A stretch of DNA of 52,680 nucleotides, from NCBI GenBank assembly GCA_029226065.1, contig JAQXXM010000018.1, positions 1 through 52,680 on the forward strand, given 5' to 3'. Made by a program: the position numbers and the translations under genes. Below, piece after piece: positions 1 to 52,680 of this stretch; positions within the stretch are counted from its first letter, which is position 1, and the number at the start of each line of letters is the position of its first letter. The notes under the pieces were generated by a model. That model made no database searches, was not told the origin of the DNA, and was given only the letters and a program-made list of their open reading frames with translations. This DNA is from Clostridiales bacterium (GTDB lineage: Bacteria > Bacillota > Clostridia > UBA1381).

Positions 1-1082
1 CCGTGTATATAGTCAATTTCTCCTTCATTTTTTGACAAATAATCGTCCATAAATTTCTGGAACGTACCCACTGCCAAATTAAGAGGTGCATCTTTTATAT
101 ATACAGTCTTATCTGTGCCTCGGTATGTTATAACTATTTTCTGTCCGCCGTTGTCAGTTTCGGAGATTTGCGGATAATATTTGTACATAGCCTCAACTAC
201 AGCTTCAGGCTTTACACCAAACACCACTCTGTGTATCGGCTCAAATTCAAGTGCATCATCGTGCAGATTTTCAAGCTCCGCCAGTGCAAATCGTGCAGGA
301 TGCGTTTTTTGTTCCTCTGCTGAAAGGTCTTTTTTCAGTTCCTCCCAGCACGCCTTTGCAGTAGCAAGCGAATGGTTACCATCGCCTACCGCAATTGCAA
401 GCACACTTTTATCCGTTATTCCGTATTTTTCTTGAAACTCCTCAACATTTTCAAGCTTATCAACTTTTGAAAGAACCTCGTTCTTTGTCATATCATCAAT
501 AAGCCAGCCCTTTATGTGTCCGCCGCCCTGCATAAGCTCAAAATCATAAACCTTTTCAAATTTATCAGTCATTTCTGCAAGCGGTTCAATAATCTCCTTT
601 TTGCGATCATCTGCAAGCATAAGGATATGGGGCAATTCAAGCGGAGCATTTCGTCTGATACGCTGTCTTGGCGGTATACGTGATATAATCGTGCCCTCCG
701 TCGCACGCACAGGCGACTGTGAACCCACACTGTAATCGTATGCCTCAAGGTCGATTACGCCCACTATTCCGCATCTTGTTTTACCGTTTTGCTGTGTTCT
801 TTCAACATAAATAAGGCTATCGGTATATTCATTGAATATGCCGTCATCTAAATACTTCTCCATTGTACGGTTGATATTGTCAATTCTCTTATCACCGTCT
901 GATTCATTAAGATATGCTTCGGGATAAATTATATTTAACGTACTGGGACTGTCCTTTGCAATTTCTTCAGCACGATGCCAATACTCAGGCTCTGATGAAT
1001 ACTGGTCACACGCCACTACGCTCCATTTTGAAAAATCCACATTCTTTGGCAATAATATGTTCGCCGCTTTAAATATACTCAT
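1..1082 (-). CDS. DUF1015 family protein, C-terminus cut by the window edge
   Basis: The reading frame opens at 1082 and runs off the left edge with no stop, so the C-terminus is missing. The translation starts MSIFKAANILLPKNVDFSKW and includes VACDQYSSEPEYW and a GDGNHSLATAK motif, both characteristic of DUF1015 proteins. The family has no function that I can state with confidence. I chose ATG 1082 because GGAGG lies 7 bases upstream; the in-frame ATG at 1088 leaves only one base. It starts 2 bases after the ybaK stop, so it is the last visible gene of the operon descending from mraZ. Family assignment is from recognised motifs, without a database search. Confidence 0.8.
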   Translation of the reverse strand, partial: MSIFKAANILLPKNVDFSKWSVVACDQYSSEPEYWHRAEEIAKDSPSTLNIIYPEAYLNESDGDKRIDNINRTMEKYLDDGIFNEYTDSLIYVERTQQNGKTRCGIVGVIDLEAYDYSVGSQSPVRATEGTIISRIPPRQRIRRNAPLELPHILMLADDRKKEIIEPLAEMTDKFEKVYDFELMQGGGHIKGWLIDDMTKNEVLSKVDKLENVEEFQEKYGITDKSVLAIAVGDGNHSLATAKACWEELKKDLSAEEQKTHPARFALAELENLHDDALEFEPIHRVVFGVKPEAVVEAMYKYYPQISETDNGGQKIVITYRGTDKTVYIKDAPLNLAVGTFQKFMDDYLSKNEGEIDYIH

Positions 1083-1084
1083 CT

Positions 1085-1585
1085 TCATTCCTCCGTTTTT
1101 GATATTAAATCTGCAAAATCGCATCTCGTCACTGTTCTTAAGTCTTGAGGCGACATTAAAAGAGTTATTCCGCATTTTCCGCCCGATACTGCAATTTCAC
1201 TGTGATTTTCCGCTGTTTTTTCCACATACGTAGGATATTGTTTTTTCATTCCTATCGGTGATACTCCACCACGTATATATCCCGTAAGTTCTAAAAGCTC
1301 TTTTACGTGTATCATTTCAACCTTTTTATTACCCGATACCTTTGCAAGTTTCTTAAGGTCTATTTCGTTTTTAACAGGTATACACGCAACAATAACGCCC
1401 GACTTGTCACCCTTTGCGACAAGGGTTTTAAGGGATATATCAGGTGAAATACCGGTAAGCTCTGCAATCTTTTCCCCAAATGCTGAGCCTACCTCGTCTG
1501 CCTCGTACTCTATTTCTTTAAAATCAATTTTCTTTGCCTTTAGTATACGCATTGCGTTTGTAACGGCAGTTTTCGATTTAGCCAT
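1085..1585 (-). CDS. ybaK: Cys-tRNA(Pro)/Cys-tRNA(Cys) deacylase, YbaK/EbsC family
   Basis: A 166-residue single-domain protein of the YbaK/EbsC type. This family hydrolyses Cys mischarged on tRNA(Pro) in trans and acts in the cytoplasm with prolyl-tRNA synthetase. Visible family features are the N-terminal AMRILKAKKIDFKEIEY strand region, the central KTLVAKGD segment that carries the conserved lysine, the GYIRGGVSPIG loop at about residues 102-112, and the C-terminal GGKCGITLLMSPQDL segment. Length matches the family. It starts 15 bases after the mutS2 stop and is followed by the DUF1015 gene, so it is translated from the same transcript. The substrate is inferred from the family. Confidence 0.9.
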   Translation of the reverse strand: MAKSKTAVTNAMRILKAKKIDFKEIEYEADEVGSAFGEKIAELTGISPDISLKTLVAKGDKSGVIVACIPVKNEIDLKKLAKVSGNKKVEMIHVKELLELTGYIRGGVSPIGMKKQYPTYVEKTAENHSEIAVSGGKCGITLLMSPQDLRTVTRCDFADLISKTEE

Positions 1586-1600
1586 ACGTTTCTCCGCTTT

Positions 1601-3988
1601 CTATTTCAATTCCACCACTGTTACACCGTCCTCACCCTCACCGAATATCCCCGGTCTTGACGATACAACGTATCTGTGTTTTTTTAGCATCTCACGGATA
1701 TGTTTTTTCAAAACGCCTGTACCCTTTCCGTGAACAATTCTTACGGGTGAAATACCTGCAAGATAGCAATCGTCAATAAACTTTTCCGTATTCGCCCACG
1801 CCTCTTCTGGATATTGACCTCTGACATCAAGCTCGGTTGTGGCAGTTTTTGTTTTAGAGTCAAAGGTTCTTACAGGCGGTATATACTGCGCTATCTTAGC
1901 CTTTTCTTCGTTGCTCTTATCGACTCTTTTAAGATTGGTAATATGCACGTCCATCTTTATTATTCCTGCCTCAACACGGACATTTCCTGATTTATCGGGT
2001 GATTTCAGGACTACAACCTCCTGGTCTAAATCAATGATTTTGACTATCTCTCCCGGTTTAAGGTTTTTAGGCGGCTCAACAAAGCTTGTTTTCGGTTTTG
2101 ACACACGTTTCATTTTCTCGTCTATGCTGTCTTCACGTTCTTTGAGTGCTTGACGTGCTTTCTTTGCCTTATCCTCTATGTTACCCGACTTTATTCCCTT
2201 TTGACGCATTTTTTCAAGGTCACGTATAATCTCGTTTGCCTCACTCTTTGCGTCCATAACGATTATTTTCGCCTCACGATGTGCCTCGTCAAGAATGCGT
2301 GATTTGTTCTTTTTCAGTTTCTCACGCTCACGTTCAAGCTCCTCACGCAAATCCTTCAGCTCACGCTTCATACGTGCGTTTTCTTCCGCATCACGTGACG
2401 CTTTTACACGTGATAATTCAAGCTCGCCTATAACGTCCTCAAAACGTATATTCTCATCTGAAAGCACCGTATTTGCACGTTCTATTATAGCATCACTTAA
2501 TCCAAGACGTCTTGAAATAGCAAAGGCGTTCGACTTGCCGGGTATGCCGATTAACAGCTTGTACGTTGGCTGTAGTGTTTTTACGTCAAATTCACAGGAC
2601 GCATTTTTCACTCCGTCTGTTGTGAGCGCAAACAGCTTTAATTCGCTGTAATGGGTGGTAGCAAGTGTTTTAACACCTTTTTTACGCAAATGCTCTAATA
2701 TTGCAATTGCAAGTGCCGCACCCTCTGTCGGATCGGTTCCTGCACCCAGCTCGTCAAAGAGTGCCAGCGTGTTATTGTCTACATTTTTTAATATTTTTAC
2801 AATGTTTACAATATGCGATGAGAATGTAGACAAGCTTTGCTCTATTGACTGCTCATCGCCTATATCCGCATATATTTTAGAAAACACAGCCGCATCAGAG
2901 GACTCCCCTGCCGTAATATGCAGTCCAGATGATGCCATAATCGACAGCAAGCCTACGGTCTTAAGCGTAACGGTCTTACCGCCCGTATTAGGGCCTGTTA
3001 CCACAAGCGTGTCCGTATCGCTTCCGAACGAAATATCATTTGACACAACCTTGTCCTTATCTATAAGCGGATGTCTTGCTTTTTTTAAATTTATTATTCC
3101 CTTATCGTTTAATACAGGCTCTGCTGCGTTCATATCGAGCGACAGCTTGCCCTTTACAAATATAAAATCAAGCTCTAAAAGATTTATAACGTCAACGAAA
3201 ATCTCGTGTGAGTTTTCTATTACTAATCCCGACAGTTGGGCAAGCACCTTTTCAATTTCACGCTGTTCCTTATTTTTAAGGTCACGTATTTCGTTGTTTG
3301 AATTCACAACACTCATGGGTTCAACAAAAAGCGTCAGTCCTGTTGATGACGTATCGTGAACTATACCCGGCACCTCATTCTTGTACTCGGCACGTACAGG
3401 TATAACATACCTGTCTGCTCTTACCGATACAATAGGGTCCTGCAAAAACTTTTTATAATGTGCGCTGTGAATCATCGAATTGAGTGTCTCTTTGATTTTG
3501 CCGTTCAGATTTTTCATCTTACGGCGTATGGCACTTAGTTCGGATGATGCATCGTCTGCTATTTCACTTTCGGACAATATGCACGAATTTATTTTATCCT
3601 CAAGCGGTTTTGCCGTCATCAGACTTTCTCGAAGTCCTGCAAGTATTTCACATTCCTCTGATATTTCCGAAAGATACGATTTTGTACGTCTTGCAACGTA
3701 CAAAACTCTTGAAATATCCATTAACTCACGAGGTGTCAGTACACCGCCCTGCTCGGCACGTTTCACACTTGGTCTGACGTCGTGTACCGACAGATTAACA
3801 GGCATATTGCCAAGCTTTAAAAGTGTCGATGCACTTTCCGTTGTCTCACGCTGTGATGCACGTGCTTTTTCTATATCCGAAAATGGCTCAAGCTTGTATA
3901 TTCTCTTTTTTACCGACTCGGACTCGGTATATTCTTGCATACGTTCAAGAATTTTATCAAATTCGAGTATTTTTAAAACCTTTTTCAT
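1601..3988 (-). CDS. mutS2: Endonuclease MutS2
   Basis: A 795-residue MutS2 protein, a DNA-branch or collided-ribosome processing ATPase rather than a mismatch-repair MutS. There is no N-terminal mismatch-recognition domain. The order is core/lever domain (about 1-320), ABC ATPase with Walker A GPNTGGKT at 332-339 and a Walker B segment LALFDELGAGTDPTEG near 408-423, a long charged coiled coil (about 510-620), a KOW-like region, and a C-terminal Smr domain. The Smr domain has LDVRG at 720-724 and HGKGTG at 753-758. The Smr motif reads LDVRG instead of the commoner LDLRG, a conservative change. It lies between the CapA-like gene (27-base gap) and ybaK, in the tail of the dcw operon. Confidence 0.96.
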   Translation of the reverse strand: MKKVLKILEFDKILERMQEYTESESVKKRIYKLEPFSDIEKARASQRETTESASTLLKLGNMPVNLSVHDVRPSVKRAEQGGVLTPRELMDISRVLYVARRTKSYLSEISEECEILAGLRESLMTAKPLEDKINSCILSESEIADDASSELSAIRRKMKNLNGKIKETLNSMIHSAHYKKFLQDPIVSVRADRYVIPVRAEYKNEVPGIVHDTSSTGLTLFVEPMSVVNSNNEIRDLKNKEQREIEKVLAQLSGLVIENSHEIFVDVINLLELDFIFVKGKLSLDMNAAEPVLNDKGIINLKKARHPLIDKDKVVSNDISFGSDTDTLVVTGPNTGGKTVTLKTVGLLSIMASSGLHITAGESSDAAVFSKIYADIGDEQSIEQSLSTFSSHIVNIVKILKNVDNNTLALFDELGAGTDPTEGAALAIAILEHLRKKGVKTLATTHYSELKLFALTTDGVKNASCEFDVKTLQPTYKLLIGIPGKSNAFAISRRLGLSDAIIERANTVLSDENIRFEDVIGELELSRVKASRDAEENARMKRELKDLREELEREREKLKKNKSRILDEAHREAKIIVMDAKSEANEIIRDLEKMRQKGIKSGNIEDKAKKARQALKEREDSIDEKMKRVSKPKTSFVEPPKNLKPGEIVKIIDLDQEVVVLKSPDKSGNVRVEAGIIKMDVHITNLKRVDKSNEEKAKIAQYIPPVRTFDSKTKTATTELDVRGQYPEEAWANTEKFIDDCYLAGISPVRIVHGKGTGVLKKHIREMLKKHRYVVSSRPGIFGEGEDGVTVVELK

Positions 3989-4015
3989 AAAATCTCCGTT
4001 TAATGTTCAGAAAGC

Positions 4016-5065
4016 TTATCTGAAATTCAGTTCTAAATCGCCTAAATTATCAGTATAGCTTGTCAGTCTGTCTATTATTCTTTGCCGCTGTTGTCCTGTT
4101 GCAGGTGTGGGCTGATAGTTATTGTATCCGTCCACACTTGATATGCGGCATGGTATTATCTCTATTGCATCATCGTCAAGCAATTTGTCCCCTTTTATTG
4201 TAAAAGTCTCGCGGAATATCGCTGTATCCATATCTGACGGTGCATTATTACCGCCAAAGGAGAAGTTGCCAAGACTGTAACAGATATATTTACCCTTGTA
4301 TTTCTCAAAGCCTTGCAAGACGTGTGGATGCGTGCCGATTACAAGGTCAACGCCGTTATCTATTGCAGTATGTGCCGCATCTATCTGGTCCTGATTTGGT
4401 GCTGTTGCCTTTTCTACGCCCCAATGTATGGACAGTATTATAAGCTCTGCACCCTTGTCCTTTGCTGTGTCTATAGCATCTACAAGCTCGGTACGCATAA
4501 CGTCATTTAAGTAGTTTATGCCTACAAGTCCGACCTTTATACCGTTTATCTCCTCTACCGCAACGTCTGCTTTTCCTCGGCAGTATAAAATGCCCTTTTC
4601 ATCAAGATATTCCTTCGTGTCTTCAAGGGATATCTCACCATAGTCCACGCTGTGATTATTTGCAAGGTTTACCGCCTCAACACCTGTAAGAGCGTTCACG
4701 TATTCAGGGTTGCCCCTGAACGCAAATTGCTTAATTTCACGTTCGCCTCTATCAGATAGCGTACCCTCAAAGTTTACGATAGTGAGGTCGTCCTCATCAA
4801 ATATATCACGTACATTTTGGAAAAACCAATCTGTGCCGTAACGCTCCGCATAGGCAACAAAGCCAAGCTCACGGCTTGCATTTATATCTGTAGCAAATGT
4901 ACAGTCACCTGTTGCGGTTACCGTAAGAGTACGGACGGGCTGTTCTGTCGCAACAGGTTTTTCATCGGGAATTTCTTCACTCGGTGATGTCGCAATTTTA
5001 TTTCCTATTATACCTACAGCAATCAATAGGATTGCTATAAATGCAAGAGCCTTTTGTCCTTTCAT
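4016..5065 (-). CDS. CapA/PgsA-type metallophosphoesterase-fold protein, membrane-anchored
   Basis: A 349-residue protein of the bacterial capsule synthesis CapA family (calcineurin-like fold). Residues about 7-24 form an uncleaved signal anchor, so the domain is extracytoplasmic. Family motifs in order are TATGDCTF, VNFEGTLSD, NLANNHSVDYG, ILSIHWGVE and GTHPHVLQG, the last two supplying likely metal-binding His residues. CapA/PgsA proteins act in poly-gamma-glutamate capsule synthesis, but no pgsB or pgsC lies here, and many clostridial paralogues have no assigned role. It begins 5 bases after the murG stop and is therefore probably co-translated with the peptidoglycan genes, which suggests an envelope role. 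That role is inferred from position. Confidence 0.85.
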   Translation of the reverse strand: MKGQKALAFIAILLIAVGIIGNKIATSPSEEIPDEKPVATEQPVRTLTVTATGDCTFATDINASRELGFVAYAERYGTDWFFQNVRDIFDEDDLTIVNFEGTLSDRGEREIKQFAFRGNPEYVNALTGVEAVNLANNHSVDYGEISLEDTKEYLDEKGILYCRGKADVAVEEINGIKVGLVGINYLNDVMRTELVDAIDTAKDKGAELIILSIHWGVEKATAPNQDQIDAAHTAIDNGVDLVIGTHPHVLQGFEKYKGKYICYSLGNFSFGGNNAPSDMDTAIFRETFTIKGDKLLDDDAIEIIPCRISSVDGYNNYQPTPATGQQRQRIIDRLTSYTDNLGDLELNFR

Positions 5066-5070
5066 TTATA

Positions 5071-6174
5071 TCACTTCTCCGACATTTTTTTCATTAATTC
5101 GTACATTTTCGGCAAAGCATCTGTTTTTGCCATTTTCTTTAGGTTTTCCGACATTTTTTCAAGCTTTTTCGTATCGTTTACAAGAGAGATTATTTCCTCA
5201 TATAATGCTGTTTCGTTAAGCATTTCCTCTGTCATAACAACAGCCGCACCGTTTCTTTCAAATTCACGTGCGTTCTGCTCTTGATGGTTTCGAACAACGT
5301 TTGGTGACGGAATAAGTATTGCAGGCTTGCCTAACGCCGCAAGCTCCGACACAGTTATCGCTCCCGAACGTGCTATTACAACATCAGCCGCCGCCATAAC
5401 CTCCGCCATATTATCAATATACGGAGTTATCTCTATTGTATTATCGTTATCGTCTATACCCATCGCCCTGACAGCTGAATGTACTTCATTAAAATTACGC
5501 TCGCCTGTACCAAAGAGCAGTTTTATGTCGCCTCTTTCTTTTAGCTTAGGTATTACGCCAAGCATAGTTTCATTTATTTTCTGTGCACCAAGGCTTCCGC
5601 CGAACACAAGCACAAAGGGTTTATCTATACCAAGCTTTTTGCGTGCCGCAGTTCTGTCGGCAGATAAAATCTCACTCCTTATAGGATTGCCCGTCACAAC
5701 GCATTTATCCTTATCGTTCATCAGATTTACAGTTTCGTCAAAGCTTACAGCCATGTACTGAACGTATTTTTCAGAGCCTTTAACGGTAAGACCGGGATAG
5801 ACATTCTGCTCATGAATGAGCGATGGTATCCCCTCCTTTGCCGCCGCCATTATGACAGGTCCACTGACATATCCGCCTGTGCATACAACACAGTCAGGCT
5901 TAAAGTCACGTATTATTTTTTTACAGTCACGGCGTGATTTTATAAGCTTTTTAACTACGTCTATATTTTTTAAAAGATGCTTACGATCAAAGCCTGCTAT
6001 ATCAATATATTTTATGTCATAGCCCGCCTTTGGCACAAGTCTGCTCTCAAGACCTTTCTGTGTACCGATAAACAGTGCTGAGAAATCCTTATCCTGTGAT
6101 TTTGCGTAGTCTGCAATTGAAATTGCGGGGTTTATATGTCCGCCTGTACCGCCTCCGGCAAATATTACTCTCAT
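5071..6174 (-). CDS. murG: UDP-GlcNAc:undecaprenyl-PP-MurNAc-pentapeptide GlcNAc transferase MurG
   Basis: A 367-residue GT-B glycosyltransferase that converts lipid I to lipid II on the inner face of the membrane. The N-terminal FAGGGTGGHINP loop (about residues 5-16), CTGGYVSGP near 98-106, LVFGGSLGAQKIN near 190, and the UDP-GlcNAc-binding VIARSGAITVSELAALGKPAILIPSP segment near 270-295 are classic MurG features. Length is normal. It follows ftsW by 21 bases and precedes the CapA-like gene by 5 bases. The position at the end of the canonical dcw order supports the call. Confidence 0.97.
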   Translation of the reverse strand: MRVIFAGGGTGGHINPAISIADYAKSQDKDFSALFIGTQKGLESRLVPKAGYDIKYIDIAGFDRKHLLKNIDVVKKLIKSRRDCKKIIRDFKPDCVVCTGGYVSGPVIMAAAKEGIPSLIHEQNVYPGLTVKGSEKYVQYMAVSFDETVNLMNDKDKCVVTGNPIRSEILSADRTAARKKLGIDKPFVLVFGGSLGAQKINETMLGVIPKLKERGDIKLLFGTGERNFNEVHSAVRAMGIDDNDNTIEITPYIDNMAEVMAAADVVIARSGAITVSELAALGKPAILIPSPNVVRNHQEQNAREFERNGAAVVMTEEMLNETALYEEIISLVNDTKKLEKMSENLKKMAKTDALPKMYELMKKMSEK

Positions 6175-6195
6175 ATTTTCTGTCCTTTCTCTCTG

Positions 6196-7425
6196 CTATT
6201 TCACTGCACGGCGTGACACATTCAGTAACACACCCATCTCTAAAAGCAGTGTCAATATTGATGTTCCGCCATAACTGAAAAACGGAAGTGACACACCTGT
6301 ATTGGGTATCAGCGAGATTGCAACGCCCATATTCAGTACCGTCTGTATTCCCAGCTGTGATGCTATTCCGACACATACGAGTGATGACCATACATCAGGC
6401 GCACTCATAGCAACACGCATAGACTGTAAAAACAGTGCCACAAATAACAGTACGATTATTGTTGCACCTACAAAGCCTAACTCCTCACATACGATAGCAA
6501 ATATAAAATCGTTATACGGCTCAGGCAGGTTTGAATATTTCTGAACACTCTCGCCCAGACCTAAACCGAAAATACGTCCTGAACCTATGGCATATATACT
6601 CTGTGAAATCTGATAACCTGTACCCTGCGGGTCTGCAAATGGGTTTATCAATGACTCAATTCGAGCCATACGAACCTCGTCAAACTGAAGATATATAAAT
6701 ATCAATACACCCACACCGATAACGCCTAAAATAATAGGCTTTATAGGCGTACCGCCTGCTACCATAACGCATATTGCAATACCAACTATAACTATAGTTC
6801 CGCTAAGGTGTGTTTCAAGCATCAAAAGCAATGCGACAATTGAAATAATACCAACGCAAACCATATTGCTCTTTAGTTTTTTCAAGTCTATAAGGCGTAT
6901 ATGTATCAGATACGCTATATACATAGCTATTGCAGGTTTCATAAGCTCTGACGGCTGCAACTGTACAAACGGGATATTAAGCCAACGTCTTGCACCATTT
7001 GATTCCACTCCCACACCCGGTATTAATACCAAAACAAGGAGCAGTACGCATATCCAGAATGCCTTAGGAATAAGGTGCATATACTTATCAATATCAATAG
7101 CTGATACAATTATCATCCCGACAAATCCGATCATAACGAAAAACAGCTGACGTTTGAAATAGTAATATGAATCGTCATATATACGCTTTCCCGACGGTGC
7201 CGATGCTGAAAGCAAAACTATGAGTCCTACTACTACAACCAATATTATCAAAAACAACAGTGTATAGTCCATCTCGCCAAGCTTGGCTGTTTTTAGCGTT
7301 GTTTTCTTTGGCTGAGACTTTTTTGCCGTAGTACTGCTTCTTTTGGGTGCAGGACGTTTAGGCTGTGTCGGACGTGATGTTGTCTTGATACGGCGTGTAC
7401 CGCCGCTATATCTTCTCTCTGCCAT
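6196..7425 (-). CDS. ftsW: SEDS-family peptidoglycan polymerase FtsW (SpoVE-like)
   Basis: A 409-residue multi-span SEDS protein, which polymerises lipid II with a partner class B PBP. Recognisable segments are NGARRWLNIPFVQLQPSELMK, LPEPYNDFIFAIVCEELGFVG and PNTGVSLPFFSYGG, all diagnostic of the FtsW/RodA/SpoVE family. The first ~50 residues are unusual: a hydrophilic cytoplasmic tail rich in Lys, Arg, Pro, Ser and Thr ahead of the first membrane span (starting near MDYTLLFL). Sequence alone cannot separate vegetative FtsW from sporulation SpoVE; the gene is the SEDS member of the dcw cluster. It follows mraY directly, with no murD between them. Confidence 0.93.
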   Translation of the reverse strand: MAERRYSGGTRRIKTTSRPTQPKRPAPKRSSTTAKKSQPKKTTLKTAKLGEMDYTLLFLIILVVVVGLIVLLSASAPSGKRIYDDSYYYFKRQLFFVMIGFVGMIIVSAIDIDKYMHLIPKAFWICVLLLVLVLIPGVGVESNGARRWLNIPFVQLQPSELMKPAIAMYIAYLIHIRLIDLKKLKSNMVCVGIISIVALLLMLETHLSGTIVIVGIAICVMVAGGTPIKPIILGVIGVGVLIFIYLQFDEVRMARIESLINPFADPQGTGYQISQSIYAIGSGRIFGLGLGESVQKYSNLPEPYNDFIFAIVCEELGFVGATIIVLLFVALFLQSMRVAMSAPDVWSSLVCVGIASQLGIQTVLNMGVAISLIPNTGVSLPFFSYGGTSILTLLLEMGVLLNVSRRAVK

Positions 7426-7457
7426 TATATGGCTCCTTTCATTTCAGTGGATTAAAA

Positions 7458-8471
7458 CTAACCAAAATATGCAACTATGCACAACAGCAATGTTACAGCT
7501 GAAAAAACTGATACTATTTTAGTTTCTTTCCAGTTCATCATCTCAAAATGGTGGTGTATTGGTGTCATTTTAAATATTCTTCTGCCCTCACCGTACTTCT
7601 TTTTGGTGTATTTAAAATATGCCGTCTGCATAATGACCGACAGTGTTTCCGCAAAATACACAAATCCTACGATTATAAGGTAAATATGCATATTAAGGTC
7701 TGCCGCCATAAGTGCGATTGCACCGCCTAAAAACAGCGAGCCCGTATCACCCATAAACACCTTTGCCGGGTATTTATTAAATATCAAAAAGCCTAACAGT
7801 CCGCCCGCTATTGCCATTGCGTATATGCTGACACCTGTCTGCGACAGTTTAAAAAATGCATATACCGCAAAGAACAGCGATACTATTACAGTAACACTTG
7901 ATGCAAGTCCGTCAAGTCCATCTGTTAAGTTTACGGCATTTACCGTTCCCACTACAACAAACATAACAAATGGTATGTATAACCACATCGGTAATTCAAC
8001 ACTGTATTTTATAAACGGAATTACGACTGATGTATTTAACATATCCATAAGATACATTATAACTACGTATGCCGCCGCAAATGCGAGCTGTAACAGGAAT
8101 TTCTGTATTGCGGTAAGTCCTAAGTTGCGTTTTTTCACTACTTTGATATAATCGTCAACAAATCCTATAGCACCAAATCCCAGTGACACTGCAAAGAGTA
8201 TTACACTTTTTAAAATAATAGGGCTTATATTGCCCATTATTGACGTAATCGCTAAGTTTATCAGGACCGATGCACCTATTCCTGTGATAAACATAATTCC
8301 GCCCATAGTAGGCGTACCCGACTTCTTCTGATGCCATGCAGGTCCTTCCTCACGTATTTCCTGTCCGTATTTAAGCTTATGCAACCAGCTTATGAACATA
8401 GGTCCCAGCACCGCAGTAAGTGCAAATGCAAGCACCATTGATAATATTGTTGCTCCCAAAAATTCTTTCAT
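7458..8471 (-). CDS. mraY: Phospho-N-acetylmuramoyl-pentapeptide transferase MraY
   Basis: A 337-residue polytopic membrane enzyme that transfers phospho-MurNAc-pentapeptide to undecaprenyl phosphate, giving lipid I. Visible signatures are HQKKSGTPTMGGI, the catalytic DD pair in VDDYIK (residues 106-107), NLTDGLDGLA, and the PIHHHFE box (His 306-308). The frame extends to a TTG at 8498, but I prefer ATG 8471 because AAAGGA lies upstream at suitable spacing and MKEFLGA then leads straight into the first membrane span. It sits between murF and ftsW in the minus-strand operon. Confidence 0.96.
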   Translation of the reverse strand: MKEFLGATILSMVLAFALTAVLGPMFISWLHKLKYGQEIREEGPAWHQKKSGTPTMGGIMFITGIGASVLINLAITSIMGNISPIILKSVILFAVSLGFGAIGFVDDYIKVVKKRNLGLTAIQKFLLQLAFAAAYVVIMYLMDMLNTSVVIPFIKYSVELPMWLYIPFVMFVVVGTVNAVNLTDGLDGLASSVTVIVSLFFAVYAFFKLSQTGVSIYAMAIAGGLLGFLIFNKYPAKVFMGDTGSLFLGGAIALMAADLNMHIYLIIVGFVYFAETLSVIMQTAYFKYTKKKYGEGRRIFKMTPIHHHFEMMNWKETKIVSVFSAVTLLLCIVAYFG

Positions 8472-8531
8472 AATTATGTCCTTTAAATCCTTTCCCAAAA
8501 TAACATCTACAGGTTTTATCCAAACTTTCAG

Positions 8532-9887
8532 TTAATTTTTTAGTGCATCTGTGAGTTTATAAAACTCCATTCCGTGCGATGCTTTAATTAACACGCAGTC
8601 ATCAGGCTTTATAATGTCCTTGATGTGTTTTTCAAGGTCATCTGTACAATCGTATGAAATAACGTTTTCCATACCATCTTCTTTTGCACCCTGAGCAATG
8701 AATTTTGCATTGTCGCCCGCAGTTATAAGCAAATCAACGCCCATACAGCTTACTGTTTTGCCTAAATCAAAATGCGCATCTTTTGCATATTCACCCATTT
8801 CAAGTATATCGCCCAATACCGCCACCTTACGTGGCTTCAAAGAATATGTCATAACCTTAAGTGCCGCACGCACCGAATCGGGAGAGGAGTTGTAACAGTC
8901 ATTTATTATCTCCGTACCGTTGCAGTCAATAATCTCAAGTCTTGATGCGGTGTATTCACAATTTTTCAGTCCGTTTGCTATATCTGTTTCCGACACACCC
9001 ATATTGAGTCCTGCACATACTGCCGCAAGAGCGTTATATATATTATGCTCACCGGGCTGCATCAGTTCTGCACGAAACTCACCATTGGGGTGTACGACAG
9101 TAAATTCCATTCCTTTAAGTCCGTTATTTACGATGTCTTTTGCGTATACATCGTTATTATCACTCATCCCGAACCGCACAACCTTATATGGAGTATCTTT
9201 TATTGTTTTAAGATACTTATCGTCACCGTTCACTATAAGCGTATTCTCTGATGTAAAACGCTCTGCAATTTCCATTTTTGCGCGGAATATGCCCTCTTGT
9301 GAGCCGAGGTTTTCAATATGTGACATTCCGATATTTGTGATTATTGCACAGTCTGGACGTGCAATATCCGCAAGATATGATATTTCACCGAAATGGCTCA
9401 TACCTAACTCTATTACTGCCGCCTCATGCTCCTTTTCTATACCGAAAACAGTCAGCGGAACGCCTATATCATTGTTAAAATTATTCGGTGTTTTATGCGT
9501 TTTATAACGCTGTGATATAACGGCGTACACCAAATCCTTAGTTGTTGTTTTTCCGACACTGCCTGTTATTGATACGGCTTTTACAGGGTACTTCATTTTA
9601 TAATACCGTGCAATGTCGCCAAGGGCTATGCGTGTGTTCTTAACCTTCACTATCGCAGACGAAGTATCTGATATATCACGCTCGCTTATTGCGACAGCTC
9701 CTTTTTCAAGTGCTGATAGAATATAGTCATGTCCGTCCGCTTTTTCGCCCTTTAACGGAACAAACAGTACGTTTTTATCCGCCTTTCTCGAATCAATGGT
9801 AATGTTGTGTATTATTTCCTCATCACTTCCTGACACAAGTGTTCCGCCTGTAGCGGAAATGATGTCCGAAACAGATAAATTCTGCAT
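8532..9887 (-). CDS. murF: UDP-MurNAc-tripeptide:D-Ala-D-Ala ligase MurF
   Basis: A 451-residue ATP-dependent Mur ligase that adds D-Ala-D-Ala to the UDP-MurNAc-tripeptide. The N-terminal substrate domain contains IDSRKADKNVLFVPLKGE, the ATP-binding loop is GSVGKTT at 109-115, and NDCYNSSPDSVRAAL in the C-terminal part is MurF-type. Length is typical. It follows murE by 83 bases, a gap that contains a hairpin related to the dispersed repeat family, and has a strong GGGGAGG ribosome site. In the order murE-murF-mraY the assignment is secure. Confidence 0.96.
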   Translation of the reverse strand: MQNLSVSDIISATGGTLVSGSDEEIIHNITIDSRKADKNVLFVPLKGEKADGHDYILSALEKGAVAISERDISDTSSAIVKVKNTRIALGDIARYYKMKYPVKAVSITGSVGKTTTKDLVYAVISQRYKTHKTPNNFNNDIGVPLTVFGIEKEHEAAVIELGMSHFGEISYLADIARPDCAIITNIGMSHIENLGSQEGIFRAKMEIAERFTSENTLIVNGDDKYLKTIKDTPYKVVRFGMSDNNDVYAKDIVNNGLKGMEFTVVHPNGEFRAELMQPGEHNIYNALAAVCAGLNMGVSETDIANGLKNCEYTASRLEIIDCNGTEIINDCYNSSPDSVRAALKVMTYSLKPRKVAVLGDILEMGEYAKDAHFDLGKTVSCMGVDLLITAGDNAKFIAQGAKEDGMENVISYDCTDDLEKHIKDIIKPDDCVLIKASHGMEFYKLTDALKN

Positions 9888-9913
9888 CTTATACCTCCCC
9901 TATTTATCGAAAC

Positions 9914-9966
9914 AAGGGGCTGTAAAAAATATACATACCTGAGCGTGTAGATTTTTACATCCCCTT
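9914..9966. repeat. Minimal inverted-repeat element (copy A) between murE and murF
   Basis: Two 16-base arms at 9914-9929 and 9951-9966 pair with one mismatch in the GC part (GGGGCTGTAAAAA against the complement of TTTTTACATCCCC), enclosing a 21-base loop. The arms match the outer arms of the larger elements at 21418-21545 and 40851-40985, but the CGGTCGGTGCTG core is absent. The element starts 4 bases after the murE stop and lies inside an apparently continuous operon. It could attenuate, process or stabilise the transcript; the downstream T-tract is weak (TTGTTTC). Confidence 0.7.
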
Positions 9967-9970
9967 ATTT

Positions 9971-11416
9971 TTATGCTTTTGAGCTTAAGTGTTTATAAAC
10001 CTCTATTCTTTCGTCAAAATCAAACTTTTCTTTTCCTATTATCTGGTAAGTTTCCTGACCTTTTCCTGCAAGGATAATTACATCACCTTTTTGTGCCATA
10101 TCCAATGCGTGTGCAATTGCCTCACGTCGGTCGGTTATTCTGATATATTCGCCCGATGTATTTTTTATGCCCTCTTCTATTTCATCAATAATTAATTCAG
10201 GATTTTCAGTCCGCGGATTGTCCGATGTAACAATACAGAAATCAGACAGTTCTCCTGCTATCTTGCCCATTATAGGCCGTTTTGTATTGTCACGGTCACC
10301 GCCGCAGCCAAACAGCGTTATAACTCTGCCTTGGGCAAAACCCTTTACGCATTTTATAACATTCTCCAGTCCGTCAGGAGTATGAGCATAATCTATTATT
10401 ACAGTGTAATCTGTATCTGTAGGAACTACTTCAACACGTCCTACAACGCCTGTTGCTGTACTTAATCCCTTTATTGCGTCTTCAATCGTAATGCCAAGCT
10501 GAATTGCCGCACCGATTGCACAAACGGCGTTATAAACACTAAACTCACCGGGTATACCTACCCATGCAGGGTATTCCTTATCCTTATATACTATATCAAA
10601 GTGTGAGCCACGTGTGGTACTTGTTATATTTTTAGCCTGTATGTCACAGTCTGAGCCCATACCGACCTTAATTATATCACTGCAATCGGCTTTTTGGACA
10701 ATCTTTTTTCCGCCATCATCATCATAGTTTACTACACCTTTAGCGGACATTGCAAAAAGCTTTGCCTTTGCATTTAGATAATTCTCCATTGTTTTGTGGA
10801 AATCGAGGTGGTCTTGTGTGAGGTTTGTGAATACGCCCACATCATACTTACAGCCGTATACCCTATCAAGCTCTAATGCGTGGCTTGAAACCTCCATAAC
10901 AACGTAATCAGCACCGTAATGCACCATCTCATTAAACAGCTGTTGAAGCTCTAATGAATTCGGTGTAGTAGGAGTAGTGCTTTTTGTCAAAAGAACCTTG
11001 TCACCTATGATATTTTGATTTGTGCCGATAATTCCTACCTGCTTACCTGCTGTTTCTAATATACTCTTTATGAGATATGTTATAGTTGTCTTGCCATTAG
11101 TTCCCGTAATACCGATAAGTCTGAATTTATCGGACGGATTGCCGTAGAAGGTACACGAAAGTTCTGCTAAAAATCTGCGTGTATCATCTACATATACAAC
11201 AGGTACATCGACGTCTATTTTATCCTCTGCCACTATTACAGCAGCACCGTTTTTTGCAGCTGCTTGGGCATACTTATGTCCATCTGTTTCATATCCCTTT
11301 ATGCATACAAACACACCGCCGTCTTTGACCTTTCGTGAGTCATAAGCAATCGACGTTATATTTATATTTTTTATTTCATCAGTACAAGCTGATTTAAAGA
11401 GTTCGTTGGCTAACAT
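9971..11416 (-). CDS. murE: UDP-MurNAc-L-Ala-D-Glu:meso-diaminopimelate ligase MurE
   Basis: A 481-residue Mur ligase that adds the third stem-peptide residue in the cytoplasm. The ATP loop GTNGKTT is at 105-111, the carbamylated-lysine region follows TNLTQDHLDFHKTMENYLNAK, and the substrate signature DNPR is at 399-402. DNPR is the known determinant for meso-diaminopimelate, so the cell wall is predicted to be mDAP-type rather than Lys-type. It follows the PBP gene by 18 bases in the operon and is separated from murF by repeat copy A. Confidence 0.97.
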   Translation of the reverse strand: MLANELFKSACTDEIKNINITSIAYDSRKVKDGGVFVCIKGYETDGHKYAQAAAKNGAAVIVAEDKIDVDVPVVYVDDTRRFLAELSCTFYGNPSDKFRLIGITGTNGKTTITYLIKSILETAGKQVGIIGTNQNIIGDKVLLTKSTTPTTPNSLELQQLFNEMVHYGADYVVMEVSSHALELDRVYGCKYDVGVFTNLTQDHLDFHKTMENYLNAKAKLFAMSAKGVVNYDDDGGKKIVQKADCSDIIKVGMGSDCDIQAKNITSTTRGSHFDIVYKDKEYPAWVGIPGEFSVYNAVCAIGAAIQLGITIEDAIKGLSTATGVVGRVEVVPTDTDYTVIIDYAHTPDGLENVIKCVKGFAQGRVITLFGCGGDRDNTKRPIMGKIAGELSDFCIVTSDNPRTENPELIIDEIEEGIKNTSGEYIRITDRREAIAHALDMAQKGDVIILAGKGQETYQIIGKEKFDFDERIEVYKHLSSKA

Positions 11417-11434
11417 AGTGCCACCTCCGTTATG

Positions 11435-13750
11435 TTAATCGTTTGTTTGCTGACCGAATTTTACTCCGACAACAGTTCCGGGCAATACACGTGTGTCTGC
11501 GGCAAAAGTCTGTGATGTTGCGTATGCGTTTCCTGCCTCACTGTGACCTGCTCCGCTTACCTCAAAGTTTAATCCTGCGTTATTTAAGATATACTTTGCA
11601 TCTCTCACGCTATAGCCCTTAAGATTAGGCACAACTGCCATATCGTTTTTATCTCGTTCCTCTGTGTAAAGGATAATAATCGAACCTTCTTCAAGAACCT
11701 CTTTCGGCTTGGGAAGCTGGTCTATTACAGTATCGCCGTTGCCCTTTATCTTGCAATCAAAGCCCGCCTCTGCGGCCTTTGCCTTTGCAGAATTAACAGA
11801 TATATTTCTAAGTTCGGGAACGGCTGACTCCTTTTCATGCTCCTCATCCTCCGCATATTGCTTTTGCACACCAAGATAATCAAGAGATTCAGCTATTATC
11901 TCACCGCATACAGGTGCGGCAATCGTACCTCCGAATTTATTGGCTGTCTGCGGCTCGTCAAGCATAATCAGACATACAAGTTCAGGATCATTTGCAGGAG
12001 CAAAACCCACAAATGATGCAATACGCTTATTACTGCCTCGGGGCTGTTTTTCCGATGTTCCCGTTTTTCCGCCTATTCTATAGCCTTTTACGTATGCGTT
12101 TTTACCTGTTGCGTTATGGTCTGATACGACCGCTTCAAGAAGCTCACGCATTTTTTGCGACGTTTTTTCGGATATTACTCTGTTTACAACCTCTGGCTGA
12201 TATGTTTTAACCACACCGTCATCGTTTGATATTTCCTTGACAATTGTCGGTCGCATACGCTCACCGCCGTTAACGGTAGCAGACACCGCCGTTATAAGCT
12301 GCAGCGGCGTTATCTGAAAGCCCTGACCGAATGACGATGTTGCAAGGTCTACCTCGCTCATTGTATCATAGAACAGTCCTGACGATTCACCGCCAAGCTC
12401 AATTCCTGTCTTTGATGTAAAACCAAACGCTTCAAAATAGTTCATAAACGTCTGGGCACCCATAGCAAGGCCTACCTCCATAAAAACAGGGTTGCAAGAG
12501 TTTTTTACACCCTCAGCGAACGTTTGAGCGCCATGGCCCGATGCATTGGCACAGGATATTTTTCTGTCTGCAACTTGCTTAAATCCTGCACAGAAAAAGT
12601 TTGTGTTCTCGTCGACGATATTTTCTTCAAGTGCCGCCGCGGCAGTTATAATTTTGAATGTAGAACCAGGCTCGTATGTATCGGAAACTGCTTTATCACG
12701 CCACATTTTTGAACGTGCCTTTGCAATAAACTCATCCGAATACTCCTCCGGCTCATCAGTGGACTCAGGCTCTTCATCTGTGTCCTCGTCGTCTTTTTCC
12801 TCATCATCTTCTTCAAATTCTATTGCATATTCCAAAAATCTCGTAATGTCATACGGATTGTTTGAATCAAAATCAGGCTTTGTGGCAATAGCAAGAATTT
12901 CACCTGTTTTGGGATTCATAACAATTCCTGCCGCACCCTCTTTAAGCTCATTTTTTAATACTGCTTCTTCTAAGTGGTTTTCAAGAAAATGCTGGATATT
13001 TTCATCAATTGTAAGCGTTACGCTGCAGCCCTCTTTAGCTGCCTTGAGGTATTCTGCCTGTTCATCCTCTATGGTGGTACCGCTTGCATTACGATTTTGC
13101 GATACTGCACCATTGATGCCTGAGAGGTATTCGTCAAAAATAAGCTCTACGCCCTGAATACCGTTATTGTCATATCCCGTAAAGCCAAGGACGTGTGATG
13201 CAACGTTATACGGATAATAGCGTTTTGAGTCATTCTCAAAATATATGCCCGAAAGTGCCTGTTTAAGCTCACGCTTTTCCTCATTTTTGCGTTTTATTTC
13301 CTTGCTTGTTTCCTCCTCATACTGAGGATTTATCATTTCCTCAATTGCCTTGCTTTCCTCGGCGCTAAGTCGCTTTTTTATTATTCTGTATTGTGATTTT
13401 TCCTCAAAGCACGCCTTTAGCTTAGCATCACTCATACCTATAATGGGAGAAATGACCTGTACACATTTGTTCAGGTCACCATTTGTCCGCACGTCCTGCG
13501 GATTGCATACAAGCGTTTTTACCGATGCCGATTCTGCAAGCACCATACCGTTACGATCAAAAATCTTGCCGCGGTTTGCCCGCTCTACCGTATCTGAGGT
13601 CTGCATTCTTTTTGCAGTCTCATACAGCTTCGGTCCCTTAACTATTTGCCACCAGCCCATTCTCGCTATTACAGCGGCAAACATAATAAAGGTTAAAACG
13701 ATTATAATTTTTGTTTTCTTTTTTATACTGTTTAATGACGGCAAAGCCAA
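11435..13750 (-). CDS. ftsI: Class B penicillin-binding protein with two PASTA domains (FtsI/PbpB/SpoVD type)
   Basis: A 771-residue transpeptidase that cross-links septal or spore-cortex peptidoglycan. Layout: a membrane anchor at about 13-32, a pedestal (RGKIFDRNGMVLAES near 60-74), a transpeptidase domain, and two PASTA domains (about 644-697 and 704-767). The active-site motifs are intact: STFK at 363-366, SCN at 418-420, KTG at 562-564. An unusual acidic tract of Glu and Asp occupies about 311-340, between the NPYD segment and the active-site SxxK motif. Two PASTA domains resemble vegetative PbpB; a separate SpoVD cannot be excluded. Paired in the operon with ftsL upstream. Confidence 0.93.
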   Translation of the reverse strand: MALPSLNSIKKKTKIIIVLTFIMFAAVIARMGWWQIVKGPKLYETAKRMQTSDTVERANRGKIFDRNGMVLAESASVKTLVCNPQDVRTNGDLNKCVQVISPIIGMSDAKLKACFEEKSQYRIIKKRLSAEESKAIEEMINPQYEEETSKEIKRKNEEKRELKQALSGIYFENDSKRYYPYNVASHVLGFTGYDNNGIQGVELIFDEYLSGINGAVSQNRNASGTTIEDEQAEYLKAAKEGCSVTLTIDENIQHFLENHLEEAVLKNELKEGAAGIVMNPKTGEILAIATKPDFDSNNPYDITRFLEYAIEFEEDDEEKDDEDTDEEPESTDEPEEYSDEFIAKARSKMWRDKAVSDTYEPGSTFKIITAAAALEENIVDENTNFFCAGFKQVADRKISCANASGHGAQTFAEGVKNSCNPVFMEVGLAMGAQTFMNYFEAFGFTSKTGIELGGESSGLFYDTMSEVDLATSSFGQGFQITPLQLITAVSATVNGGERMRPTIVKEISNDDGVVKTYQPEVVNRVISEKTSQKMRELLEAVVSDHNATGKNAYVKGYRIGGKTGTSEKQPRGSNKRIASFVGFAPANDPELVCLIMLDEPQTANKFGGTIAAPVCGEIIAESLDYLGVQKQYAEDEEHEKESAVPELRNISVNSAKAKAAEAGFDCKIKGNGDTVIDQLPKPKEVLEEGSIIILYTEERDKNDMAVVPNLKGYSVRDAKYILNNAGLNFEVSGAGHSEAGNAYATSQTFAADTRVLPGTVVGVKFGQQTND

Positions 13751-13795
13751 TTTATATCATTCCTTTATATATGTAAGTCTTTAAGCCCTCTTGTA

Positions 13796-14284
13796 TTATA
13801 TGCTGAAAAAGTCTATAATATTACCTTTCACGTTCTTTACCCAGTCTTTTAGTCTGTTTGAGAAGCCCTCTACCTCGCCTGCAGTTTTAACGGTCGTATC
13901 ACTCTTTTTAACATCGAGATATACTATCTGATGCTTTTCAGGTCTGTGCATACCCAAACGTGACGTAGCCTCCGCCTCGATCTTTGACAAATCTATGCTC
14001 TCTTCAAGCTCAAAAGCTTTTTGAGCTGTTACGGACTCCTCAAACTCATACTCGGATATTGCCGCATTTAACGCTGTCTGTGTCTCATGGACCGTTACGT
14101 ATTGTACTATCATAAAAACTGCAGATACCGCTACTGTCAATACTGATACAATCTTTGCCACATAGCTTAGCTTGTGCGTTTTTTTCTTATGCTTTACAGC
14201 GTTGGTATTCGGTTTTTTCGTTTGTTGTTTTTCTTGATTTTCTCTTATGTAATCTCTTTTATATGCTAAATTACCGCTAACCAA
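13796..14284 (-). CDS. ftsL: FtsL-like bitopic cell-division protein
   Basis: A 162-residue protein with a basic, Gln/Lys-rich cytoplasmic N-terminus (about 1-42), one membrane span (about 43-64), and a short extracytoplasmic coiled-coil-like helix with the segment SIDLSKIEAEATSRLGMHRPEKHQ. That Leu-Gly-Met turn is typical of FtsL/DivIC proteins. FtsL forms a complex with DivIC and DivIB that activates the SEDS-PBP synthase. FtsL sequences are poorly conserved, so the call depends mainly on topology and on the position between rsmH and the class B PBP, which is canonical. The C-terminal ~35 residues are variable. Confidence 0.82.
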   Translation of the reverse strand: MVSGNLAYKRDYIRENQEKQQTKKPNTNAVKHKKKTHKLSYVAKIVSVLTVAVSAVFMIVQYVTVHETQTALNAAISEYEFEESVTAQKAFELEESIDLSKIEAEATSRLGMHRPEKHQIVYLDVKKSDTTVKTAGEVEGFSNRLKDWVKNVKGNIIDFFSI

Positions 14285-14304
14285 AATCTTTCCTCTTTCT
14301 TCGA

Positions 14305-15234
14305 TTACAATTTCACTGCTACTCTTAACTTTGCACTCTTTGATCTTGAATTTTCGTCAAGCTCACGTTCTGACGGAAGTATGGGCTTTGACGTTAAAAT
14401 CTTAATTTCCGGTGTCTTGTTGCATACGCAAACCGGGAAGCTTTTCGGGCATGTGCAACCCTTTGCAAGCTCGACAAATGTTTTCTTTACTATTCTGTCC
14501 TCTAACGAATGGAAGGTTATTATGCTTAATACACCGCCGGGCTTTAATACATCCGCAAAATCACATATTGCCTGCTTTAATATTTCAAGCTCTCCGTTCA
14601 CTTCTATTCTTATCGCCTGAAAAATACGTTTTGCAGGATGTCCGCCGTCCATTCTTGCGGCTTTTGGTATAGCCGCTTTAATGATATCTGAAAGTTCGTA
14701 TGTTGTTAAAATTTCTTTTTCTTTACGTTTTTCTACAATGAACTTAGCTATTCTCGATGACCATTTTTCCTCACCGTACTCATAAAATATACGCATAAGT
14801 TCCTGCTCGGAATAAGTGTTTACCACATCGTATGCACTTTTTGAAGTATTGCGGTCCATACGCATATCAAGAGGTGCATCGTGCATATACGAAAAGCCTC
14901 TCTCTGCATTATCAAGCTGGTATGAGCTTACGCCCAAATCCATAACTGCGCCATCTATTTTTTCAATGCCTAATTCATCTAAAATGCTTTTGATATTGCT
15001 GAAGTTACGGTTGACCGTAACGACTTTGTCACGAAATTCACAAAGTCTTTTTGTTGCCGCATCTATTGCTTCAATGTCCTGGTCTATACCAATGACGCAC
15101 TTTGCACCCCGGCTTAGTATCTCATAGGAATGTCCGCCTCCGCCCAATGTTGCGTCCACGTATATTCCGTCTGGCTTTACTTCAAGGTAGTCAACACTCT
15201 CTTTAAGGAGCACCGAATAATGTTTAAATTCCAT
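14305..15234 (-). CDS. rsmH: 16S rRNA (cytosine-1402-N4)-methyltransferase RsmH
   Basis: A 309-residue SAM-dependent methyltransferase acting on C1402 in the ribosomal decoding centre. Motifs: [14 protein letters not shown] at the start, the SAM loop [11 protein letters not shown] (about 26-36), [38 protein letters not shown] and [15 protein letters not shown] Cys-rich stretch ([12 protein letters not shown]) lies before the C-terminus. Length matches the family. It follows mraZ by 10 bases and shows normal mraZ-rsmH-ftsL synteny. Confidence 0.97.
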
Positions 15235-15244
15235 ATTCTTCTCC

Positions 15245-15685
15245 CTAAATGCTCAGATTGTACTTTAGCACGCCGTCAAGCATACTTTCGGATACTTCGT
15301 TCTGATAATCGTTCCACAGCTGTGCATCCCATATTTCAAGGCGAGTATTTGCACCTACAAGGACTACATCCTTTGTCATACCTGCAAATTCCAAAAGACG
15401 TTTTGAAATAGGTACTCTTCCCTGCTTGTCCACCGTAACTGCTGTCGCTTTACCAAAGAACAGTCTGACAAACGCCGCCGCATTTCGGTCTGTAGCTGTA
15501 GGCAACTGATTTACCTTCTCGGCAACTTTCTGCCACTCCTCCTCTGTGTAAAGGTGCAGACATTTTTCCGATGTTGATTGCGTGATATATACAGTATTAC
15601 ATATATCCTCACGCAGCTTTGACGGAAGTATAATTCTTCCACGTTCATCAAGCTGGCGCTCGTACTCGTCAACAAAACTTACCAT
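15245..15685 (-). CDS. mraZ: Transcriptional regulator MraZ
   Basis: A 146-residue protein with two SpoVT/AbrB-like DNA-binding repeats: [15 protein letters not shown] near 11-25 and [18 protein letters not shown] in the second half. MraZ forms a ring that binds phased repeats in its own promoter and controls the dcw operon. The frame could open at a GTG at 15694, but that GTG lies within the AGGTG ribosome site, so ATG 15685, 6-7 bases downstream of it, is the better start. As first gene of the operon it has a sigma-A promoter and phased boxes immediately upstream. Confidence 0.95.
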
Positions 15686-15755
15686 ATATATCACCTCTTT
15701 CTCCGTTTATTTGTAAATTTAACAACGACTGATTGAGGGAACTAAAAACAAAGCT

Positions 15756-15810
15756 CTCCCAAACGAGCTTTTCAGAGCCTTTTTACTCCCAAACGCTCCA
15801 ATTTGCTCCC
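15756..15810 (-). promoter_or_regulatory. Putative MraZ operator: phased GGGAG boxes
   Basis: On the minus strand GGGAG occurs at 15806-15810, TGGAG at 15796-15800, GGGAG at 15786-15790 and GGGAG at 15756-15760. The first three are exactly 10 bases apart and the fourth is 30 bases further on, so all lie on one helical face. Known MraZ operators are TGGG-type boxes at 10-bp period. The array starts about 10 bases downstream of the -10 hexamer, in the initially transcribed region, which fits autorepression. Confidence 0.78.
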
Positions 15811-15820
15811 ATCTATTGTT

Positions 15821-15849
15821 ATTGTACACCAAAACAAAGAAAAACGCAA
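15821..15849 (-). promoter_or_regulatory. Sigma-A promoter of the dcw operon (mraZ promoter)
   Basis: Minus strand: -35 TTGCGT (15844-15849), 17-base spacer, -10 TACAAT (15821-15826). Predicted start is near 15813, directly before the phased GGGAG boxes and about 130 bases upstream of the mraZ ATG. No other convincing promoter or terminator was seen inside the downstream genes, so it probably drives the whole cluster. Confidence 0.75.
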
Positions 15850-15908
15850 TACTTTTTTTAAAAGTTTTGCAACTTTTTTTCAAGTTTATTATATTTTTGA
15901 CAATTTAC

Positions 15909-15937
15909 TTGTAAACATATCAAAAATGGGTTATAAT
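15909..15937 (+). promoter_or_regulatory. Putative sigma-A promoter for tex-lgt
   Basis: -35 TTGTAA (15909-15914), 17-base spacer, -10 TATAAT (15932-15937). The resulting leader to the tex ATG would be about 180 bases. A TTTACTTGTAAA palindrome overlaps the -35 and its counterpart lies about 50 bases downstream of the -10. Confidence 0.55.
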
Positions 15938-16126
15938 TACCATAATGTTGCCATCATAATAGTAGCATATTTAGTTTTTTTACAAGTAAAAAAACACTAT
16001 ATCTTGTGTTTAAGATAATTATATCACAAATATTTCATTTTGTATACACTTTTTAGCAGAAAACTATTTCAGGACGGTTACAAAATTATCATTTGTGTTA
16101 CGTGATTTTTTGGAGGATTTGTACAG

Positions 16127-18277
16127 ATGGAAGAAAAAAGCAGAAAAATAATTGAAATTCTATGTGCGGAGTTTAATTTAAAAGCGTGGCAAGCCGAAAA
16201 TGCAACAGCATTAATAGATGACGGAAATACTGTTCCTTTTATCGCACGATACAGAAAAGAAGCAACAGGTTCAATGGATGACACTCTACTCCGTGATTTT
16301 CACAAACGACTTTTAGCGTTGCGTACTCTTGAGGAAAAACGAGATGATACAATGCGTCTTATAGACGAGCAAGGTAAGCTGACAGACGAAATAGCAAACG
16401 CAATTTATAACGCGAAAACATTATCGGAACTTGACGATATATACCGTCCGTTCCGCCCCAAACGCAGAACACGTGCAAGTATAGCCAAAGAAAAAGGGCT
16501 TGAGCCGTTAGCAGTGCTTATTATGGCTCAAGATAAAAATACAAACCCCGAGAAAGAGGCAGAAAAATACATAGATGAACAAAAGGGTGTTGAGTCAGCA
16601 GAAGATGCACTGTCGGGCGCAATGGACATAATTGCCGAGGATATAAGCGACAATGCGGATTTTCGAAAAAAACTGCGTGAGTTTACACAGCAAAACGGTT
16701 TTATTGTTTCAAAAAACTCAAAGGACGAGGACAGCGTATACAGTAACTACTATGAATTTTCCCAGAAAATTGACGGACTTGCACCACACAGAATTCTTGC
16801 ACTGAACAGAGGCGAAAAAGAAGGATTTCTTTCCGTTAAAATTGAAGTTGACGAGGAGAGAATGATATCGTTTCTTATAAGGAAGCTCACCCCGAAAGTA
16901 CCAACTCCATCAACAACATACGTTGAGACGGCGGCGGCTGATGCGTATAAAAGGCTTATTGCTCCGTCTCTTTCTACTGAGATACGCAACAGTCTTACAG
17001 AGTCCGCTGAGGATAGCTCCATTAAAGTGTTCGGTAAAAATCTGAACGGACTTTTGATGCAGCCACCTGTAAAAGGAAGTACGGTTATGGGCTTTGACCC
17101 CGGCTACAGGACAGGCTGTAAAGTGGCAGTTGTAAACGAAACAGGCAAGGTACTTGACACAGGCGTTGTATACTGCACTCTGCCAAACCACGATAAGGAA
17201 AAAGCAAAAAAACAGCTGACAGATATGATACTGCGTAACAACGTTGATATTGTGTCAATCGGAAATGGTACAGCCTCAAAAGAATCTGAAATTTTTATTT
17301 CAGAGCTTATAAAAGGCATAGACCGTCGCATATACTATGTTATGACAAACGAGGCAGGTGCAAGCGTGTACAGCGCATCGGAGCTTGCCGCAGCAGAATT
17401 CCCCGAATATGACGTTGCATTACGAAGTGCCGTATCAATTGCACGCAGACTTCAGGACCCATTGGCAGAGCTTGTTAAAATTGATCCGAAATCAATCGGT
17501 GTAGGTCAGTATCAGCACGATATGAATGTAACAAAGCTCTCATCCGAGCTGTCGGACGTAGTCGAGGATTGCGTAAACAGCGTAGGCGTTGATCTTAACA
17601 CAGCATCGCCCTCACTTTTGGGATATATATCGGGTATAAATAAAACTGTTGCAAAGAATATTACTCTTTACCGCGAGGAAAATGGCAAGTTCAAGAGCCG
17701 CAGTGAGCTTTTGAACGTACCTAAGCTTGGTAAAAAAGCGTACGAGCAGTGTGCAGGCTTTTTAAGAATTTCCGACGGTACTAATTTCCTTGACAACACT
17801 TCTGTTCATCCCGAAAGCTACAATGCTGCATTGGGACTTCTTAAAACTCTCGGCTACGGAAAGGGCGATAACCTTTCCGATTTGAACGGACGTGCCAAGG
17901 AATATGGGAAGAAAAAGCTATGTGACGAGCTTGATTTGGGCGAGATAACGCTGAACGATATAATTGATGCATTACTTAAGCCCGGACGTGACCCACGAGA
18001 CGAACTGCCAAAGCCGACGCTTCGTGAAGATGTCCTGTCTATGGAGGATTTAAAGCCCGACATGGTGCTTTCGGGAGTTGTCCGCAACGTCATAGACTTC
18101 GGTGCTTTTATAGACATAGGCGTACATCAGGATGGACTGGTACATATTTCACAGATTTGCGATAAATATATAAAGCATCCCTCCGAGGTACTATCGGTGG
18201 GAGATAATGTAGATGTAAAAGTTCTTGATATAGATTTGAAAAAGAAAAGAATATCTCTTACTATGAAGGGTATATAA
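16127..18277 (+). CDS. tex: Tex family RNA-binding transcription accessory protein
   Basis: A 716-residue Tex protein. The order is an N-terminal helical Tex domain (about 1-190), a central region, a YqgF/RNase H-like domain starting near MGFDPGYRTGCKVAVV (about residue 322), tandem helix-hairpin-helix motifs (about 490-560), and a C-terminal S1 domain (about 645-716, VVRNVIDFGAFIDIGVHQDGLVHIS). Tex binds nucleic acids and associates with transcription and RNA turnover; its exact role in Clostridia is unsettled. Length is normal. ATG 16127 has GGAGG ten bases upstream. lgt follows within 25 bases. Confidence 0.95.
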   Translation: MEEKSRKIIEILCAEFNLKAWQAENATALIDDGNTVPFIARYRKEATGSMDDTLLRDFHKRLLALRTLEEKRDDTMRLIDEQGKLTDEIANAIYNAKTLSELDDIYRPFRPKRRTRASIAKEKGLEPLAVLIMAQDKNTNPEKEAEKYIDEQKGVESAEDALSGAMDIIAEDISDNADFRKKLREFTQQNGFIVSKNSKDEDSVYSNYYEFSQKIDGLAPHRILALNRGEKEGFLSVKIEVDEERMISFLIRKLTPKVPTPSTTYVETAAADAYKRLIAPSLSTEIRNSLTESAEDSSIKVFGKNLNGLLMQPPVKGSTVMGFDPGYRTGCKVAVVNETGKVLDTGVVYCTLPNHDKEKAKKQLTDMILRNNVDIVSIGNGTASKESEIFISELIKGIDRRIYYVMTNEAGASVYSASELAAAEFPEYDVALRSAVSIARRLQDPLAELVKIDPKSIGVGQYQHDMNVTKLSSELSDVVEDCVNSVGVDLNTASPSLLGYISGINKTVAKNITLYREENGKFKSRSELLNVPKLGKKAYEQCAGFLRISDGTNFLDNTSVHPESYNAALGLLKTLGYGKGDNLSDLNGRAKEYGKKKLCDELDLGEITLNDIIDALLKPGRDPRDELPKPTLREDVLSMEDLKPDMVLSGVVRNVIDFGAFIDIGVHQDGLVHISQICDKYIKHPSEVLSVGDNVDVKVLDIDLKKKRISLTMKGI

Positions 18278-18300
18278 ATTATGAGAAAGGGATGAAAAAG

Positions 18301-19107
18301 ATGACAAACATAATATCATTTCCGAAAATCGGTATTACACTCACACTGTCGCCTGTAGCGTTTTCCATTGGTGCAAAGGATATATATTGGTATGCGCTGA
18401 TAATTCTTTTCGGGTTTCTTATGGGAATACTTCTTGTAGCGTTCGACAGTGAAAAAAGAGGTCTGCCAAGAGATAATGTGTTAGATATAGCCCTATATGG
18501 CATTGTTGCCGGAATAATATGTGCGCGTATTTATTACGTCTTATTCTCTCTTGATGAATTTGCAGATGATTTTCTTGGTATATTCAAAATATGGGAGGGC
18601 GGACTTGCCATATACGGCGGTATTATCGGTGCTGTATTATCCACCTTGACATATTGCAAGTTTAAAAAACTTAACGTCTTGAACACCCTTGATGTATGCT
18701 GTGTCGGTATGCTTTTAGGTCAGGCAATAGGACGTTGGGGCAATTTTGTAAACTGCGAGGTTTTCGGAGGAGTTACCGAGTCTTTGTTAGGTATGTCAAT
18801 AAATGGTGCTTTACCTGTACATCCGCTATTTCTATATGAATCGCTCTGGAATTTTGCAGGCGTAATCCTGTTATGCATAATACGCAACAGGAAAACTAAA
18901 AATGGTCAAATTTTCTGCTGTTATATTCTATGGTATTCCGTCGGCAGACTTGCACTTGAGGGGATGCGAAACCCCAAATATATTCTATACGTGATACCGA
19001 ATGTATTGGGTATATCACAGCTTGTAGCAGGGATTTTAATTGTTGCATCAATCGTGGCTTTAGTGTATATTACAAAGTCTGATAAAGAATGTCTTAAGGT
19101 GAAATAA
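18301..19107 (+). CDS. lgt: Phosphatidylglycerol:prolipoprotein diacylglyceryl transferase Lgt
   Basis: A 268-residue polytopic membrane enzyme that transfers diacylglyceryl to the lipobox Cys of prolipoproteins. The signature GRWGNFVNCE (residues 144-153) and the WEGGLAIYGGIIGA segment before it are diagnostic. An in-frame ATG at 18292 abuts the AGAAAGGG ribosome site with no spacing, so ATG 18301 is preferred. It follows tex by 23 bases and ends before a bidirectional terminator. The C11-like protein encoded at 29357-31276 is a likely substrate. Confidence 0.95.
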   Translation: MTNIISFPKIGITLTLSPVAFSIGAKDIYWYALIILFGFLMGILLVAFDSEKRGLPRDNVLDIALYGIVAGIICARIYYVLFSLDEFADDFLGIFKIWEGGLAIYGGIIGAVLSTLTYCKFKKLNVLNTLDVCCVGMLLGQAIGRWGNFVNCEVFGGVTESLLGMSINGALPVHPLFLYESLWNFAGVILLCIIRNRKTKNGQIFCCYILWYSVGRLALEGMRNPKYILYVIPNVLGISQLVAGILIVASIVALVYITKSDKECLKVK

Positions 19108-19125
19108 CTGCAATACAGCCCTTTA

Positions 19126-19185
19126 AACAAAAAAACCTCACCCCCATGCGTACGTATATACGCTAAGAGGTGAGGTTTGTTTTAT
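19126..19185. terminator. Bidirectional rho-independent terminator between lgt and leuA
   Basis: AAACCTCAC (19133-19141) pairs with GTGAGGTTT (19170-19178); inside, GCGTA and TACGC form a second stem. A-tract on the left and T-rich sequence on the right give a U-tail in both directions, serving the convergent lgt (+) and leuA (-). Confidence 0.88.
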
Positions 19186-19186
19186 A

Positions 19187-20848
19187 TTATCCTGCGATTA
19201 ACATCCTGTTTACTGCACTGATAAGTGCATAAATTGATGCTGTTGAAATATTCTCATGTACTCCTACGCCCCAGAATATCTGCTCATTATCATTATCCTT
19301 AATGGCAATGTAAGTTGCCGCCTTTGATGATGACTTACGCTCTAATGCGTGTTCCGTATACGCACATATTTCAAAGTCAATACCTAACAGTTTTCTTAAA
19401 CCTGCACACATTGCATCAAGAGGGCCGTTACCTGTGCCCGACACAAGAGACGGCTTACCGTCATACTTTATTGTTGCACTCACGATTGTTGTCTGATCAT
19501 CGTTTTGTGCGCTGTATGACTGTGACTTTATGGGTGCTGTCAAGTTGACATAAGTATTCTTGAACGCTGTATGTATCTCCTCATTATCAAGCACCGTATG
19601 CTTCTCATCGGATAAATCGTTTATTAATGCCGAAAACTCTGTCAGCATCGCCTTTGGCAGAGTGTAGCCGTACTTCTTCTCCATTACATAGCTTACACCG
19701 CCCTTACCCGACTGGCTGTTAATCATAATCGGTTCGTACTTTCTTCCTATGTCAGCAGGGTCGATAGTCAGATATGGATTTGCCCATTTATGTTCGGGAT
19801 GCTCGTCAAACATATCAAAGCTCTTTTTAATAGCATCCTGATGACTGCCCGAGAATGCCACGTATGCCATATCACCTGCATACGGATGACGTGAATGTAT
19901 CGGCATCTTATTAAACTTTTCAAATACCTCAATTGCCTCGTCTATATTGCTGAAATCAAGTTCAGGATCAACACCCTGTGAGAACATATTAAGTGCAATT
20001 GTTACTATATCCGCATTACCTGTTCTCTCGCCGTTACCGAAAAGCGTTCCCTCTACACGGTCAGCACCGGCAAGAAGTGCAAGCTCTGATGATGCAACAC
20101 CTGTACCACGGTCATTGTGGGCGTGAACGCTTATTATAAGGTTTTCACGGTTCTTAAGATGTGTACACATATACTCTATCTGATCGGCATATACGTTTGC
20201 TGTCGCAACCTCTATAGTTGACGGAAGGTTTATTATAACCTTTCTCTCGGGTGTCGGGCAGAAAACCTCGTTTACGGCATCTACTACCTCAACAGCATAA
20301 TCAGGCTCTGTACACGTAAAGCTCTCGGGCGAATACTCGTAGCGAATGTTACCTTTAAGCTTTGAATCGACAAGCTCCTTTACAAGCTTTGCACCGTCTA
20401 CGGCAAGCTGTTTGATTTCCTCCTTGCCCTTTTTAAATACAACTTCACGCTGCAAAGTTGAGGTTGAGTTATATAAATGCACAATAGCATTTTTTGCACC
20501 GTCTAATGCCTCGATTGTTTTTTCGATTATATGCTCTCTTGCCTGAGTAAGAACCTGAATTGACACATCATCAGGAATTCTGTTTTCATCAATCAGGCGG
20601 CGTACAAATTCAAATTCCGTACCTGATGCTGCGGGAAATCCTACTTCAATTTCTTTAAAGCCGAGCTTTACAAGATAGTCGAAAAACTCAAGTTTCTCGT
20701 CAATTGTCATAGGCGAATACAATGCCTGATTACCGTCACGCAAGTCAACACTGCACCATATAGGTGCTTTTTCTATTACCCTGTTACACCACTGACGATT
20801 TTCAATCGGTATGGGTGTATACATTCTTTGATATTTATGATAATTCAT
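19187..20848 (-). CDS. leuA: 2-Isopropylmalate synthase, long (type 2) form
   Basis: A 553-residue enzyme catalysing the first committed step of leucine synthesis (acetyl-CoA plus 2-oxoisovalerate). The N-terminal TIM barrel shows CSVDLRDGNQALYSPM and the metal-binding HAHNDRG; the C-terminal region carries a LeuA regulatory domain with VSGTGNGPLDA. The overall form resembles the long fungal and actinobacterial subtype. The frame extends to a GTG at 20902, but ATG 20848 has GGAG seven bases upstream and matches the normal N-terminus. It is monocistronic, without leuB, leuC or leuD nearby, and divergent from ridA. Confidence 0.94.
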   Translation of the reverse strand: MNYHKYQRMYTPIPIENRQWCNRVIEKAPIWCSVDLRDGNQALYSPMTIDEKLEFFDYLVKLGFKEIEVGFPAASGTEFEFVRRLIDENRIPDDVSIQVLTQAREHIIEKTIEALDGAKNAIVHLYNSTSTLQREVVFKKGKEEIKQLAVDGAKLVKELVDSKLKGNIRYEYSPESFTCTEPDYAVEVVDAVNEVFCPTPERKVIINLPSTIEVATANVYADQIEYMCTHLKNRENLIISVHAHNDRGTGVASSELALLAGADRVEGTLFGNGERTGNADIVTIALNMFSQGVDPELDFSNIDEAIEVFEKFNKMPIHSRHPYAGDMAYVAFSGSHQDAIKKSFDMFDEHPEHKWANPYLTIDPADIGRKYEPIMINSQSGKGGVSYVMEKKYGYTLPKAMLTEFSALINDLSDEKHTVLDNEEIHTAFKNTYVNLTAPIKSQSYSAQNDDQTTIVSATIKYDGKPSLVSGTGNGPLDAMCAGLRKLLGIDFEICAYTEHALERKSSSKAATYIAIKDNDNEQIFWGVGVHENISTASIYALISAVNRMLIAG

Positions 20849-20933
20849 TATTAACTCCATTCTGCCATTATACGGCACTATAGTTTTATAAATGAGATAC
20901 ACTACCTCATTTTATCTTATTACATTATAATAC

Positions 20934-20962
20934 ATTTTACAATAATTTTATCACTTTGTCAA
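20934..20962 (-). promoter_or_regulatory. Sigma-A promoter of leuA
   Basis: Minus strand: -35 TTGACA (20957-20962), 17-base spacer, -10 TAAAAT (20934-20939). The leader to ATG 20848 is about 80 bases, too short for a T-box riboswitch, and none was recognised. Confidence 0.75.
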
Positions 20963-20983
20963 TAGCTTTAATGCGGAAAACTC

Positions 20984-21012
20984 TTGATTTATTGATACTT
21001 TTGCTGTATAAT
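20984..21012 (+). promoter_or_regulatory. Sigma-A promoter of ridA
   Basis: -35 TTGATT (20984-20989), 17-base spacer, -10 TATAAT (21007-21012). AAGGAG at 21022-21027 precedes ATG 21039. It is back to back with the leuA promoter, with 21 bases between the two -35 elements. Confidence 0.72.
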
Positions 21013-21038
21013 ATATTCTATAAGGAGAGTGATTAGAA

Positions 21039-21413
21039 ATGAAACAAATTAAAACAGATAATGCACCTGCGGCAATAGGTCCGTATTCACAAGCGATTAT
21101 ATCGGGAAATACAGTGTACTGTTCGGGACAGATACCTATTAACCCTGCTACGGGAGATATTCCCGACGGAGTTTCTGCACAGGCACACCAGGTATTTAAG
21201 AATATAAAAAATCTGCTTGATGCCTCAGGCACAAGCATTGACAACGTTATAAAAACAAGCGTATTCATAAAGGATATGAACGACTTTGCGGAAATTAACG
21301 CAATATATGCCGAATATTTCACAGAGCCGTACCCTGCCCGCTCATGCGTTGAGGTTGCACGCTTGCCGAAGGATGTTTTGCTGGAGGCAGAAGTAATAGC
21401 TGAAATCAAATAA
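21039..21413 (+). CDS. ridA: RidA family 2-iminobutanoate/2-iminopropanoate deaminase
   Basis: A 124-residue RidA/YjgF protein that hydrolyses reactive enamine/imine intermediates from PLP enzymes such as threonine dehydratase. Features: an IGPYSQA(I) motif near residue 16-21, GQIPINPATG, and YPARSCVEVARLP near the C-terminus with the active-site Arg. Divergent placement next to leuA fits a link to branched-chain amino acid metabolism, since RidA protects that pathway. Its stop is followed after 4 bases by repeat copy B. Confidence 0.95.
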   Translation: MKQIKTDNAPAAIGPYSQAIISGNTVYCSGQIPINPATGDIPDGVSAQAHQVFKNIKNLLDASGTSIDNVIKTSVFIKDMNDFAEINAIYAEYFTEPYPARSCVEVARLPKDVLLEAEVIAEIK

Positions 21414-21417
21414 CGAT

Positions 21418-21545
21418 GGAGATGTGAAAAAACAGTGCCGATCGTTTTGGTGCGACTCTAAAAAGTCGGATTTTTAGCGTAGTAGTTTTAATGACTGCTG
21501 CGCTGTTTTTCTGTCAAACGGTCGGTGCTGTTTTTCACATCCCCT
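21418..21545. repeat. Modular palindromic element, copy B
   Basis: Outer arms of about 27 bases pair almost perfectly: GGAGATGTGAAAAAACAG at 21418 onward against the complement of the right arm ending at 21545, with the core CGGTCGGTGCTGTTTT at 21519-21534. Inside are a small CGACT/AGTCG hairpin and a second palindrome (AGCGTAGTAGT ... ACTGCTGCGCT, about 21476-21504) shared with copy D. It lies between the convergent ridA and XRE genes, 4 bases after the ridA stop, and may serve as a two-way terminator. Confidence 0.88.
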
Positions 21546-21575
21546 CAGGGACTACATCCTCATTTATATAATTAA

Positions 21576-21956
21576 TTATATTATCTTTCCATCTTTCTCA
21601 TACTTATCCCAATATTTTTTAAATAATGCATCGTAATAGCTGTCAGGAACGAATATCCCGTTTATGGTCTCGTTTATTTCACGCTCTTTGTTAACTAAAT
21701 ATCGGAAATGTTCCTTGTATATTTCAGATGCAGGGACATCGTATTCAAAATGGTCCGAATTAACTCCGAATATATCTACCGTATCGCAATGATACAGTTT
21801 GCAAAGTCTTATGAAATTAGTAACAGGAATGGGAGTTGAGCCGTTTTCATAGGATATCAGGGTAGCCCTTGATACGCCTATGTGCTTTGCTGCCTCCTCC
21901 TGGGTTATGTGTGCTTCTTTGCGTTTTAGTTCCAATTTCGTGTTCGGAAGCATCAT
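21576..21956 (-). CDS. XRE-family HTH transcriptional regulator
   Basis: A 126-residue protein with an N-terminal Cro/CI-type helix-turn-helix (about residues 8-62; EAAKHIGVSRATLISYENGSTPIP). The C-terminal ~60 residues are charged and unassigned. The start ATG shares a base with the fumarase stop (TAATG), so the two are translationally coupled; a second ATG follows immediately. Coupling suggests regulation of, or response to, the upstream operon, but target and signal are unknown. No recombination or phage genes lie nearby. Confidence 0.85.
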   Translation of the reverse strand: MMLPNTKLELKRKEAHITQEEAAKHIGVSRATLISYENGSTPIPVTNFIRLCKLYHCDTVDIFGVNSDHFEYDVPASEIYKEHFRYLVNKEREINETINGIFVPDSYYDALFKKYWDKYEKDGKII

Positions 21957-22798
21957 TATATCTCCCTTACCGCATGACGTGTAGCATGGCAGTTTATATT
22001 AACAGCTACAGGCAAGCCTGCAATGTGCGTCGGATATTGCTCAATATTTACTGCAAGTGCAGTAGTTGTTCCGCCCATGCCCTGCGGACCTATACCAAGC
22101 TTATTTATCTTTTCAAGAAGAGTTTTTTCAAGCTCGCAGTAGTAAGGCTTTTCGTTGCGTTTTGTAATGTCACGTGTCAAAGCTTTCTTTGAAAGCACTG
22201 CCGCTTTATCCATAGTACCGCCTATGCCTACTCCGACAACCATCGGCGGACACGGATTTGCTCCCGCCTTACGTACTGTTTCTATAACAAAGTCTATAAC
22301 TCCTTCTACGCCGTCAGACGGATTTAACATCTTAAGTCCGCCCTTGTTCTCACTGCCGAAGCCTTTTGGGGCAAATGTTATTTTTATTTTATCGCCGTCA
22401 GTATAATCATAATAAATAACTGCCGGGGTATTATCCTTTGTATTTACTCTATCAAGAGGATCGCCCACAACGGACTTTCTCAAATATCCGTCAGTATAAC
22501 CTGCGGCAACACCTTTATTTATTGCCTCAGTCAACGTATCGCCCTCAATGAACACCTCCTTGCCTATCTCAACAAAGAACACAGCCATACCTGTATCCTG
22601 ACAAATCGGTACTTCCTTTCTGTCGGCAATATCAGCGTTTGCCAAAAGATTTTTTAATACGCCCTTTGATACTTCTGATTTCTCGGTATTTATACCGTCC
22701 TCCAATGCCTTTCGTATGTCGGGGTTTAAGTGGCAGTTTGCACTTATGCACATTTCTCTTACTGCCTTTGTAATCTCCTCACTGTTTACTGTTCTCAT
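21956..22798 (-). CDS. Class I fumarate hydratase, alpha subunit (FumA N-terminal/TtdA type)
   Basis: A 280-residue Fe-S hydro-lyase subunit. Three cysteines suit cluster ligation: C66 in PICQDTG, C183 in NPCPP, C270 in NCHATRH. GIGGTMDKAAVLSKKAL is family-typical. In Clostridia this subunit normally pairs with a separate beta subunit to hydrate fumarate to malate, or to dehydrate tartrate. The beta gene usually follows directly; here an XRE gene overlaps the stop instead and no beta subunit exists in the window. Substrate (fumarate or tartrate) cannot be settled here. Confidence 0.9.
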   Translation of the reverse strand: MRTVNSEEITKAVREMCISANCHLNPDIRKALEDGINTEKSEVSKGVLKNLLANADIADRKEVPICQDTGMAVFFVEIGKEVFIEGDTLTEAINKGVAAGYTDGYLRKSVVGDPLDRVNTKDNTPAVIYYDYTDGDKIKITFAPKGFGSENKGGLKMLNPSDGVEGVIDFVIETVRKAGANPCPPMVVGVGIGGTMDKAAVLSKKALTRDITKRNEKPYYCELEKTLLEKINKLGIGPQGMGGTTTALAVNIEQYPTHIAGLPVAVNINCHATRHAVREI

Positions 22799-22831
22799 AA
22801 TTATAAATTCCTTTCTTTTTTATTTTTCTAA

Positions 22832-25800
22832 TCAGGCAACAAGTACCCATGATTGAAACCATTTTAAATATTTGTCCGCAAATTCCAGACTTATGGGCTG
22901 TCCGCTAAGCGTAGGATAGAACAGCACAAAAAGTCCAATTGCAATTAGTCCATATACCAAAGTACCGATAATGACTGCTTTTTTATTATTGGCACTGTCA
23001 TAAATTGTCTTGATGCTGTATACTATCATCAGCACAACAAATATCACGCACGGGAAATAATGGTATATATACGTTGTTCTCATCACAAGCATCCAGGGTA
23101 TATAGCTTGAAAAATAGCCTATGAGCAGGAACAACGGTACACTGTTTGAATCTGCCTTTATTTTATCATCAAACATCAATACTATAATAAACGTACCCAC
23201 TATTACTGTTGAATACAGCAATACACAGGGGAAAAGCCGTACAAGCTTTTCATTGTCTGCACCCACCAAATATGATACGGCACACAGCACTGCAAATATT
23301 GCCGAGTACACAACCGCATACGAATATTTATTTTTATTAAAGTAGTCTTTTTTCTTTAATGGTATAATTACAGCAAGTGCAATGTTATAAGCCACAGCAC
23401 CTATACCTATCCACCATACAGCAGGGTTACCGAATGCGCTTATTCCCTGTTTCATTCCGTTAGATAACGTATTTGCATAGTACCACATAGGTCTGTACAT
23501 TATGGGCCATTCATACCAGTGTGACGAGTAGGAATGAGTTGAGTTTACAACCGTTTTTCCGTGATACACAAGCATTGACTGTGCATTTGTAAATATCGTC
23601 TTTAGTCCCTCACCGCTCGGTGTAGCCATATACGGAATATAAGAAATAACGTATATTGCAAAGGGAACTGCTATAAACATAACACAGCAGAACAGCAATG
23701 TTATAACCGTATTACGCATAAAGCTGTTAATGACGTGTTTATGGCTTATTCCGTCTGTCTCGCCGTCAGGTGATAAAAGTGCATATCTGTATTCTCTGTA
23801 TCTGTAATACAGTGTTATAAAGAATATCAATGCAAGCCCGACACCTGCATATAGTCCTGTCCATTTTGATGCAACGGAAAGTCCGAAGAATATTCCCGAT
23901 ATGCCAAGCGGAACGAGAGTTTTATACAGCGGTGTGTCATAAAAGCTTTTTGTGTAATACTTATACATATAGTAATACATAAGCATAATAAACAGCGTCA
24001 CATACGTGTCTATAGTTGCAAGCCTTGTCTGAGTAAAGTGCATAAAATCAAATGTGTACAACACACAGCCCAGCACAGCAAGCCAACTGTATTTCATACA
24101 ACGCTTTGTCATAATATACACTATCGGCACCATTACAACACCTAAAAGCGTACCTACAAACCGCCATCCGAACGGCACCATACCGAAAATCATTATGCCT
24201 ATTCCCATAAGCACCTTGCCAAGCGGAGGATGTGTCCATTCATATACGCTCATACGGTGTAAAAACTCGTATGCTGTACGAGGATGATATATCTCGTCAA
24301 AATACGTACCCGACATATATGATTTATCTTTATCAAGGTAAGCCTGTTCGTCAAAGAGTGTATCTACTCCCTTATCAGCCGCATTAACAGGTGTGATAAC
24401 GTTTCCGTCACGGTCTATGAAGCACAGTTCCTTTAAATACACATCATTTGTTGGATCAGAAGAATTGTTAACACAATTTGTCGATACTTCAATGTATCTT
24501 GCCTTTATATCTTCATTCTCACGCATTGTCCAGGTAAATACCGAACCCTCCTCGATAATGTCATTATATACCGATACGCCGTTATTGTCAAGATATGAAA
24601 GTATAATATTTCTGTCCGTCTCAAGCTGACGGGCTCCAAGGAAGAACGCCGTTTGAGAAATTTCCTGTTCTTTCCCTAAATCTATATGCACCGTATTGCC
24701 GCACAGCGATGTTTCTGTTTGCGGCGCATACTTATCGCCAAGCTTGTAAAATGCCACACAGCCGTATATAACAGTTATTGCGAGCATTATACATATATCA
24801 ATTGCCGTTATTCTGACTGCCTTTTCGCTTAGTCTGAATGTGTAACGTTGACCTTTCTTTTGTGTGGACGATATCTTTTGTTTTGTGCTTGTTTTCGTGC
24901 ATACCTGAAAGCAAACCCACCCGAAAAGAATAATATTTATAATTGAAACTGCTATGATTACGGGCGAATTAAAGTATTTTGACGGATTACTCTCATATAC
25001 AAAAAGTACCCAGGCAATATTGAAAAACTGCGACAGCGAGAACAATCCGTATAAAATTGCATTTTTATTCGACGGAACTGATGCAAGTGCCATTATCAGC
25101 ATAAATATACCCGGGAATGCATAACGTTCATGCATTTTTGCCGACAGCATATATATACCGAAAAAGAGTATAAATGACGTCAGATAGTATCGGTCACTGC
25201 CTTTGCCTTTAAAAAAGACAACGCACGAGAACACAACAACCGCAACTATAAATACATAGCCGAGAACCGACACAAAGGGAGTCAACTCTGCCCAGTTAAG
25301 TCCCAACGCACCATATAAATTAAATGCGTTTACCGTCATATAATTGTATTGTCCAATTGTCGTGATGTACTGATCTATTATCACCCTTATGCCGTGGATA
25401 GGTGTATTACCGAACGGCATAAATGAAACAAGCATAAATACTAATGCACCAATTGCGCAAAGGACGGTTTTAATAAACTCTTTTTTATCGAATTTATTTT
25501 CCAGAAAATATTTATCAATAATTCCAAACACCAATACAGGTGCAAAGAACAATGCCTGAGGCTTTATCAGAATTGCCGCAGCAAATGCAAAAAATGACCA
25601 ATTCAATTTACGCTCCGATGCCAGATAAACTGCAAGCACACAGAAAAATCCCAAAATCGAATCAACCTGTCCCCACACGGCACTGTCGAGAATAACCGTA
25701 GGATTAAGCACCGCAAAAGCGGCTATAGCTGTTCCTGCAAGCTTTGAAAAATTCTTTGATGCAAGTCTGTATGCTAAATACCCCATTCCTAAATCTGCAA

Positions 25801-26167
25801 TAATTGCAGGAAGTTTCAGTACGAGCCATAGTACAGAGCCGTTAAGTGAAAAAACGTTTTTCACTGCACCTAATATATATAAAATATACAGATAGCCTGG
25901 AGGATAGTCGTGAAATCCGTCCGAAAGATAAAACTGTGACAGTCCGTTTTTAAACGCAATATCCGCCCAGCCTGTAAAACAGTTCATATCCGTTTCATGA
26001 CCTCTGTAGCATACGGCGGCAATCAGACGAATAACAAGAGCTAAAACAAGAACTATTGATATATATGTTTTATCTGATTTCTTTTTGAATAAATCACGTG
26101 CTGACGATACCCATGCCATGGTGCCGAAAATTCCGCTTATGATTATCATTCCGATTATTGCCGTCAC
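22832..26167 (-). CDS. Fused double GT-C glycosyltransferase with C-terminal PMT (GT39) domain
   Basis: A very long 1111-residue polytopic protein. The N-terminal half (about 1-425) is a GT-C-like module with ~10 membrane spans, acidic residues in the first outer loop (HETD, 57-60), DYPPG near 87-91 and a KPQ segment. A membrane span near 452-473 leads to an extracytoplasmic beta-rich segment (about 485-595), possibly a carbohydrate-binding-like fold. The C-terminal part (about 610-1111) is PMT-like, with FDEIYHPRTA at 623-632 and THPPLGK at 645-651. It probably moves sugars from polyprenyl phosphate donors outside the membrane. Acceptor unknown. It lies after a glucosaminidase and before fumarase. 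Confidence 0.85.
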   Translation of the reverse strand: MTAIIGMIIISGIFGTMAWVSSARDLFKKKSDKTYISIVLVLALVIRLIAAVCYRGHETDMNCFTGWADIAFKNGLSQFYLSDGFHDYPPGYLYILYILGAVKNVFSLNGSVLWLVLKLPAIIADLGMGYLAYRLASKNFSKLAGTAIAAFAVLNPTVILDSAVWGQVDSILGFFCVLAVYLASERKLNWSFFAFAAAILIKPQALFFAPVLVFGIIDKYFLENKFDKKEFIKTVLCAIGALVFMLVSFMPFGNTPIHGIRVIIDQYITTIGQYNYMTVNAFNLYGALGLNWAELTPFVSVLGYVFIVAVVVFSCVVFFKGKGSDRYYLTSFILFFGIYMLSAKMHERYAFPGIFMLIMALASVPSNKNAILYGLFSLSQFFNIAWVLFVYESNPSKYFNSPVIIAVSIINIILFGWVCFQVCTKTSTKQKISSTQKKGQRYTFRLSEKAVRITAIDICIMLAITVIYGCVAFYKLGDKYAPQTETSLCGNTVHIDLGKEQEISQTAFFLGARQLETDRNIILSYLDNNGVSVYNDIIEEGSVFTWTMRENEDIKARYIEVSTNCVNNSSDPTNDVYLKELCFIDRDGNVITPVNAADKGVDTLFDEQAYLDKDKSYMSGTYFDEIYHPRTAYEFLHRMSVYEWTHPPLGKVLMGIGIMIFGMVPFGWRFVGTLLGVVMVPIVYIMTKRCMKYSWLAVLGCVLYTFDFMHFTQTRLATIDTYVTLFIMLMYYYMYKYYTKSFYDTPLYKTLVPLGISGIFFGLSVASKWTGLYAGVGLALIFFITLYYRYREYRYALLSPDGETDGISHKHVINSFMRNTVITLLFCCVMFIAVPFAIYVISYIPYMATPSGEGLKTIFTNAQSMLVYHGKTVVNSTHSYSSHWYEWPIMYRPMWYYANTLSNGMKQGISAFGNPAVWWIGIGAVAYNIALAVIIPLKKKDYFNKNKYSYAVVYSAIFAVLCAVSYLVGADNEKLVRLFPCVLLYSTVIVGTFIIVLMFDDKIKADSNSVPLFLLIGYFSSYIPWMLVMRTTYIYHYFPCVIFVVLMIVYSIKTIYDSANNKKAVIIGTLVYGLIAIGLFVLFYPTLSGQPISLEFADKYLKWFQSWVLVA

Positions 26168-26195
26168 TTTTTACTTCACCTCATTTTCCCTTACA

Positions 26196-27965
26196 TTAAT
26201 GTCCAATAGTCATTGTGCTTGCTCCCTCTATTACAGGTGCACTCTCACCTGCATATACAGGCACTTCATAGCTTACCGATGCATTGCTAAACTGCGAGAA
26301 TAACCGTTCCATAATGGTCGACTGCGTTACTGCCCATGCAATATCTCCCGCATACAGGTGATTACCGGGATTATCAGGATTCCAACGCATTTTGTAGAGC
26401 GTGTTCTGTCTGCCTGATGATGCATTGATATAGTTCTTGCTTATCCATTCAGCACCGCCGTAAATTGCGGCTTCAGGTGCTGTCCAGCCCTTTGAATATG
26501 CCATTTTTGAGCCTGTGCCTACAGCGTCAGAGTCATAAGCGCCTATTCCAAACATATTATATACTCTTACACCGTTATAGTTGACACCTGTAGCAAGACG
26601 TGATGTGCCATAGCCCGTCTCAAGACACGCATGCGCTACAAGATACATCTCACTTATATTGTACCGTTTTGCCGCCTCTATAAATACATCGGCTTTACCG
26701 CTTAATATTCCTTTGCCGTCAAGGAATGATGCAAGCTTATCACGGCTTATACCATTATAGTGTGACAAATCCATAAACTGATACTTATATGAACCTGTCG
26801 AAAATTCGTTAGGATCAACATACAGTCTTGTACGGCTGTTATCCGCTGATTTAAGTCCGTTTCCGTCACTATATACAGGGTTTGTATTCATTTGAATACG
26901 TACCATTTCGTCAAGAGTGATGTCATACGTTACATACGTTACGCCGCCGGGTGCGGTATAGCTTTGACCTGTCTGGGGTGTAAATTCTGACTGCGATCCT
27001 TTTACGGTAATATTTATGCTGTCAAAAGCTCCATCCTTGCTTTTTGCAAATATTGTGACCTCGCCAGGACCTACTGCACGCACTAAGCCTGTCTGCGTTA
27101 CTGATGCAACGGAAGAATTCGTACTTGACCAGTCTATCAGTTTACTGCGTGCATTCTGCGGCGATACAGACGCAAAAAGCTGTAATAATTCACCCTTTGA
27201 TAATTCGTTTTTGTCTTTATTTACTATTGTAACCAATTCTGCCTTTATTGTCTTATTTATGACGTTTACAAAGCATTTTGCACTATATCCGCCATCAACT
27301 GTTGTTGCTACAACTTCTGCCATACCTGTTGACACTGCCTTTAAATGACCTGTCTGGTCTACCTCAACTATATTCTTGTCTTTTGAGTACCATTTTATAG
27401 TTGTGTTTGATGCATTTTCAGGGTATATTACGGGTATTACACGTACAGCGACATCTGTAGTATACATATTAAGCGAACTGTTTTCTATATAGAACCCCTC
27501 AACAGGCTGTATTATCTGCAAATACGCTTTTGACGTAAGACCTGTATTTGCTTCTGTTACGGTTATCTCCACACTGCCTGTTTTTTTTGCGGTTATATTT
27601 CCGTAACTGTCAATCTCGGCACACTCGGTATCGGATGATGCGAATGTGATTACACCTTCGCCTAAAACTATAGGATACAGCTTCGCATCAAGTTTTACTG
27701 TGGTAACCTCGCCTGTTTTTAGTTTTACCGTATTGTCATACCAGGAAAGCACCAACCCCGAATTGGGTACAGTTTCATCAAAAAAATATGAAATATCGTT
27801 TGGAAATCGAGTAGCAAGTCCGCCCTGCGCCTCTTTTTTATCAATTGAATCATTATGCGTTGTTATAGCTAAAACAAGAAATAAAATTACGCCAAAAACG
27901 ACACCGCCGTACGGCGCTATCTTTATCCATGGCAAATTCTTTATCTTGCTCACAAGCTCACGCAT
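26196..27965 (-). CDS. Membrane-anchored cell wall endo-beta-N-acetylglucosaminidase with three Big2 domains
   Basis: 589 residues. A signal anchor spans about 20-36. Three bacterial Ig-like (Big2) domains follow at about 75-152, 155-236 and 240-322, each ending in a G-x-A/V-E-V-T-type strand. A glucosaminidase domain (GH73 type) covers about 395-565, with candidate catalytic Glu449 in HACLETGYGTS and the NMFGIGAYD segment. Such enzymes cut the glycan strand between GlcNAc and MurNAc. The Big2 stalk would place the catalytic domain in the wall. It lies 15 bases after murT, suggesting joint expression with envelope genes. Confidence 0.9.
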   Translation of the reverse strand: MRELVSKIKNLPWIKIAPYGGVVFGVILFLVLAITTHNDSIDKKEAQGGLATRFPNDISYFFDETVPNSGLVLSWYDNTVKLKTGEVTTVKLDAKLYPIVLGEGVITFASSDTECAEIDSYGNITAKKTGSVEITVTEANTGLTSKAYLQIIQPVEGFYIENSSLNMYTTDVAVRVIPVIYPENASNTTIKWYSKDKNIVEVDQTGHLKAVSTGMAEVVATTVDGGYSAKCFVNVINKTIKAELVTIVNKDKNELSKGELLQLFASVSPQNARSKLIDWSSTNSSVASVTQTGLVRAVGPGEVTIFAKSKDGAFDSINITVKGSQSEFTPQTGQSYTAPGGVTYVTYDITLDEMVRIQMNTNPVYSDGNGLKSADNSRTRLYVDPNEFSTGSYKYQFMDLSHYNGISRDKLASFLDGKGILSGKADVFIEAAKRYNISEMYLVAHACLETGYGTSRLATGVNYNGVRVYNMFGIGAYDSDAVGTGSKMAYSKGWTAPEAAIYGGAEWISKNYINASSGRQNTLYKMRWNPDNPGNHLYAGDIAWAVTQSTIMERLFSQFSNASVSYEVPVYAGESAPVIEGASTMTIGH

Positions 27966-27980
27966 TTTTACACTTCCTTA

Positions 27981-29327
27981 TTATTGTTCCTTAACCTCAT
28001 CGGAATAATTTTTTTCAAGTTTCTTCAGAATTTCCTCTGTAGGATACAGAGCTGTATAATTTACCATAACATAAACTATTTCCGACTCTGTTTTCAGTGC
28101 AGAAACGATTGCATCTCTCATATTATCCGTCACTAAATCAACCGCCACATCAGCATATTTAAACCGCAAGGCTATATCGTAAAGACGTATTCCCGTTACC
28201 GAGAGTGTCTTGAGGTTTTCGTTTTTCAGCTTATCAAAGCCAACGTCCCATATCCATGACACATCCTCACCGTCATTAACACCGTCATTTATTGCAACTA
28301 TAACGTCCTTTTTACGTGTGTCGCTATTTACGGTTGTGATTGCCTGATTAAAGCCCGCAGGATTTTTGGAAAGGCTCAAAACGACAGGTTTATTAAACTT
28401 AAACTCCTGCATTCTGCCCGACTGCGGTTTGTAATTTGATAATATGTCAACGAAGTTATCAGTATTCTCACCTGCCGCCTGTAATGCCACATACGCCGCA
28501 GACAAGTTTAATATATTATAAAAGCCTTTATAATTCACTTCAATCTTTTCACCGTTAATCGAAAATCTGAGCGGTTGTGTTAGCTCTACGTCCTTTATTT
28601 CATAATCAGGGTTACGGCGTTTATGCGAGCATTGACTGCAGTAGAAATCACCTAATTGACTGTAGTGGTGATAATTATACGAAAGCTCCGTACCGCAAAC
28701 AGGACATAGATTGCCTTCTCTTATAGTTTCTTCCTCGTCTAAAACTTTTTCCGACACGCCGTAATATATAGCTTTTACGTCGTCTCTTGCTCCGAATTGC
28801 GAGCATACGGGGTCATCGGCGTTTAGTACAAGAGTTACACCTCTTGCAAGGTCTATTGCATCGTCAATCAGCTTAACCGTTCCCTCAATTTCGCCATAAC
28901 GGTCAAGCTGGTCCCGAAACAAATTTGTTATAACCATAATATGGGGTTTTATCTGTTTAAATATAATCCTTGCGTATGCCTCATCTATTTCAAGACAGGC
29001 ATAATCTGCATCAATTCTGCCCAACAAATCCGATGCTTCAATATATGCCGTTGCAACGCCTGAGAGCATATTCGCTCCTATGCGGTTACACATAACCTTG
29101 TAGCCCTTTGATTCAAGTGCTGAACGTATTACGTTGTTTGTTGTAGTCTTTCCGTTAGTGCCGCAGGTAACTATTATTTTCTTGCGGACACGATTATTCA
29201 TATCGCTTATTAGCGACGGACAAAGCTTGAGTGCCATAACACCCGGTGATGATGATGTACGTCTGTGAGTGATTTTTCCGACGAGAAAAACGAGTTTTCC
29301 TATCCATATTGCCGCTAATCGTTTCAT
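27981..29327 (-). CDS. murT: Lipid II isoglutaminyl synthase catalytic subunit MurT
   Basis: 448 residues from the chosen ATG 29327 (an ATG at 29357 overlaps the previous stop but lacks a ribosome site; AAAGGAAG precedes 29327). The Mur-ligase ATP loop GTNGKTT is at 56-62, and the MurT-specific zinc ribbon (CPVC at 208-211 and CSQC at 230-233) interrupts the central domain; a DUF1727 C-terminal domain follows. MurT activates the lipid II alpha-carboxyl of D-Glu for amidation by the glutaminase GatD. gatD normally sits next to murT; it is not adjacent here. Neighbours are the C11-like lipoprotein and the glucosaminidase. Confidence 0.93.
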   Translation of the reverse strand: MKRLAAIWIGKLVFLVGKITHRRTSSSPGVMALKLCPSLISDMNNRVRKKIIVTCGTNGKTTTNNVIRSALESKGYKVMCNRIGANMLSGVATAYIEASDLLGRIDADYACLEIDEAYARIIFKQIKPHIMVITNLFRDQLDRYGEIEGTVKLIDDAIDLARGVTLVLNADDPVCSQFGARDDVKAIYYGVSEKVLDEEETIREGNLCPVCGTELSYNYHHYSQLGDFYCSQCSHKRRNPDYEIKDVELTQPLRFSINGEKIEVNYKGFYNILNLSAAYVALQAAGENTDNFVDILSNYKPQSGRMQEFKFNKPVVLSLSKNPAGFNQAITTVNSDTRKKDVIVAINDGVNDGEDVSWIWDVGFDKLKNENLKTLSVTGIRLYDIALRFKYADVAVDLVTDNMRDAIVSALKTESEIVYVMVNYTALYPTEEILKKLEKNYSDEVKEQ

Positions 29328-29356
29328 TATATCACAACTTCCTTTCAAGATGCACA

Positions 29357-31276
29357 TTATTTTGTAATCTGCATCTTCCCCTTAATTGCAGTTACATTTG
29401 TAGTATTACTCTCTGTTTTATTGCCATACACATCCTCGGCCGTGTACGATAACAGATACTCACCGTCTTCAAGAGATTTATCCTTAATATTAAGACCTCC
29501 GAACACAAGTGTCAGCTTCTTGCCTTGCAGATAACTGCCTTTTTCACCGCCATAAGTCTCATATACAGGTATTATACTGTCACCTGCAGACGGTATTTCC
29601 ATACTGCTGTCAAGAATACCTGTTTTGGAGTTATACCCCTCCCAAATTCCTACTATACTGTAACTTCTCTTTAAATCTTCAACCTTGGCAAGTACACGCA
29701 AGCTTGACAGCTTATCCTTATATATAATCGGGATTGAATACATTTCAGACTGACCATAATCGTTCACTTTATATACACTGACAGGAATTTTATTCAGTTC
29801 CGTCACCTTGTTGTTCAGTTTGTACTCGTATGTGTTTGCGATGTTGCTGTAGTATGTGTCATTGTCGTGTCGAAGGAAAAGATACATTCCTGTCTCCTCA
29901 TCATACTTATACAGGTTTACACCCGTCATTGCAATAACATCGGGATTATCGACACTTAAAAGATATTTTCCCGATAAATCAGGCTCGGCAGTCATTGTGT
30001 TGTTTGCCATCGCAGACTGATATATCTCATAGCTCGGTGTAGCCTTATAATCAGCCGTTCTGTTTTCAATAGCATCGTCTGCCATTATTTTGTCTATAAA
30101 TTCCTTGTAGCCCGAGCTTGTACAAAGCTTTTTATATTCGTTAATCTCCTGAGTGTCTCGCGCCTTTGGATAATATACGCTTATTCCGCACGAGTCATCA
30201 TGCAACTCCCCTGCAATTTTGTAAATAACGGCACGTGATATTGTTTTTTCAATACGTGCATAATTTGAGCGTACTGCACTGTAGCCTGCATTCTGAAACG
30301 ATTTCAAATCCACCAGATCGGAGTATCCCTCCCACGGCGAATTTGCACCAACAAAATGTGCCAAATTAATACGTGCCGTCATAGAACGAAGCTTATCAAT
30401 GTCCTCGCAATCTGCCGCCAAGCCGTGTGCAAGAGTGTCAAAGTCCTGGGCTAAACTTGTAATATCCGACAGGTCTATAACAGACATTATCATAAGTTCC
30501 TGCATTTGATCCGATGCATTCTCGTATGCACTGTCGCATATAATCTGTCCTGCCTGTGCCGCACCTACATTGGGGTTTTCGGATATATATTCAAGGAGCT
30601 TTCTGTAATCCCAGCCCGATTCGGGCATAATATCTTCAGCTGCAACCATATAGTCCGCATACGGTACAAGCGTTGTTGCAACATCAAGATTTGCCATCAT
30701 ACCTGTATCAAAGCCAATCAAATCGAGCTTTGTCTCTGTAGAGGCAAGTCCCGACGCAATTTCGGATGGCGTTAGTGAATTGTACTCATTTGATGCATCG
30801 TGAGCCACACCGCTTAATGGACCGCCGCTCTCGCCCCATATTATTGAAATATATTTGTCTGCAGGATACTTCTCAATTGTTCGGTTTAAAAAATCTGCAT
30901 ACGTTTTGGCATCACCCATATTTTTTACACCTGTTTCGTATATTTCACGCAGACCGTTTTTCTGTACGGCAAAATCCTGAATTTTATCGGATTTAATTCC
31001 GTCTATACCCCACTTTTCGTCTCCGTTTATCTCAACAACAACATTGATGTTTTTAGGTAAATCATACGAAAGCGAGTTAAGAACATCTGCTGCACGTGTA
31101 TAGTTTTCGTCAAGTGATGATGCACTCATATAAAGCATAACCGTCCAGCTGTCGCCTGTCGATTCTCTGCGTCTTACTTCCTTTTCAACAATTAAAGAGT
31201 CTTTGCTGCACCCACAGACGGCTGTAAAAAGCATAACACATAAGAGTACGCCAAAAATCCTGATTTTCTTTTTCAT
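29357..31276 (-). CDS. C11 (clostripain)-like lipoprotein with substituted catalytic residues
   Basis: 639 residues from ATG 31276, where a signal peptide begins (an ATG at 31324 adds 16 hydrophilic residues). A lipobox-like VCGC precedes the likely lipidated Cys23. Residues about 40-380 align by eye with the clostripain C11 fold: WTVMLYMSASSLDE, the strand ending IIWGESGG, and LDLIGFDTGMM. In active members the corresponding boxes are W-D-H-G-G-G and F-D-A-C-L-M; here the His position is Glu149 and the Cys position Gly192. It therefore looks like a secreted pseudo-protease. The C-terminal ~230 residues are beta-rich and unassigned. First gene of the envelope block. Confidence 0.82.
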   Translation of the reverse strand: MKKKIRIFGVLLCVMLFTAVCGCSKDSLIVEKEVRRRESTGDSWTVMLYMSASSLDENYTRAADVLNSLSYDLPKNINVVVEINGDEKWGIDGIKSDKIQDFAVQKNGLREIYETGVKNMGDAKTYADFLNRTIEKYPADKYISIIWGESGGPLSGVAHDASNEYNSLTPSEIASGLASTETKLDLIGFDTGMMANLDVATTLVPYADYMVAAEDIMPESGWDYRKLLEYISENPNVGAAQAGQIICDSAYENASDQMQELMIMSVIDLSDITSLAQDFDTLAHGLAADCEDIDKLRSMTARINLAHFVGANSPWEGYSDLVDLKSFQNAGYSAVRSNYARIEKTISRAVIYKIAGELHDDSCGISVYYPKARDTQEINEYKKLCTSSGYKEFIDKIMADDAIENRTADYKATPSYEIYQSAMANNTMTAEPDLSGKYLLSVDNPDVIAMTGVNLYKYDEETGMYLFLRHDNDTYYSNIANTYEYKLNNKVTELNKIPVSVYKVNDYGQSEMYSIPIIYKDKLSSLRVLAKVEDLKRSYSIVGIWEGYNSKTGILDSSMEIPSAGDSIIPVYETYGGEKGSYLQGKKLTLVFGGLNIKDKSLEDGEYLLSYTAEDVYGNKTESNTTNVTAIKGKMQITK

Positions 31277-31347
31277 ATATACGTAAACCCTTTCAATCTG
31301 TATGTTTTGTCGCATTAAAGTCATAGCTTGTACAAATTAAGAAAAAA

Positions 31348-31394
31348 ACAAGGGCGATGCCATAACAGTTACCGCTATAGCAAAACGCCCTCAC
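31348..31394 (-). terminator. Rho-independent terminator after the ferredoxin gene
   Basis: Minus strand: AGGGCG pairs with CGCCCT, with a second inner stem (TGCTATAGC against GTTATGGCA with G-U pairs), followed by TGTTTTTTTC. It begins about a dozen bases after the ferredoxin stop and insulates the C11-like gene. Confidence 0.85.
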
Positions 31395-31405
31395 ATGATA
31401 TTAAA

Positions 31406-31579
31406 TCATTCCGCAGCCGGTGCGCCAACCGGGCAAGCAGCAGCACAAGCGCCGCACTCTATGCAAGTATCTGCATCGATTACGTATGCTGCATCGCCTT
31501 CTGATATAGCATCAACCGGACAGTCTGCAGCACAAGCACCGCAGCTTATACATGTATCCGCATCAATTTTATAAGCCAT
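31406..31579 (-). CDS. Small 2[4Fe-4S] ferredoxin
   Basis: A 57-residue low-potential electron carrier of the clostridial type. Two classical cluster motifs are visible: C-I-S-C-G-A-C-A-A-D-C-P at residues 10-21 and C-I-E-C-G-A-C-A-A-A-C-P at 39-50. The two halves are near duplicates (YKIDADTC and YVIDADTC). A perfect AGGAGG lies just upstream of ATG 31579. Own promoter at 31627-31655 and own terminator make it monocistronic. Likely partners are oxidoreductases or hydrogenases elsewhere in the genome. Confidence 0.97.
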   Translation of the reverse strand: MAYKIDADTCISCGACAADCPVDAISEGDAAYVIDADTCIECGACAAACPVGAPAAE

Positions 31580-31626
31580 GACTTTACCTCCTGAAGAATT
31601 ATTTTGAGACTTCCGTCTTCAGTATG

Positions 31627-31655
31627 ATTATACCACTGTTTTGCAATAACTTCAA
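31627..31655 (-). promoter_or_regulatory. Sigma-A promoter of the ferredoxin gene
   Basis: Minus strand: -35 TTGAAG (31650-31655), 17-base spacer, -10 TATAAT (31627-31632). A leader of about 40 bases leads to AGGAGG and ATG 31579. Confidence 0.72.
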
Positions 31656-31712
31656 GTATAATTTCAAAAATATTTATACTTTTTTTCTTCAATTATGTTT
31701 TTTTATGCATAA

Positions 31713-32684
31713 TTACGTATTTTGTTCCACGTCAATCTTTGGTGTTGACGGTTTTTTCTTCCTGTTGCGTGTCCGTTTATGCTTTTGTGCCTGTTCATTA
31801 CTCTGATCGTTATTTGTATCACCATCAGAAACAGGCTCCTGAATTTCCGTCGTTTTCTTCTGCGGTTTGCCATCGTCAGTATCAACCTCAACCTCGTTTA
31901 CCGAATACTCTCGCATTGTAATTTCATTGCCTGTCTCAAACCGTACGCTGATGCGTCCTTTTAAGAGCGACACATACGATATTGTACCTTTGCCGTCGGG
32001 CGTATCTACCACTGTTCCGACAGACGGGGTTTCGCTGTTCAAAGCTTCATACGTGTCCTGCTCATATTTCAGACAGCACATCAATCTTCCGCAAGCACCC
32101 GATATTTTTGTAGGATTTAGAGATAAGCCCTGCTCCTTTGCCATTTTGATTGACACAGGCACAAATTCGTCTAAAAATTTTGAACAGCACAAGTCCCTGC
32201 CGCACATACCGACCGAGCCTAATGTTTTCGACTCATCTCTTACGCCGATTTGCCTTAACTCTATTCTTGTCTTAAATACAGATGCCAGGTCTTTTACAAG
32301 ATCTCTGAAATCCACTCTGCCGTCAGACGTAAAATAGAACAGTATCTTGTTGCCGTCAAAAGTATACTCAACCTCAACAAGCTTCATACTTAGTCCGTGC
32401 TGCTGGATTTTTTCAAGGCATATTTTGTATGCTTCCTTTTCTTTTTCCTTGTTTTCGTTATGTCTTTTTGTGTCCTCATCAGTAGCAACTCTGACTACAC
32501 CCTTCAAGGGCTTTTTTATAACAGACTCCTCTACCTCTTTAACACCCTGCATTACATTGCCGTATTCAATACCTCGGCTTGTCTCAACTATGACATTATC
32601 GCCTCGGCTTATGTCTATTCCCTGCGGATCAAAATAGTATATCTTACCTGATGGTTTGAAACGCACTCCTATGATTTTTACCAT
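31713..32684 (-). CDS. ricT: RicT/YaaT PSP1-domain Fe-S protein
   Basis: 323 residues. The PSP1 domain (about 1-210) contains the six conserved cysteines of RicT: C161, C166, C167 (CGRDLCC) and C198, C203, C204 (CGRLMCC). In Bacillus, RicA-RicF-RicT carries [4Fe-4S] clusters and promotes RNase Y-dependent mRNA maturation and development including sporulation. The C-terminal ~80 residues are charged and then basic (HKRTRNRKKKPS), likely disordered. It starts directly at the stop of the preceding small membrane-protein gene, with no gap. The usual tmk-holB neighbours are absent. Confidence 0.94.
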   Translation of the reverse strand: MVKIIGVRFKPSGKIYYFDPQGIDISRGDNVIVETSRGIEYGNVMQGVKEVEESVIKKPLKGVVRVATDEDTKRHNENKEKEKEAYKICLEKIQQHGLSMKLVEVEYTFDGNKILFYFTSDGRVDFRDLVKDLASVFKTRIELRQIGVRDESKTLGSVGMCGRDLCCSKFLDEFVPVSIKMAKEQGLSLNPTKISGACGRLMCCLKYEQDTYEALNSETPSVGTVVDTPDGKGTISYVSLLKGRISVRFETGNEITMREYSVNEVEVDTDDGKPQKKTTEIQEPVSDGDTNNDQSNEQAQKHKRTRNRKKKPSTPKIDVEQNT

Positions 32685-33149
32685 TTATTTGTTCCTTTCT
32701 TTCTCTATACGCCGTCTCATTTTCTCTGTCGGCTCAACAGCAACCGTTGTCAATACACCGTTGCCGTATTTATATTCAATATATAAAGTTTTTTTAGTGC
32801 TTACAATTCTTACACGCATATTATGTACGGGCTTTGCAAAGTCTTTGGGCTTTGAGCCGTAGTATACACGTTCTATATCAGTACAGGCAAATTCAAATTC
32901 CTTGTTTCGTTTACCGATCATTCTGTTGATACGCAGTCTGCCGTTTTTAAGTGAATATGTAAACCGTGACGTATAATGTGTCAAGACAAAGTAACCGTAT
33001 ACGCAAAATATCAACACAGATATTATTCCGCCAATGAACGCATATTCATTAAAAAGCGACACCATTGCGGCACACATTATATATAAAATGGCAGACACTG
33101 CTATTACAAAACAAAATTCTTTTCCGCCCGAAGTATGTTCTTCTGTCAT
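32685..33149 (-). CDS. Small membrane protein with PH-like cytoplasmic domain, function unknown
   Basis: 154 residues. Two membrane spans (about 11-32 and 37-55) are followed by a basic, strand-rich segment (about 60-140: YSLKNGRLRINRMIGKRNKEFEFACTDIERVYYG) that resembles bacterial PH-like domains. No catalytic motif is seen. It is the first gene of the operon driven by the promoter at 33193-33221 and its stop abuts the ricT start, so the two are co-expressed and perhaps translationally coupled. A link to RicT is inferred from position only. Confidence 0.75.
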   Translation of the reverse strand: MTEEHTSGGKEFCFVIAVSAILYIMCAAMVSLFNEYAFIGGIISVLIFCVYGYFVLTHYTSRFTYSLKNGRLRINRMIGKRNKEFEFACTDIERVYYGSKPKDFAKPVHNMRVRIVSTKKTLYIEYKYGNGVLTTVAVEPTEKMRRRIEKERNK

Positions 33150-33192
33150 TATGTTTAACCCTTCCCCATTGCGTTATATGCACTATGGGTAT

Positions 33193-33221
33193 ATTATACT
33201 CTAATTTGACGATTATGTCAA
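33193..33221 (-). promoter_or_regulatory. Consensus sigma-A promoter of the ricT operon
   Basis: Minus strand: perfect TTGACA (33216-33221), 17-base spacer, perfect TATAAT (33193-33198). This is the best match to consensus in the window, so strong constitutive expression is expected. The leader is about 40 bases. Confidence 0.88.
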
Positions 33222-33243
33222 CTGCGTAAAATTAAACAAATTA

Positions 33244-34254
33244 TTAACGGTTTGTAAGCTCGGTTATGTTATTTATCTTAATTGATATAGTTCCGTCCTC
33301 ATTTGTAATAAGCTCCATAAATTCAGGATTTTTATAATGCTCGGGCGGAAATGACAGTTCAACGCCCGTATTTGTGGTAAGCTTAATATTCTCGGTCATT
33401 TTCTTCGTTATGTACTTATTTACCTCTACCTTTTCAGGCACTCCTGCTTTTTCCATTTTTTCTACAAACTCGTCACGTACAGACGGCATACCCTCAAACA
33501 CCTTATCAGCAACCTTATGAGTATCTATATACTCATAATTTTCCTCCTCTATACTCTCTGTTACGTATTCCTTTATTCTTGCACGTGTTTCAAGCTGGTC
33601 GGCGCCGTTTTCAAGTGCTACTTTTTTTGCAATACGTGTTACAGTATTTGCACTTTCCCTTGGTGATATTTCATATTCGCACTCAAGGAGCAGTTCTGCT
33701 ATGATGTCGACTGTCTCGCCGTCTATCTTACTGTTTTTACCCAGATACTCAATCTTTTTTGTATCAAGATCTATAAATGCACACTCGCTTAGCTTATTTG
33801 TAAGTGATGGCAAAATTGCGTAGTGGTTTATTATATTGTTTCTGACCTTGCCTTCGTTCTGTACTACAGCGTGGGTAAAGCCTGTCTTATTATCACACTT
33901 CAAAAGCCCGAAAATCCTTGAGTCATTTGATACGAACTCCACAGCTATTAAATCACAGGCTTTTGGTTCTTCGCTTGATGAGATAGCATCATACAAGCGC
34001 TCTGCGGCGTTTTTCGACAAATCCGTAAAGCTTATATCTCCGTTGTTATACTGTTCTATTTTAGCCTTGAATCCGCTTGTTTCTTTGAAATCAGCCTTTC
34101 TTAGTGCGGCTGATTCATACAACTTTTCAATATGTGTTGTGATAAATGTGTTTATCTGTGCATCGCTTATATCTAACATTTCATCAGAAAACACTCCCAC
34201 ACCTGAATTTATATCAAGAATATGCAATATTGCATTTTTTAATCCTACTATCAT
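33244..34254 (-). CDS. Nucleoid-associated protein, NdpA/YejK family
   Basis: 336 residues of the 37-kDa nucleoid-associated family. Diagnostic parts are the N-terminal ILHILDINSGVGVFSDEML, a central FGLLKCDNKTGFTHAV strand pair, ILPSLTNKLSECAFIDLDT, and a C-terminal region (GVELSFPPEHYKNPEFMEL). The family binds DNA in Gram-negatives, where it was described; its role in Clostridia is undefined. It follows the SLH-hydrolase gene by 29 bases and is the last gene of the operon that starts at 39159. AAAGGAG precedes ATG 34254. Confidence 0.85.
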   Translation of the reverse strand: MIVGLKNAILHILDINSGVGVFSDEMLDISDAQINTFITTHIEKLYESAALRKADFKETSGFKAKIEQYNNGDISFTDLSKNAAERLYDAISSSEEPKACDLIAVEFVSNDSRIFGLLKCDNKTGFTHAVVQNEGKVRNNIINHYAILPSLTNKLSECAFIDLDTKKIEYLGKNSKIDGETVDIIAELLLECEYEISPRESANTVTRIAKKVALENGADQLETRARIKEYVTESIEEENYEYIDTHKVADKVFEGMPSVRDEFVEKMEKAGVPEKVEVNKYITKKMTENIKLTTNTGVELSFPPEHYKNPEFMELITNEDGTISIKINNITELTNR

Positions 34255-34283
34255 ATTAAACCATTAACTCCTTTCAAACTTGC

Positions 34284-35639
34284 TTAATTCAAAAAATCAT
34301 ATACTGTCTTTGACAAATCCGTAAACTTGACTATTTGTCCGTAGGCATTTTCCAAGCTGTCACCGATTATTACAAGTATGTATGTACCGCTCGGTGCATA
34401 CACAATTGCCGCATCACCCTGCATATAATCAAGCTCTCCCGTTTTATTGGCAACTGTCACTCCATCAGGCACTCCTGACGGAATTTTTTGGACGTGTTGC
34501 TGTTGTTTAAGCAGTGACAGTATTTTCCCCGACATTTCTTCATTTACAATATCGCCGTTAATGATACGTCTTAAATACATTCCGCAGTCATTTACCGATG
34601 TAAAGTTGTAGTTTTTATGACTACCCTGATAAAATTGTCCTGTATCAATAAAACCTGCGACATTTGCAACCTTTGTAACCTCCTGCATACCTCTTGAATA
34701 ACTGCCGCCTATTGATTTTGCGAGATATTTCCACGCATCGTTGTCGCTGTATATAATCATTTTGTACAATTCATTATCAATTGTTTCAGTTTCTGCCATT
34801 ACGCCGTCTGCAATTTTCTGATACACCGTCTGTGCCACAAAAAGCTTTATAAGGCTTGCCGAATATACCTGGTGGCTGTTTATCGAAATTGTTTTGCCTG
34901 TATTTATATCCTCAAAATACAGCGACCAATCCCCCTGCCATGCAGACATTTTCTCGTTTAGCGTTGTTTCAAGAACTGCATAATCAGGTATTTTTATTTT
35001 AAGTCTTTCCGACGGCTCAAGATACATCGAAATAAGCTTTACCGCCTCACCCCTTGTAAGTATTTTATCAGGCTCATACGCTAAAGCTATGCTTTTATCA
35101 AGTGTTATACCGAGGTTATACATCATAATCACTTCATCTGCATATTTATACATTTCCTCATCAGGCAAAAACTCGGCATTGTTTAAAAGCTCTCCGTCTT
35201 TTGCAAGAGATGATATTGAAAATGCCATCTGCTCACGGCTTACAGGCTCACTGCCACAGGGCATAGACTCATCCCACAATTTATACTTTATTGCCCTTTT
35301 TATGTAGTTTTCACTCTGGTTGGGGTTATAGTGAGGGAAGGAAATATCTATTCCCTTTTTATCTTCATACAGGTTCACTACAGCGTATGCCGCCTCACAC
35401 GCTGAAAATGGCTCATCCACGCCGTATTTTCCGTCTATTCCGCCAATTATAATGCCTTTTTCATACAAAGCGATTATATCTGCGCTGTTTTCCATATCAA
35501 CGTCGCTCCATACAGGGAACAACGTCTCATCGTCCTTTTTTGTACTTTGCGGTATAATGGCAGTTATTCCTGCAAATATTACCGCTAAAATTGCCAGAAA
35601 TCTGAAAAATACTGCTGTACTGTGCCTCACTGTTTTCAT
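34284..35639 (-). CDS. SLH-domain serine hydrolase, class A beta-lactamase-like
   Basis: 451 residues. A signal anchor (about 11-30) is followed by S-layer homology repeats (about 45-95, 105-150, 158-210) and a class A beta-lactamase/transpeptidase-fold domain (about 225-450). Serine active-site motifs are intact: SLIK at 262-265, SDN at 298-300, KTG at 399-401. SLH repeats would hold it on secondary wall polymers. It may be a D-Ala-D-Ala hydrolase or an esterase rather than a resistance enzyme; I could not find a clear general-base Glu as in true class A enzymes. Its ATG overlaps the recD2 stop (ATGA). Confidence 0.87.
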   Translation of the reverse strand: MKTVRHSTAVFFRFLAILAVIFAGITAIIPQSTKKDDETLFPVWSDVDMENSADIIALYEKGIIIGGIDGKYGVDEPFSACEAAYAVVNLYEDKKGIDISFPHYNPNQSENYIKRAIKYKLWDESMPCGSEPVSREQMAFSISSLAKDGELLNNAEFLPDEEMYKYADEVIMMYNLGITLDKSIALAYEPDKILTRGEAVKLISMYLEPSERLKIKIPDYAVLETTLNEKMSAWQGDWSLYFEDINTGKTISINSHQVYSASLIKLFVAQTVYQKIADGVMAETETIDNELYKMIIYSDNDAWKYLAKSIGGSYSRGMQEVTKVANVAGFIDTGQFYQGSHKNYNFTSVNDCGMYLRRIINGDIVNEEMSGKILSLLKQQQHVQKIPSGVPDGVTVANKTGELDYMQGDAAIVYAPSGTYILVIIGDSLENAYGQIVKFTDLSKTVYDFLN

Positions 35640-37849
35640 CTCTTTTCCTTTAATAATCTCTCACATAATCCCGTAAATCGTTTCGTATATGAATTATTGT
35701 GTATCATACTGTCTATTACACGCTCGTTTCCTACAAGTATAACCATAGTTTTTGCTCTGGTTATTGCAGTGTAAAACAGATTTTTTGTCATTAGCATCGG
35801 CATATACGAAAACACAGGTATTATTACATATCCAAACTCACTGCCCTGACTTTTATGGACAGTTATTGCGTAAGCAAGATCAATATCCTCAACGTCTATA
35901 AACGGATACTCAACGACTTTTCCGTCATCAAAAGTTATTACCATATACCGTTCCTGTTCGTGTATTGAATTAATAACGCCCATATCTCCGTTATATATAC
36001 CCATACCTGCCTCACCGTTTGCAGTGGTGTATTCCATATCATAGTTATTGCGTGTCTGCATAACCTTGTCTCCTTCACGGAATACGGTTTGAGAATATTT
36101 ATATTCTTTTTTCGTATTGCACGGTGGATTTATGCCTAACTGCAACTGTTTATTAAGCTCTATCGTTCCTGTTATACCTTTTTTTGTAGGCGAAAGCACC
36201 TGGATATCTGTCATTGGATTTATACTGTATGTGTTTGGCAAACGCCTTGAATACAGCTCCGTGACGGTCACTGCAACCTCCTGTGCAGTGTTACGACGCA
36301 TAAAAAAGAAATCACGTGTTCTGTCTTTTAGCTCCGGCATTTCACCGTTATTTATCTTGTGTGCATTAAGTATTATTAGACTCTCCTCCGACTGTCGGAA
36401 AATATCGGTTAGTTTAACGGTGGGAACCGTTTCTGACTCTATTATATCCCTCAGAACGTTTCCTGCACCTACAGACGGAAGCTGATCGCTGTCGCCTGAC
36501 AGAATTATTCTGCCGCCCGGCTTTACGGCACGTAAAAACGATGCCATAAGTGATGTATCCACCATACTTGCCTCATCTAATATTATAACATCACTGTCAA
36601 GAGGATGCTCCTCATCATAAGTAAATATATGGGTATTGCCCATCATCTGCGCGCCTAACAGACGGTGCATTGTTTTCGCCTCATAGCCCGTAAGCTGTGT
36701 CATACGCTTTGCGGCACGGCCTGTAGGTGCTGTCAACGCCACTTTAATGTTAAGTCCTCGCATTATAGTTATTATTGCATTGATAGTTGTGGTTTTACCT
36801 GTACCAGGTCCGCCCGTAAGTATCATCAGTCCTGATGAGAGTGCAGTCACAACAGCATCACGCTGTTTCTTTGCAAGCTTAATATCGTGCTCCTGCTCGA
36901 ATTTGTCAACCTCAGTCTCTGCACAGCTTGCGCTTATTGCATATCTGCTCTCTGACTGCGTAATTTTATATATTCTTTCTGCAATATACTTTTCATCGTG
37001 ATACGTTCCGTAAAGATACAATACTTCCGTATTATCTACAGTGTCGGATATTATATCACGCTCCGCTAAAAGCTCCGAAACTGCATTTTCCGCCTCAATA
37101 TCTGTTATACCAAGATTGTATACGGTATGCTCTATCAATAAATCTTTTGGCATATATACGTGTCCGTTTGTATATGATGCGTCACGCAGGAAATATTTAA
37201 GTCCTGACTTTATGCGTTCAGGACTGTTTTTAGGTATCCCTAAATTATACGCAACCATATCTGCGGTTTTAAAGCTTATTCCGTCGACGGAGTTTGCAAG
37301 TGAATACGGATTTTCTTTTATCACATTGACAGAATTGTTACCGAATATTTTATGTATTCTTATTGCCGTATTGGCACTAATATTGTACTGTTGCAGAAAC
37401 ATTACAATATTCTGCACACTCCGCTGTTCGTTAAAGGAATTACAGATTTTCTTAGCTCTTTCTTTGCCAATTCCCTTAATCTTTGCCACTCGCTCACATT
37501 CGTTTGTAAGCACATCAAAAACCGACTCACCAAACTCATCATAAAGCTTATTTGCCGTTGCCTCACGTACACCCTTAATCACACCCGAGGAAAGGTATCG
37601 TATGATAGCTGTCTTTTCCGAGGGCATTATTGTCTCGTACAGCTCCACCTTGAACTGCTCGCCGTATTCGGGATGAATTACCCAATCTCCCGTAAGTGAT
37701 GCTTCATCACCCGGCCTTATTGTCGGCATATAGCCTACAGCAAAGAAGTTCCCCTCCTCCTGGGAGGTGACGTTGCATATAACGTAGCCATTATCGGGGT
37801 TTTGGTACACTATGCTGTCTACCGTACAAGCTATAACTATTCTACTCAT
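35636..37849 (-). CDS. recD2: RecD2-type ATP-dependent DNA helicase
   Basis: 737 residues, superfamily 1B 5'-3' helicase independent of RecBC. N-terminal OB-like and helix-hairpin-helix regions (about 1-290) precede the motor with Walker A GGPGTGKT at 346-353, IILDEAS (motif II) and a C-terminal motif VHKSQGSEF. The frame is open upstream to 37987, but that part overlaps the neighbouring gene and is non-homologous; ATG 37849 gives MSRIVIACTVD, the usual start. ATG overlaps the decarboxylase stop by ATGA, and the recD2 stop overlaps the next start in the same way, a tightly coupled operon. Confidence 0.95.
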   Translation of the reverse strand: MSRIVIACTVDSIVYQNPDNGYVICNVTSQEEGNFFAVGYMPTIRPGDEASLTGDWVIHPEYGEQFKVELYETIMPSEKTAIIRYLSSGVIKGVREATANKLYDEFGESVFDVLTNECERVAKIKGIGKERAKKICNSFNEQRSVQNIVMFLQQYNISANTAIRIHKIFGNNSVNVIKENPYSLANSVDGISFKTADMVAYNLGIPKNSPERIKSGLKYFLRDASYTNGHVYMPKDLLIEHTVYNLGITDIEAENAVSELLAERDIISDTVDNTEVLYLYGTYHDEKYIAERIYKITQSESRYAISASCAETEVDKFEQEHDIKLAKKQRDAVVTALSSGLMILTGGPGTGKTTTINAIITIMRGLNIKVALTAPTGRAAKRMTQLTGYEAKTMHRLLGAQMMGNTHIFTYDEEHPLDSDVIILDEASMVDTSLMASFLRAVKPGGRIILSGDSDQLPSVGAGNVLRDIIESETVPTVKLTDIFRQSEESLIILNAHKINNGEMPELKDRTRDFFFMRRNTAQEVAVTVTELYSRRLPNTYSINPMTDIQVLSPTKKGITGTIELNKQLQLGINPPCNTKKEYKYSQTVFREGDKVMQTRNNYDMEYTTANGEAGMGIYNGDMGVINSIHEQERYMVITFDDGKVVEYPFIDVEDIDLAYAITVHKSQGSEFGYVIIPVFSYMPMLMTKNLFYTAITRAKTMVILVGNERVIDSMIHNNSYTKRFTGLCERLLKEKR

Positions 37850-39159
37850 ATTATCACTTCTATTGTTCCGGCGTTTAATCCGTTTATTTTCGCTCCCATA
37901 TTTTCTAATTCGGATATATATTCTATCTCCTGATGTCCTATTCTCTGACCCATAACAATAATTGCAGTACCGGGAGGATACATACATGCGGTAACCGCAG
38001 ACACTCTCCCCTCTGCATCACACAGCCTGATGCGTTCTGTCCTTGCAAACATTCCGTTTTGCGGTTCTATAATTCCCGCTGGGCATTTCGGTTTTATAAG
38101 TTCTTTGTTTTCTGTTTTTACATCAAGATTTTCCGTAATTTTAAGTAATGCGTGATAAAGACTTATAAAGTCGGAATGACGGTTTTGCAGTGTTGCAATA
38201 AGTATGATATTTGATGCATCAGCCATTTCGACGTCTATACAATAGCGTTCGGAAAGCATTTTATCCACTTCAAATCCTGTTATATTATAATTTTTAAAAT
38301 TAAGCACTATTCTTGTAGCATCATCATTTTTAAGAACGCAAATCTCTGTACGCTCACCTATCACCCTTTTAAATTGCACACATTCATTTATTATGTCACT
38401 GTAATCACATTCGCAAAGAGAAGCTCTTGCAAAGTCAGCAGATGCAGCTATTATATATGACGGACTTGATGTGTGTACAGCACAAATACAGCGTTTTATG
38501 CGTGATATATCCACCCTGTCGGTACATATATGCAAATATGACGCACCTGTGAATGCATTAAGCGTTTTATGTGCGCTGTGGCATACTATGTCCGCACCCT
38601 GTACCGCCGCCGACTGCGGCAATCCGTATTTACCCAAAAAATGAGCGCCGTGTGCCTCATCGACAAGAAGCGGTATACCTTTATTTCGGCAAATGTGCGA
38701 TATCTGCTGTATGTCTTTTGTCACTCCGTAATAGTTCGGTGACGTAACAAGCACAGCTGATACACCGTCAGTATCTAATTCTTGAAAGCTGTCTGTTAAT
38801 TTAAGTCTTATTCCTGCAACGGCACATATATTGATAACGCTGATGTGGCAGTCCGAACTCGCAAGAAGCGTGTCACCCGCATTTAGTACGCCCAATATCA
38901 TTGCCTGTATACAAGACGTAGAACCACAGGTCAAGATAAAGCTTTCCCGAGTCTGATACAGCTTGCTTAAAAGTCTGTTCGCTTTTGCAGTCGTTGGGTT
39001 GTCAAAATCTAATAAATTCAGGGTTTCCGACAGTTCCGTAACATCGCATATACAGGGATTTATCGTAAGAGTGCGCATATTTTTATGTCCCGGCATTGCA
39101 AAGGATATTCTGTTTTGATTATGATATTCAGTTAGCTTTTCATAAATCGGTATATCCAT
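37846..39159 (-). CDS. Orn/Lys/Arg decarboxylase-fold PLP protein (YaaO/SpeA-like)
   Basis: 437 residues, fold type I PLP enzyme. Key features: AMPGHK near 21-26, DVTEL, CGSTS near 78-82 for phosphate binding, DEAHGAHF at 167-174, and the Schiff-base Lys198 in SAHKTL. The segment that usually reads R-N-x-H-K-S in this family is SDCHIS here (102-107), a divergence at the cofactor site. Substrate (Arg, Lys or Orn) is not readable. Agmatine from Arg would feed the speB operon 4 kb away, which is an inference. First gene of the recD2 operon. Confidence 0.85.
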   Translation of the reverse strand: MDIPIYEKLTEYHNQNRISFAMPGHKNMRTLTINPCICDVTELSETLNLLDFDNPTTAKANRLLSKLYQTRESFILTCGSTSCIQAMILGVLNAGDTLLASSDCHISVINICAVAGIRLKLTDSFQELDTDGVSAVLVTSPNYYGVTKDIQQISHICRNKGIPLLVDEAHGAHFLGKYGLPQSAAVQGADIVCHSAHKTLNAFTGASYLHICTDRVDISRIKRCICAVHTSSPSYIIAASADFARASLCECDYSDIINECVQFKRVIGERTEICVLKNDDATRIVLNFKNYNITGFEVDKMLSERYCIDVEMADASNIILIATLQNRHSDFISLYHALLKITENLDVKTENKELIKPKCPAGIIEPQNGMFARTERIRLCDAEGRVSAVTACMYPPGTAIIVMGQRIGHQEIEYISELENMGAKINGLNAGTIEVII

Positions 39160-39185
39160 TACAGCACCCCATTCCCATAATATCT

Positions 39186-39214
39186 ATTATACAAAAAAAT
39201 AACGTAAATGTAAA
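39186..39214 (-). promoter_or_regulatory. Sigma-A promoter of the decarboxylase-recD2 operon
   Basis: Minus strand: -35 TTTACA (39209-39214), 17-base spacer, -10 TATAAT (39186-39191). The leader is only about 20 bases, with GGGGTG before ATG 39159. Confidence 0.75.
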
Positions 39215-39266
39215 GTGTTTTTTTGACTCAAAAGGCTTAAAAAAAGCTGTTGCAAAACTACAACAG

Positions 39267-39338
39267 CCTGTAGGTGTTTATTAATTCTCGCCAAATGGTC
39301 AGTAGTCTTAAGGCGGTCGGTGCTGTTTTCTCCTACAG
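39267..39338. repeat. Modular palindromic element, copy C1
   Basis: Outer arms CCTGTAGG (39267-39274) and CCTACAG (39332-39338) enclose about 57 bases including the exact core CGGTCGGTGCTGTTTT at 39314-39329, next to the right arm as in the other copies. It is shorter than copies B and D and lacks the AGCGTAGTAGT palindrome. Confidence 0.7.
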
Positions 39339-39343
39339 AGCGA

Positions 39344-39481
39344 GGGATGCGGCAAAATAGTGCAGAACGAACGAAAATCGCCGAGTAGCATAGCTACGAG
39401 GGTTATCACGAACTGTACTCAGGTACGTGAGTGACGTTTTTCGTTCGTAGCACAGCGGTCGGTGCTGTTTTGCTACATCCC
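39344..39481. repeat. Modular palindromic element, copy C2
   Basis: Left arm begins GGGATGCGGCAAAATAG (39344), right arm ends GCTACATCCC (39481); core CGGTCGGTGCTGTTTT at 39456-39471. The interior differs from B and D: ACGAACGAAAA pairs with TTTTCGTTCGT, and GTAGCATAGCTAC forms an inner hairpin. The right end lies 4 bases beyond the stop of the minus-strand gene ending at 39486. Confidence 0.85.
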
Positions 39482-39485
39482 GATT

Positions 39486-40706
39486 TTATTTGTCGTCTGA
39501 TGAGAACAGTACCCATAGAAGTATAAATAGACCTATAAGCACTCCGCCACCTATAAGTGCAAGAGGCTTCCTCAATGACGGTGAAATCATCTGCGGTACG
39601 TCAAGCGGTTTTTCCACATCAAGCTTATTCACCTTTATAAACGGCTCGCTCTTAAGCTCCATTCCGCCTGATTTTTCAAGCACAAGCTTGTTTTTCATAT
39701 ATGCTTTTTTAATGCTGTCAAGCTCGGTATCGGAAAACGGTATGCAGTCATTGCGTACATTCAAAATCTGATAATCGTCCGTAACCTTATCGGTACGTCG
39801 TAAAACTGTACTGTTATAGAAGCATAAATCCGTACTGTAACGTACGTAGTACAGCTCGTCACCCAAGTCATATATATTCGTTATTGCGTTGAACTTTCCA
39901 TTGCCGTTGTGTCTGTTTACGGCAAGTGAATATTCCGCCATTGTTGAATAATTGCCTATATCAAAGGTCTCGGTAAATTCCGCAGTACGTGACAGAACAC
40001 GTGAGAGTTTTTCATGCTCGTCATTCGTTATATCGCCAAGAATGTCGGTATAGCCAACATTTTGTGCCGCACCATCCTTTAATAACGAGAAAAATATTGA
40101 AAGATTGCCATTAAAATTAGAAATATCCACCTCGGGGTGCAGATATTTCGACGTAAAGCTTACAACACCAAACAACAGTTTCTGTCCAGGTGGCTCTACA
40201 CGCATAAACGCATCATTTTCAATTACTGTATAATACTCCTCCGATACAAGATCATTGCCCATATATCTGTTAAATACAACGTATCTGTAATCTCCGCCTT
40301 CGGCGAGTGCAATTTCTGCTATTTCTCCGTCTTGTGTCTTTAAAGGCTCTTTTACGGTTGTTACAATTTTTGCAGACCGTTCCTCGGCATCGTATCTATA
40401 TATATCTACCGATATAGAATTGGTGTTACCATCTGTATAGAACATCACAAGACATGGCTCAACAGCATTTTCAAAATTAACAAGGTCTGCATAAAACACG
40501 CCTGTAGGGCAAGTTGTAGATATATCTATATATCCGTCACTATTTTCGGTGGAAAGAGTTCCGCAATTTGACATAGCGGAATTAAGCGTATATGCATAGG
40601 CACTCGACCACACTTTATCTTTAGCATACACTGAGGGAATAATCATAGAAGCGACTATAAATAACGCACAAAAAACAGACATAATCCGCATTAACTGTCT
40701 TTTCAT
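39486..40706 (-). CDS. Secreted membrane-anchored protein of unknown function
   Basis: 406 residues from ATG 40706, preceded by GGGGAGGGG; the frame continues upstream to 40742 but without signal-peptide character. Signal peptide about 1-28 with a cleavage-like VYA/KD site, a ~345-residue strand-rich extracellular region with paired cysteines (CGTL, CPTG), and a C-terminal membrane span (about 382-402) followed by a short acidic tail SSDDK. I recognise no family. Type I topology suggests an envelope sensor or scaffold. Monocistronic, with its own promoter and repeat copies C1/C2 at its 3' end. Confidence 0.78.
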   Translation of the reverse strand: MKRQLMRIMSVFCALFIVASMIIPSVYAKDKVWSSAYAYTLNSAMSNCGTLSTENSDGYIDISTTCPTGVFYADLVNFENAVEPCLVMFYTDGNTNSISVDIYRYDAEERSAKIVTTVKEPLKTQDGEIAEIALAEGGDYRYVVFNRYMGNDLVSEEYYTVIENDAFMRVEPPGQKLLFGVVSFTSKYLHPEVDISNFNGNLSIFFSLLKDGAAQNVGYTDILGDITNDEHEKLSRVLSRTAEFTETFDIGNYSTMAEYSLAVNRHNGNGKFNAITNIYDLGDELYYVRYSTDLCFYNSTVLRRTDKVTDDYQILNVRNDCIPFSDTELDSIKKAYMKNKLVLEKSGGMELKSEPFIKVNKLDVEKPLDVPQMISPSLRKPLALIGGGVLIGLFILLWVLFSSDDK

Positions 40707-40728
40707 CGCATTCCCCTCCCCCATCATA

Positions 40729-40740
40729 GTATACGTATAC
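40729..40740. promoter_or_regulatory. Perfect 12-bp palindrome near the transcription start
   Basis: GTATACGTATAC lies directly downstream of the -10 element at 40747-40752 and upstream of the GGGGAGGGG ribosome site. Its position over the expected start site would suit an operator. No regulator is assigned. Confidence 0.5.
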
Positions 40741-40746
40741 ACACAT

Positions 40747-40775
40747 ATTATATTACTTTATGTATTACAATTCAA
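40747..40775 (-). promoter_or_regulatory. Sigma-A promoter of the secreted protein gene
   Basis: Minus strand: -35 TTGAAT (40770-40775), 17-base spacer, -10 TATAAT (40747-40752). Predicted start near 40740, inside or beside the GTATACGTATAC palindrome. Confidence 0.72.
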
Positions 40776-40850
40776 CGTTTTTCGACTTAATTATCTATGA
40801 CATATACTTTACAATTGTTACATTATGTGGAGATACATACAAAAATAAGG

Positions 40851-40985
40851 GGGGATGTAAAAAAGTCAAAAAGCCCTACGGGTATGCAAAAACATAGCGT
40901 AGCAGTCAGCAAAACTACTACGCTATAAAAAGTCTAACTTTTGGGGGTCACATCACAACGGTCGGTGCTGTTTTTTTACAGCCCC
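40851..40985. repeat. Modular palindromic element, copy D
   Basis: Outer arms GGGGATGTAAAAAA (from 40851) and TTTTTTACAGCCCC (to 40985); core CGGTCGGTGCTGTTTT at 40959-40974. The inner palindrome TAGCGTAGCAGT ... ACTACTACGCTA (about 40894-40926) is shared with copy B but inverted relative to the core. Right end is 2 bases beyond the nspC stop. On the minus strand the structure is followed by CCTTATTTTTG, so it may also terminate nspC transcription. Confidence 0.88.
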
Positions 40986-40987
40986 AT

Positions 40988-42112
40988 CTACAACCGTTCT
41001 TTAAAATCCCTATACCCAAATTTACGGATATATGTCACCTCACCCGATTTATCAAGCTTACATATTGCAGGCAGACACATTCCGTTAAATGTGTTATTTT
41101 TAACAGTCGTGTAAATTGCCATATCCTCAAATATAAGCCTATCACCGATATTAATAGGACGTTCAAATGAATAGTCACCTATGATGTCGCCTGCAAGGCA
41201 AGTCAGCGATGAAAGACGATAAGTGTATGCTTTTTCATTGGCGTCATATCCGTTTTTCAGCGGAGGTCGATACGGCATTTCAATAACGTCGGGCATGTGG
41301 CACGATGCAGATGTATCAAGTAACGCTGTTGTTATTCCGTTATTTACAAGCTCGCATACGGTAGTAACAAGATAACCGGCATTAAGTGCCACTGCCTCGC
41401 CCGGTTCAAGGTATATTTCAAGATCGTATTTTTCTTTTACCCTGTTTATTTCCGATACAAGCAATTCTATATCATAATCGTCACGTGTTATATGATGACC
41501 GCCTCCGAAATTAAGCCATTTCATATTGTAAAGATATTTCCCGAACTTTTCCTCAACGGCTTTCAGAGTCGTTGCAAGATCATCGGAATTTTGCTCACAC
41601 AGTGTATGGAAATGCAAACCGCTTATACCGCTAAGCTCGTCAGGCTCAAAGTTTGCCTCGGTTACACCAAGTCTTGAGCCAAATGAGCATGGATCATAAA
41701 TGCCATGCTCCTGTGTTGAACATTCAGGGTTTATGCGTAATCCAAAACTTCCGCCATGAGATAACGCTCTCTCACGAAACTTCTTCCACTGCGAAAACGA
41801 ATTGAATACAATATGGTCGCATATCTCAAGCAGTTCGTCAAACTCATCATCTTTATATGCAGGACTGAACACGTGGTTTTCGCCGTCCATTTCCTCATGA
41901 GCAAGACGTGCCTCAAAAAGACCGCTTGCCGTAGCTCCGCTTATGTATTTGCCTATAAGCGGATAGAAATGATAATTGGAAAATGCCTTTTGTGCAAGGA
42001 GAATATGTGCACCTGTTCGCTTTTCCACATCGTGTAATATCTCAAGATTTTTCTTCAGCCTGACCTCGTCTATAATATAGCAAGGTGTAGGTATAGTATC
42101 TATAGTATACAT
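40988..42112 (-). CDS. nspC: Carboxynorspermidine/carboxyspermidine decarboxylase
   Basis: 374 residues, fold type III (alanine racemase-like) PLP enzyme of the NspC family. PLP lysine K42 in LLAQKAFSNY, GLRINPECS, SGLHFHTLCEQ, LNFGGGHHIT, a glycine-rich EPGEAVALNAGYL, and DTSASCHMPD with the acceptor-site Cys. It decarboxylates carboxyspermidine to spermidine (or the nor-form). It is one base from the upstream dehydrogenase stop and third in the speB operon, so the three steps form a pathway unit. Confidence 0.95.
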   Translation of the reverse strand: MYTIDTIPTPCYIIDEVRLKKNLEILHDVEKRTGAHILLAQKAFSNYHFYPLIGKYISGATASGLFEARLAHEEMDGENHVFSPAYKDDEFDELLEICDHIVFNSFSQWKKFRERALSHGGSFGLRINPECSTQEHGIYDPCSFGSRLGVTEANFEPDELSGISGLHFHTLCEQNSDDLATTLKAVEEKFGKYLYNMKWLNFGGGHHITRDDYDIELLVSEINRVKEKYDLEIYLEPGEAVALNAGYLVTTVCELVNNGITTALLDTSASCHMPDVIEMPYRPPLKNGYDANEKAYTYRLSSLTCLAGDIIGDYSFERPINIGDRLIFEDMAIYTTVKNNTFNGMCLPAICKLDKSGEVTYIRKFGYRDFKERL

Positions 42113-42113
42113 C

Positions 42114-43316
42114 TTAGTCCACCAAATCAGGATTAAAGCTTTCCTTCCATGGCAAGCCCCACTTGTTTAGTGCATCCATAAACGGATCGGGATCAAATTC
42201 TTCTATATTGAATACGCCTGCTCCCTGCCATTTGCCTGTCATAAGCATCATTGCACCAATCATTGCAGGAACACCTGTTGTATATGAAACAGCCTGAGAA
42301 CCGACCTCACGGTAACACTCCTGATGGTCGCAGGTATTATACAGATAATACGTCTTATCCTTTCCGTCCTTCTTGCCTATGAATATACAGCCAATATTAG
42401 TTTTGCCGACAGTTCTCGGCCCTAAAGATGCAGGATCGGGCAACACAGCCTTTAAAAACTGTAGCGGAACTATCTCCTTACCCTCGTACATTATAGGCTC
42501 AATTGATGTCATACCTACGTTTTCAAGACACTCTAAATGTCTTAGATAACTCTCGCCAAAGGTCATAAAGAAACGTATTCTCTTTATTCCCGGAATATTT
42601 AAAGCAAGTGATTCTATCTCCTCATGGTGGAGCAGATACATATCCTTTTTGCCGATTTCAGGGAAGTCATACACACGCTTTATCTCCATCGGCTCAGTCT
42701 CAACCCAGTGTCCGTCCTCCCAGTAACTGCCCTTTGCACTTACTTCACGGATATTTATTTCAGGATTAAAGTTTGTTGCAAACGGATAGCCATGGTCACC
42801 TGCATTGCAGTCAAGGATATCAATATAGTTTATCTCGTCAAACTCGTGTTTTAGTGCATAAGCAGAAAATACACTTGTAACACCCGGGTCAAATCCACTG
42901 CCTAAAAGTGCGCAAATACCCGCCTCTTTAAAACGATCACGATATTCCCACTGCCACTTATACTCAAATTTTGCAGTATCCTCCGGCTCATAGTTTGCTG
43001 TATCAACATAGTGCGTCTTTGTTGCAAGACACGCATCCATTATTGTTAAATCCTGATACGGCAGAGCAAGATTAAGCACAACATCAGGTTTAAATCCGTT
43101 TATAAGCTCGATAAGCTCATCAACATTATCCGCATCAACCTGCGCTGTATGGATTATGGTCTTTGACGTTCCCGAAAGCTTGTCTTTAAGCGCATCGCAC
43201 TTTGATTTTGTACGGCTTGCTATCATAATCTCCTCAAAAACCTCATCGTTCTGCACGCATTTGTGTATTGCAACCGATGCAACACCGCCACAGCCTATAA
43301 TTAAACATTTTCCCAT
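42114..43316 (-). CDS. Carboxynorspermidine/carboxyspermidine dehydrogenase (saccharopine dehydrogenase family)
   Basis: 400 residues. The N-terminal Rossmann motif GCGGVASVAIHKC (about 9-21) binds NADPH. GSGFDPGVTSVFSAYAL (about 138-154) and the C-terminal FLKAVLPDPASLGPRTVGKTNIG are typical of carboxynorspermidine dehydrogenases. The enzyme condenses L-aspartate semialdehyde with putrescine (or diaminopropane) and reduces the imine. Located between agmatinase and nspC, which supports the carboxyspermidine route over lysine metabolism. Confidence 0.93.
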   Translation of the reverse strand: MGKCLIIGCGGVASVAIHKCVQNDEVFEEIMIASRTKSKCDALKDKLSGTSKTIIHTAQVDADNVDELIELINGFKPDVVLNLALPYQDLTIMDACLATKTHYVDTANYEPEDTAKFEYKWQWEYRDRFKEAGICALLGSGFDPGVTSVFSAYALKHEFDEINYIDILDCNAGDHGYPFATNFNPEINIREVSAKGSYWEDGHWVETEPMEIKRVYDFPEIGKKDMYLLHHEEIESLALNIPGIKRIRFFMTFGESYLRHLECLENVGMTSIEPIMYEGKEIVPLQFLKAVLPDPASLGPRTVGKTNIGCIFIGKKDGKDKTYYLYNTCDHQECYREVGSQAVSYTTGVPAMIGAMMLMTGKWQGAGVFNIEEFDPDPFMDALNKWGLPWKESFNPDLVD

Positions 43317-43322
43317 CTTTCT

Positions 43323-44180
43323 TTAGTTCCTTTCCTTATATACTGCTATCATTAATTCTCTCATTATTTTTAATGCAACCGCTGTCGATACACCGCTTGT
43401 ATCAAGAGTTGGTGCAAGCTCATTCATATCCATACCCACAATATTAAGCTTTGATACTTTAAATATTGCCTCTAAAAGGTCGGTAAAAGTCACGCCGCCC
43501 GCCTCAGGAGTGCCTGTACCGGGAAATATTGACGGATCTAACACATCAAGATCAATTGTAAAATACACAGGCTTGCCCTTAAGCTTTTCGACAACGTCAC
43601 AAAGTCCGTCAAAATTAAACTTTTGTGTAATAACGTGGTCTTTTCCCCACTGAAATTCTCCACGCTCACCACTGCGTATGCCGAACTGATATATCTTGCC
43701 GTCACCCACCATATCCCATACACGGTGCATTACTGATGCATGGGAAAGATGTGCTCCTAAGTATTCGTCACGCAAATCAGCATGAGCGTCGAAATGGACC
43801 ACGTGCAAGTCGGGATATTTCTTAAATACCGCCCGAACCGCACCCAGTGTTACAAGATGCTCGCCACCTATCATAAGGGGAATTTTATCAGCATCAAGAA
43901 TTTCCTGTGTTCTTGCCTCTATATCTGAAAGTGCCATTTCAGTGTCACCAAAACAAAGTTCAAGGTCTCCCGAATCAAAAATCTGCATATCCTCCAAATC
44001 CATATCCTGATATGGACTGTATGTTTCAAGTCCGTATGACTCAGCACGCATATAACGTGATGCAAAGCGTGTACCAGGTCGGTACGAGGTTGTAGAATCA
44101 AAGGGTGCGCCGAATATGACGATTTTACTGTCGGAAAATTCGCTGTCACAACCCAAAAAGGTTTCTATATTCTTTTGCAT
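43323..44180 (-). CDS. speB: Agmatinase
   Basis: 285 residues, ureohydrolase converting agmatine to putrescine and urea at a binuclear Mn site. Metal motifs: GGEHLVTLG (about 104-112), HFDAHADLRD (about 130-139) and TIDLDVLDPSIFPGTGTPEAGG (about 204-225). Length is normal. It is the first gene of a three-gene operon with the dehydrogenase and decarboxylase; putrescine made here is the substrate of the next step. Agmatine would come from an arginine decarboxylase encoded elsewhere or by the PLP gene at 37846. Confidence 0.94.
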   Translation of the reverse strand: MQKNIETFLGCDSEFSDSKIVIFGAPFDSTTSYRPGTRFASRYMRAESYGLETYSPYQDMDLEDMQIFDSGDLELCFGDTEMALSDIEARTQEILDADKIPLMIGGEHLVTLGAVRAVFKKYPDLHVVHFDAHADLRDEYLGAHLSHASVMHRVWDMVGDGKIYQFGIRSGERGEFQWGKDHVITQKFNFDGLCDVVEKLKGKPVYFTIDLDVLDPSIFPGTGTPEAGGVTFTDLLEAIFKVSKLNIVGMDMNELAPTLDTSGVSTAVALKIMRELMIAVYKERN

Positions 44181-44218
44181 TTACAATCCCCTTTCAAAAT
44201 AGTATTAATATTACTAAT

Positions 44219-44247
44219 AGTATAACATAGAAACCTGAAAATTGCAA
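44219..44247 (-). promoter_or_regulatory. Sigma-A promoter of the speB operon
   Basis: Minus strand: -35 TTGCAA (44242-44247), 17-base spacer, -10 TATACT (44219-44224). The leader to ATG 44180 is about 30 bases. Confidence 0.72.
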
Positions 44248-44268
44248 TACTTTATAAGATATAATATG

Positions 44269-44308
44269 AAAGGGAGCATAGGCAACCTCGTATGCCTATG
44301 CTCCCTTT
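44269..44308 (-). terminator. Strong terminator after the DUF1540 gene
   Basis: A perfect 16-base stem, AAAGGGAGCATAGGCA (44269-44284) with its complement at 44293-44308, and an 8-base loop. It lies 7 bases after the DUF1540 stop and separates it from the speB promoter. The U-tract is short, so strength rests on the stem. Confidence 0.85.
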
Positions 44309-44315
44309 CGCTTTG

Positions 44316-44486
44316 TTACTTCAATTCAAATGAAGTACAGTCTGTGCACTCAATCATTGTGGGGTTAGCTTCGTGCGTTCCTACAACAATACTTGACAAA
44401 GAGCAATAATCCTCGTCCTTGCAGTGATTTTTGCACTGTGTCACAGTACACTTGATGTTTTTGTTTGGGTTACAACTACAACTCAT
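44316..44486 (-). CDS. DUF1540-domain cysteine-rich mini-protein
   Basis: A 56-residue protein with eight cysteines (3, 5, 13, 18, 22, 28, 47, 50). The pattern I-K-C-x4-C-x3-C-x5-C followed by a C-T-D-C-T-S-F ending is the DUF1540 signature, thought to bind metal. GGAGG lies upstream of ATG 44486. Function is unknown. It sits downstream of spoIIE, has a sporulation-sigma-like motif upstream and a strong terminator downstream, so expression as a monocistron during sporulation is possible but unproven. Confidence 0.88.
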   Translation of the reverse strand: MSCSCNPNKNIKCTVTQCKNHCKDEDYCSLSSIVVGTHEANPTMIECTDCTSFELK

Positions 44487-44568
44487 GTTGATGTCCTCCC
44501 GGATAATAGAAATGGTTTATGCACAACAGAAGCTTTTATATTTTTCCGTTCCGCCGCCGCTGTACAAG

Positions 44569-44599
44569 AGTATTATGTGCAGGGCAGATTTTTATATTC
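44569..44599 (-). promoter_or_regulatory. Possible sigma-E-like promoter of the DUF1540 gene
   Basis: Minus strand: GAATATA (44593-44599) and CATAATACT (44569-44577) with 15 bases between. This resembles the sigma-E pattern KMATATT-N14/15-CATACAMT in the -35 and the CATA start of the -10. No good sigma-A site was found in this gap. Weak evidence on its own. Confidence 0.4.
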
Positions 44600-44617
44600 A
44601 CGAATTTTTACTTTGGA

Positions 44618-46906
44618 TTATTTTGCCATTAGTCTTAACGCAACAACGCTCATATCGTCACGTGCCGTACCGTTGTTCTTTTCAACAGCAGTATCCATTA
44701 TTTCTTTTGATAATTCCTCCATATTATCAAACGGCTTTACCATTATTTTCTTTATCCATTCCGTTTTTGACGAACTGCATCCCGACTCCGTTATACCGTC
44801 ACTCATCATAAGAATTATATCTCCCTCTTTTAACGCAACAGCTTTCTTATCAAGACGGATATCGGACAAAATCCCTACAGGCACAGATGATGATGTAACT
44901 GTTTTTATTTCGCCACCATTTAGTATAAGAGTCTGTGCACTGCCTATTTTATATAACTGTGCCTCGGCGGTATATAAGTCGACAGATAGCAAGTCTATTG
45001 TGGAATACATTTCCTTTTCCATATTAAGGCACATTGATGAGTTCAGTATACCAAGGGCAGTTTTTACACCAAATCCCGCTTTTAAAAAACTTGTCAGGAG
45101 TCTGCATACTGCCGCACTTTCATACTGTGCCTCGTTTCCGCTTCCCATACCGTCAGCCACAATACAATAAAACTTACTGTTGCCAACCGTGAACATTGCG
45201 ACACTGTCACCATTTACTCCAAATCCGTCACGGGATAGCTGTAGCATCGATTTTTCCATTTCGTATAATGCACCCGATACATATTTTGATAAGCCGTTTT
45301 CAGTTCCCTCGTAAGATACAGAACGTCCCATAACATCGGTTATCACGCCCTCTACAAGAGAATGTGATACGTTTGGCGAAAGCCTCAAATACGCCTCACA
45401 TACACCGCTTGTACTTTCTATAACGCTTATCTCATAAGGAATGATACCGATTTTATCAAGGCTGTTTACTATTCGTTCCTCCTCATCCTCCATAAACGTA
45501 AACCCTTCTTCCACATCTCCTGCCATACCGAGAAAAAGCTTATTTATCTCGCTGTACTGCATTGATATAAGATTACGTGTTGTTACAGCATCACTGCGAC
45601 GGAGTACGTCACGTTTATATAATTCATATACATGGTTTATTTCGCATATAAGCTCATCAGGCTTTTCGCATCTTTCACCAAAATGTTTGGGAAGGTTGTC
45701 CTGGGTTAGTTTTCCCTCACTCTCTATTATGCCTATAAGCTCCAGCATATTTTTATACGTTCTGCGAAAATCAGTTTGCCAACATTTTCCGCACATTTTA
45801 CATTCATTACACACCCGCTCTGCCGCCTCGTCAAGAATTACACCTATATCATCAGAGTATTTCTTTAGTCTGCCCTCGGACATTGAGAAAAAACATTCGT
45901 GTAAGCTTTCAAATGCCTCCGATGTTTTTAAAAGACGCATTGACAGGTATTCACGCATACGGCTTGTGGGATTTACCGCTTCCACCTGCATAGATTTTGT
46001 AAAAAAGCTCCTCATATATTCCTGCACAACGCGCGGTGTGAATATGAACATTGCCCCGCCTATTACTGCGTTTGCCACACCTTGAGGTATATCAAATGTG
46101 TTCTGTGCATATATCATCATAACAGATGTTGCGCATATATACCCGATAAAGCACCCGATTTTCTTATACGTGTTCATAAAGCTTGCAAATAAAGCACCAA
46201 AGCCATACACGCCCATCATAACGACTGCACCCGATTCTGACATTGAGGACATAAACCCTATCGCAAGACCTGTACACGATGCAATAGATACGGGCGTATT
46301 AAGTGCCGTAACAAGCAACACGTATGAAACAAGAATATGTGTCAGACTTATTCCGTATGCGCCAATTCCGTTTAGCCCTGCCAAAACAACACCAACTGTT
46401 ATTGCAACACTTACATATTCCTCCGATGACATTCCGTGACGGCGTTCGAAATCCTCCGTTGTGTCGGCAGTTTTTTTAAATATTATGTACATAAGAGATG
46501 CTGTCATACTTTCGGTTAAAAGAAGAAATATATCAAATAGTCCTTTGATGCCCGAGAGCAGGACTACACCTCCGCCAAGTGCAACAGACAATCCGACCGC
46601 CACAGAATTAATAACCATACTTTTTTTCTTAAAAAGTCTCGAAAACAGCCAATATAAAGTAAGTGCAATAAGATATTTTGGGACCTCCGATACTCCTCTT
46701 GAGGTTGCTATTCCTATAAGAGCGCTCAGAATACCTATATAGGCTATGCGCTTATCATATACCGCGGCAAAAAAAGCCACCGCAAACGGCGACATTCCCA
46801 TAGCCGTAGCACGTGATGCAAAAAACAGCAGAAGCGTAGGAAGTATATCACTTAAAAGGGGCATTCGCACCAGCGTTTTTTGCGTTAAGACATTCGTTTG
46901 TTTCAT
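44618..46906 (-). CDS. spoIIE: Stage II sporulation protein E (SpoIIE) PP2C phosphatase
   Basis: 762 residues. About 10 membrane spans fill residues 15-300, a regulatory/oligomerisation region with a CNECKMCGKCW Cys motif follows (about 365-380), and a PP2C-type phosphatase ends the protein (about 550-760; IVADGMGSG, SVPVGIL, LMMSDGITE). SpoIIE dephosphorylates SpoIIAA to release sigma-F in the forespore and works at the polar septum. Presence marks the organism as spore-forming. Its promoter shows Spo0A-type features. The related region DDMSVVALRL at the end is PP2C-typical. Confidence 0.96.
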   Translation of the reverse strand: MKQTNVLTQKTLVRMPLLSDILPTLLLFFASRATAMGMSPFAVAFFAAVYDKRIAYIGILSALIGIATSRGVSEVPKYLIALTLYWLFSRLFKKKSMVINSVAVGLSVALGGGVVLLSGIKGLFDIFLLLTESMTASLMYIIFKKTADTTEDFERRHGMSSEEYVSVAITVGVVLAGLNGIGAYGISLTHILVSYVLLVTALNTPVSIASCTGLAIGFMSSMSESGAVVMMGVYGFGALFASFMNTYKKIGCFIGYICATSVMMIYAQNTFDIPQGVANAVIGGAMFIFTPRVVQEYMRSFFTKSMQVEAVNPTSRMREYLSMRLLKTSEAFESLHECFFSMSEGRLKKYSDDIGVILDEAAERVCNECKMCGKCWQTDFRRTYKNMLELIGIIESEGKLTQDNLPKHFGERCEKPDELICEINHVYELYKRDVLRRSDAVTTRNLISMQYSEINKLFLGMAGDVEEGFTFMEDEEERIVNSLDKIGIIPYEISVIESTSGVCEAYLRLSPNVSHSLVEGVITDVMGRSVSYEGTENGLSKYVSGALYEMEKSMLQLSRDGFGVNGDSVAMFTVGNSKFYCIVADGMGSGNEAQYESAAVCRLLTSFLKAGFGVKTALGILNSSMCLNMEKEMYSTIDLLSVDLYTAEAQLYKIGSAQTLILNGGEIKTVTSSSVPVGILSDIRLDKKAVALKEGDIILMMSDGITESGCSSSKTEWIKKIMVKPFDNMEELSKEIMDTAVEKNNGTARDDMSVVALRLMAK

Positions 46907-46947
46907 CGTTTGTTTTCCTTTCCGTATCTAATTAATCTATCATTAGA

Positions 46948-47015
46948 ATTATAGCAGATACGTATGGAGTAATTTGTCAAAAACCGCTGTCGAACACCAT
47001 AAATCGTACGACAAA
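46948..47015 (-). promoter_or_regulatory. Spo0A-type spoIIE promoter with 21-bp spacer and 0A boxes
   Basis: Minus strand: -35 TTGACA (46975-46980), 21-base spacer, -10 TATAAT (46948-46953). Consensus hexamers with a long spacer are the hallmark of Spo0A-activated sigma-A promoters such as Bacillus spoIIE and spoIIG. 0A-box matches: TGTCGAA at 46988-46994 (plus strand), TTTGTCAAA at 46973-46981 over the -35, and TTTGTCGTA on the minus strand at 47007-47015. Confidence 0.82.
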
Positions 47016-47052
47016 TTCTGCGTTATAGTATTATTTTATCTAACAAAAACAT

Positions 47053-47073
47053 GGGGCTAAATGCAACAGCCCC
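47053..47073 (-). terminator. Terminator after the nitroreductase gene
   Basis: GGGGCT (47053-47058) pairs with AGCCCC (47068-47073); the minus strand continues ATGTTTTTG as U-tail. The stem begins 2 bases after the nitroreductase stop. The GGGGCTGTTGC text resembles the terminators near 39245 and 52650. Confidence 0.8.
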
Positions 47074-47074
47074 A

Positions 47075-47641
47075 TTATACTGTTTTAATTAATACCTCAT
47101 CTATACCTCGTTTCGGCACGCATAATGTGTCTGTATCATCAAGGTAATACTTTATTCCGTCATCAATCCGCACCTCTTTTGGTGACTCTGCCGGATATCC
47201 TAAGGCTATTACGTCCGACAGCACCAAATTATCAGACAGTCCCAAAAGCTCCGATGCCTTCTGTCTTTCAACCGACATTATCCAGCATGCGCCCACACCG
47301 TCTGAAAGTGCAGTGAGAATTATATTCTCAATTGCCGCACCTATATCCTTATCATATCCGCCTTCACGAATTGACTTATCCGCACATACTGCGATATACG
47401 CCGTAGGGCGTTCGCCCTCCTTGGGATTATAGTTCGGTGCAAGATATCCCGCCCACTTCAAAAGTGGAAACAGCTTATCGCACATTTCCTTACTTGCTAT
47501 TGCAACATATTTAATGGGTTGCAAATTCATACCCGATGGCGCAACACGTCCTGCATCTATGTATTTTGCAAGCTGTTCTGCCGTAATAGGCGTATCTTTA
47601 AATTTACGTATACTGCGTCTCGATTTAATTAAATCATACAT
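47075..47641 (-). CDS. Nitroreductase family flavoprotein
   Basis: 188 residues, FMN-dependent nitroreductase fold. The N-terminal SRRSIRKFKDTPI motif (about 7-19) binds FMN phosphate, APSGMNLQPIKYV (about 35-47) is typical, and IGAAIENIILTALSDGVGACWIM gives the central helix; the C-terminal ALGYPAE precedes the second FMN-contact region. Substrate unknown. Last gene of the coaX operon, 14 bases after the stalk-domain gene, with a terminator straight after the stop. Confidence 0.92.
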   Translation of the reverse strand: MYDLIKSRRSIRKFKDTPITAEQLAKYIDAGRVAPSGMNLQPIKYVAIASKEMCDKLFPLLKWAGYLAPNYNPKEGERPTAYIAVCADKSIREGGYDKDIGAAIENIILTALSDGVGACWIMSVERQKASELLGLSDNLVLSDVIALGYPAESPKEVRIDDGIKYYLDDTDTLCVPKRGIDEVLIKTV

Positions 47642-47655
47642 ATCCGTTATCTCCC

Positions 47656-48813
47656 TTATTTTGTAAACTGTACCGTTACTGTTTTTGTTTCAACATTATA
47701 TTCATACACGAGGATTTGGTGTTGATAGTATTTGGCATTATCATAATATACGCCAAGCACGGACAACGGAGCATATTCATCATCGTTATATGTAACGATG
47801 TTGTCTATTTCATCTGTACAGCCTAAATCCCGTAAATCCGACAGCTTTATGCAGTCCTCCGAGCCAATGGTGTATAACGGCTTTGTTTTTCCGTCAATTG
47901 ACAGTGTATAGTTACTTTCCTTAAATGCCTTTGCTGTCTTTACATACTCCTCCTCATCTAAGGGGTATATATGCATAGTAGCAACTTCAAGCTGTTTGTA
48001 ATCCTGAAATTCGCCTAAATAGTTATTATTCTTAAAGTATAGCTTTTCTCCGTCCTCGGACAAGACAGGCTCTGACGGATAAAGACCATACATTGCTATA
48101 ACGTTCTTCGCATTATATATTAAGCCATTATCCAGGCATACATAGTAATATACCGCATACTGACCATGGTGAGTCGGCGGTAATCCGCCAAACCATTTTT
48201 CAGCACATATTGTATTGCCTGCACGCAATATGCGTGTTTTGGTAGGTGACCACAGCTGCCAGTCCATGGCAGTCTGTCTGCCACCGTCAGGCGTTCCGTA
48301 TAGCGAAAGTGACGTTGTAAGTGACAACAGCCGTTTACTGTCATCATAGCTATGCAGCATCTGATATTCGTGCCGTTTTTGCATATTAAGCGTTGGTGTG
48401 CCAATTACCTCAACAGGTGCCACCATTTTTCCGTCTATGGCATACACGTCATAGACATAATTTCCGTTTACTACAGCCTTGATGTCTGTCTCATAATAGT
48501 GTCCTGCAATATCGCCCACTTTGCCACGCTCAAAATTGGGTTTAAAGTCAGGAGATGGCTCACCGCACTTTGTAATAAATACTGTTCTTATGTTGTCGTT
48601 ATAGTACACATTAAATCCGTAGGGTGCCAAATCCTCAAGAGCAATAAGTGTCTGTCCGTTTATCGCATAACTCTGTATATCGAGTCCGTCTACCTGCGTC
48701 AGGATATCCGTTGTGTAAATATCACCTGCGACATCTCCTATTTTTGCCGAAGCTGTCACAGTACCTATTGCAAGAGCTGCTATAGCAATTGCTGTTAAAA
48801 TAAATTTTTTCAT
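47656..48813 (-). CDS. Secreted protein with copper-amine-oxidase-N-like stalk repeats
   Basis: 385 residues with a signal peptide (about 1-23, ASA/K). Two imperfect repeats starting IGDVAGDIYTTDI (about 25) and VGDIAGHYYETDI (about 99) resemble the stalk domain of the copper amine oxidase N-terminal type found in secreted Clostridia proteins; each pairs a vDGxxIxxYAInG segment with an iALEDLAPYG-type motif. The remaining ~240 residues have no recognised family. Extracellular structural or binding role is possible. Located between folE and nitroreductase; functional link unclear. Confidence 0.78.
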   Translation of the reverse strand: MKKFILTAIAIAALAIGTVTASAKIGDVAGDIYTTDILTQVDGLDIQSYAINGQTLIALEDLAPYGFNVYYNDNIRTVFITKCGEPSPDFKPNFERGKVGDIAGHYYETDIKAVVNGNYVYDVYAIDGKMVAPVEVIGTPTLNMQKRHEYQMLHSYDDSKRLLSLTTSLSLYGTPDGGRQTAMDWQLWSPTKTRILRAGNTICAEKWFGGLPPTHHGQYAVYYYVCLDNGLIYNAKNVIAMYGLYPSEPVLSEDGEKLYFKNNNYLGEFQDYKQLEVATMHIYPLDEEEYVKTAKAFKESNYTLSIDGKTKPLYTIGSEDCIKLSDLRDLGCTDEIDNIVTYNDDEYAPLSVLGVYYDNAKYYQHQILVYEYNVETKTVTVQFTK

Positions 48814-48832
48814 AGTGCTTCTCTCCTGTTGC

Positions 48833-49411
48833 TTATCTTAATAAATCATACACTTCACGTCTCAACTCGTGGTCGCTGTCAAACAATCCTCTTATAGCAC
48901 TTGTACGTGTCTTTGCACCGCGCGACTTTATTCCTCGTGCAGTCATACAGCTATGCTCACCATCAACAATTACGATAACGTCCTCCGTATCGCATACCTC
49001 CTGCATTATCTCGGCAATATCCGAGCATATACGTTCCTGTAACTGGAGACGTTTCGCAACCATATCACATATTCTTGCAATCTTGGAAAGCCCGATAACC
49101 TTTCCGTTAGGGATATAGCCCACGTGACACTTCATATTATACATCAATGCAATATGATGCTCGCAATAGCTGAAAATTTCTATATCCTTAACGAGAACAA
49201 GGTCACGTGAGTCTACATCCTCAAAACACTTGTTAAACATCTGGGCAATCTCGCTGTTGGTATAACGCATACCCTCGAACACCTCGTCATACATACGTGC
49301 AACACGGTCAGGTGTTTCTCTTAGTCCCTCTCTGTCGGGATCATCTCCAAGCTCTGTTATAATAGTGCGGATTGCTTCTTTTATTTTTTCATGATTGAAT
49401 TCTTTTTTCAT
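48833..49411 (-). CDS. folE: GTP cyclohydrolase I FolE
   Basis: 192 residues, catalysing the first step of folate (tetrahydropterin) synthesis from GTP. Zinc ligands correspond to C83 and H86 in YCEHHIALM and C155 in [27 protein letters not shown] and [10 protein letters not shown] are further family markers. Length is normal. It follows coaX by 17 bases, so pantothenate phosphorylation and folate synthesis share a transcript. Confidence 0.96.
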
Positions 49412-49428
49412 TAACTATCACCTTAATA

Positions 49429-50193
49429 TCAATTATTTTTCTCATATAATATCATTAAACCCTTGAGCAGTAAATCATCATCGTGTATAATCGGCTTCCT
49501 GCAAAGCGGTACTACGCTCCCAGCCAGACCGCCCGTTGCAACTACTGTACACTCTCTGCCTAATTCTTCTTCAATTCTTTCAACACATCCGTCAAGCCCT
49601 GCGGCTGTATAATACATTATTCCGTTTGCCATACATTCGGACGTATTCTTGCCAACTACCCTTTTTGAAGCTTCAAGCTTTACCTTTGGTAATTGTGCCG
49701 CACCGCTTACAAGCGCATCAATAGAAGTTTTCATACCCGGGATTATAAGAGTACCCGAATAGCTTTCATCCTCTTCGATTACCGATATGGTGGTTGCTGT
49801 GCCCATATCTATTATTATAAGCGGCGCACCGTAGTGCTTAATGCCCGCCACTGCGTCTACAACTAAGTCCGAGCCTAATTGTGCCGGATTATCTGTTGCA
49901 ATTTTTAGTCCTGTCTTTATTCCGGGTCCAACTATTGTGGGATCGCATCCTGTAAGCTTTTTTATTGCCGACTGCACCGTCTCGGTAATTGACGGAACTA
50001 CCGATGACATTATCGCTCCATCTAATGTGTACGGACTTACTCCGTGAATTTCAAATATGTTTTTAAGCTGTATAGCATATTCAAGGTCTGTTGCCTTATG
50101 GTTTGTGGACACACGTTCATTAAAAAGAATTGTATCCTTTTCAAAGGTTCCTATTACAACGTTTGTATTTCCTATATCAACTGCCAGTACCAT
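49429..50193 (-). CDS. coaX: Type III pantothenate kinase CoaX
   Basis: 254 residues, ASKHA-fold kinase for the first step of coenzyme A synthesis. MVLAVDIGNTNVVIGTFEKD gives the phosphate-binding region at the start, followed by GTATTISVI (P-loop 2 area), PGIKTGLKI, and a C-terminal TGGLAGSVV. The frame continues upstream to 50265, but ATG 50193 has AGGAG five bases upstream and is the usual start. First gene of its operon, divergent from hppA. Confidence 0.94.
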   Translation of the reverse strand: MVLAVDIGNTNVVIGTFEKDTILFNERVSTNHKATDLEYAIQLKNIFEIHGVSPYTLDGAIMSSVVPSITETVQSAIKKLTGCDPTIVGPGIKTGLKIATDNPAQLGSDLVVDAVAGIKHYGAPLIIIDMGTATTISVIEEDESYSGTLIIPGMKTSIDALVSGAAQLPKVKLEASKRVVGKNTSECMANGIMYYTAAGLDGCVERIEEELGRECTVVATGGLAGSVVPLCRKPIIHDDDLLLKGLMILYEKNN

Positions 50194-50233
50194 AACTGCT
50201 CCTATCCTGTTATCAATAGATTTATATATCCAT

Positions 50234-50262
50234 AGTATATCACACTTTTTAATATATTGCAA
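50234..50262 (-). promoter_or_regulatory. Sigma-A promoter of the coaX operon
   Basis: Minus strand: -35 TTGCAA (50257-50262), 17-base spacer, -10 TATACT (50234-50239). Leader to ATG 50193 is about 35 bases. Confidence 0.72.
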
Positions 50263-50388
50263 CACTAAAATAGTCTCTTGATTATAGTCATTTACTCAGT
50301 GTACATCAAAAAAATGACATTTTGCAAAAAAATATATTGGAAAGATAAAATTTTTTTGTAAAAATATAATGAGCAAGTACACTTTATA

Positions 50389-50417
50389 TTGACAAATCTA
50401 TAATTTTAGGGTAAAAT
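50389..50417 (+). promoter_or_regulatory. Sigma-A promoter of hppA
   Basis: -35 TTGACA (50389-50394), 17-base spacer, -10 TAAAAT (50412-50417). Transcription would begin near 50425, giving a leader of about 117 bases before ATG 50542. Confidence 0.78.
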
Positions 50418-50424
50418 ATAGCTA

Positions 50425-50541
50425 TACACATCACTATAAGGCAATCCCAAAAGGAACGCCTTGCTTATACGTCTTATATGTCTGCACTAAGGCGTATATT
50501 CTACCACAATGTTGCAGGCGGAAAGGCAATAGGAATGATAT
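50425..50541 (+). promoter_or_regulatory. Structured 5' leader of hppA
   Basis: Two hairpins are visible: AAGGC (50438-50442) with GCCTT (50458-50462), and TATACGTCTT (50466-50475) with AAGGCGTATA (50489-50498) using one G-U pair. AAGGCAAT occurs at both ends of the leader. No known riboswitch class was recognised. The ribosome site AGGA (50531-50534) lies 7 bases before the ATG. Confidence 0.5.
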
Positions 50542-52629
50542 ATGAATTATATTCCAATCGCTGTATTAATTTGTGCTGTGATCGCGCTTGTATTCGCAGC
50601 CGTAAAATTCTATTCTGTTAAAAGAAAGCCTGAAGGCACCGAGAAAATGGCGTCTATCAGCGCGAAAATCCGAAAAGGTGCTATGGCATACCTTAAGCGC
50701 CAGTATAAAACAGTCGGTGTATTCTTTGCCGTCATGTTTGTTATACTTGCAATATTGGCATTTTTTGATATGTTGACACCCTTTGTTCCGTTCGCATTTA
50801 TAACAGGCGGACTGTTCTCGGGATTATCCGGTTTTGTAGGTATGAAAATTGCAACTTATGCAAACTCACGTACCGCAAACGGTGCAAGAAAGTCACTAAA
50901 TGCCGGTCTTAAAATTGCATTTTCATCAGGTACTGTTATGGGACTTACCGTTGTAGGTCTTGGACTTTTAGATATCAGTATCTGGTACATCCTTTTAAAA
51001 TTTGTATTTAATCTTGACATTTCAGAGGTAACCTCTGCAATGCTCACATTTGGTATGGGCGCATCTTCAATGGCACTTTTTGCACGTGTTGGCGGCGGTA
51101 TTTTCACAAAGGCTGCCGATGTTGGTGCTGACCTTGTTGGTAAGGTTGAAGTCGGAATTCCTGAGGACGACCCGAGAAACCCTGCATGTATTGCCGATAA
51201 TGTTGGTGATAACGTAGGTGACGTTGCGGGAATGGGCGCTGATTTGTATGAATCATACGTAGGCTCAATTATATCCTGTGCCGCATTGGCAGTTGCAGCA
51301 GGATATGGTGAACAGGGCGTATTTGTTCCGATGCTTATCGCCGCAATAGGTATTATTTCGTCTATTGTAGGTACATTCTTTGTAAGCACAAAAGAGAATG
51401 CTGATCAGAAGTCACTTCTTTCATCGCTAAGACGCGGAACGTATGTAAGTTCAGCAATTACCGCTATTGCTGCTGCCGTTTTAATAGCTGTACTGCTACC
51501 GGGTAAGATTAACTTGATATGGGCAGTTATTTCAGGACTGTTAGCAGGAGTTTTGATAGGATTTTTCACTGAATACTATACATCAGATACGTATAAGCCC
51601 ACAAAAGATCTTGCATCTTCATCTGAAACAGGCTCAGCTACAGTTATTATAAATGGTATTTCATTAGGTATGCTTTCAACTGCTATTCCTGTTATAATTA
51701 TTGCAATATCTATAATTATAAGCTTTTTGGCATCAGGCGGTGCATCAGGCGCTGATAATGCATTTGAATTGGGCTTATACGGTGTAGGTCTTAGTGCAGT
51801 TGGTATGCTGTCAACATTGGGTATCACCCTTGCAACCGATGCATACGGACCTGTTGCCGATAATGCAGGCGGTATAGCTGAAATGTCAGGTCTTGAGCCT
51901 GAAGTACGTAAACGTACAGACGCTCTTGATTCACTTGGTAATACAACAGCCGCAACAGGTAAAGGCTTTGCCATAGGCTCTGCGGCACTTACAGCACTTG
52001 CTCTTATTGTATCGTATACAGATAAGATAGGTGTGGAAAATCTTAACCTTAAAATAACCAATCCGCCTGTACTTATAGGCTTGCTTATAGGCGCAATGCT
52101 TCCGTTCCTGTTCAGCTCTCTTACAATGAAAGCTGTAGGACGTGCGGCTCAAAAGATTGTTGTTGAGGTAAGACGTCAGTTCAGAGAAATCAAAGGCTTG
52201 ATGACAGGCGAAGCAGAGGCTGATTATGAGGCTTGTGTAGATATATGTGTTAAGTCATCACTTAAAGAAATGATTGCTCCGGCAGCACTCGGTATAATTG
52301 CTCCGATTGTAGTAGGATTTACTCTTGGCTCAAACGGCGTTGTAGGTATGCTCTCGGGTGCACTTGTATCGGGATTTGTTCTTGCAATTATGATGTCAAA
52401 CTCAGGTGGTGCCTGGGATAATGCAAAGAAATATATTGAAGCGGGCAACTACAACGGCAAGGGTAGCGAAAACCACAAGGCTACAGTTGTAGGTGACACA
52501 GTAGGTGATCCGTTCAAGGATACTGCAGGTCCGTCAGTAAATATTCTGATTAAGCTGTTAAGTATGGTTTCAATCGTATTTGCAACACTTGTTGCAAACG
52601 GAAACCTGATGCAGTTGTTAGGAATGTAA
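50542..52629 (+). CDS. hppA: K+-dependent type membrane-bound cation-translocating pyrophosphatase
   Basis: 695 residues, about 16 membrane spans. It couples PPi hydrolysis to H+ or Na+ export. Substrate motif DVGADLVGKVE at 193-203, then EDDPRNPACIADNVGDNVGDVAGM. GNTTAATGKG at 466-475 places Ala at 470 and Gly at 473, the positions that read Ala460 and Gly/Ala463 in K+-dependent enzymes (Lys and Thr in K+-independent ones). The pumped ion (Na+ or H+) is not decided here. Own promoter and terminator, monocistronic. Confidence 0.96.
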   Translation: MNYIPIAVLICAVIALVFAAVKFYSVKRKPEGTEKMASISAKIRKGAMAYLKRQYKTVGVFFAVMFVILAILAFFDMLTPFVPFAFITGGLFSGLSGFVGMKIATYANSRTANGARKSLNAGLKIAFSSGTVMGLTVVGLGLLDISIWYILLKFVFNLDISEVTSAMLTFGMGASSMALFARVGGGIFTKAADVGADLVGKVEVGIPEDDPRNPACIADNVGDNVGDVAGMGADLYESYVGSIISCAALAVAAGYGEQGVFVPMLIAAIGIISSIVGTFFVSTKENADQKSLLSSLRRGTYVSSAITAIAAAVLIAVLLPGKINLIWAVISGLLAGVLIGFFTEYYTSDTYKPTKDLASSSETGSATVIINGISLGMLSTAIPVIIIAISIIISFLASGGASGADNAFELGLYGVGLSAVGMLSTLGITLATDAYGPVADNAGGIAEMSGLEPEVRKRTDALDSLGNTTAATGKGFAIGSAALTALALIVSYTDKIGVENLNLKITNPPVLIGLLIGAMLPFLFSSLTMKAVGRAAQKIVVEVRRQFREIKGLMTGEAEADYEACVDICVKSSLKEMIAPAALGIIAPIVVGFTLGSNGVVGMLSGALVSGFVLAIMMSNSGGAWDNAKKYIEAGNYNGKGSENHKATVVGDTVGDPFKDTAGPSVNILIKLLSMVSIVFATLVANGNLMQLLGM

Positions 52630-52643
52630 TACAAGGCTAAAAA

Positions 52644-52680
52644 AATATGGGCTGTTGCAATTTTTGCAACAGCTCATATT
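52644..52680 (+). terminator. Terminator of hppA at the window edge
   Basis: GGGCTGTTGCAA (about 52650) pairs with TTGCAACAGCTC, extended by ATATG and CATAT on the outside. It starts about 15 bases after the hppA stop; any U-tail lies beyond the window edge. Confidence 0.78.

Follow-up and report, generated by a model that had tools for sequence, protein, structure and literature searches.

The 52,680-nucleotide stretch of Clostridiales DNA analyzed here (the window) carries palindromic units behind the stop codons of several genes, and it raises the question of whether these units function in the 3' UTR or are mobile elements with a target specificity, the two readings offered in a preliminary description of this DNA. 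Our analysis partly supported these readings. Exact matches to the 16-mer CGGTCGGTGCTGTTTT were found at all four positions reported earlier (21519, 39314, 39456, and 40959), all on the + strand. With up to 3 mismatches, the window holds 7 matches, against 0.31 expected from shuffled sequences. Across the 1.84 Mb genome the 16-mer is found exactly at 9 places and with up to 3 mismatches at 69 (the 9 included), versus 0 and 9, respectively, for a reversed control pattern. The four 16-mers of the window are members of a genome-wide repeat family. The features of the window are as follows, those marked (s) having been read directly on the sequence.

9916..9964, no strand assigned: minimal hairpin A, with arms GGGGCTGTAAAAA and TTTTTACATCCCC and no core, behind murE (stop 9971-9973) (s)
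21418..21561, no strand assigned: copy B, between a RidA-family gene (+) and an HTH-type gene ending at 21576 (-), with arms GGAGATGTGAAAAAACAGTGCCGATCG and CGGTCGGTGCTGTTTTTCACATCCCC (s)
21471-21513: inner terminator-like stem of copy B (s)
21519..21534, + strand: 16-mer core of copy B, exact match
near 21551-21561: second right arm of copy B, ACTACATCCTC (s)
39268..39339, no strand assigned: copy C1, the second, partial unit of a tandem array, with arms CTGTAGG and CCTACAG (s)
39314..39329, + strand: 16-mer core of copy C1, exact match
39343..39481, + strand: copy C2, with arms at 39472-39481 and 39344-39353
39354..39369, - strand: partner motif CGTTCTGCACTATTTT of copy C2
39456..39471, + strand: 16-mer core of copy C2, exact match
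40850..40985, no strand assigned: copy D, behind nspC (stop 40988-40990) (s)
40975-40985 (read on the - strand) and within 40850-40867: outer arms of copy D, GGGGCTGTAAA and ACTTTTTTACATCCCC (s)
40887-40929: inner terminator-like stem of copy D (s)
40959..40974, + strand: 16-mer core of copy D, exact match

The gene before copy B encodes a RidA-family protein (Pfam Ribonuc_L-PSP) and ends with a TAA stop at 21411-21413; copies B and D together form the inverted repeat I1. Folding of copy B (21418-21544) gave -63.8 kcal/mol on the + strand (z -10.3) and -43.8 on the - strand (z -7.1). The corresponding values for copy C2 were -59.0 (z -5.8) and -53.2 (z -6.9), and copy D had z-scores of -3.1 (+ strand) and -4.4 (- strand). 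The strand modelled for copy C2, the + strand, is the antisense strand of the gene that ends at 39486. The arm model R1 matched copy C2 at 39354-39450 on the + strand (89.3 bits, E 5e-20), and this was the sole good match over the window, all others having E 0.09 or worse; copies B and D are without the arm that R1 models.

The earlier observation as a whole was confirmed in part. The distances from the stop codon reported for copies B (4 nt), C2 (4 nt), and D (2 nt) hold when read on the sequence, but minimal hairpin A, placed 4 nt after murE, begins 6 nt after it if the arm is taken as GGGGATGT. The core of copy C1, which stands second in a tandem array, begins 156 nt from the stop that anchors C2. 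Each core was also said to face a complementary left arm. The outer arms of copy D are indeed complementary, but copy D has no complementary copy of the 16-mer. In the full-length form, AAAACAGCACCGAYCG pairs with CGTTCTGCACTATTTT, which is not its exact complement, as seen for C2 at 39354-39369.

The arm model matched 60 of the 391 Clostridia genomes sampled, corresponding to 35 of 222 genera, with at least 10 matches in 31 of these 60 carriers. A strict two-edge pattern gave 33 copies at 30 of the 58 class-wide loci; the remaining 28 loci, all matching R1, were added and their closing stem was sought by complementarity. No Rfam family matched the window at its gathering threshold, and in 25 loci scanned with E values allowed up to 0.5-1, every match fell far short of the threshold of its family. 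A strongly covarying structured element found in about one-seventh of the sampled Clostridia genomes, with no near-threshold Rfam match in the copies scanned, marks a gap in how gut bacteria are annotated. Among the matches listed in the open-licence literature on stop-codon palindromes and structured RNAs, we found no description of the family. Spread by phages or plasmids was considered and dropped, as three exact patterns gave 0 matches in viral contigs and BLAST against plasmids and against phages, each with one copy as the query, likewise gave none.

The complete unit, present in many copies in uncultured gut Clostridia, is around 200-250 nt long with a branched fold. In an alignment of 30 dissimilar copies, the 63 pairs of the model were paired in 91.5% of cells, and compensatory cells numbered 233, against a mean of 69.8 in shuffled alignments and 29-80 in slid controls. 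Judged from these alignments, the repeated unit has a conserved and covarying branched fold. Its outermost part is a variable stem; inside this lie a conserved stem (AAAAUAGUGCAGA/UCUGUGCAUUUU) and then two arms, which are predicted to meet in a three-way junction. The first arm reads GAACGGACRAA..GUUYGUUCGUAG with a GGCGUAC/GUACGUC hairpin, the second carries a terminator-like hairpin, and tandem U.G/G.U pairs are conserved in the fold. The outer arms are inverted repeats whose sequence differs among copies with compensation (helix 1). When the best structure of each strand was folded separately, G.U cells outnumbered A.C cells by 165 to 35 on the antisense strand of the anchor gene, versus 39 to 57 on the other. 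If the pairs folded for the other strand are instead read on the antisense strand, only 57 G.U and 39 A.C cells result, so the contrast between the strands rests on a few conserved columns.

A few copies are cut at one end (L163, L229), and others are chimeric (L005, L026, L028). In many copies, but not in all, the left arm has an ATG with a stop codon immediately after it. A coding role for the arm, readable by eye as DVKKQHRPFDGK in L005 and L006, was rejected, an in-frame stop lying just upstream in L005 (also by eye).

Integron attC sites lie behind stop codons, fold on the antisense strand, conserve structure over sequence, and carry the outer boxes RYYYAAC/GTTRRRY. An attC-like element, in which a tyrosine recombinase would recombine the folded single-stranded form antisense to the gene before it, would fit the position right behind the stop, the likely antisense-strand fold, and a structure that is kept while the sequence varies. 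By eye, however, the consensus of alignment A2 had no conserved RYYYAAC/GTTRRRY boxes at the aligned outer ends, and the anchor genes, nspC among them and murE in the case of the minimal hairpin, are not cassettes. We regard this reading as highly improbable.

Proximity to stop codons extends beyond the copies of the window: 31 of 57 stops in the first set and 32 of 44 in the class-wide set lie within 10 nt of the element. Compared with random placement in the same gaps, 27 of 50 usable cases were within this distance (6.7 expected), and class-wide 19 of 27 were (4.4 expected), an excess near stops in both. Neither a lack of such an excess nor a restriction to four copies was thus observed, the copies being genome- and class-wide. 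The distance itself overlaps that of ordinary hairpins, which, at orthologous sites assumed to have no element, start at a median of 15 nt after the stop, with 10 of 25 within 10 nt. Against this hairpin control, the stop distances did not differ in the first set (p 0.34) and differed modestly in the class-wide set (p 0.011; p 0.020 when two shared copies are left out). Much of the stop anchoring may follow from the element holding the place of a terminator. The element also appears sometimes to supply the stop codon itself, the gene call ending on its own TAA or TGA (e.g. in L009, L021, L026, and L071).

The fixed orientation proposed earlier is reduced to a bias, with 40 versus 20 non-convergent sites over all sets; the first set alone (23 versus 15) was not significant. 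Among the copies with a type assigned to each flank, 1 of 67 (first set) and 1 of 30 (class-wide) lay in divergent gaps, although such gaps make up 856 of the 3256 intergenic bases of the window. Terminator-like sites were found in 44 of 91 copies on the sense strand of the anchor gene, against 12-18 after shuffling, and in 24 on the opposite strand (21-29 after shuffling). Could the copies simply be unrelated terminators of similar look? The A-tract, stem, and T-tract are shared, and ordinary hairpins here also lie close behind stops, but the long sequence and fold shared across families contradict this reading, which we find hardly credible.

Copies are mostly found at non-orthologous genes. 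They cluster by genome: 54 of 75 copies, from 10 genomes, required 9 label changes, the minimum possible, against a shuffled mean of 35.9, although several of the genome groups have weak branch support. A core motif was present at 2 of the 20 loci matched in G012, at 2 of 14 in G003, and at 0 of 6 in G002; of the 20 loci matched in a sister species, 18 are without the motifs. Because of this clustering and of the sister-species loci without motifs, the element probably moves. At L027, L025, and L019, a simple hairpin stands in its place in the sister species, with flanks of similar length. One should note that gene conversion among old copies would likewise cluster them by genome, that absence at a matching locus may reflect loss, and that some matching loci may be paralogues. 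No target-site duplication was visible at L027, the only locus with both flanks well aligned, and no gene-bearing copy was evident. The earlier idea of a mobile palindrome with target specificity is hence supported as to mobility by the clustering and turnover, while the orientation is not fixed and the stop distance is only partly special.

These data also bear on a cis-acting class of 3'-UTR RNA (a terminator, an mRNA stabiliser, or a protein-binding RNA), kept in each gene for its function and copied through ordinary duplication and gene conversion. Deep covariation with class-wide spread, the position behind stop codons, and the sense-strand enrichment of terminator-like sites would all agree with such a class. 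The little sharing at matching loci (2 of 20), an orientation biased rather than fixed, and a G.U-bearing strand antisense to the anchor gene make it unlikely.

If the element moves, which protein could move it? An insertion-sequence reading was rejected: the end GGGGCTGTAAARAAAGTC, which we take to resemble IS1182-type transposon ends, was found with up to 3 mismatches at 12 places in G000 versus 5 for the control in a comparison of positions only. A Y1 (RAYT-like) transposase acting on a REP/BIME-type repeat was another candidate, as REPs likewise lie behind genes, mostly outside divergent gaps, and may provide a stop codon (PMC3733652). Y1_Tnp domains were present in 31 of 60 carriers and 182 of 331 non-carriers (p 0.67, no association). 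In 29 of the 60 carriers they were not found; this genome is one such case, and so is G140 (98% complete, at least 10 matches). As the size and branched fold are also unlike those of 20-40 bp REPs, we consider this very unlikely. A SINE-like retroelement copied in trans by a reverse transcriptase would account for an RNA-like covarying fold with conserved tandem U.G/G.U pairs and for the cut and chimeric copies. RVT_1, however, showed no association (22 of 60 carriers versus 146 of 331 non-carriers; p 0.32) and was not found in 38 of the 60 carriers, among them G103 (100% complete) and the genome studied here, making this origin scarcely probable. Neither domain was found in 18 of the 60 carriers.

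We favor, with somewhat better than even confidence, the reading that the copies of the window are members of a family of non-autonomous mobile palindromes that spans the class and takes the place of the transcription terminators of genes. In this reading, a trans-acting factor would recognize a single-stranded form, most likely that of the anchor gene's antisense strand, and this form would be placed into, or exchanged with, the hairpin normally found behind the stop. The internal hairpin of the element would then end transcription of the anchor gene, and for this reason its insertion would be harmless and kept. More tentatively, and with odds that we put well below even, gene-less spread without a Y1 transposase or reverse transcriptase could reflect a host process that swaps terminator hairpins behind stops, the antisense folded strand being what moves (a "terminator-hopping hairpin"). 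If the element does move, it rewrites gene 3' ends, with their stop codons and terminators, across a large class. It also poses the question of which enzyme puts a gene-less hairpin into the terminator slot.

Compared with known systems, the element resembles integron attC sites in its place behind the stop, its likely antisense-strand fold, and the weight on structure over sequence; it differs in having ends without R boxes and chromosomal, non-cassette anchor genes. A MITE of a DDE insertion sequence would have constant terminal inverted repeats shared with an autonomous insertion sequence, and a target-site duplication; the outer arms of the element are inverted repeats that vary between copies with compensation. 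With REP/BIME repeats the element shares being repeated, non-autonomous, palindromic, intergenic, behind genes, mostly outside divergent gaps, with G-T pairing in stems and a possible stop codon (PMC3733652 and PMC2817692). Unlike the 20-40 bp REP hairpin, it is around 200-250 nt long and branched, and it is found in the class Clostridia without an association with Y1 transposases. The REP palindrome has a GTAG or CGTC tag at one end; in alignment A2, by eye, a TAG precedes one inner arm and the ends of the element are without a conserved tag. The Ype repeats of Yersinia and Efa repeats of Enterococcus are, like the element, larger than REPs, near gene 3' ends, and discussed as RNA elements (PMC1590033); compared by description, the element differs in its presence in 35 of 222 sampled genera and its covarying structure. 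Finally, the A-tract/T-tract terminators of low-GC Firmicutes (same source) have the same AAAA-stem-TTTT arrangement, close behind stops and in convergent gaps, whereas the element has a terminator-like site in only 44 of 91 copies and is set apart by its conserved sequence, multi-helix fold, and multi-copy spread.

The exact 16-mer core that the preliminary description had reported four times in the window was recovered at all four positions, a count beyond chance. The window copies are not the only ones, as the genome held nine exact sites and 69 at ≤3 mismatches (those nine included), compared with none and nine for the reversed control pattern; some of the three-mismatch matches fall inside genes and are due to chance. 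When the copies were read by sequence, the 16-mer proved to bound a larger unit on one side, the opposite edge being CGTTCTGCACTATTTT (22 matches in the same genome at ≤2 mismatches versus six for the control). Two arms are enclosed by these edges, and the external stem varies by locus yet is largely complementary.

The suggested search of relatives, with a covariance model, was then carried out. The left-edge pattern was present in 4 of 61 genomes, our own among them. Within the order, 16 of 95 genomes and 8 of 27 genera had the right edge, genome G003 alone contributing 45 copies, and the control pattern gave five matches in total. Among the matches listed for an exact 19-mer scan, the carriers included uncultured Clostridia, ‘Ruminococcus’ and Oscillospiraceae assemblies as well as Candidatus Ornithomonoglobus merdipullorum, and many came from ruminants. 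The model of one arm, built from 33 sequences (34 were picked from 75, and locus L070 was left out), matched 60 of the 391 Clostridia genomes and 35 of 222 genera; in 31 of these 60 genomes the matches numbered at least ten. The family is widespread and apparently undescribed in the literature searched.

Genes were called with a hexamer finder of our own, for which the window was the training set. The flanks of 75 instances were stop/stop (28), stop/start (23), start/stop (15), start/start (1) or incomplete (8), and left-side stops lay at a median of ~7 nt, 45 of 57 within 25 nt and 31 of 57 within 10 nt. The stop-proximal location proposed from the window copies holds: 27 of 50 usable left stops were ≤10 nt away against 6.7 expected under uniform placement in the same gap, and none of 20,000 simulations gave a count as high. 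By the same comparison, neither stops on the right nor gene starts on the left were in excess in this set. Class-wide, a strict two-edge pattern yielded 33 copies at 30 of 58 loci; a stop lay ≤10 nt from the folded strand's 3′ end in 20 of 29 cases (20 of 27 when the gene filter was looser), and 19 of 27 usable cases compare with 4.4 expected under random placement. All 28 remaining loci had matches to the covariance model of one inner arm, 30 in number, three running off the contig end and four having a closing stem that scored under the limit; the other 23 gave 13 of 16 stops at ≤10 nt. Since one of these loci, L434, coincides with L357, whose arm is interrupted by another element, the count becomes 12 of 15, and 32 of 44 class-wide in all. 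Orientation, initially described as fixed, was only favoured in one direction (40 versus 20 at non-convergent sites, p 0.013). In several copies the stop of the called gene (TAA or TGA) belongs to the element itself.

Ordinary hairpins served as a distance control. From 40 loci fetched, 33 were regarded as element-free, four with a core motif and three unclear ones (L147, L152, L161) being omitted. The strongest post-stop hairpin exceeded the score limit at 25 of the 33; one of these sites, L165, may hold an element remnant. Because these hairpins begin at a median of 15 nt past the stop, and within 10 nt in 10 of 25, the element sits only somewhat closer to the stop than a terminator does (p 0.34 in the first set, p 0.011 class-wide). 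Behind some stops we also saw simple hairpins that match or approach GGGGCTGTTGC-loop-GCAACAGCCCC, often without a T run:

Window, behind the gene ending at 47075, minus strand: simple hairpin
Window, behind the gene ending at 52629, plus strand: simple hairpin
Loci L141, L148 and L155 of the sister species G012, behind stops: simple hairpins

The element may use these as targets, or they may be what is left of collapsed copies. At L027, where the flanks align on either side, a simple hairpin of the relative takes exactly the position that the element has in our genome, and no flank duplication was seen; the same arrangement, with similar flank lengths, occurs at L025 and L019. G012 carried a core motif at 2 of the 20 loci that matched, G003 at 2 of 14 and G002 at none of six, although a few of these loci may be paralogues, such as that for the AraC-like gene of L018. 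In a tree of 54 copies, ten genome labels required nine changes, the minimum, versus 35.9 when shuffled, with support for single groups of 52 to 100. Terminator-like sites on the strand of the anchor gene, whose stop adjoins the element, were present in 44 of 91 copies (chosen by length from 108) versus 12–18 in shuffles.

By eye, a second related hairpin element starting GGGGCTGTTGCATTTAGCGCAGACCG and ending TCTGCATCTAAATTCATTCAGCCCC was noticed at L026 and L028 in our genome and at L147 in G012, where its sequence appears to provide the end of a conserved gene. L005, L026 and L028 are chimeras, in which the first element is followed, past a TTTTTGAAG-like stretch, by sequence resembling the beginning of that second family.

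RNAalifold, applied to 58 of the 75 instances picked by length, gave 67 pairs for the strand beginning AAAATAGTGCAGAACG; 40 of these pairs showed two or more Watson-Crick types. A second set comprised the 30 copies left from the 75 instances and the 33 class-wide copies of the two-edge pattern (L407 and L412 being common to both) after filtering by length and discarding those >80% alike; here 63 pairs were formed in 91.5% of cells, and compensatory cells numbered 233 versus a shuffled mean of 69.8 and 29–80 in slid controls. G.U and A.C cells were 165 versus 35 on the folded strand and 39 versus 57 for the opposite fold, whose pairs amount to 57 G.U and 39 A.C when read along the folded strand. 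As a few conserved columns supply most of this contrast, the assignment of the fold to one strand is likely, not proven. For copy C2, the sole model match in the window, the modelled strand is antisense to the gene that ends at 39486, and single-sequence folding of C2 did not clearly separate the strands. Copies B (RidA-family gene) and D (nspC) share a 43-nt inverted repeat (21471–21513 and 40887–40929, 84%), so that both contain the same terminator-like stem, oppositely oriented, which suggests that inner modules have been exchanged. A norspermidine/polyamine synthesis gene cluster was also observed in the window:

37846–44180: the cluster
37846: decarboxylase-like gene, matches below cut-offs
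40988: nspC
42114: carboxynorspermidine synthase-like gene, below the curated cut-off
43323: agmatinase

A closing edge lay ≤420 nt from the arm in 96 of 115 cases, 88 of them at 75–125 nt. Ten of the other 19 arms were too close to a contig end and nine were inspected; no gene-bearing form of the element was evident in this survey. One of the nine was interrupted:

L357, near 7408–8000 (the same place as L434): inner arm broken, with an open frame bearing DUF4368 (Pfam, E 3.6e-24) beyond it

DUF4368 occurs at the C-terminal end of large serine recombinases, and the folded repeat seems to have been interrupted by insertion of another mobile element. Across the genomes of the class sample, neither Y1 transposase nor reverse transcriptase was associated with element carriage. 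Absence from a single genome is weak evidence, since genomes are often incomplete; more weight attaches to G140 (98% complete), where neither was found, and to G103 (100% complete), which had two Y1 matches and no reverse transcriptase. Three exact patterns gave no copy in viral contigs, and BLAST with a single copy per search gave none in plasmids or phages.

The nature and location of the family are well supported, and we infer its way of moving. Although tests of REP membership do not place it among the REPs, and no insertion-sequence partner was apparent, the family works like a REP-type or MITE-type repeat.

Follow-up and report, generated by a model that had tools for sequence, protein, structure and literature searches.

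The closest described systems to the protein discussed here are clostripain and PmC11 (MEROPS family C11, clan CD; PDB 9cip and 3uws). Asp177 of PmC11 is the primary S1 residue (PMC4850288), and a Cys-to-Ser exchange (C136S) abolishes the function of PNT1, also a C11 peptidase (PMC4850289). Pseudoproteases are well described among the caspase relatives: cyanobacterial pseudo-orthocaspases, also of clan CD, have both dyad residues replaced, commonly with Ser at the Cys position, and are kept as clades, often as the sole family member of their genome (PMC6426788), and metacaspase 4 of Trypanosoma brucei is a pseudopeptidase, as cited in PMC4850289. In searches of the open-access literature, we found no account of an entire clade of inactive C11 proteins or of an inactive clostripain.

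Here, we describe a predicted C11 lipoprotein that is encoded in the window (the whole stretch of 52,680 nucleotides that was analysed) and belongs to such a clade. It has the fold in common with clostripain and PmC11 over about 360 residues, and the positions of the catalytic His, the catalytic Cys and the S1 Asp are in the same places; however, both catalytic residues are replaced, there is no basic residue around the activation cleavage site, and a lipobox and a C-terminal beta domain are added beyond the superposed part. Among described clan CD proteins that are kept although the dyad is lost, the pseudo-orthocaspases are the nearest analogue, but they have a caspase-type p20, mostly Tyr-Ser dyads, probably several origins and a mainly cyanobacterial distribution (PMC6426788). 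T. brucei metacaspase 4, in the account cited in PMC4850289, resembles the clade in being a pseudopeptidase of clan CD that has a biological role, yet it is a eukaryotic metacaspase and not a C11 protein.

A C11 fold without its catalytic dyad

The gene lies at 29357..31276 on the minus strand, as are all the features described below, and encodes 639 residues. The protein is predicted from its sequence to be a lipidated lipoprotein located at the envelope: residues 1–23 (31208..31276) form a signal peptide and lipobox with the motif V-C-G-C, in which the lipobox Cys, present in all 35 clade members, is C21 by alignment while C23 is likelier by motif. Residues 40–408 (30053..31159) make up the C11 domain, as defined by Pfam, an AlphaFold model and the match to clostripain. 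Peptidase_C11 (PF03415) matches residues 75–377 with an E-value of 1.8e-35 and 123.6 bits against a cut-off of 25.8. The AlphaFold2 model, built from 54 aligned sequences, has a mean pLDDT of 91.6 and a pTM of 0.89, and its best match among solved structures is clostripain (9cip; Z 29.1, 2.2 Å over 359 residues, model range 40–408). The remaining residues 409–639 (29360..30052) form a beta-rich C-terminal domain of about 230 residues, a sandwich with an insert that is weakly Ig/FnIII-like (Z at most 9.7 over 86 residues) and is also present in dyad-intact relatives. We assign this domain to no named family on such weak matches, and the lack of a better match is not proof of a new fold. An NCBIfam match to phosphoribosylanthranilate isomerase, well under its cut-off, was disregarded.

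What remains of the active site? The WDHGGG and FDACLM columns of the family are the His and Cys boxes of clostripain in a profile alignment to the PDB chains, and family alignments place Glu149 (codon 30830..30832) and Gly192 (30701..30703) of the window protein on the His and Cys of clostripain and PmC11, the two boxes reading WGESGG and FDTGMM. These positions are His and Cys in 50/50 intact lipoprotein relatives, in contrast to 11/35 and 2/35 clade members. The original prediction, made from the DNA letters, had read both replacements within a C11 fold recognisable over about 340 residues; the sequence and family alignments confirm the replacements, the profile and structure matches uphold the fold, and alignment puts Glu149 and Gly192 at the catalytic positions of a C11 fold that is intact in the structural model. 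The window protein is thus a C11 family member by fold and profile and not a C11 peptidase by the defining dyad. The acidic S1 residue is retained as Asp190 (30707..30709), the equivalent of PmC11 Asp177. The Lys or Arg of activation cleavage is absent: Asn163 stands at the equivalent of PmC11 Lys147 (14 residues past the His position, by eye), and reading residues 150–182 by eye revealed no Lys or Arg. Following from what is known of these families, the window protein would be secreted by way of its lipoprotein signal and would lack cysteine-protease catalysis.

The 35-member clade was also searched for a conserved His and Cys at other places of the fold, the observation that the original prediction had named as speaking against it, and no such pair was found. 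Outside the dyad, the highest conservation of any His column is 13/35, and those Cys columns that are conserved (21 in the lipobox, 51 and 247) are common in dyad-intact relatives too; we therefore reject a relocated catalytic dyad.

A single clade of dyad-broken proteins

Searching 101 genomes (that of the window and those of its relatives) gave full-length orthologues in 32, all within the window's family; 84,980 species genomes were also scanned with short patterns, from which the best 80 loci were kept, partly from the same genomes. Most of the genomes are incomplete metagenome-assembled genomes (MAGs). The 35 orthologues, including that of the window, all belong to a single family of uncultured Clostridia, and the dyad is broken in every one of them; none carries both His and Cys, whereas the C11 proteins examined outside the clade have both in 66 of 66. 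The dyad-broken set forms a single clade in a tree computed with both dyad columns masked; in a more careful tree of 77 rows, also with the dyad columns masked, the split has a support of 100/99 and one change is found in 100% of 200 bootstraps. The loss of the dyad occurred once, at the base of the clade. Named members include Candidatus Ornithomonoglobus, Lachnospiraceae bacterium MD329 (L100), uncultured Oscillospiraceae and Ruminococcus, among others, although the NCBI names are rough; most are MAGs, many of them from animal guts.

Within the clade, the Cys position holds Ser in 22 members, Gly in five, Pro in three, Cys in two, Ala in two and Asn in one. The His position is still His in 11 of the 35, while the other 24 have A, Q, E, D, S or G there; each of the 11 that retain the His, L082 among them, has Ser in place of the Cys. 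The tree requires four state changes at the His position and three at the Cys position, a count that is blind to gain versus loss. The simplest reading is that Cys changed to Ser first and that His was lost later. Together with the proteins outside the clade, this gives a natural series of His-Cys, then His-Ser, then both lost, which shows how a bacterial secreted protease could turn into a binding protein.

A few members depart from this series. Cys occurs without His in L039 (Ser/Cys) and L048 (Gln/Cys); the former (L039:4734-6659, minus strand) has Cys at the nucleophile and Ser at the His position and is nested among His-Ser members, so that the Cys is back without its partner. Such a pattern is as expected once the two positions are no longer constrained jointly. 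The lost His of L058 and L059 is accompanied by a Cys one position past the catalytic place.

The dyad-intact C11 lipoproteins, found in Lachnospiraceae, Oscillospiraceae, Coriobacteriia and Treponema (examples are L118 of Flavonifractor, L125, L113 and L138), mostly have the same architecture of lipobox, C11 and C-terminal beta domain at 24–30% identity. Unlike the clade, all have W[DN]HG.G and Cys192, most have Glu217, and none was found beside ricT in the flanking DNA examined, some of the contigs being short. One dyad-intact C11, from Oscillibacter valericigenes An907 (L147:8893-9516), is broken by a stop codon in the sequence examined.

Taking the positions that are at least 90% conserved among 50 dyad-intact lipoprotein relatives, we find Asp190, Asp160, Asp323, Tyr49, Met120, Phe129, Leu168 and Gly364 in 35/35 clade members, and Gly150 and Gly152 in 33–34/35, the window protein itself having Ser150; 15 columns are invariant. 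In contrast, Glu217, present in 92% of the intact lipoprotein relatives, is lost in 35/35, with Met in 20 and Gln in eight instead. Counted from the Cys, this position corresponds to Thr204 in the S1 loop of PmC11, and its complete loss indicates that the S1 pocket has changed. Leu264 and Trp491 are also lost in the clade.

Searches with PF03415 label the clade proteins as peptidases, which calls for caution: inventories of proteases that rely on counting C11 proteins in gut MAGs are wrong for the pseudo-C11 family.

Gene neighbourhood and possible roles

Upstream, the surroundings are conserved. A gene for a 57-residue 2x[4Fe-4S] ferredoxin (31406..31579) lies immediately upstream in 29/29 loci of a second orthologue set, and ricT (PSP1/YaaT; 31713..32684) adjoins in 30 of 31 orthologue loci as well as in the window, the exception being G027/L055, where ricT is on another contig. 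The gap between the ferredoxin and pseudo-C11 genes contains an intrinsic terminator (31350..31392; -25.3 kcal/mol, z -5.3). Similar hairpins occur at most clade loci; at about six they are absent, weak or unresolved, in some cases because the called start overlaps the ferredoxin gene. A terminator at this point argues that the genes have a location but no transcript in common, and as it separates the transcription units at most loci we infer no function from the linkage to ricT and ferredoxin. Presence of the gene is patchy: many genomes of the family lack it, so that its role is dispensable. The species L180, L182 and L184, for instance, have ricT, ferredoxin and then an amidohydrolase-like gene, with no C11 there.

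What might a C11 protein do without its dyad? We consider it likely that the window protein is a maintained surface pseudopeptidase whose C11 cleft binds a ligand without cutting it. That it is non-catalytic and maintained seems to us very probable, and that ligand binding takes place through the cleft at the surface is, on balance, plausible. The protease fold would have lost catalysis at the base of the clade and then been kept for a non-catalytic role, in which the old substrate cleft, with the S1 residue Asp190 kept and the rest of the specificity loop changed, may bind, on the outer side of the membrane, a peptide or a segment of a protein. The lipid anchor and the Ig-like C-terminal domain would hold the protein at the envelope, and the latter might serve as a second binding face or a spacer. 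The cleft would still bind something because Asp190 persists whereas the catalytic residues and one S1 wall have changed; Asp190 may instead be retained for folding. A wider and more tentative possibility is that these proteins are non-catalytic C11 receptors on gut Clostridia, with the cleft as a peptide-binding sensor or scaffold, and that one genus has wired its receptor into peptidoglycan amidation and the expression of a glucosaminidase.

The downstream genes bear on a role that the original prediction had suggested, that of an envelope-assembly scaffold or sensor, here tied to MurT/GatD and the glucosaminidase. It had placed the lipoprotein first in an operon with murT, a glucosaminidase and a glycosyltransferase, and this operon stands as a tight run of genes: the terminator lies upstream, and only 29 bp separate the gene from murT (27981..29327), which is followed by a SagB-like glucosaminidase with Big_2 domains (26196..27965) and a PMT/GT87 glycosyltransferase. 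The pseudo-C11 gene directly precedes murT, with the glucosaminidase further downstream, in 15/15 loci of the window's genus, most having gatD or a gene-sized gap between the two, and a lipoprotein location would be compatible with such a role. The synteny with murT that it sought across dyad-less homologues does not extend beyond this genus, however, as the orthologues of other genera are followed by cca, an acyltransferase, an FMN reductase, purF or alaS and not by murT; the murT link is a genus-level arrangement and not a property of the pseudo-C11 family. Moreover, the gatD of the window's genome is on another contig, outside the cluster, and MurT/GatD are cytoplasmic whereas the lipoprotein would be outside, so that we regard a role tied to MurT/GatD as unlikely.

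Inactive clan CD members can serve as decoys or regulators of active ones, and the protein might play this part towards an active C11 paralogue of its own cell. Eight of the 24 pseudo-C11 genomes do carry another C11, dyad-intact where examined, but the other 16 do not, including the window's (91% complete) and others that are 95–99% complete, which makes a decoy for the cell's own active paralogue quite improbable; the client could be a protease of another family. We see only a slim chance that enzymatic activity persists through a new nucleophile, be it Ser192 paired with His149 or other residues: weak Ser-based activity is conceivable in the 11 members that have this pair, but Glu and Gly occupy the two positions in the window protein, 24/35 members have lost the His, no other His column takes its place, and the C136S variant of PNT1 is non-functional (PMC4850289). 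The loss of both catalytic residues and the patchy presence could also be taken as signs of a decaying gene. This reading has next to no probability and is refuted by selection data and open frames: dN/dS is 0.04–0.15 (orthologue pairs with dS below 2 and more than 60% identity), the reading frame is open in every orthologue, and the invariant columns and the high-confidence model point the same way. The earlier view of a maintained non-enzymatic fold is thereby borne out, and a protein that has lost its catalytic residues with fold and selection kept is what is called a pseudopeptidase.

Several other genes of the locus deserve mention. No gatD adjoins murT in the window (27981-29327, L159), nor in L033, and the sole GATase_3 match of the window's genome, a gatD-like gene, is found on contig C113, where guaA and an asparagine-synthase-like gene flank it; in L035, gatD is confirmed between murT and the glucosaminidase. 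At 22832-26167, a protein of 1111 residues combines GT87-like and PMT-like (protein O-mannosyltransferase) membrane glycosyltransferase parts in one chain. Directly before ricT in much of the family is a gene for a 154-residue protein (32685-33149 in the window) that has no Pfam match and, by eye, likely has two membrane helices. Further upstream, the product of 34284-35639 has a class A beta-lactamase-like domain that scores far under true beta-lactamase cut-offs, and its N-terminal region resembles S-layer homology repeats.
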